Assembly: GCA_902787825.1 (NCBI GenBank)
Contig: CADAHS010000029.1
Span: 1-46,033, forward strand
Source of the DNA: an uncultured Ruminococcus sp.
Lineage (GTDB): Bacteria > Bacillota > Clostridia > Oscillospirales > Ruminococcaceae
DNA length: 46,033 nt
Reading direction: 5' to 3'
Made by a program: the position numbers and the translations under genes. A model generated the notes under the pieces. The model searched no databases. It saw only the letters and a list, made by a program, of their open reading frames with translations, and had not been told where the DNA came from. Positions 1 through 46,033 of the stretch are shown here, piece after piece; position 1 is the stretch's first letter, and every line of letters begins with the position of its first letter.

Positions 1-109
1 ACTAACAAAATGAAAGCCCGGAGCGGCACAAAGGCGGTTGTCATCTCATACTGATATGCGACGGACACGCGCGCCGCAGCGGCGGCAAATTCTGATTTGT
101 CTTATTAGA

Positions 110-724
110 TCACGCTTCGTAGGTACGCACTCTGAGTTGTATACCTACGCTGTCTGCAACAGCCTTTGACTTGGCTATCTCTTCCTGCCCGATAACGTCA
201 ACGACAGTCAGCATTGTGTTCGGAACAAACTCCTTGATCTGCTTTGCAAATCTGAGCATCTCCTCAAAGCAGTTCACTCCCTTGAACGACGGTCGTGTAA
301 CCGCATCGTAAGCCTGTGCGTCCGGAGCATTGAGGCTTATCGAAACAGTGTCCAGCAGACCCTCGAACTCGGGTGCTATATCACGCTTGTTGATAAGATT
401 TCCAAGCCCGTTGGTATTGATCCTTACAGGCGTTTTCGTAACGCTTCTGATGTAGGCTGCGGTTTGTTTGAGTATCTCAAACTCGCAGGTCGGTTCGCCG
501 TAGCCGCAGAAGATTATTTCCTCATAGCTGTCAAGCTCACGCTTTTTCAGATCGTCAATGACCTCCTCAGCGGTCGGCTGATGCTCAAGCCACAGGGGAT
601 CCGACCCGTAAGCGCCGTCGCCGTTGTTGCGTATGCAGAACGTGCAGTTGCACGGGCATTTGTTGGTAATATTGAGATACAGCTTGTTTCCTATCTCATA
701 TGAAATGTTCATTGCTTTTTGCAT
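110..724 (-). CDS. Radical SAM protein, TatD-associated type
   Basis: A short (204 aa) radical SAM enzyme. The iron-sulfur motif CxxxCxxC is visible near the N-terminus within NKCPCNCTFCIRN, followed by the FCGYGEPT glycine-rich block that binds S-adenosylmethionine and an SISLNAPD strand typical of the TIM-barrel core. The small size and N-terminal YEIGNKLYLNITNKC resemble the family found next to or fused with TatD DNases; no tatD gene lies in the window, but the left edge cuts the neighbourhood off. An upstream in-frame ATG at 775 exists, but AAGGGACG sits about 8 bases before the ATG at 724, so I chose 724. The substrate is unknown. The 109 bases to the left edge hold nothing I can identify. 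Confidence 0.8.
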   Translation of the reverse strand: MQKAMNISYEIGNKLYLNITNKCPCNCTFCIRNNGDGAYGSDPLWLEHQPTAEEVIDDLKKRELDSYEEIIFCGYGEPTCEFEILKQTAAYIRSVTKTPVRINTNGLGNLINKRDIAPEFEGLLDTVSISLNAPDAQAYDAVTRPSFKGVNCFEEMLRFAKQIKEFVPNTMLTVVDVIGQEEIAKSKAVADSVGIQLRVRTYEA

Positions 725-809
725 ATCTATCGTCCCTTTCGACAATATTATTCTGGGGTAAACGCCAGCATTCACTTATGATTATATCACCACTTGCACG
801 CCCTGTCAA

Positions 810-1763
810 TCAGCGTGCGAACTTTATCCCCTGATAGCTGTTTCGTCTGCCAAGCTCTTTGTCTATCTCGTTCATAACGCAGAACTTTTTCAGGCTCCAA
901 AGCGGTGCGATAAGCTCATCTTTTGCCCCGTCACCCGTGACACGCTGTATCACCAGCTCCTTTGGCAGGACCTCCAGCTGGTCACATACGATGCTCACAT
1001 ATTCCTGCATGGCAAGCGTTTCAAACTCGCCGTGCTCGTACATTTTTGCAAGCTGAGTACCTTTGAGGATATGCAGCAGATGTATCTTGATGCTGTGCAG
1101 CTCAAGCTCTGCAAGCTTTTTTGCCGTTTCAAGCATCATCTCGTGCGTTTCCCCGGGCAGCCCGTCAATGATATGCACGCACACGTTCACACCGTTTTCC
1201 CGAAGCAGCTCGTACCCCCTGAGAAAGTCCGCAAAGGTATGACAGCGGTTCATCGCAAGAGCGGTGCTGTCGTGAACGGTCTGCAAGCCAAGCTCAACGG
1301 TGAGGAATGTCTGTTTTGCGATCTCCCCCAGCAATGCAGCTTTTTGCCTGTCAATGCAGTCAGCTCTTGTGGCGATGTTCAGCCCCACACAGCCCGGGAT
1401 ACTCAGTGCCGTCGTGTACATCTTCCTGAGCGTTTCCACCGGGGCGTAGGTGTTTGAACCTGCTTGAAAATACGGGATATACAACCCCTCAGACCACTTG
1501 TTGTTCATCATTTTGCGCACCTTTTCAAACTGCGTCAATATATCGTCGCACGGATCTCCCGCAAACTCTCCGCCAAGGTGCGCCGAACAGAATTTGCAGC
1601 CGCCCGTACCCTTTGTGCCGTCACGATTGGGACAGCCCAGATCCACGTTCAGCGGAATTTTCATAACCTTCTGACCAAACCGTTTTTTCAGATAGTAGCT
1701 GTATGTGTGGTAACGCTTGTTGTCCGAAGAATATTCAAACGGATTGTCTGCTATCGTGTTCAT
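810..1763 (-). CDS. Radical SAM protein, YhcC/TIGR01212 family
   Basis: A 317-residue radical SAM protein whose cluster motif has the wide spacing CPNRDGTKGTGGCKFC (Cx12CxxC), diagnostic of the YhcC/YtqA (TIGR01212) family related to Elp3. Other family marks are QAGSNTYAP, CVGLNIATRADCI, VELGLQTVHD and VCVHIIDGLPGE. Length matches the family (about 300-320 aa). Members are widespread and their reaction is not known to me with certainty; RNA modification has been proposed. The start is fixed by AAAGGAGAGCTA directly before the ATG. It lies 85 bp upstream of the other radical SAM gene on the same strand and may be co-transcribed with it. Confidence 0.88.
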   Translation of the reverse strand: MNTIADNPFEYSSDNKRYHTYSYYLKKRFGQKVMKIPLNVDLGCPNRDGTKGTGGCKFCSAHLGGEFAGDPCDDILTQFEKVRKMMNNKWSEGLYIPYFQAGSNTYAPVETLRKMYTTALSIPGCVGLNIATRADCIDRQKAALLGEIAKQTFLTVELGLQTVHDSTALAMNRCHTFADFLRGYELLRENGVNVCVHIIDGLPGETHEMMLETAKKLAELELHSIKIHLLHILKGTQLAKMYEHGEFETLAMQEYVSIVCDQLEVLPKELVIQRVTGDGAKDELIAPLWSLKKFCVMNEIDKELGRRNSYQGIKFAR

Positions 1764-1979
1764 TAGCTCTCCTTTTACCGGAATTTAACATTATTTGTTT
1801 TGACTTTCTGTATCAACGTTATTACAAATTTTAATTGTTTTTTGTGTTCAAATAATTGTTGTGTATAATATGTAAACAAATCCTGCGAATTTCTTCAGAT
1901 ATTTTATCATATCTTACAAAAAACTGTGCGGTTTTTTATTTACAAACTCTAAACTTTTTAAGAAAAGTAATAAAAACCT

Positions 1980-2007
1980 TTGCAAAATCACAAAAATGTG
2001 CTATAAT
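1980..2007 (+). promoter_or_regulatory. Sigma-A-type promoter for the epimerase gene
   Basis: TTGCAA (1980-1985), 16 bp spacer, then TATAAT (2002-2007) preceded by TGC, an extended -10. It lies 35 bp before the ATG. The AT-rich 1764-2042 spacer also has to hold the minus-strand promoter of the YhcC-like gene, for which I see only weak candidates. Confidence 0.75.
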
Positions 2008-2042
2008 TACTATGTAGTATGCGAGGAAAGGAGCGTGACACT

Positions 2043-2972
2043 ATGTCATCTATTCTTGTAACCGGAGCCAGCGGCATGATAGGCAACGCTGTTGTTGAGA
2101 GTCTGCTGAACAAGAAACATAAAGTATTCGGTTTTGACAACAAAACAAACGATCTGGTCGGCACAAACCCTAACTATGAGTTTTTGCAGGGAGATATCAC
2201 AAACAAAAACGTTGTTTCTGATTTTCTGATAAACAATGCCATTGATGTGGTGGTGCACCTTGCAAACACAGTAGATAATGATATTGATGCATATATCACT
2301 GATGCGGAGATGAAAAGGAGCAAACAGTGTGACAAGTATCTTTACGATGTTGCGGTCAAGGCAGGCTGCACCAGCATCATTATCCTCAGCACCACTCAGG
2401 TGTACGGCATACAAAAGGGCAGAGAGCCTATAAGGGAAACGTTCCCTGATAAGGGCATTTCCAACTATACCAATATGAAGCTTGACAGTGAAAAAGCGCT
2501 GATGAAGGCTACAAAAAAATCAAGGACTGTCCCTGTTATCGCAAGGTTAGCTCCGATATATCATTCTGAGTACACTCAGAACCTGCACACAAGGGTATTT
2601 GACACAAAGGAGAACGTTGCGTACATCTACAAGGAAGGCGAATACGGTTTTTCATTCTGCTGCCTGTATAATCTTGTGGATTTCATCAACGGTATCATAA
2701 ACGTGCCCGAGGGAAGATACGAGGGTATATACAACGTTGCTGACACAAGAACGATAACTGCCGCAGAGATCATTGCTTACGAGAAAAAGAAATATCGTAT
2801 CGGTGCTGTTGTGCAAAAGAACCCCAGCGTTGTACTCGCGGTAAATAAAGGACAGATGAGAACTGATTACAGGTATTTTGACCCGACGTTCACATTTTAT
2901 AACTGGAACATCGACAACACCAAGGCTCGAAGGATATCGACCTTCCGCTGGAATTTGTCCAATACAAAGTAA
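2043..2972 (+). CDS. NAD-dependent epimerase/dehydratase (extended SDR)
   Basis: A 309-residue extended short-chain dehydrogenase/reductase. The N-terminal Rossmann motif is GASGMIG (GxxGxxG), followed by the DxxD-type acidic end of beta-2 (GFDNKTND), VVHLAN after beta-4, the catalytic Ser/Thr region (ILSTTQVYG) and YTNMK giving the YxxxK pair. This is the fold of nucleotide-sugar epimerases and dehydratases; the true substrate cannot be read from sequence. The ATG at 2043 is preferred over one 24 bases upstream because GGAAAGGAG lies 9 bases before it. It is a single-gene unit, with its own promoter and a strong terminator. Confidence 0.85.
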   Translation: MSSILVTGASGMIGNAVVESLLNKKHKVFGFDNKTNDLVGTNPNYEFLQGDITNKNVVSDFLINNAIDVVVHLANTVDNDIDAYITDAEMKRSKQCDKYLYDVAVKAGCTSIIILSTTQVYGIQKGREPIRETFPDKGISNYTNMKLDSEKALMKATKKSRTVPVIARLAPIYHSEYTQNLHTRVFDTKENVAYIYKEGEYGFSFCCLYNLVDFINGIINVPEGRYEGIYNVADTRTITAAEIIAYEKKKYRIGAVVQKNPSVVLAVNKGQMRTDYRYFDPTFTFYNWNIDNTKARRISTFRWNLSNTK

Positions 2973-2978
2973 AACAAA

Positions 2979-3007
2979 ACTCCCCGCTTTTGCGGGGAGT
3001 TTTTTTT
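2979..3007 (+). terminator. Intrinsic terminator of the epimerase gene
   Basis: Perfect stem ACTCCCCGC-TTTT-GCGGGGAGT followed by eight T residues, seven bases after the stop codon. Confidence 0.95.
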
Positions 3008-3036
3008 GCACTCGCCCTTATTTCTTCCCTCTTTCT

Positions 3037-3078
3037 CTTGCATCTTGCTTCTTACCTCTTACTTCTTACTTCTTACCT
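3037..3078 (+). repeat. Tandem heptamer array (CTTRCYT)6
   Basis: Six contiguous 7-bp units: CTTGCAT, CTTGCTT, CTTACCT, CTTACTT, CTTACTT, CTTACCT. It lies in the 278-bp spacer between the epimerase terminator and the aminotransferase promoter. The same heptamer family occurs at 17535, 33399, 33474 and 34819. Confidence 0.85.
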
Positions 3079-3185
3079 CTAAAAGCTTTTTTGCATTGTA
3101 ATTATTGAAATTGCCCATAATTGATCGCAAAGCTGCGGCGTATTAGTGTAAAACGTGGATTTTTTGCAAGAAGCAGCTTTTTGAC

Positions 3186-3214
3186 TTGCAAAAATGTGCA
3201 AAGTGGAGTACAAT
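3186..3214 (+). promoter_or_regulatory. Promoter for the AspT-type aminotransferase
   Basis: TTGCAA (3186-3191), 17 bp spacer, TACAAT (3209-3214), 37 bp before the ATG at 3251. Confidence 0.65.
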
Positions 3215-3250
3215 ATATTACCGGAAGATATTATTATGGAGGATCACGCT

Positions 3251-4534
3251 ATGCAATTAAATCAAATGTCAAGATCTGAGCTTGAAGCTTTTAAAAATGA
3301 GGCTCAGGCAAAATACGATGGATACAAGGCAAGAGGTCTGTCTCTTAATATGGCAAGAGGCAAGCCCTCCGCTGAGCAGCTCGACCTGACCAGAGGTCTG
3401 CTGACAACGGTGGTAAAAAACGAGGACTGCTTTGCAGCTGATGGAACTGATTGCAGAAACTACGGCGTTGTTGATGGTCTGGCAGAGGCAAAGGCTCTGT
3501 TTGCACCTATGCTCAACGTTACAAACGATCAGCTCATACTGGGCGGTTCTTCAAGCCTGAATATGATGTATGATACGATCGCAAAATTCATGCTGTTCGG
3601 CGTAAGCAAGGAAGCTAAACCCTGGAAGGATCAGGGCAGGCTCAAGTGGCTGTGCCCATGCCCGGGCTATGACAGACATTTTCTCGTTACCGAAACTTTT
3701 GGTTTTGAGATGATAAATATCCCCATGAACGCTGACGGCCCGGATATGGATATGATAGAAAATCTCGTTTCTGATGACGAAAGCATCAAGGGCGTTTGGT
3801 GCGTGCCGATGTATGGCAACCCGACCGGTATCACATTCTCTGACGAGGTCGTAAAGAGATTTGCAAATATGAAAACTAAAGCTGAGGACTTCCGCATTTT
3901 CTGGGACAACGCCTATTGCGTTCACCACCTCAGCGACGATCACGATCAGCTGCTTGACCTGCTTGCAGAATGCAAAAAGGCAGGCAACCCCGACAGAGCT
4001 ATCGAGTTCGCTTCCACCTCAAAGATCTCGTATGCGGGTGCAGGCGTTGCAATGATGGCATCAAGCATTGAGAATATCAGCTACATCAAGTCGATGATGA
4101 GCGTTCAGACTATCGGTCCTGACAAAATAAATCAGCTGCGTCACGTTAAGTTCTTCAAGAACTTTGAGGGTCTGAAGGAGCATATGAAAAAGCATCAGGC
4201 TCTGCTCGCCCCACGTTTTGCTGCGGTGCTTGAAGGACTGGACAAGGAAATTGCTCCTTACGGTATCGGAAGCTGGACAAAGCCAAACGGCGGCTACTTC
4301 ATCAGCTTTGATTCGCTTGACGGCTGCGCAAAGCGGATAGTTGAGCTTTGTAAAGAAGCCGGTGTTGTGCTCACCGGTGCCGGTGCGACATTCCCTTACA
4401 AGAAGGATCCAAGAGACAGAAACATCAGGATAGCTCCTTCCTATCCTCCGGTAGACGAGCTGAAGCTTGCGGTAGAGATCTTCACCACGGCTGTCAAGCT
4501 TGCAAGCGCAGAAAAACTCCTCAGCGAGAAATAA
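3251..4534 (+). CDS. Aspartate aminotransferase, AspT-like fold-type I PLP enzyme
   Basis: A 427-residue PLP-dependent class I/II aminotransferase. The N-terminal signature LNMARGKPSAEQLDL is that of the subgroup typified by Corynebacterium AspT rather than classical AspC. Visible active-site elements: GGSSSLNMMYD (phosphate-binding region), PMYGNPTGI (Asn stacking near PLP), FWDNAYCVHHL (Asp contacting the pyridine nitrogen), STSKISYAGAG with the Schiff-base Lys at about residue 257, and RNIRIAPSYPP with the carboxylate-binding Arg. Likely reaction: aspartate plus 2-oxoglutarate to oxaloacetate plus glutamate; other amino-acid substrates are possible. GGAGG eight bases before the ATG at 3251 fixes the start. 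It has its own promoter and a terminator after it. Confidence 0.88.
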   Translation: MQLNQMSRSELEAFKNEAQAKYDGYKARGLSLNMARGKPSAEQLDLTRGLLTTVVKNEDCFAADGTDCRNYGVVDGLAEAKALFAPMLNVTNDQLILGGSSSLNMMYDTIAKFMLFGVSKEAKPWKDQGRLKWLCPCPGYDRHFLVTETFGFEMINIPMNADGPDMDMIENLVSDDESIKGVWCVPMYGNPTGITFSDEVVKRFANMKTKAEDFRIFWDNAYCVHHLSDDHDQLLDLLAECKKAGNPDRAIEFASTSKISYAGAGVAMMASSIENISYIKSMMSVQTIGPDKINQLRHVKFFKNFEGLKEHMKKHQALLAPRFAAVLEGLDKEIAPYGIGSWTKPNGGYFISFDSLDGCAKRIVELCKEAGVVLTGAGATFPYKKDPRDRNIRIAPSYPPVDELKLAVEIFTTAVKLASAEKLLSEK

Positions 4535-4550
4535 TAAATGTACAAAACAG

Positions 4551-4590
4551 AGGACCCGATCGGATTCAAACCGGTCGGGTCTTTTGTTGT
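4551..4590. terminator. Terminator between aspartate aminotransferase and mtnA
   Basis: Inverted repeat GACCCGATCGG / CCGGTCGGGTC (one G-U pair) with a seven-base loop, followed by CTTTTGTTGTT. It sits between two converging genes and may serve both; the T-run favours the plus strand. Confidence 0.85.
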
Positions 4591-4594
4591 TATC

Positions 4595-5638
4595 TCAGTT
4601 GAAATCATAAGGCGGATAGTTTATACCGTCCTCTGTGATGATCGCACTTATAAGCCTTGCATCTGTGATATCAGAGGCTGGATTGAAGCAGTCAACTGCG
4701 TCGGGTGCAACGGGCGACTTGAAATACTCACGCTTGATCTCGTCGCTGTCACGAACCTCCATAACTATCTTTGAACCGTCATCACAGCTTATGTCGATAG
4801 TTGAGCTGGGGCAGAAAACGTAAAACGGTATCTTATAATGCTTTGCAAGCACCGCAAGTCCGAGAGTGCCTATCTTATTGGCGGTATCGCCGTTTTTTGC
4901 GACCCTGTCTGCTCCGACAAAGCAAGCCTTCACCCAGCCCTGCTGCATCACGACAGCCGCCATATTATCGCAGATCAGTGTTGACTTTACGCCTGCATTG
5001 CCAAGCTCGTATGCGCTGAGCCTTGCACCCTGGAGCATCGGGCGTGTTTCGCAGATATAAGCGTGAAGATCCATTCCCTTTTGCGCTCCCAGTATCAGCG
5101 GTCCAAGACCTGTGCCATATCGTGAGGTCGCAAGTGCGCCTGCATTGCAGTAGGTCATCACACTGTCGCCGTCATTTATCAGAGTAAGTCCGAAATTTGC
5201 GATCGCATAGCAGGTGCGGATATTCTGTTCGTGTATCTCAACAGCTTCCCTGCGCATAGCCTCAACTATCGTATCAAAGCTCCTGCGCATATTGTTCGCA
5301 GCCGTTCTCTCCATTCGCTTCAGCGCCCACGGAAGGTTCATAACCGTCGGACGTGCGGTGGAAAGGAACTTTGCGAACTTATGCAGATCCTGATAGAAAT
5401 GCTCTTTATCGGTGTGTATGCTTGCAAGAGATTTTGCTTGCAAAAACATTGCATAGCCTGCAAAAATGCCGATACACGGTGCACCTCGGACCTGCATTGT
5501 CTTTATCGCATCAAACATCTCCTGCGGCTTTTCAAGGCGTATATACGCAACGTGATTTGGCAGCAGGGTCTGGTCTATCGCCAGTATCGCTTTGCCGTCA
5601 TCTGTCAGCCTTACCGGATCGTTCACCTCGTATTTCAT
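4595..5638 (-). CDS. mtnA: S-methyl-5-thioribose-1-phosphate isomerase
   Basis: A 347-residue enzyme of the methionine-salvage isomerase family (eIF2B-like fold). Family marks are MQVRGAPCIGI near residue 50, MTYCNAGALATSRYGT with the catalytic Cys, and VGADRVAKNGDTANKIGT with the catalytic Asp. It converts 5-methylthioribose-1-phosphate to 5-methylthioribulose-1-phosphate; related proteins act on 5-deoxyribose-1-phosphate, which cannot be excluded because no other salvage gene is nearby. Length is normal. GGAG nine bases before the ATG supports the start. It is a lone gene, tail-to-tail with the aminotransferase; the spacer upstream holds repeat A1. Confidence 0.92.
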   Translation of the reverse strand: MKYEVNDPVRLTDDGKAILAIDQTLLPNHVAYIRLEKPQEMFDAIKTMQVRGAPCIGIFAGYAMFLQAKSLASIHTDKEHFYQDLHKFAKFLSTARPTVMNLPWALKRMERTAANNMRRSFDTIVEAMRREAVEIHEQNIRTCYAIANFGLTLINDGDSVMTYCNAGALATSRYGTGLGPLILGAQKGMDLHAYICETRPMLQGARLSAYELGNAGVKSTLICDNMAAVVMQQGWVKACFVGADRVAKNGDTANKIGTLGLAVLAKHYKIPFYVFCPSSTIDISCDDGSKIVMEVRDSDEIKREYFKSPVAPDAVDCFNPASDITDARLISAIITEDGINYPPYDFN

Positions 5639-5674
5639 TGCTTCTGCTCCTTGTTTTAGTGTGTTTGCCGCACA

Positions 5675-5862
5675 GCCGGGGGAAACCCTTTTGGAGAGAG
5701 GGTAAGTAACCGTGGTAACGATTACTCTATCCCGTCCAGACCCCCTTCCTAAACCTCTTAATGATTTTTACTAATCGGGCATAAAAGCCCGATTAGTAAA
5801 AATAACTGAAAGTTCAGAAAAGAAAGTTTGAGAGAAAATCTTTATCCAAGAGAATATCCTCG
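5675..5862 (+). repeat. Family A variable-hairpin repeat, copy A1
   Basis: Occupies most of the 309-bp spacer between cheW and mtnA. It opens with the conserved GGGGGAAACCCTTTTGGAGA, then a longer hairpin insert containing AGTAACCGTGGTAACGATTACT, then CCCCCTTCCTAAACCTCTT. The variable stem is ATTTTTACTAATCGGGC (5764-5780), loop ATAAAA, and its exact complement at 5787-5803, 17 bp with no mismatch. The conserved tail AACTGAAAGTTCAG and AGAATATCCTC follow. The remaining bases to 5947 are AT-rich with no gene. Confidence 0.85.
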
Positions 5863-5947
5863 GTTGTTCAGCAAAAATACTATAATAAAATAAAAATCGA
5901 ACTTATAAATGCACAGGGGTATGGCGACCTGTTGTTTGCTCCGACTG

Positions 5948-6394
5948 CTATCGTCTGTCACGCACGAGTTTTGCTGGGTCCAGCAGGGAGATACGTTTTT
6001 TATTTGACGAAATAAAAAACTTGACTGTGCCGCCTGAGATGGGCGATCTTGCGATCATCTGCGGTGTGATATCCTCCACATCAGATACCATATCCACAAT
6101 GATCCCGGCCTGCAATCCCTCGACCTCAACGACGATAACACAGCTCCTGTCGGAATACTTTATATCCGCAAAGCCCATTCTCTTTCGGAAATCTATCACC
6201 GGCAGGGCTTTGCCTCGATGGTTCATCAGACCCTTTATGTATGCAGGGAGTTTGGGGATAACCGTCAGCTCCGGTATCTCTATGATATCTGTGACATCGG
6301 TTATTAAAAAGGCATAAAATTTGTTGTCAGAGAAAAATGAAAGTATCTTTCCGCCGTTTTGCTCAAACTCGCTATCTCTTTCTTCCATTGTCAT
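5948..6394 (-). CDS. cheW: Chemotaxis coupling protein CheW
   Basis: A 148-residue single CheW-like (SH3-like double barrel) domain that bridges chemoreceptors to the CheA kinase at the inner membrane face. The family core GLMNHRGKALPVIDFRKRMG is near residues 60-80, with an IVVEVEG-AGIIVDMVSDV strand pair after it. The start is supported by AAAGGAG upstream. It begins 23 bp after the cheA stop codon, so the two are certainly one operon. There is no receptor, cheY, cheB or flagellar gene in the window, so the rest of the pathway must be encoded elsewhere. Confidence 0.93.
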   Translation of the reverse strand: MTMEERDSEFEQNGGKILSFFSDNKFYAFLITDVTDIIEIPELTVIPKLPAYIKGLMNHRGKALPVIDFRKRMGFADIKYSDRSCVIVVEVEGLQAGIIVDMVSDVEDITPQMIARSPISGGTVKFFISSNKKRISLLDPAKLVRDRR

Positions 6395-6417
6395 TCAAAC
6401 CTCTCCTTTCCCCGCTG

Positions 6418-8517
6418 TTACGCTTTTTGCTTGACATACGGTCTGAGTATCTCCTTGACATCAAGACCGATAGTTATGGTTCCGTCGCCAAGTATCGAGC
6501 AGCCGCTCATTCCCGCTTCCTTCAGCGGAAAGTCCGAAAGCAGCGGTGAGAACGGTTTTACAACTATCTGCTGGTCGGAAATAATGCTGTCGGCAAACAG
6601 CACCGCAGAGGCCTCGCCCTCTTTGCAGTAGAGCATTATGCCCTTGTCCACATCATGAACATCGCTGGGTATGCCAAAATGCTTGTTGAGCCTTATCAGC
6701 GGCAGGCACATATCACGCAGCATGATGAACTCGTTGCCGTCAGGGTCAAGGATATAGTTATCAGCCTTGCAGGAAAACGCTTCTCTTACCGAGCTTATCG
6801 GCACAGAAAGACTGCTTTGTCCGACCTTGACGCTAAGCACGTCGATGATTGACAGCGACAGCGGTATGCGGATAGTGAACACCGAACCGACACCGAACTC
6901 GGAATCTACGATAAGCTTTCCGCCGACCTTTTCGATATTCTTTTTAACAACGTCCATTCCCACGCCACGCCCGGAATACTCGGTGATCTGCTCGTTTGTG
7001 GAAAAGCCTGCTGCGACGGTAAAGTTAAAAACTTCCTTATCGGTATATTCATTCTCGGGCTTGGTCAGAAGCCCGTTCTTTTTTGCCTTTGCAAGTATCT
7101 TTGCCCTGTCCATTCCCGCACCGTTGTCACGGCAGGAAATGACCACCTCTCCCGAATCATAGCCTGCGGAAAGAGTAACTGTCGGCGGCTCGGTCTTGCC
7201 TGCTGCGGCTCTTTCCTCGGGGGATTCGATACCGTGGTCAACAGCGTTTCGGGTTATGTGCATAAGCGGGTCATTGAGTATATCCACTATACTCTTATCG
7301 ACCTCTGTTTCCTCCCCGACAAACTCCAGTGTTACACCCTTTCCGAGCTTCTGGTTCATATCTCTTATAACTCGGTTCATCTTCTGGAAAGCCGTAGAAA
7401 CGGGCACCATTCGTATGCTCATTACCGAATCCTGAAGCTCGTCGGTGAGCTTTTTCAGTTCACGGGCGGACTTGTTGAAACGGTCAAGGTCAACGCTCAG
7501 CCCTTTGAGATCGGGGCTTGAGGTAACTGCACCCTGAGTTATGACAAGCTCTGCAACAAGGTCAAGCAGCTGGTCGAGTTTTTCGAGCTTGACAGAGATA
7601 ATGCTTTGCTCATGTTTTTCGCCGGACTTCTTCGGCGGCTGCTTCGGAGCCTGTTGGGGCTGCTGAGCCTGCACCTGAGCCTTAGCCTCAGCCACTGCCT
7701 TATCAGCCTGTGCAGGTGTTGGGGCAGGCTGTTGAGCAGGTTTGGGCGGCTGAGCATTTTTGTCAGGCTTATGCAGCTGCACTGCCTTTTCGACATTTAT
7801 ACCGTCCTCTAAAAATTCGAGCACTTTGTTCGGGTCATCGGTAATGAGCTTGATTATCAGACCGTGAGCTTTTATCTCGTCATCGGCGTTATCGTCGTCA
7901 AGATCGACGGGCACGGTCGAGCAGACCTCAGCGATCTGTCCCAGTCCTCGAAGCAGCACAAAGCCTCTTGCAGACGGCATTGCACAGGTCTCCTGATATG
8001 TGACCTTATAGGTGAGGATACTTTCGTCCTCGTCGTCGGGGAACAGGTGGGAGAGATCCTCCTCGCCTGAAGCCTGTCCCGATCCGGACTGCTGCGGTGC
8101 GGCTTCGCCCTTCATATTCGCAGCAAACGCATGGATCTTCCCTTCCAGCTCGGTAAAGTCGCTGAGTGGGATATCGTCGTCCTGAATATTTTCAAGCTCG
8201 TTTTTAAGGTTGTCGGAGCTTGCAAACAGCAGCTCGTAAAGCCCCGGTTTATCGTACTTTACGTCCGGGTCATCACGGATTATATAAAACAGATCCTCCA
8301 CCGCATGGGCAAGCGTGGACATATTCTGCAAGCCCATCATCGCAGCAGAGCCTTTTATGGTATGCATTGTACGGAATATCTCGTTGATATCCTCTGTACC
8401 GATAGTTTCCTCCTGCTCGGTACGCATAAGGATATCGTCAAGCTTTTCAAGCAGATCGCCCGTCTCAAAGACGAACATATCCAGCATTCCTTCCATTCCC
8501 GCTTCAAATTTTGGCAT
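6418..8517 (-). CDS. cheA: Chemotaxis histidine kinase CheA
   Basis: A 699-residue CheA with the usual five-domain plan. P1 (HPt): IFRTMHTIKGSAAMMG with phospho-accepting His52. P2-like response-regulator docking domain about residues 160-255. A Gln/Pro/Ala-rich linker about 258-303. P3 dimerisation (LDLVAELVITQGAV). P4 ATPase: N box HITRNAVDHGIE near 415, G1 DNGAGMD near 464, G2 GRGVGMDVV near 519. P5 CheW-like regulatory domain from about 562 to the end. It autophosphorylates from ATP and passes phosphate to CheY/CheB. It is the third gene of the run ydbS-ydbT-cheA-cheW, 24 bp after ydbT; AGGG sits 7 bases before the ATG. Confidence 0.96.
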   Translation of the reverse strand: MPKFEAGMEGMLDMFVFETGDLLEKLDDILMRTEQEETIGTEDINEIFRTMHTIKGSAAMMGLQNMSTLAHAVEDLFYIIRDDPDVKYDKPGLYELLFASSDNLKNELENIQDDDIPLSDFTELEGKIHAFAANMKGEAAPQQSGSGQASGEEDLSHLFPDDEDESILTYKVTYQETCAMPSARGFVLLRGLGQIAEVCSTVPVDLDDDNADDEIKAHGLIIKLITDDPNKVLEFLEDGINVEKAVQLHKPDKNAQPPKPAQQPAPTPAQADKAVAEAKAQVQAQQPQQAPKQPPKKSGEKHEQSIISVKLEKLDQLLDLVAELVITQGAVTSSPDLKGLSVDLDRFNKSARELKKLTDELQDSVMSIRMVPVSTAFQKMNRVIRDMNQKLGKGVTLEFVGEETEVDKSIVDILNDPLMHITRNAVDHGIESPEERAAAGKTEPPTVTLSAGYDSGEVVISCRDNGAGMDRAKILAKAKKNGLLTKPENEYTDKEVFNFTVAAGFSTNEQITEYSGRGVGMDVVKKNIEKVGGKLIVDSEFGVGSVFTIRIPLSLSIIDVLSVKVGQSSLSVPISSVREAFSCKADNYILDPDGNEFIMLRDMCLPLIRLNKHFGIPSDVHDVDKGIMLYCKEGEASAVLFADSIISDQQIVVKPFSPLLSDFPLKEAGMSGCSILGDGTITIGLDVKEILRPYVKQKA

Positions 8518-8541
8518 ATATATCCCTACGCTCCTTTTCGA

Positions 8542-10047
8542 TCAGGTCTTGTTATTGCCGATAAAATCGTACCCGTTGTCCTTCAAAAGCTTTATCGTCC
8601 TCTTATAGTTCACTCCGCCAACAAGGTGCCGCCGTGTTTTCTCTCCGGTGGTGTAAAATACCACTGTACAGGTCCCGAACAGCCTTGCAAACGGGTTCTG
8701 CCGCACTGCCACCTTGGTTATCCTCTCTTTTTTGAGGGCTATCTTATGGAAGGTGTACCAGCGGCAATAGCTCAGTGTAACGTTGTTTGCACTGAAGCCG
8801 AACGCTGTTGACACCGCAGCCTCGCACTTTACGATAGTCAGCCACAAAAGCGGAAGCGCAGTCATTATCTCGATAAAAAGTATCTGTGTTTTTCTCTCCG
8901 GGAAAAAGTGCTGCATCACTATCCCCAGCGCCACAGGCACAAGCGCTGACAGCGCAGGAAGTATAATAAATCCCGGTATACACGCTTTGTTGGTTTTCAG
9001 CTGGGTCTTGCACAGCGTAAACTCCGGCACGAGCATTCTTGCGGACATCACAGCGTCCTTTGACGTGGTTATGGGTATTATCGCCGATATTTCCTTGCGC
9101 CGCTTGCCATAGCCCGTACAGGAGACCTCAACGGAGCAGATGTTGAACATTTTCATAAGAAACGACTGTGTAAAATCCAGATAGTTGATATATTTTTTTC
9201 TCAGCAGGTGGTGTCTTCTTGCGCCCTTTCCGCTTCGCACACGCAAAAAATCTTTTCCACGCTTACAGGTCAGATCCCAGTGCCTCATCAGATTTGACAC
9301 GAATGACAGCACGAAAACCAAGGCTATCGCCGAACCGCCGGCAAGAAAGTACACCCATATGCCGGAGCCTTCTATTATCTGCACCTGGTCATTGACGGTA
9401 TCTATCAGACGTTTGTTGAACTCATCGTCGGTGATACGGTAAGCCTGATAAAGTATCGTCAGCAGCACGATAGCTCCCGAAATTGCGGAGGAAAACAGCA
9501 GCGAAAACACAAACAGCTGCTTTTTATCCGCCTTATATACAAAGCTCGTTGACGATACTGCTTTGCGGGAGATGATGTGGTATATCTCCATCGCCCTTGA
9601 TTTTGTGAGGTCTATGCGTATATCCGTTGACTGGACGCACTTGGCGTCAGTGTCGATATAGACTGTACAGCTATGCACTAAATTTGAAATGGGACCCTGA
9701 CAAAGCGACACAGAGGCTATCTCCTCAAAATACACGATCGTTTCTGTCATTCCCAGAAAGCCGGTATGCGTGATTATCCTGTCCTTGCCAAGCTCAAAAT
9801 AGACGGTTATCCAGCGTATGAACGCAAAGCCGAATATAGCCAGCAATATCACCAGGTCGAACAGGTTAGCTTCGACCCAGCTTTTTATATCAAAATGTGT
9901 TGCTATCAGATATTTTCCCAGTGACAGCAGCAGCAGCCACAGATACTTTGCGGTATATTTGATTATCTTTATCGGGTGCTGTCTGAACGAGAGAAACTCC
10001 CTTGCTCTTGAACGCAGCTGTTTCACCGAAGCCGAATTCACTTCCAT
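8542..10047 (-). CDS. Bacterial PH-domain membrane protein, YdbT-like
   Basis: A 501-residue integral membrane protein with six likely membrane segments in three hairpin pairs: about residues 33-50 and 63-88, 178-204 and 230-255, 345-370 and 378-395. Soluble beta-rich modules follow each pair, the plan of YdbT-type proteins with several bacterial PH (bPH2) domains. The last module ends with ARLFGTCTVVFYTTGEK, a typical bPH2 strand pattern. YdbS/YdbT pairs occur in Bacillus; their function is poorly defined, with a role in resistance to some membrane-active compounds proposed. It overlaps the upstream ydbS-like gene by 10 bp, and GGAGG lies six bases before its ATG, inside that gene. Translational coupling is likely. 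Confidence 0.75.
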   Translation of the reverse strand: MEVNSASVKQLRSRAREFLSFRQHPIKIIKYTAKYLWLLLLSLGKYLIATHFDIKSWVEANLFDLVILLAIFGFAFIRWITVYFELGKDRIITHTGFLGMTETIVYFEEIASVSLCQGPISNLVHSCTVYIDTDAKCVQSTDIRIDLTKSRAMEIYHIISRKAVSSTSFVYKADKKQLFVFSLLFSSAISGAIVLLTILYQAYRITDDEFNKRLIDTVNDQVQIIEGSGIWVYFLAGGSAIALVFVLSFVSNLMRHWDLTCKRGKDFLRVRSGKGARRHHLLRKKYINYLDFTQSFLMKMFNICSVEVSCTGYGKRRKEISAIIPITTSKDAVMSARMLVPEFTLCKTQLKTNKACIPGFIILPALSALVPVALGIVMQHFFPERKTQILFIEIMTALPLLWLTIVKCEAAVSTAFGFSANNVTLSYCRWYTFHKIALKKERITKVAVRQNPFARLFGTCTVVFYTTGEKTRRHLVGGVNYKRTIKLLKDNGYDFIGNNKT

Positions 10048-10517
10048 AGCTGCCCTCCGCTTTTTTCAAGCCTTTGCTTTATAGCCTCGTTGACGACCTT
10101 GGTTATCTGATTAGCCTGTTTTCTTGTGACAAACGGCATTATGCTCTTTGCACCGACTGAATTCAGCACGACAAAATTGAACCCCGTGAGCACGCTCAGC
10201 GGTGTTTTCACCGTGGTAACGCTCATCACCGAGGCTGTCGGCACATACTGATCGGTTATGATGAAAAAGCCTTTTCTCAGTTTGACCTGCTGCGGACTGA
10301 CTTCATATCTTGCGACCAGCACATATATCGGAAATACCGTGACTGCGGTGATAAGCATTGCCGCCCACACCATATCCGCAATAATCAGGGCAGTTTGCGG
10401 CAATATCCCGCTTACTGCACGCAAGCCGTATTTAAAAGCAGCTTCAAGTCCGAAGGCGTACAAAAAGAACCAGAAAACCGTTCTTTTGCAGGCTCTGTAT
10501 CTTGTGACCTGGATCAT
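10038..10517 (-). CDS. Bacterial PH-domain membrane protein, YdbS-like
   Basis: A 159-residue protein with two N-terminal membrane segments (about residues 14-34 and 43-68) followed by one bPH2 domain (YVLVARYEVSPQQVKLRKGFF, then the TTVKTPLSVLTGFNFVVLNS strands). This is the small partner that usually precedes YdbT. First gene of the four-gene run reaching cheW. CAGGAG eight bases before the ATG marks the start. It is divergent from the alanine symporter gene across an 82-bp spacer in which I see no convincing promoter for either. Confidence 0.75.
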   Translation of the reverse strand: MIQVTRYRACKRTVFWFFLYAFGLEAAFKYGLRAVSGILPQTALIIADMVWAAMLITAVTVFPIYVLVARYEVSPQQVKLRKGFFIITDQYVPTASVMSVTTVKTPLSVLTGFNFVVLNSVGAKSIMPFVTRKQANQITKVVNEAIKQRLEKSGGQLWK

Positions 10518-10599
10518 ACAAAAAACTCCTGAAACGAATTTTCAAGGCTTGCAGGGCATATACTTTCATAGCCATATCGTCACAAAAAGGAGCAAAGCC

Positions 10600-11931
10600 T
10601 TGAACAATAATATTATATCCGTTTATTCGGCAATAAGCACAATAAATGAATTACTGTGGGGAATTCCCGTGCTGGGACTTATCCTTTCGGGCGGATTATA
10701 TCTTTCTTTCCGCCTGAGATTTCCGCAGATACATATTTTCCGGCTTTTCAGGGACGTTATACGTTCGCTGAGATCCTCAGAAAGCTCCAAGGGGCTTTCG
10801 CAGCTTCAGGGCTTTTCCACCGCACTTGCTGCAACAGTCGGAACAGGTTCGGTCACAGGTGTCGCCTGTGCGCTTTACACGGGCGGCCGTGGCTGTATCT
10901 TCTGGATGTGGGTATCCGCATTTCTGGGAATGGGACTGTCTTACTGTGAAAACTTTCTGAGCGTAACTCACTCAAAGCTTTCGCAAAAAGGCAGCGGAGC
11001 GTTTTGTTATCTTAGGAGCGTTTCAAAGCCGCTTGCAGTGAGCTACTCACTGTTTTGCGTACTCGCATCACTGGGCATGGGCAATATGGCTCAGGCTTCG
11101 TCTGCGGTCAGTGCGGCAAGTCTTGGTCTTGGTCTGCCAAGGTGGATATGCGCTGTGGGGGTAGTAGTTTTCTGCTGCATAGTCGTGTGGGACACACAAA
11201 GGTGTGCAAAGCTTTGTGAAAGGCTTATCCCTGTGGGTGCAGGGATATTTATTGCGGTGAGCCTTACGCTTGTGCTGATACACCCTTATGCATCGGCAGA
11301 GGCTGTCTGCGGCATTTTCAAAGACGCACTGAGCTTCAAAGCCTGTGCCGGCGGAACGGTGAGCTGGTACTTCACAAAGATCTGCGTCAACGGACTTCGC
11401 CGTGGTGCATTCTCGCACGAAGCCGGCTTGGGAACGACCTGTGCGGTACACTCTGACTGCGGCGTAAAGGACGCACAGCTTCAGGGGAAGCTTGCAATGT
11501 CAGAGGTTTTCATCGACACAATGGTCATCTGCACCATAACTGCGCTTGTTATACTTTGTTCCGGCACTGATTTTTACTCTTGCGCAGACGCAACACAGAC
11601 CGTCATCAACGCTTATTCCGCCTGTCTTGGAGGGGCGTTCGCAGGCAGACTTTTCACCTGCATTTGCCTCACGCTTTTTTCACTGTGCACTCTCACAGGC
11701 TGGTTCTACATCGGGCAAAGCTCATTTGGCTGTCTGTTTGCGCAAAAAGCATTGCTTTACAAAGTTATATATCTTTTTTGTGCATATCTTGGCACATCAT
11801 TTTCGCTGCGCACCGTCTGGGACATAAGCGACATTTTCAACGCCCTTATGGCAATACCCAATCTCACCGGTGTGCTTATGCTCTCAGGTCAGATACAAAG
11901 ACCTAAATTTCGCCGCTTGCGTGACGGGTAA
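10600..11931 (+). CDS. Alanine/sodium symporter, AGCS family
   Basis: A 443-residue transporter of the alanine or glycine:cation symporter family (AlsT/DagA type), inner membrane, about 10-11 hydrophobic segments. The family core GFSTALAATVGTGSVTGVA and GGRGCIFWMWVSAFLGMG is plain, as is RRGAFSHEAGLGT. It imports small neutral amino acids with Na+. The open frame runs back to 10258, but that part is antisense to ydbS and not transporter-like. AAAGGAG seven bases before TTG at 10600 fixes the start, where the protein reads M-NNNIISVYSAIS. Its last 29 bp overlap the converging fumarase gene. No terminator is visible. Confidence 0.9.
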   Translation: MNNNIISVYSAISTINELLWGIPVLGLILSGGLYLSFRLRFPQIHIFRLFRDVIRSLRSSESSKGLSQLQGFSTALAATVGTGSVTGVACALYTGGRGCIFWMWVSAFLGMGLSYCENFLSVTHSKLSQKGSGAFCYLRSVSKPLAVSYSLFCVLASLGMGNMAQASSAVSAASLGLGLPRWICAVGVVVFCCIVVWDTQRCAKLCERLIPVGAGIFIAVSLTLVLIHPYASAEAVCGIFKDALSFKACAGGTVSWYFTKICVNGLRRGAFSHEAGLGTTCAVHSDCGVKDAQLQGKLAMSEVFIDTMVICTITALVILCSGTDFYSCADATQTVINAYSACLGGAFAGRLFTCICLTLFSLCTLTGWFYIGQSSFGCLFAQKALLYKVIYLFCAYLGTSFSLRTVWDISDIFNALMAIPNLTGVLMLSGQIQRPKFRRLRDG

Positions 11932-12745
11932 CATGACAGCCAACGTTGACCGAAACGGGCAGTCCTGCAATGTGTGTAGGCGCCTGCTCGATATTTACCG
12001 CAAGACAGGTCTGCGTTCCGCCGAAGCCCTGCGGTCCGATACCGAGCTTGTTTATCTTTTCAAGCATTTTCTGCTCAAGCTGCGCATAAAGCGGCTTTGG
12101 ATTACGCTGTGAAACGTCCCTGCAAAGAGCCTGCTTTGCAAGCAGCGCACACTTTTCAAAGTCACCGCCTATACCCACACCGATAACTATCGGCGGACAC
12201 GGGTTTGAGCCTGCCTTTGCGACAACGTCCACCACCCAGTCAACTATCTCGTCCTGAGTGACGCTGGGGGTCATCATTCTGAGCTGAGACATATTCTCAC
12301 TGCCAAAGCCCTTTGGTGCGACCATTATCTTCACCCTGTCCCCCGCAGTATAGCTCAGGTGCACTACCGGCGGTGTGTTATCCCCCGTGTTGACTCTTTC
12401 CAGCGGATCAGATACTATCGAGCAGCGAAGCTTTCCGTCTATGTAGCCTCTTGAAACGCCATTGTTCAGCGCCTCATTGATATCTCCGCCTACAAAGTGA
12501 ACGTCCTGTCCGACCTGCATAAATATAACTGCCATTCCCGTATCCTGACAGATGGGTATGGTCTGCTGTCTTGCGACATTGATATTGTCAATGATATCAC
12601 CGAACACGTTTTTTCCCACGCTTGATCTTTCAAGCTCGGCATTTGCTTTGATACAGCTTTCCATGTCCTCCGGAAGATACAGATTTGCTTTTATGCAAAG
12701 CTCCCTGACAAGCTCCTCAACTTCTTTTACATTTATTTCTCTCAT
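11903..12745 (-). CDS. Fumarate hydratase class I, alpha subunit
   Basis: A 280-residue alpha subunit of the two-subunit iron-sulfur fumarase/L(+)-tartrate dehydratase family. Three Cys expected to hold the 4Fe-4S cluster are visible: PICQDTGM (about residue 66), GGDFEKCALLAKQAL (about 187) and NVGCHVTRHA (about 271). It catalyses fumarate hydration to malate, but only together with a beta subunit. No beta subunit follows: the next DNA is the converging symporter gene, which it overlaps by 29 bp. It starts 23 bp after the PNP stop, so the two are one operon. The SD, AAGGA, is ten bases from the ATG and weak. TtdA-type tartrate dehydratase is an alternative. Confidence 0.88.
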   Translation of the reverse strand: MREINVKEVEELVRELCIKANLYLPEDMESCIKANAELERSSVGKNVFGDIIDNINVARQQTIPICQDTGMAVIFMQVGQDVHFVGGDINEALNNGVSRGYIDGKLRCSIVSDPLERVNTGDNTPPVVHLSYTAGDRVKIMVAPKGFGSENMSQLRMMTPSVTQDEIVDWVVDVVAKAGSNPCPPIVIGVGIGGDFEKCALLAKQALCRDVSQRNPKPLYAQLEQKMLEKINKLGIGPQGFGGTQTCLAVNIEQAPTHIAGLPVSVNVGCHVTRHASGEI

Positions 12746-12768
12746 AGCTGCACTTTCCTTATCGGGTA

Positions 12769-13590
12769 TTATTTCAAAGTCTTGCAGAAGCCGCTGATAA
12801 GCGTTTCAAGCTTGTTCTCGCATTGCTTAGCTGCCTGCTGAACTTCCTCATGTGAAAGCTCCTTATCGCTAAGACCAGCCGCAGCGTTGGTAACGTGCGA
12901 GATACCACAGATCTTCATTCCTGCGTGTTTTGCAGCGATAGCTTCACAGGCGGTGGACATTCCCACAAGATCTGCACCAAGGGCTGCTGCCATTCTTATC
13001 TCGGCAGGTGTTTCATATGACGGACCTGTAAACTGGATATAAACGCCTTCCTTGACCTCAATACCGTTTTGCTTTGCGATCTCCTTCATGGTATCTCTCA
13101 TCTTCTCATCATAGACATGACTCATATCCGGGAATCTTACACCCAGCGAGTCAATATTCTTATTTATCAGCGGATTTGGAACAAACGTCGAGATATGATC
13201 TGTGAGCAGCACGATATCTCCGACATTATAATCGGGATTGATTCCGCCTGCGGCATTGGTGAGCAGAAGTATCTCAACGCCCATTATCGCCATAAATCTG
13301 ATCGGCAGAACGACCTCCTCCATAGAATATCCCTCGTAATAATGGATCCTTCCCTGCATACATACAACAGGTACGTCCTGGATATAGCCGAAGACGAACT
13401 GTCCTGCGTGACCCTCAACTGTGGACATCGGGAAACCGCTGATATCGTTGAAAGCAAATGTGTATACTGCATTTATCTTATCTGCGATCTCTCCCATTCC
13501 CGAGCCAAGAACAATGCCTACCTTCGGGGCAAAGCCTATTCTTGAGCTGATCTTGAGTGCGTACTGTTCAAGTCTTTCGTAATCGTACAT
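12769..13590 (-). CDS. Purine nucleoside phosphorylase (trimeric type, PunA/PupG-like)
   Basis: A 273-residue low-molecular-mass PNP that cleaves inosine and guanosine with phosphate to base plus ribose-1-phosphate. Family marks in order: GIVLGSGMGEIAD (phosphate loop), GHAGQFVFGY, RIHYYEGYSMEEV, LTNAAGGINPDY, GPSYETPAEIRMA, GADLVGMSTACEAIAA and SHVTNAAAG (base-binding Asn). An in-frame ATG 105 bases upstream exists, but AAAGGAAAG lies just before ATG 13590, and family proteins start here. It has its own strong promoter and a leader with a hairpin, and is followed by the fumarase alpha gene. Confidence 0.93.
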   Translation of the reverse strand: MYDYERLEQYALKISSRIGFAPKVGIVLGSGMGEIADKINAVYTFAFNDISGFPMSTVEGHAGQFVFGYIQDVPVVCMQGRIHYYEGYSMEEVVLPIRFMAIMGVEILLLTNAAGGINPDYNVGDIVLLTDHISTFVPNPLINKNIDSLGVRFPDMSHVYDEKMRDTMKEIAKQNGIEVKEGVYIQFTGPSYETPAEIRMAAALGADLVGMSTACEAIAAKHAGMKICGISHVTNAAAGLSDKELSHEEVQQAAKQCENKLETLISGFCKTLK

Positions 13591-13659
13591 ATTATTCTTT
13601 CCTTTCAATTCTGATTTATTATTTTTCAATTTTGTCCTGGTACGTCTGAGCGTATGGTT

Positions 13660-13694
13660 TGTGCAAAACATACAATGCCCTGTATCTTTGCACA
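13660..13694 (-). promoter_or_regulatory. Hairpin/palindrome at the 5' end of the PNP leader
   Basis: On the minus strand: TGTGCAAA-g-ATACA, loop gggcat, TGTAT-gt-TTTGCACA, 13 paired positions with one small internal loop. It begins about 10 bases downstream of the -10 box, so it forms the very start of the transcript or an operator over the start site. It does not match a purine riboswitch, whose conserved loops I looked for and did not find. Confidence 0.55.
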
Positions 13695-13710
13695 TATTTA
13701 GCTACTGTAT

Positions 13711-13739
13711 ATTTTACTATAAAAATGATAATTTGTCAA
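13711..13739 (-). promoter_or_regulatory. Promoter of the PNP-fumarase operon
   Basis: TTGACA (plus-strand TGTCAA at 13734-13739), 17 bp spacer, TAAAAT (plus-strand ATTTTA at 13711-13716). Near-consensus sigma-A promoter, giving a leader of about 115 nt. Confidence 0.88.
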
Positions 13740-13886
13740 TGCTAAATAATAAATCCACGGAAAACATAAAATAAATCAGAAATTAAACTATTACTATCAA
13801 ATTAATAGTTGTGCACCCGAAGGGGTTAGGGGGCGACCGGAAAGCCCCCTAAAGAGGCTATATTAAATAAGTTCAGGTTCAATGCT

Positions 13887-14073
13887 CGAACGTCAAGCCA
13901 TAATGGCTTGAAGAAAAAGAGTTCTACACAGGGTAAGGGGCAGCCCTCTCGTGCAGGGCATGCCCCTCTTTCAAAACAGTCCACAGGACTGTTTTGAAAT
14001 TCACCCTGTGCTGAGCGTTTGACGTTCGGGGTGTTTACGAGAAAAAGGTGGACGAAAAAACCTGTTATTATAC
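13887..14073 (+). repeat. Family B multi-hairpin repeat, copy B1
   Basis: In the 537-bp spacer between the PNP promoter and jag. Ten-base ends CGAACGTCAA (13887-13896) and TTGACGTTCG (14019-14028) pair exactly. Inside are TCAAGCCA/TGGCTTGA, an 8-bp helix CACAGGGT/ACCCTGTG, a GGGGC/GCCCC hairpin, and the shared palindrome TTTCAAAACAGTCC-aca-GGACTGTTTTGAAA (13969-13999). The shared tail ACGAGAAAAAGGTGGACG and AAAAAACCTG follow to 14073. The second copy is at 25246. The part 13740-13886 is AT-rich with one GGGGGC/GCCCCC hairpin (13829-13848) and no gene. Confidence 0.8.
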
Positions 14074-14086
14074 CATACTAACAAAA

Positions 14087-14122
14087 TGAAAAAGGGAAAC
14101 TCTTATTACAGGAGTTTCCCTT
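14087..14122 (-). terminator. Terminator of the rpmH-jag gene run
   Basis: Stem AAGGGAAACTC / GAGTTTCCCTT with a nine-base loop, followed on the minus strand by TTTTTC, six bases after the jag stop. Confidence 0.88.
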
Positions 14123-14127
14123 ATTTA

Positions 14128-14925
14128 TCAGAATTCGATTTTTGAATAAAGACCTGCGCCCTTCATTGAATCCTCTGGCTTAGGTTTTTTATAGTCCTTT
14201 TCAAAGCTTGTGGTAATATCAAAGCCTCTTGAACGGTTATTATTTCTTCCGCCGTTTCTTCTGCCTCTTCCGCCCTTTTTAAAGCCGCCTCTATCGTCGA
14301 ACTTTCTTGGGCTGGTTGAAGAAATGATGACCTTTCTGTACGGTTCCTCGCCCTTAGACTGGCTGGTAACGCCCTCTATTTCGGACACAGCAGCGTGAAC
14401 GATACGTCTTTCGTATGGATTCATCGGCTCAAGAGCTGAGCTTCTGCCGTTCTTTTTAACATTGTTGGCAATCTTTCTTGCAAGCTCTTCAAGCTGAGCT
14501 TTTCTCTTTTCTCTGAAGCCGTTGCAGTCTGTGGAGATCCTGAAATAATCCCTGTCTATTTTGTTGCAAACAAGTGATGCAAGGTACTGAAGAGAATCGA
14601 GCAGCTCACCTTTTTTGCCAAGAAGCTCTTCAAATCCATCGCCATTTATTTCAAGAACAGCACCATCTTCGTTCTCCTGTGAGGTTATCGTCACATTTTC
14701 GATCTGCATTGCTGTCAGCACACTTTTGATATACTTTACAGCAATATCTGTCTTTGTCTCGCTGTACTCAGCCTCGACCTTTGCCTCTCCCTTGATTTTT
14801 CCGAAAAGTCCTTTTTTAGGCTCTTCAAGCACATTGAAGCTTATTTTTTCTTCGCTAACCGAAAACACATCTGCTGCCAGCTGCTTAGCTTCCTCAACTG
14901 TGGCAGCGGTAAAAACCTGTTTCAT
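14128..14925 (-). CDS. jag: RNA-binding protein Jag/KhpB
   Basis: A 265-residue RNA-binding protein with three parts: a Jag-N domain (1-52, ending PKKGLFGKIKGEAKVE), a KH-like domain (about 90-150, with GDGFEELLGKKGELLDSLQ) and an R3H domain (about 155-215, ERRIVHAAVSE and GEEPYRKVIIS). The C-terminal 50 residues are an Arg/Gly/Asn-rich extension (GGRGRRNGGRNNNRSRG) not found in all homologues. Jag works with KhpA on mRNAs and affects cell elongation and division. It is in its standard place after yidC, 122 bp downstream. The SD, GAGGAG, is 11 bases before the ATG. Confidence 0.93.
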   Translation of the reverse strand: MKQVFTAATVEEAKQLAADVFSVSEEKISFNVLEEPKKGLFGKIKGEAKVEAEYSETKTDIAVKYIKSVLTAMQIENVTITSQENEDGAVLEINGDGFEELLGKKGELLDSLQYLASLVCNKIDRDYFRISTDCNGFREKRKAQLEELARKIANNVKKNGRSSALEPMNPYERRIVHAAVSEIEGVTSQSKGEEPYRKVIISSTSPRKFDDRGGFKKGGRGRRNGGRNNNRSRGFDITTSFEKDYKKPKPEDSMKGAGLYSKIEF

Positions 14926-15047
14926 TTTACCTTTAACTCCTCTCGTATTTTTTCACATATATCACAGAGCCTTGTTCTGCTGTGCAAAGCCTGCTTTCGT
15001 GGCTTTGAGCATAATAGTCGCAATGCGGCTCCCTAAAGTGTGCGGTA

Positions 15048-16628
15048 TTACTCCCGGCTGTCTTCCTCCGGATCGGTATCCTCCTGCTCTGATGCAGTAT
15101 CATCAGAATTTTCGCCTTCGCCGTCATTCTTAGCATTGTTATTGCTGTTGTTGCCGTTATTATTCTTATTCTTGTTCTTTTTCTTTTTTCCCTGCTGAGG
15201 CTTTGGCTTTTGCTCCTGCTCCTCCTGCTCGTCAAGGAACTCCTCGTACTCATCGCCGTACTTTTCAGCCATACGTTTTCTTGCTTCAGCTATACGGCGG
15301 CGGTCCTCTGCAGCTTTTTCAGCCTTGGAAAGCTTCTTTTCCTCGGTATCTTCGCTGTCATCATCAGATGGAGCGGGGGCTTTGCCCATTCTTTCAAGAT
15401 TCTGCTCTGCCATTTTAGCGAACATTGACTTTTTGCCGCTTTTCTTATTCTTAGCATTTTCAGCCTCAACAATAGCAGCGATCTTTGCTGGGTTATAAAT
15501 AACGTTGAGGACGATAGTCTGAACGAGTCCGAAAAGTGAAGAATAGCACCAGTAAAGACCCAGACCTGCAGGGTAGCTGAAACCGATCCACAGTGAGAAC
15601 AGAGGCAGAATGATGAATGTGATCTTCATACCCATTCCCATTGCCCGTGCAGCGGGATTATTCTTTTTCTGATAGTACTGTGAAATGATAGTTACAGCGA
15701 TCTGAAGGATAAACGAAGCGAACGGGATTATCCAGGTTAAGTCCTTGAATGACGGGATAACGCCCATATCCAGACCAAAGCTCTTATAGTCGATATCTTC
15801 AGCGGCTTTTTTAACGCTTTCAGGCAGGATATCTGCATATTTTCCGTCCTCGTTATTAACAAACGAGAATGTCATCAGCTCAGGTCTTGAAGTTGCAAGA
15901 TTCTTGGAGATATACTTTTCTTCCAGCATAAAGTAGTCGATATCCGGGTGAAGCTTGATCGCTTCAAGGATATACTTTACCTGCTTGTCCTCATCTTTAA
16001 GGTTTTTTGCGGTATTCTTGCAATGTTCCTCGTCAAGGAAATACTCAGACAGCTTTGTATATACTTCGTCGTCCTTTGCGCCGTCTTTTTCAAACTTGAA
16101 AATAAACTTTTCAAGCACAGTCTTTTTCTCGACTTCTTTTTTCTGCTCATCTGTAAGGTTAAGCTTTGCTATCTCTTCATTGATATACTTGATGTTGTCG
16201 TCGCTGTGCATTTCGCTGCTGACCATATAAAGTCCCGAAATCAGGTTATTGGACTTTGAAAGATCGTCCTTGTCAGCATTTGAGATGTATGTCAGCGGTC
16301 CGTAGATGATAGGGATAAGTGCGAAAAGTATCACCATCGTTACTATCATCGGCAGGCAGCTTGCCATTGGGTTTATGCCTGTCTTTGAATAAAGAGCCAT
16401 CTGCTCTTCCTGCACCTTCTGCTGGTTTTTGCCGTACTTTTTCTTTATTTTTTCAAGCTCAGGCGCAAGAAGTGCCATCTTCGCCGTACTCTTCTGCTGC
16501 TTGATAGCAAGCGGAAATACGATCAGTCTTGTCACAAATGTAAACAGTAAAAGCGCTATACCGTAGTTTTTGACTACATAGTACAGTCCTTTCATTATCC
16601 ACCCCAAAGGGATCGCAATTATTCCCAT
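15048..16628 (-). CDS. yidC: Membrane protein insertase YidC/Oxa1, enlarged
   Basis: A 526-residue YidC, twice the usual Gram-positive length (about 260 aa). The insertase core is present: amphipathic start and first helices with the conserved groove Arg in FVTRLIVFPLAIKQQKS, MASCLPMIVTMVILFALIPI, DLTWIIPFASFILQIAVTII, and GFSYPAGLGLYWCYSSLFGL. The excess is a charged insert of about 170 residues between core helices (about residues 115-290), probably extracytoplasmic, and a C-terminal tail of about 145 residues that is Lys-rich, then Asn-rich, then acidic. It lacks a lipobox. GGAGG six bases before ATG 16628 decides the start over an ATG 30 bases upstream. It inserts proteins with or without SecYEG. 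Confidence 0.93.
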   Translation of the reverse strand: MGIIAIPLGWIMKGLYYVVKNYGIALLLFTFVTRLIVFPLAIKQQKSTAKMALLAPELEKIKKKYGKNQQKVQEEQMALYSKTGINPMASCLPMIVTMVILFALIPIIYGPLTYISNADKDDLSKSNNLISGLYMVSSEMHSDDNIKYINEEIAKLNLTDEQKKEVEKKTVLEKFIFKFEKDGAKDDEVYTKLSEYFLDEEHCKNTAKNLKDEDKQVKYILEAIKLHPDIDYFMLEEKYISKNLATSRPELMTFSFVNNEDGKYADILPESVKKAAEDIDYKSFGLDMGVIPSFKDLTWIIPFASFILQIAVTIISQYYQKKNNPAARAMGMGMKITFIILPLFSLWIGFSYPAGLGLYWCYSSLFGLVQTIVLNVIYNPAKIAAIVEAENAKNKKSGKKSMFAKMAEQNLERMGKAPAPSDDDSEDTEEKKLSKAEKAAEDRRRIAEARKRMAEKYGDEYEEFLDEQEEQEQKPKPQQGKKKKNKNKNNNGNNSNNNAKNDGEGENSDDTASEQEDTDPEEDSRE

Positions 16629-16671
16629 TCTCGTCCTCCATTTTACTTTTCTTATCATTTGTGCGGGATAG

Positions 16672-16830
16672 CTGGGGAAAACCCTTTTGGAGAAGGGTTC
16701 TCCCCCAGACCCCTTTCCTAAACCTCTTTAGTATTTTTCTGTATCAGGTGATTAACACCTGATACAGAAAAATATTAGAAAGTTCAGAAAAAAGAATTTG
16801 AGAAAAATCTTTTCCAAGAGAATATCCTCA
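16672..16830 (+). repeat. Family A variable-hairpin repeat, copy A2
   Basis: Between yidD and yidC. First hairpin CTGGGGAAAACCCTT with AAGGGTTCTCCCCCAG; then CCTTTCCTAAACCTCTT; variable stem TATTTTTCTGTATCAGGTG (16732-16750), loop ATTAA, exact 19-base complement 16756-16774; then GAAAGTTCAG and tail CCAAGAGAATATCCTC. Copies A1 and A3 share the blocks but not the stem sequence. Confidence 0.87.
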
Positions 16831-16881
16831 ATTATACTGCACAGATGATATGCAAACTACAATAAAACACAATAATGTGTA

Positions 16882-17142
16882 TCAGTTTTCCTTACTTGTT
16901 TTCTTTCTTCTGAAATATCCCCAGCTGAATTTTTCGGGGACATAGTCCACTCCGCCGTTGCTCCAGGGGTTGCACCGCAGAATTCTCCACACGCTCAAAA
17001 GCAGTCCTTTAAAAAACCCGTGTGTTTTAAACGCCTGCGCTGAATAAGCCGAACAGCTCGGATAATACCTGCACCTTGCAGGAAACAGCGGACTTATAAA
17101 TTTTCTGTATAACTTCACAAAAAACAAAGCTATATATCTCAT
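16882..17142 (-). CDS. yidD: Membrane protein insertion efficiency factor YidD
   Basis: An 86-residue YidD. The family core CRYYPSCSAYSAQAFKTHG is followed by GLLLSVWRILRCNPWSNGGVD and VPEKF. It is a small amphipathic, inner-membrane-associated protein that aids YidC-dependent insertion. Its ATG overlaps the rnpA stop (ATGA, 17139-17142), so translation is coupled. It lies between rnpA and yidC as in most bacteria; repeat A2 separates it from yidC. Confidence 0.96.
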   Translation of the reverse strand: MRYIALFFVKLYRKFISPLFPARCRYYPSCSAYSAQAFKTHGFFKGLLLSVWRILRCNPWSNGGVDYVPEKFSWGYFRRKKTSKEN

Positions 17143-17513
17143 TGATCCTTTTTAGGCATATTGCCGGTTCTCTTTTCAAAAGGCTTGTTCATTTCTTTGA
17201 TAAGCCTTTGTCCGATAAAACTGAGCACATCTTTGCTCGTTTTCTCACCGATATTATTTCTTCCCACAAACACTATATCGTATCCTATCGGGAAATCCTG
17301 TTCGCTAAGACGGCAGGCTGCTCTTATGATCCGCTTGATCCTGTTTCTTGTCACGGCATTGCCAAGTTTTTTGCCTGCGGTGATGCCAAGCCTGTTGCAG
17401 GGCATCTTATTAGGAAAGAAATACACGCACAGCGTATCGCTGCACACTCGCCTTCCCTTTTTGTAACAACGCAAAAATGCACTGTTATCCTTCAGGATAG
17501 TTGTAAACAGCAT
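17139..17513 (-). CDS. rnpA: Ribonuclease P protein component
   Basis: A 124-residue RnpA, the protein cofactor of RNase P that helps bind pre-tRNA 5' leaders. The signature KKLGNAVTRNRIKRIIRAA is the conserved RNR basic helix; FLRCYKKGRRVCSD is the N-terminal element. Length is normal. The sequence before the ATG (CAGAAGAT) gives a poor ribosome site, and a purine-rich heptamer array on this strand ends about 20 bases upstream and may help. It lies 241 bp after rpmH, a wider gap than usual. Confidence 0.95.
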   Translation of the reverse strand: MLFTTILKDNSAFLRCYKKGRRVCSDTLCVYFFPNKMPCNRLGITAGKKLGNAVTRNRIKRIIRAACRLSEQDFPIGYDIVFVGRNNIGEKTSKDVLSFIGQRLIKEMNKPFEKRTGNMPKKDQ

Positions 17514-17520
17514 ATCTTCT

Positions 17521-17562
17521 GATCTCTGATCTCTCTTACTTCTTACCTCTTACCTCTTACTT
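17521..17562 (-). repeat. Heptamer array upstream of rnpA
   Basis: On the plus strand: GATCTCT twice, then CTTACTT, CTTACCT, CTTACCT, CTTACTT, a continuous 7-bp period over 42 bp. On the rnpA coding strand it reads as purine-rich AAGTAAG/AGGTAAG units. The rest of the 17514-17754 gap holds a CGACCTT/AAGGTCG inverted repeat (17579-17617), a CCGCCGTATATGGCGG hairpin, and a weak open frame (17543-17718) without a ribosome site. Confidence 0.8.
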
Positions 17563-17754
17563 CTAAAAAACTAAAAACGACCTTATACCCTTCAATTATC
17601 TGAATGGTAAAGGTCGGTCGATAACGGGGCGGCAGCTTTTTTAAACAAAGCTCACCTGTTCTTACCCCGATTTCTTCGGCTTCTCTCTTTACGCCGAAAA
17701 CAGCAGTTGCGTCCTCCGCCATATACGGCGGACGACATAGCCGCCGGAAAAAGA

Positions 17755-17889
17755 TCAATAGCTGAGTCTTGCTCTGCCCTTAGCTCTTCTTCTTGCAAGC
17801 ACCTTTCTGCCGTTAGCAGTTGCCATTCTCTTTCTGAAACCGTGAACCTTCTGTCTGTGAAGCTTCTTAGGCTGGTATGTTCTTAACAT
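17755..17889 (-). CDS. rpmH: 50S ribosomal protein L34
   Basis: A 44-residue protein beginning [18 protein letters not shown] and ending [12 protein letters not shown], the unmistakable L34 sequence: very basic, with the [20 protein letters not shown] core. It is part of the large ribosomal subunit. The ribosome site GGAGG is 11 bases before the ATG. It heads the left-going rpmH-rnpA-yidD-yidC-jag run and has its own strong promoter 120 bp upstream with a structured leader. Confidence 0.97.
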
Positions 17890-17938
17890 TTCAGTTCATC
17901 CTCCTTCCGTTGACCTGTCCAAGCAATATTTACACAAA

Positions 17939-17979
17939 TATCACTTCATCAGCCTTTTTATGCGGACTGACAAGTGATA
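17939..17979 (-). promoter_or_regulatory. Hairpin in the rpmH leader
   Basis: TATCACTT (17939-17946) pairs exactly with AAGTGATA (17972-17979), with an additional CAG/CTG pair set inside, in the leader between the rpmH promoter and the ribosome site. It could be an autoregulatory site or simple leader structure; the sequence alone does not decide. Confidence 0.45.
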
Positions 17980-18007
17980 AATCTTGACATAGCCCTTGTA
18001 ATTTTAC

Positions 18008-18037
18008 ATTATAGCTTATTTGATAGTCATTTGTCAA
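18008..18037 (-). promoter_or_regulatory. Promoter of the rpmH operon
   Basis: TTGACA (plus-strand TGTCAA, 18032-18037), 18 bp spacer, TATAAT (plus-strand ATTATA, 18008-18013). Both hexamers are perfect consensus, fitting a ribosomal gene. Confidence 0.92.
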
Positions 18038-18405
18038 CCCCTTTTTTTAACTTTTTTATCAAACTGCACAGCTTTTTAAGGATAAATTGTACAGGTTTTC
18101 TTAAAATTTTTGTGTACTCAACATAATCAAATTATTATAACTACAACATATAGTTAAAAAATACCGAATAATCAGCCTATTTTGTATATATTACAGCTGT
18201 AAGACCATTGTTGAAAAAAATACTATTAATTATATATATATGCTTGAAATTTTATGCGGTTTGTGATATACTTAATTAGTATTGAGCAGTATGCCATTTT
18301 GTTAATATTTGCATATTTTCAATGGCATTTTACTATAACATCAGACATATCACTTTACGGATTTATCACATAAAGGATAAGATATATTTGGAGGAGAAAT
18401 AAATT
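18038..18405. other. Origin region upstream of dnaA
   Basis: AT-rich intergenic DNA between rpmH and dnaA, including an alternating A/T tract near 18225-18240 that could be an unwinding element. There is one exact TTTTCAACA nonamer on the minus strand (18209-18217). No TTATCCACA or single-mismatch DnaA box was found here. The position between rpmH and dnaA, and the switch of gene direction, mark it as part of oriC by analogy with other Firmicutes. Confidence 0.65.
18244..18272 (+). promoter_or_regulatory. dnaA promoter
   Basis: TTGAAA (18244-18249), 17 bp spacer, TATACT (18267-18272) preceded by TGA (extended -10). It leaves a leader of about 125 nt before the dnaA ATG. Confidence 0.65.
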
Positions 18406-19758
18406 ATGGATTCATTCAATGACGTATTTCTGGAGGTTCTGAAATACTGCCACGATTATAAGACTGTCAGCGAGCCGGGGTATAACAGGTGGATAAAGAT
18501 ACTTGAACCTTACAAGTTTGAGAACAATACCGCCTATCTGCTTGCAGACTCTGAATTTACAAAGACTACGACCGAAACTAACTACGGTCACATCATAAAA
18601 GAAGCTTTTGAGCACGTCATGGGCTTTGAGGTAGATGTCAGGATACTTGTAAAGACCAAGGAAGAAACGGAAAATGAAGATGTCAACGTTACTCCTGCAA
18701 AGTATTCGGACAACCTTACAAATCTCCTGACCTTTGACAACTTTGTGCAGGGTGAATCAAACAAGCTTGCGTTTGCATTTGCAAAAACAGTTGCAAACAG
18801 GTACAACAACAATTCCCAGCAGTCTGATTATAACACGATGCTTTTCAATCCGCTTATCATCTACGGTGATTCGGGACTTGGAAAAACTCACCTTATGAAA
18901 GCAATAGAATATGATGTCAAGAAGAATAATCCCGATCTCAGGATAGTATATACCACGGGCGAGTCATTTATCAACGAGCTGGTAAAAGCTCTTGAAACTA
19001 AAGATACCGTAAATTTCCACGATAAATACAGAAATGCTGACTATCTGCTGGTAGACGATATCCAGACTATCGCAGGCAAGGAAAGAATGCAGGAAGAATT
19101 TTTTCACACCTTCAATGAGCTTTATAATGCAGGCAAACAGATAGTTCTGACCTCTGATATACACCCCTCAAAGATATCAAAGCTTCAGGACAGGATACAG
19201 TCAAGACTTTCTAACGGAATGCAGGTCGATATCACACCGCCTGATCTTGAAACGAGAATGGCTATCATCAAGAGCAAGGCTGAAAGACTCGATCTTCATC
19301 TTTCCGAAAGCGTTATAAGAATAATCGCTGAAAAGATCAAGATAAACGTAAGACAGATCGAAGGCACTATCAAAAAGATAAAGGCTCTGACTATCTATAC
19401 CAACGAGCAGCCTACTATCTCGATGGCTCAGAGAGTCATCAAGGAGATAATGATAGAAAACCATCCTGCTGAAATAACCGTTGACAGGATAATCAACGAT
19501 GTTGCAGACGCATTTGATGTAACATCTGAGGATATCCTCTCAAAGAACAGACAGGCTAAGATCTCGCTTGCAAGAAAAATAACTATTTATGTCATGAAAA
19601 ACGTCAAGGGTATGACATTTACCCAGATAGGTGATGCTCTTAATAAAAATCATTCGACTATGACTATACACTATAATGAGATAGACCAGCTGCTCAATAC
19701 CAATAAAGCACTAAAGGATAATGTCGATGATATTATAAAAAATCTCAAAAACAACTGA
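18406..19758 (+). CDS. dnaA: Chromosomal replication initiator DnaA
   Basis: A 450-residue initiator ATPase. Domain I is at 1-90, a short acidic linker (EETENEDVN) forms domain II, and the AAA+ core has Walker A GDSGLGKTH at about 153-161, Walker B LLVDDIQTI near 213 and sensor regions after it. The C-terminal DNA-binding domain is recognisable (ISLARKITIYVMKNVKGMTF, then TQIGDAL), but the recognition helix reads NKNHSTM where most DnaA proteins have GRDHTTV. That change falls on base-contacting positions and fits the lack of canonical boxes nearby. It has an excellent ribosome site (GGAGGAG, eight bases before the ATG). First gene of the right-going run. Confidence 0.98.
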   Translation: MDSFNDVFLEVLKYCHDYKTVSEPGYNRWIKILEPYKFENNTAYLLADSEFTKTTTETNYGHIIKEAFEHVMGFEVDVRILVKTKEETENEDVNVTPAKYSDNLTNLLTFDNFVQGESNKLAFAFAKTVANRYNNNSQQSDYNTMLFNPLIIYGDSGLGKTHLMKAIEYDVKKNNPDLRIVYTTGESFINELVKALETKDTVNFHDKYRNADYLLVDDIQTIAGKERMQEEFFHTFNELYNAGKQIVLTSDIHPSKISKLQDRIQSRLSNGMQVDITPPDLETRMAIIKSKAERLDLHLSESVIRIIAEKIKINVRQIEGTIKKIKALTIYTNEQPTISMAQRVIKEIMIENHPAEITVDRIINDVADAFDVTSEDILSKNRQAKISLARKITIYVMKNVKGMTFTQIGDALNKNHSTMTIHYNEIDQLLNTNKALKDNVDDIIKNLKNN

Positions 19759-20276
19759 CATTTCAACAAGTGAATTAAAACGGACAATTAAAACTCTTTA
19801 AAATGCTTTTCAACAATTTTTGATAAAACGATCGGCTTTGATCTGCGCACATTACGCACAGGCTTCAACATTTTTAATAATTCTGATAATGATGAAAAGG
19901 TTAAAAACAAACATCTGATCGTGATTTTTTCAATATTTGTTTTAACTTTCAACCAACTGTTTTTCAACCTTGCAATATCAAGATCAACTTTCAAAATAAT
20001 CAACTTTTTATTCAATATGACCTGCCTAAAACTATACCTGCTTAAAAGCAGTCATAAAAGAAAAAAACGTGATAATTAACATTTTAAACGCTACTGATAC
20101 TAATACTGAAAAAATATAAGTTATGTTGGTTAACAACAGCACAACTCACCTTAACAGACAGACAAGCCGTTGTTGAAAAGATCTGCTGAAATATTTTTTT
20201 GATGAACAGATAAGATCAGACAAAATAAAAATATAAAAACTTATAAACTTATAATCAGAAGGGCTGTGATCTCTTA
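19759..20276. other. dnaA-dnaN origin spacer with TTTTCAACA-type boxes
   Basis: A 518-bp AT-rich gap without a gene. Exact TTTTCAACA occurs at 19807-19815 (plus) and 20171-20179 (minus). Close variants lie at 19760 (ATTTCAACA), 19862 (GCTTCAACA), 19946 (CTTTCAACC) and 19961 (TTTTCAACC). In many Firmicutes this spacer holds the second DnaA-box cluster of a bipartite origin. The TTATAAACTTATAATC stretch just before dnaN is AT-only but not clearly a promoter. Confidence 0.6.
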
Positions 20277-21386
20277 ATGAAATTTACCTGTGAGAAAAAA
20301 GTACTTATAGACGCTGTGAGCAACGTTTCAAAAGCTATCTCCGAAAAAGCTCCTTTTCCTGCTCTTTCGGGAATGAGAATGTATCTTGACAAAAACTCTC
20401 TTGAGCTTACGGGATACAATATGGAAATAGGCATCAAAACAAATGTTATGGTGGAAAGCAGCGATTCCGGTCAGTGCATAATAGATGCGAACCTGTTTTC
20501 AAATATGCTGAGAAAAATGCCGGAGGATATAATAAGCATTGAAATATCCTCTAACTATCAGGTGACTATCTCAAGCGGCGTGACCACATTTAATCTCGTG
20601 GCTTCAAACGCAGATGAGTATCCTGATCTTCCCCTTGTTAATTCAGATGAGGTAATAAGCATCTCTCAGCCTGTGCTCAAAAATATGATCGAACAGTCCG
20701 TGTTTGCCGTTGCAACAACGGATATGAAACCGATCCTGAAGGGTGAGCTGTTTGAGATAGAAAACGGCACTCTCGTTCTTGCTGCGATAGATGGTTACAG
20801 ACTTGCGGTAAGATATGAGCCGATAAAGTATGAGGGAATGAAAAAGTTCGTTGTTCCTGCGGTGACTCTCTCAAAGGTCATCGAGCTGCTTGGTGATAAG
20901 GAGGATGAGGTCGCTCAGCTTTGTCCCACACTTAAACATATTATCTTCAAAATAAACGGATATATGGTTTATTCAAGACTTCTTGAGGGTGAGTTCCACC
21001 CGTATAAGTCTGCGATCCCGACAGAGAGCAAAACTGAGGTCATAGTAGACAGAAAACAGCTCATAGCTACCCTTGAAAGAACTATGCTCATCATTAATGA
21101 CAGAGCACCTTCACCGGTAAAATGCTATTTTGAAAATGACAGTGTAAAGATAAACTGCAAAACATCTGTCGGAAAGATATCTGACGAGATAAGCGCTGCT
21201 ATCACAGGTCCTGTCATTGAGATAGGATTTAAGTGCAAGTACCTGCTTGACCCGCTGAAGGTCATCGACGAGGACAGGGTGAAATTGCAGATGAACGGAA
21301 GCTTGCTGCCTATGAAGATAGTTTCCTGCAGCGACGAGAATAAGTATACATACCTCGTTTTGCCTGTAAGACTTCCAAAGGACTGA
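20277..21386 (+). CDS. dnaN: DNA polymerase III beta sliding clamp
   Basis: A 369-residue beta clamp that forms the dimeric ring tethering the replicative polymerase. It has the three-domain length of the family, starts [20 protein letters not shown], contains FPALSGMRM and LVNSDEV, and ends in [11 protein letters not shown], the conserved C-terminal tail lining the partner-binding pocket. The ribosome site is weak: AAGGG lies 13 bases before the ATG, and no better start exists. The next gene starts four bases after its stop. Confidence 0.97.
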
Positions 21387-21390
21387 TCTG

Positions 21391-21612
21391 ATGAAAACAG
21401 TTGAGATTAAAATAAAAACTGAATTTATAAAGCTTGATTCTCTGCTGAAATTTGCCGGTGTCGTCGAAACAGGCGGGATCGGAAAAGAAATAATTGCCGA
21501 GAAAAGAATAAAGGTCAACGGTGAGATCTGTACCATGAGAGGAAAAAAGATAAGAAATGGTGACAGAGTCCAGATAGAAGAGATAGATACCGAGATTTTA
21601 GTTGTAAACTGA
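21391..21612 (+). CDS. yaaA: S4-domain RNA-binding protein YaaA
   Basis: A 73-residue protein made of a single S4 RNA-binding module: [18 protein letters not shown], then [13 protein letters not shown] and GDRVQIEEI. It is the small S4 protein found between dnaN and recF in Firmicutes (YaaA/RlbA of Bacillus), probably acting on ribosomal RNA or ribosome assembly. It lies four bases after dnaN and its stop overlaps the recF ATG, so it is translated in the replication operon. Confidence 0.92.
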
Positions 21613-22757
21613 TGTATATAACAAGATTGTGCGTTGACGGTTTCAAAAACCTGAAAAATATAGATATATCTCCTCACGAGAGCCTTAATATCTTCTGCGG
21701 CAGAAATGCGCAGGGAAAAACTAATCTTATCGAGGCTATCTGGCTATGCAGCGGTGTGAGATCTTTTCGCAGCACCAAGGATAAAGGCATGATAGATATC
21801 GACAAGGACTTTATGCAGATCGAACTCAGCTTCAAAAACAGCTTTCGTGAGCAGACTGTTCGTTACAGCATGAGCAGAAAGGATATAAAGGAAAAAAATA
21901 TCTTTCTCAACGGAGTAAAGGTAAAAACGCCATCAAAGATATTCGGACAGCTCGACTGTGTGGTGTTCACACCGGAGGATCTTGAAATATCAAAAGGCTC
22001 GCCGGAAAACAGAAGGCAGTTTTTAGATCTTTGCGTAAGTCAGATTAAAAACAATTATGCAGGAGTCTGCGCAAAGTATGAAAGGATCATTGAGCACAGA
22101 AACGCTTTGCTTAAAAGCATTTCATTCGGAAAAAGCTCAAAGGACGAGCTTGAAGCGTGGGATATGCAGCTTGCACAGTTAGGCTCATATATCTCTCTTT
22201 TGAGATATAGCTATACCAAAAAGCTCAATGCCTTCGCAGCAAAGCTCTATAACGAGATATCACAGGGCAAGGAAAAGCTGGAGATAGGTTACTATTCAAC
22301 AGTATTTCCAAAGCTTGAAGGAAAAAGGGATTATGCAGGCGAGATGGCGCAGGAGTATCTTGAGGTACTGAAAAAAAATACAGACGAAGATATCCGCTGC
22401 GGATTTACGATGAAAGGTATTCACCGTGACGATATGACAGCAAGGATAAATGGTCTGACCTGCCGTGACTATGCATCACAGGGTCAGCACAGATCTGTGG
22501 CACTGGTGATGAAGCTTGCGCAGGCGTACATTCTTTCTCAGGAAACTGACGACCCACCGTGTATCCTGCTTGATGACGTGCTCAGCGAGCTTGATGTCAA
22601 CAGACAGAAATTTGTGATCTCAAAGATAGACGGTATGCAGGTGTTCATAACCTGCTGCGATAAGAATATTCCCTTTGAGAAAAATCAGCACGGGCGGCTT
22701 TTCAATATCGAGGGAGGAAGAATAAAGACCCAAAGGCGAAAGGAAAAGAAAGACTGA
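21612..22757 (+). CDS. recF: DNA replication and repair protein RecF
   Basis: A 381-residue SMC-like ATPase that loads RecA at gaps with RecO and RecR. Walker A is GRNAQGKTNLIEA at about residues 30-42; the signature region contains YASQGQHRSVALVMKLAQA; Walker B with the D-loop is CILLDDVLSELD near 317. The start [17 protein letters not shown] is typical. Both ends overlap the neighbours by the TGATG arrangement (yaaA before, remB after), giving coupled translation. Confidence 0.97.
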   Translation: MYITRLCVDGFKNLKNIDISPHESLNIFCGRNAQGKTNLIEAIWLCSGVRSFRSTKDKGMIDIDKDFMQIELSFKNSFREQTVRYSMSRKDIKEKNIFLNGVKVKTPSKIFGQLDCVVFTPEDLEISKGSPENRRQFLDLCVSQIKNNYAGVCAKYERIIEHRNALLKSISFGKSSKDELEAWDMQLAQLGSYISLLRYSYTKKLNAFAAKLYNEISQGKEKLEIGYYSTVFPKLEGKRDYAGEMAQEYLEVLKKNTDEDIRCGFTMKGIHRDDMTARINGLTCRDYASQGQHRSVALVMKLAQAYILSQETDDPPCILLDDVLSELDVNRQKFVISKIDGMQVFITCCDKNIPFEKNQHGRLFNIEGGRIKTQRRKEKKD

Positions 22758-23017
22758 TGTATCTTCATCTTGGCAACGACTATATCGTTAATGAAAAGGA
22801 TATCATAGGGATCTTTGATATAGAGAATTCATCGGTGTCACAGATCACAAAACAGTTTCTCAATAACGCATCGAAAAATGCAAGAGTTGTGAACTGTACA
22901 TATGAAATGCCAAAGAGCTTTGTTGTCTGCCTTGATAAAGATCTGACGGAAACAGTCTATATTTCTCAGCTGGCGTGTTCAACACTGCTTAAAAGACACA
23001 GGAGGTACTCCCAATGA
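22757..23017 (+). CDS. remB: Extracellular matrix regulator RemB
   Basis: An 86-residue RemB/YaaB-type (DUF370) protein: MYLHLGNDYIVNEKDIIGIF followed by NARVVNCTYEMPKSFVV and ISQLACSTLLKR. Bacillus RemB, downstream of recF, helps activate biofilm-matrix genes; the related RemA is a DNA-binding protein. What it controls here is unknown. Its ATG overlaps the recF stop. Repeat A3 begins 13 bases after its stop and separates it from gyrB. Confidence 0.92.
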   Translation: MYLHLGNDYIVNEKDIIGIFDIENSSVSQITKQFLNNASKNARVVNCTYEMPKSFVVCLDKDLTETVYISQLACSTLLKRHRRYSQ

Positions 23018-23030
23018 GTAATTGGGGAAA

Positions 23031-25237
<2,207 letters not shown>

Positions 25238-25245
25238 GAATATTT

Positions 25246-25483
25246 AGTCAAACCCTGAAGGGTTTGAGGAAAAAAAGAGAAGGCTTTTCATAAGGGAACG
25301 CCCTCTCTTTCAGGGCGTTCCCTCTTTCAAAACAGTCCACCGGACTGTTTTGAAATTCACCCTTTGCGGAGCGCCTGACGTAAAGAGATTTCGCTGTCTG
25401 CGGACAGCGACGAGGGCGCTGCCCTCGACTCGCCACCTTTTTTTACGAGAAAAAGGTGGACGAAAAAACCTGATATTATGGTT
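25246..25483 (+). repeat. Family B multi-hairpin repeat, copy B2
   Basis: Fills the gyrB to ycxB-like spacer. In order: TCAAACCC-tgaa-GGGTTTGA (25248-25267); GGGAACGCCCT / AGGGCGTTCCC (25294-25322); the palindrome shared with B1, TTTCAAAACAGTCC / GGACTGTTTTGAAA (25325-25355); CGCTGTC-tgcg-GACAGCG (25392-25409); CGAGGGC-gct-GCCCTCG (25411-25427); CCACCTTTTT / AAAAAGGTGG (25433-25459); then the shared GGACGAAAAAACCTG tail. The two GC-rich hairpins at 25392-25427 are absent from B1. Confidence 0.85.
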
Positions 25484-25506
25484 TTTTAAAGAAAGAGGAA
25501 AAATTA

Positions 25507-26184
25507 ATGGCGGAGAAAAACGATTTCAAGAGCTTTGAGCAAAAAGAGCTTGAACAGTACGAACAGCAGGCTCAGGCAGATGCAGACAGCTTTTCCGAAG
25601 AGCCTATGCTCGTTATCGACTATGATGTGAAAAATGACGAGGAGGACAGAGCTTTCAGAGCTTATCAGAAAAAGTTCGTCTATCCCCACAACTGGAAAGT
25701 CACAGCGGCTTTCTCAGTCGTTGCAGCAGCTTTTATCGTGTCGATAATCAAATATCCGAACGGCTATCTGAACTATGTCCTGCTTGCAATATGTCTTATC
25801 ACTATCGCACTGACCTGGTATAACAGCGTCAGGATCAGAAAATATCTTGTCAAGGCGCTTAAAAACCTTGAGGACGACAGGTACAGGTTCACTCTGTATG
25901 AAAGCGGCTTCACTATCGAAACGCTCGTCAGTGAGGAGGAAAAGCAGGCTGAGGATTACGTCCCGATAAAGCCAAGACGTGTGCACTTAGGTGATAACAG
26001 CGATATAAACAACGATACCGTCGAGGTCATCGAAAACGATGAGATGTTTATAATAATCCTTGAAAAGGAAACATTTTATGTGCTTTGCAAGCGCCTTATC
26101 AGCGAGTCTGAACAGAAGATACTGCGTGACAAGTTCACAGGCGAGCTTGCAGAGGGTTATCACCTTATCACAGATAATAAATGA
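25507..26184 (+). CDS. YcxB-like membrane protein
   Basis: A 225-residue protein with an acidic, Gln/Glu-rich N-terminus (1-60), two hydrophobic segments (about 69-82 and 85-103), and a C-terminal beta-rich domain. That domain has YRFTLYESGFTIET, then VEVIENDEMFIIILEKETFYVLCKRL, the pattern of the YcxB-like C-terminal module. The function of YcxB proteins is unknown. Its place between gyrB and gyrA is unusual, since these two are normally adjacent. GAGGA seven bases before the ATG; it starts 23 bases after repeat B2. Confidence 0.7.
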   Translation: MAEKNDFKSFEQKELEQYEQQAQADADSFSEEPMLVIDYDVKNDEEDRAFRAYQKKFVYPHNWKVTAAFSVVAAAFIVSIIKYPNGYLNYVLLAICLITIALTWYNSVRIRKYLVKALKNLEDDRYRFTLYESGFTIETLVSEEEKQAEDYVPIKPRRVHLGDNSDINNDTVEVIENDEMFIIILEKETFYVLCKRLISESEQKILRDKFTGELAEGYHLITDNK

Positions 26185-26228
26185 TCTATATACTTTCCGG
26201 AGATCCGGAAGAATGGAGTTGAAATTTT

Positions 26229-28778
26229 TTGAGCGACTATAATGTTATTGACACAGATGTCGAAAGGATAATGAAAGAATCGTTTATCCAGTATTCTATG
26301 GCAGTAATCGTTTCCAGAGCTTTGCCTGACGTAAGGGACGGATTGAAACCTGTTCACAGACGTATACTGTATACGATGTATGAAAACGGGCTTACTCCCG
26401 ACCAGCCGTACAGAAAGTGTGCTGATACGGTAGGTTCTGTGCTGGGTAAATATCACCCTCACGGCGACGCTTCCGTTTACGATGCACTGGTGCGTCTTGC
26501 ACAGAGCTTCTCGCTTCGTTACCCTCTTGTTGACGGTCACGGAAATTTCGGTTCTGTGGACGGCGACCCGCCGGCTGCTTACCGTTACACAGAGGCTAAA
26601 ATGGCAAAAATGTCGATGAATATGCTCACCGACATAAACAAGAACACTGTCGATTTCCAGTCAAACTACGACGACAGACTCAAAGAGCCTGTGGTGCTCC
26701 CGTCAAGATTCCCGAACCTGCTTTGCAATGGTTCAACGGGTATCGCCGTAGGTATGGCTACTAATATCCCTCCGCATAATCTGCACGAGATAATCGAGGG
26801 TATGAAGTGCGTGATGAGAAATCCTGACTGTACGCTTGATGAGCTTATGGAGCACGTCAAGGGTCCTGACTTCCCTACCGGCGGAATAATCATGGGCAGA
26901 GCAGGCATAAGGGCAGCTTACGGTACGGGAAAGGGCAAGATAACTCTGCGTTCACAGACCTCTATCGAGGAGATAAACGGCAGAAACTGTATCATCGTCA
27001 CCGAGATACCTTATATGGTCAACAAGGCAAGGCTCTGCGTTTCGATAGCTGACCTTGTAAAGGAAAAGCGAATTGACGGTATACACGATCTCAACGACGA
27101 ATCCGGCAAGGACGGTATGCGTATCGTTATCAAGCTCAAAAAAGACGCAAATCCGCAGGTAGTCCTCAATAAGCTGTTCTCATACACCCAGCTTCAGGAT
27201 ACCGTCGGCGTGAATATGCTTGCGCTTGTTAATGGCATACCAAAAATACTTACACTCAAAGAATGTCTTGAACAGTACATTGACTTCCAGGTAGACGTTA
27301 TCAGAAGACGCACAGAGTTCGACCTGAAAAAAGCCAAGGAAAGAGAGCATATCCTTCAGGGTCTTGTCATAGCGCTTGACAACATCGACGAGGTAGTTGA
27401 GATACTGCGTTCGTCAAAAACTATCGCAGAAGGTAAGCAAAGACTTATGGAGCGCTTCGAGCTTACCGAAATACAGGCTGACCACATCGTTAATATGACC
27501 CTCGGAAAGCTCACAGGTATGGAGCGTCAGAAGCTGCTTGACGAGTTGGCAGAGCTGAAAATAAAGATTGCAGACCTTGAAGATATACTTGCAAATCATC
27601 AGAGAGTGCTTGATATAATCATTGAGGAAGTCGAGGCTATCCAGGAGAAATTCGGCGACGAGAGAAGAACAAGAATAGAAAACGTCAGCGGTGAGGTTGA
27701 TATAGAGGATCTTATCCCCGAGGAGGAGAGCTTTGTCACCTACACCAAGGGCGGTTACATCAAGAGAACACCTATCAGCGAGTACCATGCGCAAAAGCGT
27801 GGCGGCAAGGGTGTTACGGGAATGAAGCAGCGTGAGGACGACTATGTAGAGGAGATGTATACCTGCTCAACACACGACTTTATGCTTTTCATCTCCAACA
27901 AGGGCATAATGTACAAGCTCAAATGCTACGAGCTGCCCGAAGGTTCAAAGGCTTCAAGAGGTACGAATATCGTCAATATCCTGCCGCTTGAAAGCGACGA
28001 GAAGATAGCTGCAATGATAAAGACAGACAGCTTTGACGAGGGCAGATTTATCGTTATGGTCACCAAAAACGGTAAGATCAAGCGTACCCCGCTTTCGTCC
28101 TATAAGAACGTCAGAAAGAACGGCCTGAGAGCTATCGGACTTGACGAGGGCGACGAGATAGAGGGCGTAAGAATGACCAGCGGCAAAAACCAGCTCATCG
28201 TTGCCACACACAACGGATACGCTATCAGAGTCAACGAAACGGATATCAGAGAAATGTCCAGAACGGCTCACGGTGTAAGAGCGATCAAGCTGCGTGAGGG
28301 CGACTATGTCGTATCAATGGCGAGAGTTCGTGACGGTGCGGCTGTGCTGACCGTTGCCGAAAACGGCCTGGGCAGACGTGTTGCATTGGAAAGCTATCGT
28401 GTACAAAGACGTGGCGGCTACGGAATGACCAACTATAAGAACGGAAATGTCTGCGGTATCAAGGTCGTTGACGATGAGGACGATATCATTATGATCTCCA
28501 CAGACGGCGTTGTTATCAGGATCAGAGCCTGCGATATCAGTATAATGAGCAGATATTCAAAGGGCGTTCGCCTGATGCGTGTGAGCGAGGACGGCAAGGT
28601 AGTTGCCTTCACAAGGACCGAGCACGAGGAAGATGCCGAGATAACCGAGGTCGAGCAGGCTTCTGCCGAGGATATCGCTCAGGCTGCCGAGGAGGAAGCG
28701 AACGAGGTAGTCACCGAAGATGTTGAACCCGATGACGAGGATATCGTCGATGACGGGAACGACGATGATGAAGAATAA
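26229..28778 (+). CDS. gyrA: DNA gyrase subunit A
   Basis: An 849-residue cleavage/rejoining subunit. The catalytic Tyr120 lies in PAAYRYTE (Tyr122 in E. coli). The quinolone-determining loop reads [19 protein letters not shown], with Ala81 where E. coli has Ser83 and Asp85 where it has Asp87. The GyrA box QKRGGKG at about 521-527 marks it as gyrase rather than topo IV ParC, and six beta-pinwheel blades follow. The C-terminal 40 residues are strongly acidic, a feature known to tune supercoiling. Start TTG at 26229 with GGAG ten bases before it. Confidence 0.96.
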
Positions 28779-28812
28779 TCAAACCATTTGGAAAAACTCT
28801 TTTTGATGAAGA

Positions 28813-28849
28813 AAAAATGGAGAAGTCGTTTCCGGCTTCTCCATTTTTC
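28813..28849 (+). terminator. gyrA terminator
   Basis: AAAATGGAGAAG / CTTCTCCATTTTT with a nine-base loop, about 35 bp after the stop codon. It ends the run that starts at dnaA. Confidence 0.9.
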
Positions 28850-28907
28850 AAGTGTGACCGTGACAATAGTTACGCTGTTTTTCCGGATCGTCTGAAAGGA
28901 GAACAAT

Positions 28908-29690
28908 ATGACCACTATCAAAGATATTTATAACTACATAGATCAGATCGCACCCTATTGCTTGCAGGAGAGCTATGACAACAGCGGACTGTGTGTCGGC
29001 AACGGCGGTACGCAGGTAAAAAAAGCTCTTATCGCACTTGATGTCACAAAGGATATTATCCTTGAGGCGAGGCAGTGCGGTGCCGACACTATCATCACGC
29101 ATCACCCTGTTATTTTCAAGGCGCTGAGATCTGTCGATACTGATACGGTCGTTGGAATGCTGCTGAAATACGGTATAGCATCGGTCAGCGCTCACACGAA
29201 TTTTGACAGCACGCTGATGAACGATATTCTGTGCAAACAGCTTGGTATCGTCCCCGATGAGCCTTTGTGCGTGGAAAACGGCGCTGAAATGGGCTGCGTG
29301 TGCACCCTTGAAAAAGAAATGACCGCAGACGAGCTTGCAGCAATGATAAAGCAAAGGCTTGGCAACGTGGTCGTTCGCTACAACGATGTTTCAAAAACGC
29401 AGGACTATGCCGGCAGGAGCATTTCAAAGGTCGCAGTCTGCTCCGGCAGCGGCGGAAGCTTCTGGAGAAACGCACTCTCAAAGGGCTGCGATGCGCTTAT
29501 CACGGGAGATGTCAAGCACGATGTTTTCATTGATGCGAACAATTCGGGACTGTGCGTTTTCGATGCGGGACATTTCCATACCGAGAATATTTTCTGCGGA
29601 TATATGAAAAATGTGCTTTCCGAGCAGTTCAGAGATGTGGAATTTTCAGTTGCACAAAACAACTTTGATGTAGTTTCTTACAGGGTGTGA
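28908..29690 (+). CDS. Nif3-like dinuclear metal centre protein
   Basis: A 260-residue Nif3/GTP cyclohydrolase I type 2 family protein. Metal-binding motifs are ITHHPVIFK (two His) and SAHTNFD in the N-terminal half, and DAGHFHTE in the C-terminal half. It is the short form without the central insertion seen in many Firmicutes. Family members are toroidal hexamers of uncertain function. AAAGGAG six bases before the ATG fixes the start. Usually it follows a tRNA methyltransferase (TrmK); that gene is not here. Confidence 0.9.
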   Translation: MTTIKDIYNYIDQIAPYCLQESYDNSGLCVGNGGTQVKKALIALDVTKDIILEARQCGADTIITHHPVIFKALRSVDTDTVVGMLLKYGIASVSAHTNFDSTLMNDILCKQLGIVPDEPLCVENGAEMGCVCTLEKEMTADELAAMIKQRLGNVVVRYNDVSKTQDYAGRSISKVAVCSGSGGSFWRNALSKGCDALITGDVKHDVFIDANNSGLCVFDAGHFHTENIFCGYMKNVLSEQFRDVEFSVAQNNFDVVSYRV

Positions 29691-29697
29691 TGTCTTA

Positions 29698-29884
29698 TTG
29701 GGGGAAACCCTTTTGGAGAGAGGGTAAGTAACACGTGGTAACGGTTACTCTATCCCGTCCAAGCCCCCTTCCTAAACCTTTTATTATTTTTTCGCCATCG
29801 GGGAAAGGATTCCCCGATAACGAAAAAAGCAGTAAGAGTCTAAAAAGAGACTGAGAAATAGCACTCCCAGAAGAGTATCCTCAA
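29698..29884 (+). repeat. Family A variable-hairpin repeat, copy A4
   Basis: Between the nif3-like gene and rqcH. It opens GGGGGAAACCCTTTTGGAGA with the AGTAACACGTGGTAACGGTTACT insert also present in A1, then CCCCCTTCCTAAACC. Variable stem TTTTTTCGCCATCGGGGAA (29787-29805), loop AGGA, complement 29810-29828 with one 2-base mismatch (CC opposite AA). The tail has AAGAGTATCCTC. No promoter for rqcH is evident in the remaining bases to 29968. Confidence 0.85.
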
Positions 29885-29968
29885 TAAAGCATCATAATCA
29901 TATAAGAAAACCACATAATAATTATTATTTGCAATCCCAAACCCAATGCATTTAAAGGAGATCGCATA

Positions 29969-31726
29969 ATGGCTTTAGACGGTATTTATCTTAGTTTATT
30001 GAAAAAAGAGCTCAGTGAGCTTATTGATTCCCGTGTGGATAGGATACACCAGCCCTCCAAGGATGAGCTTATCATCGGAATGCGTACAAGAGGCGGACTT
30101 AAAAAGATACTTTTCAGCGCAAACGCAGGCTCTGCCCGTGTGCACCTTACAACGCAGGAGATAGAAAATCCACGCACACCGCCGATGTTTTGTATGCTGC
30201 TGAGAAAGCATCTTTCGTCGGGCAGGCTCATAGATATTCGTCAGGACGGACTTGAGAGAATACTTTATTTTGACTTTGAAGCGACCGATGAAATGGGCGA
30301 CAGGGTCACGCTGACTCTTGCCGCCGAGATAATGGGACGTTTTTCAAATATCATTCTTTTCAACGCCGACGGCAGGATCATCGACAGTATCAAACGTGTC
30401 GGACAGGATCGCTCGTCTGTCCGCACGGTCCTGCCGGGAGTGATGTACGAGGTGCCGCCAAGAGATGACAGGCTCAACATCTTTGAGTGCGCAAGGCAGG
30501 AGTTTGAACAAAGGCTGAAGCTGCAAAATGCCGAGCTTTCAAAGGCACTGCTGAGGGTGTTTGAGGGTGTCAGCCCGATATTTGTCAGGGAGTGTGCGTT
30601 CTTTGCGCTGCGTGGAAACGAGGCAGCCGTTCAGGAGCTTTCCGATGAGGCTTACGACAGACTGTGGTTTTTTATCGAGCGTATCAAAGAGCAGATAACG
30701 CAGGGCAAAAACGAATATACTGTTGTAAGAACAAAGCAAGGCAGTCTTAAAGATTTCTGCTTCTGTGATGTTCACCAGTACGGTGGTCTTATGGTCACGA
30801 AAAGCTTTGAGAAAGCAGGCGAACTGCTTGACTTTTTCTACTCTCAGCGTGATGCGTATTCAAGAACAAAGCAGAAGGCTTCCGACCTTTTCAAGCTTCT
30901 GGTCACTGCCTCGGAACGTACAAGGCGGCGTGTTGAAAATCAGAAGCAGGAGCTTTCAGAGTGCGCTCAGCGTGAGAAATACCGTATCTACGGCGATCTG
31001 ATAATGGCAAATCTTTATGACCTTTCAAAGGGAATGAGCGTTTGCAGACTTGTGGATCTGTATGATGAGCAGATGAAAGAGGTAGAGATACCGCTTGACA
31101 AAAGGCTTACCCCGACCGAGAACGCACAGCGTTACTACAAAGAGTATCGAAAGCTCGATACCGCAGAGAAAAAGCTTGCCCAGCTCATCAGTCAGGGCGA
31201 GGAGGAGTTCATTTATCTTGACAGCGTGCTCGATGCCCTGACCCGTGCCACGACAGAGGGTGAGATAGCCGAGCTTCGGGAGGAGCTTGTGCGGCAGGGC
31301 TATGCAAAGCGTCACGACACAAAAGCTAAGCCGCCAAAGGCTCTGCCGCCGCTTAAATTCGTAACTCCCGAGGGCTTTGTTATCCGTGTGGGCAGAAACA
31401 ATACCCAGAACGACCGACTGACCTGCAAGGAGGCTGAAAAAGAGGATATGTGGCTGCACACCAAAGACATCACCGGCAGCCATGTTATAATTTCTGCCGA
31501 GGGCAGGCAGATACCCGACAGCGTTATCCTCACCGCAGCAAGGCTCGCCGCCTGCTATTCAAAGGGCAGAGAGTCCTCACAGGTCGGTGTTGACTATACA
31601 CCGGTCAAGTATGTCAAAAAGCCGGGAGGCGCAAAACCCGGAATGGTCATCTTCACAAGCAATAAAACAGTGTATGTCACCCCGTTCACACCCGAAGAAG
31701 CAGACAGCCTGAAATCACCGCTGTGA
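29969..31726 (+). CDS. rqcH: Ribosome quality-control factor RqcH (NFACT protein)
   Basis: A 585-residue NFACT-family protein, the bacterial counterpart of eukaryotic Rqc2/NEMF. N-terminal NFACT-N domain (about 1-200, starting LDGIYLSLLKKELSELIDSR, with PPMFCMLLRKHL), helix-hairpin/coiled-coil region (about 290-430) and C-terminal NFACT-R domain with EDMWLHTKDITGSHVII. It binds stalled 50S subunits and recruits tRNA-Ala to add C-terminal Ala tails; older annotations call it a fibronectin-binding protein. AAAGGAG eight bases before the ATG. A lone gene flanked by two family A repeats. Confidence 0.92.
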   Translation: MALDGIYLSLLKKELSELIDSRVDRIHQPSKDELIIGMRTRGGLKKILFSANAGSARVHLTTQEIENPRTPPMFCMLLRKHLSSGRLIDIRQDGLERILYFDFEATDEMGDRVTLTLAAEIMGRFSNIILFNADGRIIDSIKRVGQDRSSVRTVLPGVMYEVPPRDDRLNIFECARQEFEQRLKLQNAELSKALLRVFEGVSPIFVRECAFFALRGNEAAVQELSDEAYDRLWFFIERIKEQITQGKNEYTVVRTKQGSLKDFCFCDVHQYGGLMVTKSFEKAGELLDFFYSQRDAYSRTKQKASDLFKLLVTASERTRRRVENQKQELSECAQREKYRIYGDLIMANLYDLSKGMSVCRLVDLYDEQMKEVEIPLDKRLTPTENAQRYYKEYRKLDTAEKKLAQLISQGEEEFIYLDSVLDALTRATTEGEIAELREELVRQGYAKRHDTKAKPPKALPPLKFVTPEGFVIRVGRNNTQNDRLTCKEAEKEDMWLHTKDITGSHVIISAEGRQIPDSVILTAARLAACYSKGRESSQVGVDYTPVKYVKKPGGAKPGMVIFTSNKTVYVTPFTPEEADSLKSPL

Positions 31727-31732
31727 ACTGCC

Positions 31733-31918
31733 GGGGAAACACTTTTGGAGTATTATCGGGGGAACTCTTTTAGGAGAAGAGTTCCCCCGTACCCCCTCAG
31801 AAACCTCTTAATGAATTTCAGCCATATAGGCACAAGACCCATATGGCTGAAATTGACTGAAAGTTTCGGGAGAGTAAAGGAGAATTCTTTCCTGAGAGAA
31901 TACCCATGATTATACTCC
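31733..31918 (+). repeat. Family A variable-hairpin repeat, copy A5
   Basis: Downstream of rqcH. A broken first start (CCGGGGAAACACTTTTGGAG) is followed at once by a full one. First hairpin CGGGGGAACTCTT (31757-31769) pairs 13 of 13 with AAGAGTTCCCCCG (31777-31789). Variable stem AATTTCAGCCATATAGG (31814-31830), loop CACAAGA, complement 31838-31854 with one mismatch. An outer GAAAC/GTTTC pair flanks it. The rest of the 440-bp spacer (31919-32099) is AT-rich with no gene seen. Confidence 0.85.
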
Positions 31919-32099
31919 AAGAGAACTCCCACAACAGTCACAGAGGCGATCTCGGCGGTTCATCTTATCGGAAAACAGTGCTGCGGCACAGAGCATAATT
32001 TTTTGCAAACTGCCCGTTGTTGAAAACTTTTATAAAAAATGCTTCAAAGCGGCTTTTCGATTTGTTCAATTAGATATATAGGGCAACAGGCAAAATCTA

Positions 32100-32128
32100 T
32101 TGACTTTTAACGGAAAAAGCGGTATAAT
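32100..32128 (+). promoter_or_regulatory. serC promoter
   Basis: TTGACT (32100-32105), 17 bp spacer, TATAAT (32123-32128), about 32 nt before the ribosome site-ATG pair of serC. Confidence 0.9.
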
Positions 32129-32166
32129 TGTAATTGCCAGAAATCAATTTATTGGAGGTTTTTAAA

Positions 32167-33255
32167 ATGGGCAGAGTTTACAATTTTAGTGCAGGCCCTG
32201 CGGTACTTCCCGAGGAAGTGCTCAAAGAGGCAGCAGAGGAAATGCTCGATTACAAGGGCACAGGCATGAGCGTAATGGAGATGTCTCACCGTTCAAAAGC
32301 TTATGATGCTATCATCAAAGAGGCTGAGCAGGATCTTCGTGACCTTATGGGCATTCCCGATAACTACAAGGTGATCTTCAGACAGGGCGGTGCAAGCCTT
32401 CAGTTTGCAGAGGTACCTATGAACCTGATGTACAACGGCAAGGCTGCTTACATCATCACCGGTCAGTGGGCTAAGAAGGCTGCTGCTGAGGCTGAAAAGT
32501 TCGGTGAGGTAGTAAGAGTTGCTTCTTCCGCTGATAAGACATTCTCTTATATCCCTGATTGTTCTGACCTTGATATCCCTGAGGATGCAGACTATGTTTA
32601 CATCTGCGAGAACAATACCATTTACGGAACAAAGTACAAGACCCTGCCTAACACAAAGGGCAAGACTCTGGTTGCAGATGTATCGAGCTGCTTCCTGAGC
32701 GAGCCGATAGATGTTTCAAAGTACGGCGTTATATACGGCGGCGTTCAGAAGAACATTGGTCCTGCCGGTGTTCAGATCGTTATCGTTCGTGAGGATCTGC
32801 TCAAGGACGAGCCTGCTGTAAAGTGCACACCGACAATGATGAACTGGAAGATCCAGGCTGACAACGATTCACTTTACAACACACCTCCTTGCTACGGCAT
32901 CTACATCTGCGGCAAGGTATTCAAGTGGATCAAGAAGATGGGCGGCCTTGAGGGCATGAAGGTCCATAACGAGAAGAAGGCTAAGATCCTTTATGATTTC
33001 CTTGATTCTTCAAAGATGTTCAAGGGCACAGTAAGAGCACAGGACAGATCACTTATGAACGTTCCTTTCGTAACAGGCGATGAGGAGCTTGATAAGAAGT
33101 TCGTTGCTGAGGCTAAGGCTGCCGGCTTTGAGAACCTCAAGGGTCACAGAACTGTTGGCGGTATGAGAGCTTCTATCTACAATGCAATGCCGATCGAGGG
33201 CGTTGAAAAGCTTGTAGAGTTCATGAAGAAGTTCGAGGCTGAAAACACCAAGTAA
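32167..33255 (+). CDS. serC: Phosphoserine aminotransferase
   Basis: A 362-residue fold-type I PLP enzyme making 3-phosphoserine from 3-phosphohydroxypyruvate and glutamate in serine synthesis (and 4-phosphohydroxythreonine in B6 synthesis where present). Family marks: YNFSAGPAVLPEEVL, SVMEMSHRS, FRQGGASLQFAEVPMNL, and the Schiff-base Lys at about 195 in GGVQKNIGPAG. Codon choice is strongly biased to AAG, GCT, GGC and CTT, as expected of a well-expressed gene. GGAGG eight bases before ATG 32167 chooses this start over one 33 bases upstream. serA follows after a repeat-rich gap. Confidence 0.96.
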   Translation: MGRVYNFSAGPAVLPEEVLKEAAEEMLDYKGTGMSVMEMSHRSKAYDAIIKEAEQDLRDLMGIPDNYKVIFRQGGASLQFAEVPMNLMYNGKAAYIITGQWAKKAAAEAEKFGEVVRVASSADKTFSYIPDCSDLDIPEDADYVYICENNTIYGTKYKTLPNTKGKTLVADVSSCFLSEPIDVSKYGVIYGGVQKNIGPAGVQIVIVREDLLKDEPAVKCTPTMMNWKIQADNDSLYNTPPCYGIYICGKVFKWIKKMGGLEGMKVHNEKKAKILYDFLDSSKMFKGTVRAQDRSLMNVPFVTGDEELDKKFVAEAKAAGFENLKGHRTVGGMRASIYNAMPIEGVEKLVEFMKKFEAENTK

Positions 33256-33267
33256 TAGAAATTCTAT

Positions 33268-33309
33268 GCATGCGGGGCGATCGTCGTCGTCCCGTGTGCT
33301 TAACTTTTA
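33268..33309 (+). terminator. Probable serC terminator
   Basis: GCATGCGGG (33268) pairs with CCCGTGTGC using two G-U pairs, followed by the weak T-rich TTAACTTTTATTT. May be leaky, allowing some read-through into serA. Confidence 0.55.
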
Positions 33310-33374
33310 TTTAAAACAAGTCTCATTCTTACTTTTGTACTGCTGATAAGATAGGTTGGAGATCAGCTGTCAGG

Positions 33375-33487
33375 AAGCAAGACCGCTTTGCTTTTGAGAA
33401 GCAAGAAGCAAGAAAACGGGTCGCTGTAAGCAGCGAAGTTTTAAAAATCGTCCGCCATAGGCGGACACCTTGTCTTGCCTCTTGCCT
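33375..33487. repeat. Inverted heptamer element in the serC-serA gap
   Basis: AAGCAAG at 33375 and twice at 33399-33412, then hairpins TCGCTG-taa-GCAGCGA and GTCCGCC-ata-GGCGGAC (33450-33466), then CTTGCCT twice at 33474-33487. The left and right heptamers are inverted copies (one mismatch per seven) and could pair as an outer stem. The 326-bp gap holds no gene, and no convincing serA promoter was found. Confidence 0.7.
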
Positions 33488-33581
33488 CTGGTGTTCTTGT
33501 ATCTTGAAAGTAACCTCAGATTTTATTAGAAACGCTTTTGTAAGAAGGGATAAAAACAATACTGAAAAGAGGTAAAGTAAA

Positions 33582-34733
33582 ATGTACAATGTACTGACAC
33601 TCAACAAGATCGCCGCTGTCGGCACAAGCAGACTCGGTGACAACTACAATGTAACTGATAACTGCGACGCTCCTGACGCTATCATGGTTCGTTCTGCAAA
33701 GATGCACGATATGGAGTTCAAGGATAACCTTCTTGCTATCGCAAGAGCAGGTGCGGGCACAAACAATATCCCTGTTGACAAGTGCGCTGAGCAGGGTATC
33801 GTTGTATTCAACACACCCGGCGCTAACGCAAACGCTGTTAAGGAGCTTGCTGTCTGCGGACTGCTGCTTGCTTCAAGAAAGATCCCCGAGGCTATCGAGT
33901 GGGCTAAGACCCTCAAGGGCAACGGCGCTGAGGTAGGCAAGATGGTCGAGAAGGGCAAGTCCAACTTCGCAGGCAACGAAATAATGGGCAAGACCCTCGG
34001 TCTTATCGGACTTGGTGCTATCGGCGGAAAGCTTGCTAATATCGCTATCTCATTGGGTATGGACGTTATCGGCTACGACCCATTCTTGTCTGTAAATGCT
34101 GCTTTGAACCTCAAGCCGCAGGTAAAGGTTACAAACAACATCAACGACATCTATGCAGAGTCTGACTACATCTCCCTGCATCTCCCATTCAATGCAGATA
34201 CAAAGGATACTATCAACAAGGACACCCTCGCACTTTGCAAGGACGGCGTTAAGATCCTCAACTTCGCAAGAGGTGAGCTTGTAAACGCTGACGCTATCAT
34301 CGAGGCACTTGCAAGCGGCAAGGCTGCAAGATACGTTGTTGACTTCCCAAGCGACGAAGTTATCGGCGTTGAGAATGTCGTTGCTATCCCTCACCTTGGC
34401 GCTTCCACTGAGGAGAGCGAGGATAACTGCGCAGTTATGGCTGCTGACGAGCTGAAGGCTTACATCGAAAGAGGCGCTATCATCAACTCTGTAAACTTCC
34501 CTAATGCCGAGCTCGTTAAGACAGGTGACGCTCTGGTGTGCGTTCTTCACAAGAACGTTCCCGCACTTATCACACAGATAACAGGCGCTGTTGCTGACAA
34601 GGGCGCTAATATCGAAAATATGGTCAACAAGTCCAAGAAGGACTGGGCTTACACTATGCTCGATGTTAAGGGCAATGCCGATGTTGATGCGATCAAGGCT
34701 ATCGACGGCGTTGTAAATGTAAGAGTTCTTTGA
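33582..34733 (+). CDS. serA: D-3-phosphoglycerate dehydrogenase
   Basis: A 383-residue NAD-dependent dehydrogenase, first enzyme of serine synthesis. Substrate domain with RAGAGTNNIPVDKC; Rossmann motif GLIGLGAIGG; ISLHLPF; NFARGELVN (catalytic Arg region); and IPHLGASTEESE with the catalytic His. A C-terminal ACT domain (about 312-383, VCVLHKNVPALITQITGAVA) suggests serine feedback control; no second (ASB) domain is present. AGAGG nine bases before the ATG. It pairs with serC; serB is not in the window. Confidence 0.95.
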   Translation: MYNVLTLNKIAAVGTSRLGDNYNVTDNCDAPDAIMVRSAKMHDMEFKDNLLAIARAGAGTNNIPVDKCAEQGIVVFNTPGANANAVKELAVCGLLLASRKIPEAIEWAKTLKGNGAEVGKMVEKGKSNFAGNEIMGKTLGLIGLGAIGGKLANIAISLGMDVIGYDPFLSVNAALNLKPQVKVTNNINDIYAESDYISLHLPFNADTKDTINKDTLALCKDGVKILNFARGELVNADAIIEALASGKAARYVVDFPSDEVIGVENVVAIPHLGASTEESEDNCAVMAADELKAYIERGAIINSVNFPNAELVKTGDALVCVLHKNVPALITQITGAVADKGANIENMVNKSKKDWAYTMLDVKGNADVDAIKAIDGVVNVRVL

Positions 34734-34757
34734 TACCATATTTCTGAATACGTTATA

Positions 34758-34790
34758 AAAAAGAGAGCCAATGTGCTCTCTTTTTTTGCT
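34758..34790 (+). terminator. serA terminator
   Basis: AAAGAGAGC-caatgt-GCTCTCTTT with a run of seven T residues, about 25 bp after the stop. Confidence 0.93.
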
Positions 34791-34808
34791 TTTAACGGTC
34801 AGATTTAT

Positions 34809-34839
34809 CTTACTGCATCTTGCTTCTTGCTTCTTGAGG
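34809..34839 (+). repeat. Short heptamer array upstream of yabP
   Basis: CTTGCTT twice in tandem (34819-34832), flanked by CTTACTGCAT before and CTTGAGG after. Same family as the arrays at 3037 and 17521. Confidence 0.65.
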
Positions 34840-34845
34840 CATAGG

Positions 34846-34868
34846 ACAAATCCCGCAGTGCATATACT
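34846..34868 (+). promoter_or_regulatory. Possible sporulation-sigma promoter for yabP
   Basis: CATATACT (34861-34868) matches 6 of 8 positions of the sigma-E -10 consensus (CATACAAT), with GGACAAA upstream as a poor -35. No sigma-A promoter is visible before yabP. Suggested mainly because yabP is sigma-E controlled in Bacillus. Confidence 0.25.
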
Positions 34869-34897
34869 CTACAAAAAACGGATCGGGAGGAGTTCAT

Positions 34898-35161
34898 ATG
34901 ACACAAAGACACAATGCGATACTTGAAGACAGACAGCGGCTCATGCTCACAGGAGTGACAGATGTTGACCGCTTTGATGAAAAACTGGTCGTGCTTTTTA
35001 CCCAGCTCGGTGAGCTTGTTATCAAAGGCACTGACCTGCACGTCAACGAAATGTCGCTTGAAAGCGGCGAGCTTACGGTCCAGGGCGATATCTGTTCGCT
35101 GACCTACGGCGAAAAGGACAGCACAAAAAAGCTCGGCTTTTTAGGCAAGCTCTTTCGTTAA
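34898..35161 (+). CDS. yabP: Sporulation protein YabP
   Basis: An 87-residue YabP/YqfC-family protein: ILEDRQRLMLTGVTDVDRFDEKLV, then GELVIKGTDLHVNEMSLESGELTVQG, the family's defining pattern. In Bacillus it is required for spore cortex formation and acts with YabQ. GGAGG lies before the ATG. It heads the block yabP-yabQ-divIC-yabR, the same gene order as in Bacillus. Confidence 0.93.
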   Translation: MTQRHNAILEDRQRLMLTGVTDVDRFDEKLVVLFTQLGELVIKGTDLHVNEMSLESGELTVQGDICSLTYGEKDSTKKLGFLGKLFR

Positions 35162-35174
35162 GGGGGTGATGTGA

Positions 35175-35630
35175 GTGAGGGAGATGAGCTTTACCCTTGA
35201 AGCCGAAACGCAGATATATCTGATGTCGGTGCTCCTTGGCGTGGGGATAGGTATGGTCTACGACCTGTTCCGTGCGGTGAGGATAATGATAAGACACAAA
35301 AAAGCAGCAGTTTTTGTCGAGGACATCGTATTCTGCGCTCTGGCAGGCTTCGCAGTGTTTACCTTTGCCACGGGTCTGACCGGAAAACTCAGAGTCTTTA
35401 CCATCGTGGGCATGGCAGCAGGCTTCGTTCTGGAGCATTTTTCCATCGGAAGAGCTGCGATTTTCCTGTTCAGGAAGCTTGTGGAACTGCTCAGAAAGGT
35501 GTTTGTTAAACCACTGGTCGGAGTTATCCATAAAATTGGACAAAAAACAAAGACGGGATTTGTGAAAAGTCACATAATTTTGAATAAAAATAAAAAAATT
35601 AGCCAAAAGCCCTTGAAAGTTGACTTTTAA
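35175..35630 (+). CDS. yabQ: Spore cortex biosynthesis protein YabQ
   Basis: A 151-residue membrane protein. About four hydrophobic stretches lie in the first 110 residues (QIYLMSVLLGVGIGMVYDLFRA, DIVFCALAGFAVFTFATG, and VFTIVGMAAGFVLEHFS among them), then a basic C-terminal tail. The YDLFRAVR motif after the first helix is characteristic of YabQ. Needed for cortex formation in Bacillus. Start GTG at 35175, eight bases after GGGGG; it follows yabP by 13 bp. Confidence 0.92.
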   Translation: MREMSFTLEAETQIYLMSVLLGVGIGMVYDLFRAVRIMIRHKKAAVFVEDIVFCALAGFAVFTFATGLTGKLRVFTIVGMAAGFVLEHFSIGRAAIFLFRKLVELLRKVFVKPLVGVIHKIGQKTKTGFVKSHIILNKNKKISQKPLKVDF

Positions 35631-35647
35631 GTGTTGTATAATATACT
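35613..35647 (+). promoter_or_regulatory. Promoter inside the yabQ 3' end, for divIC
   Basis: Two overlapping choices: TTGAAA (35613) with TATAAT (35637-35642) at 18 bp, or TTGACT (35620) with TATACT (35642-35647) at 16 bp. Either would let the essential divIC gene be transcribed apart from the sporulation genes. Confidence 0.6.
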
Positions 35648-35680
35648 GGAATAGGTGTGTAAATGCCGAAAGGAGTTATT

Positions 35681-36055
35681 ATGACAACAAAGGATATAGA
35701 AAAGACCGTTGAGGAAAACAGCATAGATGAAACTCAGGAGCAGGAAACTGAGCAGAGGATAAAGCCTGCGAAGAAAAAAGGCAGTCTTGCAAAAAAGATC
35801 TTTGTGGTGATAGCATTGTGCTTTTGCGCATATGCTGCATTCACTATAATCTACGACAAGGCGGAAATAGCAAAGCTGCGCAGTGAGACCACCGAGATAA
35901 ACAAGCAGATAGATGAGGAGAAATCTCTCAACGATGAGTATTCCAGAATGCTCGATTCGGGCGAGAAGGAATATATGAAAAAGATCGCTATCGAAAAGCT
36001 CGGCTATGCGTATCCGGAGGAGCGCAGATTTTACATAGTAAACCAGAATAAATGA
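35681..36055 (+). CDS. divIC: Septum formation initiator DivIC
   Basis: A 124-residue bitopic division protein. An acidic cytoplasmic N-terminus (1-35), a Lys cluster (AKKKGSLAKK), one membrane helix (about 46-64, IFVVIALCFCAYAAFTIIY) and an extracellular coiled coil (IAKLRSETTEINKQIDEEK) ending with MKKIAIEKLGYAYPEERRFY, the conserved FtsB/DivIC tail. It works with FtsL and DivIB/FtsQ in the divisome. AAAGGAG five bases before ATG 35681 is preferred to the ATG 18 bases upstream. Confidence 0.9.
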   Translation: MTTKDIEKTVEENSIDETQEQETEQRIKPAKKKGSLAKKIFVVIALCFCAYAAFTIIYDKAEIAKLRSETTEINKQIDEEKSLNDEYSRMLDSGEKEYMKKIAIEKLGYAYPEERRFYIVNQNK

Positions 36056-36108
36056 CCTCAGACAGGTCAGTTATATAATCAGTATTTAGATTGGGGAAAA
36101 AAAACACA

Positions 36109-36600
36109 ATGCAGTTAGAAGTCGGAAATATCTACGAGGGAAAAGTCACAGGCATAACAAAGTTCGGAGCTTTTGTGGAGCTGGACAAGGACACAACGGG
36201 AATGGTGCATATCTCAGAGGTGGCAAACACATTTGTCAGCGAGATAAAGGATCATCTCACCGAGGGACAGACCGTCAAGGTGAAGGTGCTGAATCTGGGT
36301 GACGATGGAAAGATCTCGCTGTCGATAAAGAAGGCGCTTCCTCAGCAGGAACGCCCAAATAAGTTCAGAAACGGTAATCAGCGTCAGGGCGCACAGAACC
36401 GTCCGCCGAAGAAGCCGTACGAGAGCAGGCCTGTTCAGGACTTTACAAAAAATCCGCCTCCGGTGTACGTCAACACGACCTCGGGGAATACGGATTTTGA
36501 GGATATGTTATCAAAGTTCAAGGCAACCAGCGAGGAGAGATTTTCCGATCTCAAGCACGTTATGGATAATAAACGCAGATCTTCGTCAAGACGTAAATAG
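36109..36600 (+). CDS. yabR: S1-domain RNA-binding protein YabR
   Basis: A 163-residue protein with one S1 domain at the N-terminus (EVGNIYEGKVTGITKFGAFV, GMVHISEVAN, VKVKVLNLGDDGKISLSIKK) followed by a basic, Gln/Pro/Arg-rich and probably disordered tail. It matches YabR (general stress protein 13 family), which follows divIC in Bacillus. The frame could begin with TTG at 36091, but S1 proteins of this kind start at MQLEVG; the only SD-like sequence, GGGG, is 12 bases from that ATG. Confidence 0.88.
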   Translation: MQLEVGNIYEGKVTGITKFGAFVELDKDTTGMVHISEVANTFVSEIKDHLTEGQTVKVKVLNLGDDGKISLSIKKALPQQERPNKFRNGNQRQGAQNRPPKKPYESRPVQDFTKNPPPVYVNTTSGNTDFEDMLSKFKATSEERFSDLKHVMDNKRRSSSRRK

Positions 36601-36633
36601 AAAGATATACGTCAAAGGACTAAATCAAAAGAC

Positions 36634-36682
36634 CAAAGGGGCGGACAAAGGGCATTATTGCCTTTGGCACGCCCTTTTTTAA
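36634..36682 (+). terminator. Terminator after yabR
   Basis: Two-part stem: outer AAAGGGGCG / CGCCCTTTTTT and inner AAAGGGC-atta-TTGCCTTT, followed by the T-run. It closes the yabP-yabR block. Confidence 0.85.
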
Positions 36683-36701
36683 GGGAGAGTAAAAAAATAA
36701 A

Positions 36702-36965
36702 ATGAAAAGTTTCAAACGTACATTTGCATTTGTTTTCTTTATGCTCGCAGCTGTCGTTCTGGGCGGATTTATTGCCTATATCTGCGAAGGCAAGGACTAT
36801 GTCGGCTGGCTGGCATGGGGAAAGAGCGTAGGTGTGGAAAACGTTTCGGTCGATCTGTATGTGATAAAGCTTTCCTTCGGGCTGATGCTCAGAGCTACGA
36901 TCTCGCAGATCTTTACCATTCCGGCTGCGCTGATAGTTTTCTCAAAGGCCTGCAAAAACCTGTAA
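36702..36965 (+). CDS. DUF4321-like small membrane protein
   Basis: An 87-residue protein with an N-terminal membrane helix (about 7-28, AFVFFMLAAVVLGGFIAYI) and a second hydrophobic stretch near the C-terminus (about 63-80). The alternation KLSFGLMLRATISQIFTIPAALIV fits the DUF4321 family common in Clostridia. Function unknown. AAGGGAGAG is 12-13 bases before the ATG, a rather long spacing. It is followed 22 bp later by a lipoprotein gene, probably in the same transcript. Confidence 0.7.
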   Translation: MKSFKRTFAFVFFMLAAVVLGGFIAYICEGKDYVGWLAWGKSVGVENVSVDLYVIKLSFGLMLRATISQIFTIPAALIVFSKACKNL

Positions 36966-36987
36966 GGAACGATAGGAGCGTTATCTG

Positions 36988-37668
36988 ATGAAAGTAAGAG
37001 CCTTGCTGCTGGCAGTGCTGCTGAGTGCAGTGACCTGCCTTTTCAGCTGCGGAAAACCAAATATCGTGGGAAGCAATCTCGTGATGCAGGCAAGAGAGGA
37101 CTTTGAAGAGCTTGACAGTGCCAGCGTCGTTATGACCAATACTGACACCGACAAAGCCGAGCAGATCTTTACCTTTAAGTATTCATCCGATGGAGTGCTG
37201 AGCTATACCGACTGGAAGCTGGTTGACGGCGTCGAGAGCAACGAGTACAATAACGGCGAGATCAACGTCTATCTTCGTGACGGAAAGTACTATCAGTACA
37301 AATCCGGCGATGAGAAGTTCATCAGCTTCAATCGCACCAAAAAACATCAGAAAACTCAGGATCAGATGATAACCTATATCCCGACAGCAATAACTGATGC
37401 GAGAATGAAAAGTGACAGCGAAAAGGACGAGATAACGCATATCTACGATGTGGAAAAGGTAAACCCGACCGTCCCGGAGGGGGCAAAGGCAACGGGCTTT
37501 GCGGTGAAATTCATCTTTGACAAAAAGGGAGCTCTGGAGTATTTCACCGAAACTACTATATACGAGCTTGACGGCAAGGAAAAAAGACTTGAGTATAAGA
37601 CCGAGATAACTAAACAAAACAAAGTTGACAAAATTGAAAATATTGTTGAAAATAAGGAAAATGCATAA
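36988..37668 (+). CDS. Predicted lipoprotein of unknown function
   Basis: A 226-residue secreted lipoprotein. The signal peptide is MKVRALLLAVLLSAVTCLFS and the lipobox LFSC places the lipidated Cys at 21. The mature part is a single, mostly beta-predicted domain (FTFKYSSDGVLSYTDWK, GEINVYLRDGKYYQYKSG) ending in a charged tail. I do not recognise a named family. The spacing and single terminator suggest co-transcription with the DUF4321-like gene. Confidence 0.75.
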   Translation: MKVRALLLAVLLSAVTCLFSCGKPNIVGSNLVMQAREDFEELDSASVVMTNTDTDKAEQIFTFKYSSDGVLSYTDWKLVDGVESNEYNNGEINVYLRDGKYYQYKSGDEKFISFNRTKKHQKTQDQMITYIPTAITDARMKSDSEKDEITHIYDVEKVNPTVPEGAKATGFAVKFIFDKKGALEYFTETTIYELDGKEKRLEYKTEITKQNKVDKIENIVENKENA

Positions 37669-37700
37669 AGGGCTGTTGCATAATGCAAAAGCCCTTTAAT
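37667..37700 (+). terminator. Terminator of the lipoprotein gene
   Basis: AAAGGGCT / AGCCCTTT with an inner TTGCAT/ATGCAA, overlapping the stop codon. The T-run is short (CTTTAAT), so strength is uncertain. Confidence 0.75.
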
Positions 37701-37725
37701 CAGTTATACTGAATCAGAAATTACA

Positions 37726-37976
37726 GTAGCAAATTCGGTGAGAAATCGGGCTGGAACTCTTTGAAGAAGAGTAAAAACGGCGTTGCCGTTTTTGAGAGTA
37801 ACCATGTAATGGTTACTCTGTTTCCCCCGAGGATATTCGTTGAATATCCTCGCAAGCGACCGTAAGGTCGCTTATCCCCCTTTCAGAAACCTTTTAATGA
37901 TTTTTGTAGAATAGGGCTTTCAAGCCCTATTCTACAAAAATAACTGAGAGATACCCGAGAGAGTTCAGGAAGATTA
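37726..37976 (+). repeat. Family A variable-hairpin repeat, copy A6, with four extra hairpins
   Basis: Directly before the GH130 gene. It opens GTAGCAAATTCGGTGAGA and GGAACTCTT, as in A7. Then come four tandem perfect hairpins: AAAAACGGC/GCCGTTTTT (37773-37793), AGAGTAACCAT/ATGGTTACTCT (37795-37819), CGAGGATATTC/GAATATCCTCG (37828-37852) and AAGCGACC/GGTCGCTT (37854-37873). Next CCCCCTTTCAGAAACC, then the variable stem at 37900-37919 pairing 20 of 20 with 37922-37941. The tail GTTCAGGAAG contains the GH130 ribosome site. Confidence 0.88.
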
Positions 37977-37980
37977 GATT

Positions 37981-38979
37981 ATGAAAGTGAAGATCATTAA
38001 TGGACAAAGCCTTCCCAATATCCCCTGGCAGGACAAGCCGCAGGGCTGTGCTGACGTAGTGTGGAGATATTCTCATAATCCGATAATAAAACGTGATGCT
38101 GTGAGATGTGCAAATTCGATCTTCAACTCGGCAGTAGTGCCTTTCGGCAAAGGCTTTGCGGGAGTTTTCAGGATAGACGACAAGCGCCGTGCGATGCAGC
38201 TTCACGCAGGCTTTTCCGACGACGGGATAAACTGGCGCATCAACGAAGAAAGAATACGATTTGTCCAGCAGGATAGTTCGAGTGAGCAGGTCAATCAATG
38301 GCTTTACGGCTACGATCCGAGAGTCTGCTTCATAGAGGACCGTTACTGGATAACCTGGTGCAACGCTTTTGAGGGGCACCCCACTATCGGCGTGGGCTAT
38401 ACATTTGATTTCAAGACCTTCTATCAGTGTGAAAATGCCTTTCTGCCTTTCAACCGCAACGGTGTGCTTTTCCCAAGAAAAATAAACGGAAAATACATTA
38501 TGTTTTCACGCCCGTCCGATGACGGACATACACCGTTTGGCGATATGTTTATCTCGCAGTCGCCGGATATGAAGTACTGGGGCGAGCACAGACACGTTAT
38601 GTCACCGCATATGCCGTGGGAGTCTACCAAGATCGGCGCAGGTCCCATACCTATCGAAACAAGTGAGGGCTGGCTGTGCTTCTACCACGGCGTACTGCAA
38701 TCGTGCAACGGCTTTGTTTACAGCTTTTCTGCCTGCATTACAGATCTTAACGAGCCGTGGAAGGTCAGATACAGATGCTCGGAGTATCTCGTGAACCCCC
38801 GGGAATCTTATGAGTGCATCGGAGATGTCCCCAACGTGACCTTCCCTTGCGCTGCGCTGTGCGATGCTGATACCGGCAGACTCGCTATCTATTACGGCTG
38901 TGCAGACACCGTCGTGGGGCTTGCGTTTACAACAGTTGATGACGTGGTGGAGTATGTCAAGGCAAATTCATCAGTCTAA
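37981..38979 (+). CDS. GH130 mannooligosaccharide phosphorylase-like enzyme
   Basis: A 332-residue five-bladed beta-propeller of glycoside hydrolase family 130. Marks include [36 protein letters not shown] with the proposed catalytic Asp of the DPR motif, and [20 protein letters not shown]. The length fits subgroup 2, beta-1,4-mannooligosaccharide phosphorylases known from Ruminococcus albus, rather than the about 390-residue mannosylglucose phosphorylases; the substrate assignment is inference. It phosphorolyses mannosides to mannose-1-phosphate in the cytoplasm. There is no signal peptide. GGAAG eight bases before the ATG comes from repeat A6. Its stop overlaps the converging DUF4363 gene. 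Confidence 0.88.
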
Positions 38980-39347
38980 AATACCGACGACAGATCGGGA
39001 AACTGCGTGTCGTAAAGCAGCTGCGCCCAATCTCCGATACTTTTCAGCTCTGCAAGAAAATCATCACTGCCCGCCTTGTATAGTGCGGGCAGTTTTTTTA
39101 CTGCCCGTGACATATCCGACATGGTCGGCTCAGCAGTGATATAGGTCATCAGAAGGTAATAGTCCTGCCAGTAGTCCTCCAGTTCGTCCAGAGAGGATCG
39201 TGTATCGCCGCCTGAGAGATAAGCCTGCTCGGTATCATGGATCAGTCTGAAAAGATGCTCGTTGCTCTTTTTTATGGCAATGACCGATGCAGTCGAGAGC
39301 GCAGCGATGAACACGAGTATCATAATGCTGACAACAAGTCTTTTCAT
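38976..39347 (-). CDS. DUF4363 family membrane-anchored protein
   Basis: A 123-residue protein with one N-terminal membrane helix or uncleaved signal (about 5-25, [20 protein letters not shown]) and an all-helical remainder with heptad-like leucines. It fits DUF4363, a family usually encoded right after DUF421 genes in Clostridia. Function unknown. Its ATG overlaps the DUF421 stop by four bases (ATGA). A plus-strand terminator is embedded in its coding sequence at 39066-39099. Confidence 0.75.
39066..39099 (+). terminator. Terminator for GH130 inside the DUF4363 gene
   Basis: Plus strand ACTGCCCGC / GCGGGCAGT with a ten-base loop and seven T residues. It is a textbook intrinsic terminator, but lies wholly within the opposite-strand coding sequence, about 90 bp past the GH130 stop. 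No other terminator exists for GH130. Confidence 0.82.
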
Positions 39348-40030
39348 TTTCTGCCCGCCTGCCTTTCAGATGGAATAACAACGTATTTTCCGCTGCTGTC
39401 ACAGGTCATAAGAAAAACATCTCTGAGCTTCTTTCCCTGAGCCTTGAGGATACTGTCCAGCCACGCTCTGTCATAGCCAATGCTTTCAAGCGACCCTTCA
39501 ACAAGCCTTCCGCTGTCGATTATCAGCTGCGGAGGATCGGATATTTCCCCGGAGATGTTCATATCCCTGCAGGTGACATTCTGATAGGGCTGCTTCTGGT
39601 AAACGCTGATCTTGCCTGTTGTTTCTACAACAGCAAGCTGCACCTGGGAAACGTCAAATATCTGCTGGCTGCGAAGGCTCTGCATAAGGTCGTCTACCGA
39701 GAAGCGAAGATCGCTCATCATCTTCTGGTCGATCTTCCCGTTGGAAATGATTATCTTTGACGACCCGCAGATAGCTTTTCTCAGCTTTCTTGACCGCAGC
39801 GAAAGGTTGGAAAGCACAACGTCGATGCTCACAAGCGTGAATATCGGGATAACACCCATTATCATCGGTATGCTTACATTTTCGACCGGCAGCGTGGCAA
39901 TGTTGGACAAAAGTACCGTTATCACAAGCTCCGATGGCTGAAGCTCCCCGAGCTGTCGCTTGCCCATCAGCCGTATGGATACCATTATCGCAACGTAAAG
40001 TATCACTGCACGAAAAAATACAATAAACAT
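39344..40030 (-). CDS. DUF421/YetF-like membrane protein
   Basis: A 228-residue protein with three N-terminal membrane helices (about 2-22, 32-50, 57-77) and a cytoplasmic domain. Family marks: RLMGKRQLGELQPSELVITVLLSN and the domain with ISNGKIDQKMMSDLRFSVDDLMQSLR. YetF-type proteins are common in spore formers, some linked to spore germination or stress, but without a defined reaction. GGAGG lies six bases before the ATG. Forms an overlapping pair with DUF4363. The 40031-40212 spacer holds no gene and no clear promoter for it. Confidence 0.88.
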   Translation of the reverse strand: MFIVFFRAVILYVAIMVSIRLMGKRQLGELQPSELVITVLLSNIATLPVENVSIPMIMGVIPIFTLVSIDVVLSNLSLRSRKLRKAICGSSKIIISNGKIDQKMMSDLRFSVDDLMQSLRSQQIFDVSQVQLAVVETTGKISVYQKQPYQNVTCRDMNISGEISDPPQLIIDSGRLVEGSLESIGYDRAWLDSILKAQGKKLRDVFLMTCDSSGKYVVIPSERQAGRK

Positions 40031-40212
40031 CTGCGTCCTCCGTTTAGCTTTTTATCAGAGTTTTGGCGATAAACAAGCCTTTTATTCAGCCGCAATGCAA
40101 AATAATTTGTATGTTAAGGAAGTATCGTGCAAGGGCTTTGTTTAATTGTACAAAAAAGCTGCCTGCAAAAACCTTAAAATTGCGGGAAATATACGAAAGT
40201 GTGCCGCTTTTA

Positions 40213-40241
40213 TTGACATAGCTTTGATGTTGAGATATAAT
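40213..40241 (+). promoter_or_regulatory. Promoter of the zinc-ribbon protein gene
   Basis: TTGACA (40213-40218), 17 bp spacer, TATAAT (40236-40241). Perfect consensus, about 50 nt upstream of the ribosome site. Confidence 0.93.
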
Positions 40242-40297
40242 TAATCTGTGCAAATATCTTTTATCAGTAGTTTTGATTTTTGATGGAGGAAGAGAGA

Positions 40298-42256
40298 ATG
40301 AACACTATCAAATTTTGTCTCAAATGTGGTCATCCGGTAGGTCCGGAAGACAAGTTCTGCTTGGGGTGCGGAGCGAATATTGCTGAAATGCAGGCTCAGC
40401 AGGGCGGCGCAGCAACTCCCGCAGCTGATCCTCAGACCCAGGCTCAGCCGGTCCAGCCGGTTCAGCCGCAGCAGAATTTCCAACAGCCTCAGAACAATTT
40501 CCAGCAGCCGCAGCAGCCGCAGAATAATTTCGGCGGATTTGCTCAGCCTGGTTTCGGCGCACCGGCAGCAGCAGTTAAAAAGGGTGACAGCTGGTTCAAG
40601 AAGAACCTGAAGCTTATAATCATCATCGGCTGCGCTTTGGTACTCGGAATCGTAGCATTCTTTGTTATCAGACACATTTTCTTCAGATTCCAGGTCATCG
40701 ACGCTAAGGATCTTTACAAGATCGAGTTCAAGGGCATCGACACCGCAGGAACCTGTACACCAAAGCTCAACAAGTACAGCGACAGTGTTTACAACAGTGA
40801 GTATGCAGGTGCTCTGAGCGACCTTATGGGCGACAGCGACAGTGATTCGGATAATGCAGTATCAAAGTATTTTGAAGTATCCGAGAGCAGACTTCTTTCA
40901 GCTTACACAAAGGCTGGCAACAAGAAGGAAGCTGTTGAGATGCGTACAGCTCTTCTGAGCGAAGCAGCAGCTCTGGATATCACCATCGACGGCGAAAAGA
41001 CCGCAAAGGGACTCAAGAACGGCGATACGGTCAAGTGCGTTGTTACATACAATGAGGATTACCTCAAGGATCATGACATCAAGCTTGAAAACACCGAGTT
41101 TGAGGTTACAGTTTCTGACCTCAAGACAGGTACAAAGGTAAATCTGTTCGACGGCGTCAACGTTAAGTTCTCCGGAATGGACGGAAGCGGTATCGCAGAG
41201 TATGAGCAGGATTCAGCTTCAGCAAACAGAAGTGTTGTAAGATACTCATGGAAGGAGTCTTACAGAAACCTCAAGAATGGCGACAAGGTCGTTCTCGTTG
41301 CAAGACTCAGATATGCAACACTCGTAGATGCTAACGATCCCGAGGGCGCTGTTTACAGCCAGATCGACGGCAACTACTACACAGCTGAAAAGGCAAGCGA
41401 GGAGAAGGAATTCACAGTTGAAGGCCTCGGCGAAATGAAGAAGGTCAACATCTTTGAGAACATCAAGCTTGAGTACAGAAACGCTTCACCTTACCTCAGA
41501 GTAAGCAAGATCAACACAGATGCTTGTTCTCCCGAGGTACGCTCAGGCGTAAGATTCTACGTTGAAGAGTCTTCAAAGGATTATAAGATCGGCGATACAG
41601 TAAAGATCAAGGCATATGTAAGATCGTCCTTCACAAATGCAGGATACGCACCGGACGGTACACCTGATGACGACGGTTACTATTACGGCGACTTTACAGT
41701 TCCGGATGATGCACCTGTTTACCTTTCAAAGGATAACGCTTCCGCAGCAGTAAGCAAGTTCACTCCTGTTTTCGGCGAGGTTGTCAGAAAGCTCGTTGAG
41801 GAAGGCACAGACAGAACCTACGTTCGTGGCTTCTCAGCAGGCTCAAAGATCACCGGTATGTCATTCAAGGAAGCTAAGACTATGCTCTATGAGTACAACG
41901 AGGCAAGGGGATCTTCCTACAAGAAGTGCATGATCGTTAAGAGCTACGTTGTAAGCGTTGCAACCGAGAAGGAAACCAAGACAGCTTATGCGTACATCTC
42001 ACTGAGAAACCCTGTTGTTACAGGCGATACAGTATCCTATGACGAGAACTCTGCTGAGTACTATCTGTACAGCTCACAGGAAGCTCTTGACAGAAAGCTC
42101 GATGATACAGACTATACTATCACATCAATAGCTGCACCGGCAGCAGCTACAACTACTACAGCTGCCGATAACAAGCCTGAGGATACTACTACAACAGCAG
42201 AAGCTGATAAGAAGCCTGAGGACACTACGACCACAACAACAGCAGCAGCTGCATAA
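40298..42256 (+). CDS. Zinc-ribbon membrane protein with three repeated extracellular domains
   Basis: A 652-residue protein. Residues 5-26 form a zinc ribbon (FCLKCGH and FCLGCGA). A Gln/Pro-rich low-complexity linker (30-92) leads to one membrane helix (about 106-125). The outer part has about three related beta domains, each with a GD turn (NLKNGDKV, GLKNGDTV, YKIGDTV) and a VNVKFSGMDG/IKLEYRNAS-like opening. A further domain (VFGEVVRKLVEEG) follows, then a Thr-rich C-terminus with NKPEDTTTT repeats. The zinc-ribbon/helix/repeat plan is common in Ruminococcus, but I know no function. Codon use suggests good expression. GGAGG before the ATG; monocistronic with its own promoter and terminator. 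Confidence 0.8.
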   Translation: MNTIKFCLKCGHPVGPEDKFCLGCGANIAEMQAQQGGAATPAADPQTQAQPVQPVQPQQNFQQPQNNFQQPQQPQNNFGGFAQPGFGAPAAAVKKGDSWFKKNLKLIIIIGCALVLGIVAFFVIRHIFFRFQVIDAKDLYKIEFKGIDTAGTCTPKLNKYSDSVYNSEYAGALSDLMGDSDSDSDNAVSKYFEVSESRLLSAYTKAGNKKEAVEMRTALLSEAAALDITIDGEKTAKGLKNGDTVKCVVTYNEDYLKDHDIKLENTEFEVTVSDLKTGTKVNLFDGVNVKFSGMDGSGIAEYEQDSASANRSVVRYSWKESYRNLKNGDKVVLVARLRYATLVDANDPEGAVYSQIDGNYYTAEKASEEKEFTVEGLGEMKKVNIFENIKLEYRNASPYLRVSKINTDACSPEVRSGVRFYVEESSKDYKIGDTVKIKAYVRSSFTNAGYAPDGTPDDDGYYYGDFTVPDDAPVYLSKDNASAAVSKFTPVFGEVVRKLVEEGTDRTYVRGFSAGSKITGMSFKEAKTMLYEYNEARGSSYKKCMIVKSYVVSVATEKETKTAYAYISLRNPVVTGDTVSYDENSAEYYLYSSQEALDRKLDDTDYTITSIAAPAAATTTTAADNKPEDTTTTAEADKKPEDTTTTTTAAAA

Positions 42257-42270
42257 GACTAAACATACTA

Positions 42271-42306
42271 AAAGAGGACCGTTCAAATGAACAGTCCTCT
42301 TTTTTG
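42271..42306. terminator. Terminator between the zinc-ribbon gene and xylB
   Basis: AAAGAGGAC / GTCCTCTTT with an inner GTTCA/TGAAC pair and TTTTTT on the plus strand. It is placed between converging genes. Confidence 0.92.
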
Positions 42307-42318
42307 TTGTATCAGGTA

Positions 42319-43839
42319 TCAGAGCGCTGAAAGCTCACTGAAACGTTCTTTTAAAGACGGGTAAAGCTTGCGGTAAAGCTGATAGTACTGCTCGTAGACT
42401 TTAGCTCTGTCAGCGTCGGGGAGCTGCACCTTGTCCTGTTTGACTATTGCACCGCAGGCTTGCGATACGCTGTCAAACAAACCTGCGCCGACCGCAGCAA
42501 GTATCGCTGCACCAAGTGCCGGACCCTCCTTGGAGGTTATCGTCTTGACGCTGCACCCATAAAGGTCGGCAAGCATTGAACGCCACAACGCTGACGTTCC
42601 GCCTCCGCCGCAGGCAGCCATATCAGATATGCTCAGTCCCATTTCCCTGAAAACTTCAACGCAGTCACGCAGCGAATATGCAACACCCTCCATTACCGCA
42701 CGCAGCATATGTTTCCTTGTGTGTACCGCCGAAAGCCCGAAAAATACGCCCCTTGCGCTGGCATCAAGATGTGGTGTCCTCTCGCCCATAAGATACGGCA
42801 GGTATAAAAGCCTCTCGCAGCCCACAGGCACAGTTTCAGCCTGCTTGTCCATAAGATAATACTCGTCAACACCGAGCAGCCTTGCTGTTTCTTTTTCAGC
42901 ACAGCAGAAATTGTCCCTGAACCATTTCAGCGAAAGCCCTGCCCCCTGTGTCACGCCCATGACGTGCCAGCTGCCGGGTACAGCTGCACAGCAGGTGTGG
43001 ACCCTGCCCTTTGTGTCGATAACAGGGCTGTCTGTATGTGCAAAAACCACACCCGATGTCCCGATGGTCGTGAAAGCCCTGCCTTGACTGCAAACTCCTG
43101 TGCCTATTGCAGCTGCGGCATTGTCACCTGCTCCGCCGACTACAATGGTCCCTGCCTTCAGCCCGGTGATCTCAGCAATGTGCAGTGTGACCTTTCCTGT
43201 CACCTCGCACGACTCGTACACCTTTGCAAGCAGGCTTGTGTCAATGTCAAAAATGCTGCACAGTTCTTCTGACCAGCAGCGGTTCTTTACGTCCAGCAGC
43301 TGCATTCCGCTTGCATCAGAGACCTCGGTGGCAAACTCCCCTGTCAGAACGTATCTCAGATAGTCCTTTGGAAGCAGAATGTGCCTGCACCGTTCAAATA
43401 TCTGCGGCTCATTATCTCTTATCCACAGCAGCTTTGCCAGCGTCCAGCCTGTCAGTGCAGGATTTGCAGAGATCTGTACTATCCTGTCAGCAGCCAGCGA
43501 GTTCATCCTGTCTACCTGTGACTGCGTTCGCTGGTCACACCAGATGATTGCGTTGCGAAGCACGTTGCCGCCACTGTCAAGCATAACAAGCCCGTGCATC
43601 TGTCCCGAAAGTCCGATCCCGACTATGTCCTGCGCAGATACTCCGCTTTTGCCGATGACCTCGCAGATCGTGTCAAGCATTGCGTTTTTCCACTGCAAAG
43701 GGTCCTGCTCGGCATAACCGTTTTGCGGCTGATACATCGGATATTCCCTTAAAGCCGAAGCAGCAGCGTTTCCCTGTTCGTCAAAAAGCACCGTTTTAGT
43801 ACCGCTGGTACCACAGTCAACACCAAGTACAAAGCTCAC
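42319..43839 (-). CDS. xylB: Xylulokinase
   Basis: A 506-residue FGGY-family sugar kinase. Marks: GVDCGTSGTKTVLFD (ATP phosphate loop), GYAEQDPLQW, GIGLSGQMHGLVMLD, AIIWCDQRTQ, GGAGDNAAAAIGTG with the catalytic Asp near 240, and AACGGGGTSALWRSMLAD. It phosphorylates D-xylulose to xylulose-5-phosphate for the pentose pathway. The frame could begin with TTG at 43845, but GGGGGG would be only two bases away; GTG at 43839 has it eight bases upstream and fits the family. No xylose isomerase or transporter is nearby. It follows a small gene by 15 bp. Confidence 0.92.
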   Translation of the reverse strand: MSFVLGVDCGTSGTKTVLFDEQGNAAASALREYPMYQPQNGYAEQDPLQWKNAMLDTICEVIGKSGVSAQDIVGIGLSGQMHGLVMLDSGGNVLRNAIIWCDQRTQSQVDRMNSLAADRIVQISANPALTGWTLAKLLWIRDNEPQIFERCRHILLPKDYLRYVLTGEFATEVSDASGMQLLDVKNRCWSEELCSIFDIDTSLLAKVYESCEVTGKVTLHIAEITGLKAGTIVVGGAGDNAAAAIGTGVCSQGRAFTTIGTSGVVFAHTDSPVIDTKGRVHTCCAAVPGSWHVMGVTQGAGLSLKWFRDNFCCAEKETARLLGVDEYYLMDKQAETVPVGCERLLYLPYLMGERTPHLDASARGVFFGLSAVHTRKHMLRAVMEGVAYSLRDCVEVFREMGLSISDMAACGGGGTSALWRSMLADLYGCSVKTITSKEGPALGAAILAAVGAGLFDSVSQACGAIVKQDKVQLPDADRAKVYEQYYQLYRKLYPSLKERFSELSAL

Positions 43840-43854
43840 CTTCAACGCCCCCCT

Positions 43855-44040
43855 TTAGCCGTTTTTGTCCTCTTTTTCAAGGATAAAATATGTATCGCAG
43901 TTTTCTGTTCTCAGCTCGGCTATCCTCCAGCCAAGATCAAGAAGCTCGTTGAGGTGCTCGACCTGCTTGAACCTGTCAGTTTCCGGAGGTGCCGCATCGC
44001 CTTTTTCGCTGCATTTTGTTATGTAGAATTTCTTTTGCAT
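43855..44040 (-). CDS. Small hypothetical protein, DUF4177-like
   Basis: A 61-residue protein with a strong ribosome site (AAAGGAGG eight bases before the ATG) and its own promoter, so it is probably real. The C-terminal half, HLNELLDLGWRIAELRTENCDTYFILEKE, has the helix-turn-strand pattern with GW seen in DUF4177 proteins; this is a loose resemblance. Function unknown. It forms an operon with xylB. Confidence 0.7.
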   Translation of the reverse strand: MQKKFYITKCSEKGDAAPPETDRFKQVEHLNELLDLGWRIAELRTENCDTYFILEKEDKNG

Positions 44041-44071
44041 TATAGTTTCCTCCTTTCATTGCCATAGATAT

Positions 44072-44100
44072 ATTATACAATATTTTTTATCCGATTGCAA
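44072..44100 (-). promoter_or_regulatory. Promoter of the small gene-xylB operon
   Basis: Minus strand TTGCAA (44095-44100), 17 bp spacer, TATAAT (plus-strand ATTATA, 44072-44077). It is divergent from the cls promoter 70 bp away. No xyl-type operator palindrome was recognised. Confidence 0.82.
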
Positions 44101-44170
44101 CAGCTTTTGTTGAATAATACAGTCTTTTTGTGCCGAAACTGTAATTGACGGCTCAAGGCTCAATTTTGCC

Positions 44171-44199
44171 TTGCAAAAGGTTGATATTAGTGCTATAAT
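44171..44199 (+). promoter_or_regulatory. cls promoter
   Basis: TTGCAA (44171-44176), 17 bp spacer, TATAAT (44194-44199) preceded by TGC (extended -10). It gives an unusually long leader of about 125 nt before the cls start. Confidence 0.85.
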
Positions 44200-44332
44200 T
44201 TAGAATGCAGGAGTAATTGTTTTCAGACTGTCAATTATGGGGGACGCTTTTATAACGCTTGATGAGAGTTCGGAAGAATTTCAGTGAAAAGAGCTTTCTC
44301 AGAGCGTACCGATCAAAAAAGGGGGGAGAAAA

Positions 44333-45916
44333 TTGCAGACCATACACAATGCGGTCAAGACCGAGCAGCGGCCGAAGAAAAAGCCAAAGAAACTTATCCG
44401 CATAGCATTTTCAAAGAAAACGACCATCATTTTTCTTTTGCTGATACAGTTCATATTTATCCTGCTGACGTTTACAACGCTCAGCGAGATGTCTGCCTAC
44501 ATCCGCATTGCCTTCTCGTGGCTTGCAATATTCCTCGGCTTTGTGATAATCAACACCAACGAGAACCCTGCCTATAAGCTTGCGTGGATAGTTCCGCTTA
44601 TTGCAGTGCCGGTGTTCACCTCGGTGCTGTATCTGATACTCAACAACCAGTATTCTTCACGCAGGCTGAAGACCAAGTATGCCAAAAAGTGTGAGGAGAC
44701 CAAGAAGTTTTTAAAGACCGAACGGACCCTTATGAACGAGCTTGAAAAAAATGACCGTGATCTTGAAAAAATGGTTAGGTATATCGACCATTTCGGCGGC
44801 TATCCGGCGTACAGAAATTCCTCAGCGGTGTATCTGCCGTTTGGTGAGGTTAAGTTTGCGGTCATGCTTGACGAGCTGAGAAAAGCAAAAAAATTCATCT
44901 TTATGGAGTATTTCATCATCGACGACGGAAAGATGTGGCAGGCTGTTGTGGATATCCTGCTTGAAAAGGTCGCTCAGGGTGTCGAGGTAAGGCTCATCTA
45001 TGACGGAATGGGTTCTCAGTTCACCCTGCCGTTCCGCTACAAGCAGAAAATGGCAGAAAAGGGTATAAAAGCGCTTGTTTTCAATCCGTTCAGACCATTC
45101 ATCACCTCGGTGCAGAACAATCGTGACCACAGAAAGATACTTGTCGTTGACGGAAATGTCGGGATCACCGGCGGTATAAACATCGCAGACGAATATATCA
45201 ACCAGAAAAACCGTTTCGGACATTGGAAGGACAATGCTGTAATGGTAAGGGGTGAGGCGGTCTGGAATTTCACGATGATGTTTATTCAGATGTGGGATGT
45301 TATCTCGGGCGAACGCACACGCTGCGAGCTTTATCGTCCTGACGAAGCCGAGTTCCCGCAGACTGACGGTATCATTATCCCATACGGCGACTCTCCGCTT
45401 GACGATGAGAACGTCGGAGAGCTTGTCTATATGGATATAATCAACAACGCAAACGACTATATCTACATCACTACGCCATATCTTATACCCGACAATGAGA
45501 TGATAACCGCACTGGGTTACGCTGCAAAGAGCGGTGTAGATGTGCGCATAGTCACTCCGAGGATCCCCGACAAGTGGTATGTTCACTGTATCACCAAATC
45601 CTTCTATAAGGACCTTATGGACCTCGGCGTAAGAATTTATGAGTACCAGCCCGGTTTTATCCACGCAAAGACATTTGTTTCAGATGATGATACAGCCGTT
45701 GTCGGTACTATAAATCTTGATTACAGAAGCCTGTATCTGCACTTTGAGTGTGCAACATATCTCCACGGCTCAAAGTGTATCATGGATATTAAAGAGGATA
45801 TGCTGGATATGCTTGAAAATAGCTGCGAGGAGATAGCTTATGACGATATCGAGTCACGCTCATTGTTCAGTAAGCTTACCTCCGCAGTCCTTAAACCCTT
45901 TGCACCACTGCTGTAA
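44333..45916 (+). CDS. cls: Cardiolipin synthase
   Basis: A 527-residue phospholipase-D-type cardiolipin synthase that joins two phosphatidylglycerols at the membrane. A basic N-terminus is followed by two membrane helices (about 30-55 and 60-80) and a third hydrophobic stretch (about 85-105), the usual PLDc_N region. Two HKD motifs are complete: DHRKILVVDGNVGITGG near 263 and IHAKTFVSDDDTAVVGTINLD near 442. The start is TTG at 44333, six bases after GGGGGG. A frame in another phase (44284) is a shadow. Confidence 0.94.
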   Translation: MQTIHNAVKTEQRPKKKPKKLIRIAFSKKTTIIFLLLIQFIFILLTFTTLSEMSAYIRIAFSWLAIFLGFVIINTNENPAYKLAWIVPLIAVPVFTSVLYLILNNQYSSRRLKTKYAKKCEETKKFLKTERTLMNELEKNDRDLEKMVRYIDHFGGYPAYRNSSAVYLPFGEVKFAVMLDELRKAKKFIFMEYFIIDDGKMWQAVVDILLEKVAQGVEVRLIYDGMGSQFTLPFRYKQKMAEKGIKALVFNPFRPFITSVQNNRDHRKILVVDGNVGITGGINIADEYINQKNRFGHWKDNAVMVRGEAVWNFTMMFIQMWDVISGERTRCELYRPDEAEFPQTDGIIIPYGDSPLDDENVGELVYMDIINNANDYIYITTPYLIPDNEMITALGYAAKSGVDVRIVTPRIPDKWYVHCITKSFYKDLMDLGVRIYEYQPGFIHAKTFVSDDDTAVVGTINLDYRSLYLHFECATYLHGSKCIMDIKEDMLDMLENSCEEIAYDDIESRSLFSKLTSAVLKPFAPLL

Positions 45917-45924
45917 ATCAGTAT

Positions 45925-46033
45925 TTAGCGTAGCATATTCGGTGAGTAATCGGGCTGGAACTCTTTGAAAAGAGTTCCCCCCGAGCCCCCCTCAGAAACT
46001 TTTTAATGATTTTTGGAATTTGGGCATTAAGCC
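45925..46033 (+). repeat. Family A variable-hairpin repeat, copy A7, cut by the window edge
   Basis: Follows cls. It shares GTAGCAWATTCGGTGAG and AATCGGGCTGGAACTCTT with A6; first hairpin GGAACTCTT-tgaa-AAGAGTTCC; then CCCCCCTCAGAAAC, TTTTTAATGATTTTT, and the beginning of a variable stem GGAATTTGGGC with loop ATTAA and the first three paired bases GCC before the sequence ends. Confidence 0.82.

Follow-up and report, generated by a model that had tools for sequence, protein, structure and literature searches.

What maintains the pairing of a hairpin whose sequence differs from one copy of a repeat to the next? The question is raised by repeats in an uncultured Ruminococcus sp., on a 46,033-nucleotide stretch (the window) that contains the dnaA-dnaN-recF-gyrB-gyrA region. 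Selection on an RNA fold is usually demonstrated by the covariation of its paired bases. The first-pass annotation had offered two readings of the conserved pairing: selection for the hairpin, or a copying mechanism by which both arms are renewed.

Seven window copies of one modular repeat

A repeat finder placed seven window copies in one repeat family, D1 (at 5741, 16710, 23060, 29764, 31791, 37877, and 45986), each where the first-pass annotation had seen one, the seventh being interrupted by the window edge as described. A complete copy reads, 5' to 3' on the plus strand, hairpin H1, a short conserved block, the long hairpin H2, a second short block, and a tail. The arms of H1 are G-rich and then C-rich, with a loop region of CTTTTNNAGAAG or similar; the block between H1 and H2 is of the CCTAAACCTYTTAATGA or CAGAAACCTTTTAATGA type, and that 3' of H2 is of the AACTGARAGTTC type. 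In most aligned copies, H2 starts with ATTTTT and finishes with AAAAAT. Some copies carry extra perfect hairpin modules near H1, and the outermost bases of copy 1 are able to pair with each other, TAGTGTGTTTGCCG with CAGCAAAAATACTA (by eye). All window copies are located between called genes. They are listed below; the outer limits of copies 1 to 6 were set by eye.

5657..5883, plus strand: copy 1; H1 with one additional hairpin module; H2 arms 5764-5780/5787-5803; 3' tail; the two ends pair, TAGTGTGTTTGCCG.../...CAGCAAAAATACTA
16660..16844, plus strand: copy 2; H2 arms 16732-16750/16756-16774; flanks TGTGC.../...CTGCACA
23007..23190, plus strand: copy 3, with the recF-side genes on one side and gyrB on the other; H2 arms 23083-23099/23107-23123
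29689..29895, plus strand: copy 4; H2 arms 29787-29805/29810-29828, with two C.A mismatches
31727..31930, plus strand: copy 5; H2 arms 31814-31827/31841-31854
37711..37985, plus strand: copy 6; H1 is accompanied by four perfect hairpin modules; H2 arms 37900-37918/37923-37941; the 3' tail is shortened by the next gene
45916..46033, plus strand: copy 7; the contig end falls inside H2; 5' arm 46009-46025

Closer measurement modified the initial description in several respects. The pairing reported for the stems at 5764 (17/17), 16732 (19/19), 23083 (17/17), and 29787 (17/19) was reproduced, while the stem at 31814, claimed to pair at 16/17, has a core of 14 bp and is interrupted in its upper part, and that at 37900 measures 19/19 instead of 20/20. 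The shared blocks exist but come from at least two subfamilies (the CCTAAACC type and the CAGAAACC type), and only some copies match them exactly; AGAATATCCTC, for example, is exact in two of the six complete window copies (by eye). The arms had been called mutually unrelated, which is partly incorrect, since alleles such as CGCCAT.../...ATAACG recur, in a set that includes some hairpins twice, once from each strand. The single orientation is true of the window but not beyond it: locus L016 has two opposed copies, and matches in relatives lie on both strands.

Copy number and host range

A first pattern search of the whole source genome, allowing up to three mismatches, returned 20 sites and none in a reversed control; a looser second pattern, run on both strands and able to match one hairpin on both, returned 86 sites versus 25 in the control. 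When a covariance model built from 70 copies was searched in the source and related genomes, as the first-pass annotation had proposed, the family was recovered, with at least 59 copies in the source genome and at least 62, 58, and 64 in FC2018, G009, and G016, respectively; these counts are lower bounds, since at most 65 candidates were scored per genome and the filters were strict. Among the candidates scored, the model found the family in 20 of 29 Ruminococcus genomes and gave no scored match in 32 genomes from 32 other genera. The genomes compared are mostly metagenome assemblies, in which chimeric joins at repeats are possible. The matches listed for a bare 21-base pattern include rumen Ruminococcus genomes. 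Bacteroidota and other records also appear among the matches listed for that pattern.

No Rfam family matched the window at the gathering score. A search of seven loci gave only subthreshold matches on the element (to microRNA and other families), which we read as generic hairpins and set aside. A limited literature search on Ruminococcus repeats, bacterial MITEs and stem-loops, and variable-stem repeats turned up no such family by title. The window repeats are a genus-specific MITE-like family, noncoding, nonautonomous, and mobile.

Terminal inverted repeats and empty sites

Complete copies in relatives start with TAAATCAGAATTT and end with AAATTCTGATTTA, which are terminal inverted repeats (TIRs); in the window copies these are degenerate. 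TIR-like sites number 26 to 69 in each of four genomes, with none in the reversed control. A loose pattern found 35 facing TIR pairs, 28 of which enclose a detected H2. The lengths of these 28 fall at 297 to 449 bp (17 pairs), 226 to 235 bp (7 pairs), and 490 to 801 bp (4 pairs); four of the 17, those of 444 to 449 bp, are two copies in opposite directions.

The gene order around the window is kept in six relatives, although some contigs span only part of it, and orthologous sites are thus comparable across relatives. The comparison for empty alleles that the first-pass annotation had suggested revealed insertion polymorphism, with filled and unfilled orthologous sites. The site of copy 1 is empty in all six relatives (30 to 61 nt, versus 309 nt in the window). 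Copy 2 has a counterpart among the relatives only in G016, with a different H2, and a remnant in G009; in G006 the site holds no copy, and a TGTGCAG...CTGCACA palindrome is found there (by eye). The copy 3 site is filled in G000, G009, G004, and G008, lacks a copy in G016 and G006, and has another insert in G012. The gap of copy 4 contains a copy in the opposite direction in G016, two copies in G008, a short remnant in G009, and none in G012. No copy was found in four of four relatives at the site of copy 5 (162 to 213 nt, versus 440 nt) or at that of copy 6 (73, 83, 608, and 609 nt, versus 312 nt). The elements are short, have no coding gene, and combine TIRs with high copy number and insertion polymorphism, as MITEs do. 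The early guess of a mobile nonautonomous element is well supported by the inverted repeats, the number of copies, and the empty sites.

A sister subfamily, c (CCTAAAACTCTTAATG), ends in TAAGTGCTGTACTTATACAG and CTATATAGGTACTACCCTTA. Its flanks are mutually complementary in 12 of 16 cases, compared with 3.3% of mismatched flank pairs, and TTTT occurs within 40 nt downstream in 14 of 16. Judged from sequence, members of subfamily c appear to be inserted in the loops of what look like intrinsic terminators; a limited search of the literature found no title on elements inserting in terminator loops. Fourteen of the 16 have TA at each end (2 of the 16 are without a detected H2), and this TA is a candidate target-site duplication; no matching empty allele, and no same-strain one, was found.

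The first-pass annotation had noticed no transposase nearby, and indeed none of the 38 genes called in the window matches a transposase family above the cutoff. DDE_3 (IS630-type) is not found in the source genome, and across 29 Ruminococcus genomes it is never over the cutoff, with sub-cutoff matches in two. DDE_Tnp_1 exceeded the cutoff in none of five genomes, and Transposase_mut is present in three of eight. Y1_Tnp is present in six of eight genomes; the two in which it was not found, G016 and G006, have 64 and 41 scored copies. None of these four families tracks the element, and each was rejected as its mobilizer. Among the sites listed, no facing TIR pair 0.9 to 3 kb apart, of the kind that would mark an autonomous relative, was seen by eye.

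Gene context and orientation

GC skew changes sign between the 16- to 20-kb and 20- to 24-kb bins of the window. Two copies lie to the left of dnaA and five to the right, all in the same direction; their orientation is therefore independent of replication direction if the origin is located there, and a replication-linked orientation was ruled out on this ground.

For a wider view of gene context, 114 of 155 hairpins were kept, 76 of them in gaps and 2 inside called genes, the rest being near the end of a stretch, at a locus already represented, or without a flanking gene; genes were called with a simple in-house caller, and the 76 include some orthologous pairs (e.g., L142/L152). Among these 76 intergenic copies, both flanking genes share the sense of the strand read here in 41 cases and have the opposite sense in 14; the flanking genes converge in 21 cases and diverge in none. 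Of the 280 background gaps of at least 60 nt, drawn from the window and from the loci of the relatives, 47 are divergent.

H2 covaries strongly

Across 70 copies, standard pairs fill 93.5% of the H2 stem, compared with 65.6% after shuffling. The covariation score is 0.662, versus 0.147 (standard deviation, 0.011) for shuffled alignments, none of which scored as high in 500 trials; with the 3' partner slid by 1 to 3 columns the score is 0.07 to 0.13. Double changes occur at 17 of the 18 pairs in these copies. G-U or U-G accounts for 6 of 1,255 cells and other nonpairs for 82. One of five measures, the number of further pair types, showed no difference (44, versus 42.7 shuffled; 175 of 500). Absence of significant covariation, which the first-pass annotation had named as an outcome that would refute it, was therefore not what we found. 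The same annotation had considered that the stems might be ordinary terminators. H2 does not fit that description: in most aligned copies no T-run follows it on either strand (by eye).

The family thus passes the covariation test overwhelmingly, and yet its closest copies bear the marks of template switching and hairpin exchange.

Paired changes and loop reversals between close copies

The hairpin set comprised 130 of 143 hairpins, 13 having been judged wrong-strand or spurious; a minimum spanning tree was built over 108 of the 130, and the comparison of loops and pairs took in 121. On the 25 tree edges with at most 5% frame divergence (445 bp), 17 changes were paired and 3 were one-sided. For the ten closest edges, where the frame had changed at 0.012 per site, paired changes came to 0.028 per bp; this rate is not measured against a neutral clock, since the frame may itself be under selection. 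Thirteen of the 17 paired changes are transversional, with no G-U path. At greater frame distance the one-sided and paired changes numbered 5 versus 26 (5 to 8%), 35 versus 146 (8 to 12%), and 27 versus 196 (12 to 20%); one-sided changes thus rise with distance but remain below paired ones. If all pairs below 3% are taken in place of tree edges, 35 pairs give 17 paired and 7 one-sided changes. Some of the 17 paired changes on the tree are counted on several edges, and they represent about 8 independent events; that between L030 and L031 could equal two single changes. G032 has just four edges below 3%; H2 is the same across three of them, and the fourth shows six paired changes and one single change.

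If selection were mending each pair, recently separated copies should rarely differ by double changes, and most such changes should proceed via G-U. Neither expectation was borne out. Bacterial data cited in PMC8604942 indicate that template switching favored transversions. Paired differences can also arise by exchange between copies.

Loops provide a second mark. On identical arms, the loop reads TTTTAT in L162 and L166 and ATAAAA in L113 and L171; likewise, TTCA in L093 is matched by TGAA in L156. Inversion of the spacer or loop has been described in the literature as a signature of template switching (PMC8604942, PMC8794818). No reversed loops turned up in G032.

Whole hairpins are swapped

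Over comparisons of 180 nt or more, 42 pairs of copies differ by at most 6% outside H2. In 25 of them the arms are unchanged, and the other 17 carry 54 paired and 21 one-sided changes in sum; 8 of these 17 differ by one-sided changes only, and all 8 involve L036, L349, L352, or L354. The largest H2 differences (L277/L292, L338 versus L339/L341/L343, L254/L256, L139/L178, and L002/L254) are found in copies that are 95 to 97% alike outside H2 by local alignment. L277 and L292, on one G032 contig, agree at 124 of 130 positions to the right of H2, while H2 itself agrees at 27 of 38 aligned letters with 5 more gapped. L338 and L339, both from isolate FC2018, agree at 122 of 129 positions to the right and 110 of 120 to the left, with H2 at 24 of 34 aligned letters and 13 gapped; L338 versus L341, also from FC2018, is a further swap. 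The H2 type of L292 recurs in other G032 copies and in G004, and that of L338 recurs in G006 (L223). That the incoming H2 types are present in other copies is suggestive of exchange among them. Four species each have a different H2 at the recF-gyrB site. Rank correlations, examined for mosaic structure, were 0.10 between the left and right frame and 0.10 to 0.12 between the frame and H2.

Leftover mismatches are strand biased

Mismatches were tallied in 143 unique hairpins out of 174, 65 of the 143 being perfect. On the strand read here, H2 has 104 A.C cells in 53 contexts versus 17 G.T cells in 16 contexts, and 25 others; for 53 versus 16 contexts, P would be 9e-6 if contexts were independent, which they are not. 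The first hairpin set gave 68 A.C and 8 G.T. Plus-strand A.C cells are G.U pairs on the minus strand, and the bias thus fits selection on a minus-strand hairpin, whereas template switching does not predict it. Some selection of this kind is possible. In the frame adjoining H2 the wobble pairs look plus-strand (by eye), and H1 and the modules have too few mismatches for a wobble comparison.

How the pairing may be maintained

Of the two original readings of the covariation, a process that copies both arms gives a better fit to the loop flips, paired changes, and swaps than does selection alone, and the first-pass interpretation is to that extent supported. The upkeep of H2 pairing is probably due to template switching and exchange and not to repeated compensatory selection. 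We consider it likely that the repeats are a genus-specific MITE family in which H2 is renewed by arm-to-arm template switching and hairpin exchange. We infer these mechanisms, and a transposition enzyme acting on the family, from what was observed, namely the pattern of mobility, the inverted repeats, the covariation, the paired changes, the flipped loops, and the swaps.

The complete element, mostly ~230 to 450 bp, would comprise TIRs, H1 near the 5' end, optional modules, the central H2, and a tail forming the other end. It would spread by transposition and settle between genes, never between divergent genes in our sample. During replication, the nascent strand could switch template at the near-perfect inverted repeat, and a mutation in one arm would be written into the other in a single event, sometimes with a flipped loop. 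Whole H2 domains would also be exchanged between copies, probably by recombination within the conserved frame that flanks them. Pairing could then persist without selection repairing every lost pair, and selection for the hairpin, perhaps as minus-strand RNA, may act in addition.

Recombination of old alleles could by itself account for H2 diversity, without template switching. The whole-domain swaps and the alleles common to different frames are what it predicts, but it leaves both the reversal of loops on the same arms and the origin of matched single-pair changes unexplained, and we regard it as rather unlikely. A structured minus-strand RNA, its H2 kept by compensatory selection via G-U and the element spread through usefulness or mobility, would be in keeping with the very strong covariation, the conserved frame, and leftover mismatches that are mostly G.U on that strand; the strand-biased mismatches leave some probability for the regulatory RNA fold that the first-pass annotation had guessed at. 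Such an RNA is nevertheless unlikely: copies nearly identical elsewhere differ by paired changes, 13 of 17 of which cannot go via G-U, their loops are reversed, near-identical elements have H2 replaced wholesale, and a minus-strand RNA from the 41 of 76 copies that lie plus-sense between plus-sense genes would require a dedicated promoter.

Folding conserved above sequence, the strand bias of mismatches, and Y1_Tnp genes in six of eight genomes would also suit an IS200/IS605 or attC-like site for single-strand recombination or transposition, with recognition of the folded strand by its shape. Conventional inverted repeats at both ends of full-length copies and the failure to find Y1_Tnp in two copy-rich genomes speak against it, making it very improbable. 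A nucleoid- or chromosome-organizing site, another of the initial guesses, or a terminator site might be expected from the many copies, mostly 3' of a gene, and from their avoidance of divergent gaps (0 of 76, versus 47 of 280 in the background). However, presence differs between species, orientation ignores the likely replication origin, and no T-run follows H2 (by eye); this guess was not borne out, and the explanation is extremely improbable.

Template switching and exchange in a mobile repeat would mean that strong covariation in these repeats need not imply a working RNA, which would make the family a warning case for RNA discovery pipelines. It would also be a natural high-copy-number system for measuring the frequency of arm rewriting, and a lead to the mobilizer. 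A more specific form of the proposal, that H2 renewal is tied to the element itself (for example, by fold-back synthesis or domain exchange by the mobilizer at each transposition), giving each copy a changing, always-paired tag, is speculative and distinctly unlikely; if true, the family would represent a novel type of diversity-generating mobile element.

Comparison with known systems

To our knowledge, none of the named MITEs RUP, NEMIS, ERIC, Nezha, and Bcr1 has a variable-but-paired central hairpin. These five are described as bacterial MITEs in PMC3733652, and a general definition is given in PMC3049150. According to these sources, bacterial MITEs resemble the Ruminococcus family in being short, noncoding, and strongly folded, with TIRs, many intergenic copies, and varying presence; in the Ruminococcus family, the central hairpin varies yet pairs and is replaced in near-identical copies, and no mobilizer was found. 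The BOX elements of Streptococcus pneumoniae are similarly modular, with optional internal folded modules, but vary in the number of boxB modules (PMC3049150), whereas here one hairpin varies in sequence and stays paired. Subfamilies with alternative complementary stem residues have been reported for REP/GTAG palindromes (PMC3733652). REPs, however, are 20 to 40 bp with a GTAG or CGTC tag (PMC3733652), while the Ruminococcus elements are ~230 to 450 bp with inverted repeats at both ends; REP/BIME membership was ruled out by length and sequence (by eye).

In process, the family resembles template-switch (quasipalindrome) mutation, for which arm homogenization, instantaneous compensatory changes, and loop or spacer inversion are described (PMC8794818, PMC8604942). 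These papers deal with rRNA, microRNA, and yeast genes; for rRNA, they report that compensatory changes accompanied by loop inversion are extremely rare. The case in Ruminococcus is a mobile repeat family. What is new is a MITE family with a hypervariable, probably self-renewing, and nearly always paired central hairpin.

Insertion sites and hairpin modules

Intrinsic-terminator loops seem to be the place of insertion of the sister subfamily, a second type of hairpin-family element with its own ends. In 12 listed copies (loci L026, L028, L030, L031, L034, L038, L094, L113, L119, L120, L131, and L161), the flanks pair like a terminator stem, and TA is found at both ends in 11 of the 12; the hypervariable central hairpin H2 was not detected in L113. 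At L026, an FMN riboswitch scoring above its gathering score lies close to a hairpin-family copy (2353-2481, minus strand).

Two otherwise much alike elements of Ruminococcus sp. FC2018, L339 and L343, differ by eye in the extra hairpin modules beside H1, the hairpin near the 5' end, and thus modules too are gained or lost.

Contigs of the source genome often end in or close to a hairpin-family copy (e.g., C7, C16, C37, C59, and C60). The real copy number in this genome is therefore probably higher than the count found, and the repeats may have hampered its assembly.

Other repeats and the probable replication origin

A repeat search of the window also returned:

3029-3087, 17520-17564, and 34804-34834: short runs of a TCTTACY heptamer-like unit
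13964-14071 and 25320-25479: second intergenic repeat family, with hairpin TTTCAAAACAGTCCACAGGACTGTTTTGAAA, then TTTACGAGAAAAAGGTGGACGAAAAAACCTG

By orthologous-gap comparison, the second family lies 3' of gyrB in the source genome and in two related genomes (G009 and G012); it is absent from this gap in G016 and G006, and in G008 a hairpin-family copy takes its place. Since the window carries the dnaA-dnaN-recF-gyrB region (17400-25300), where GC skew changes sign, the window probably contains the replication origin.
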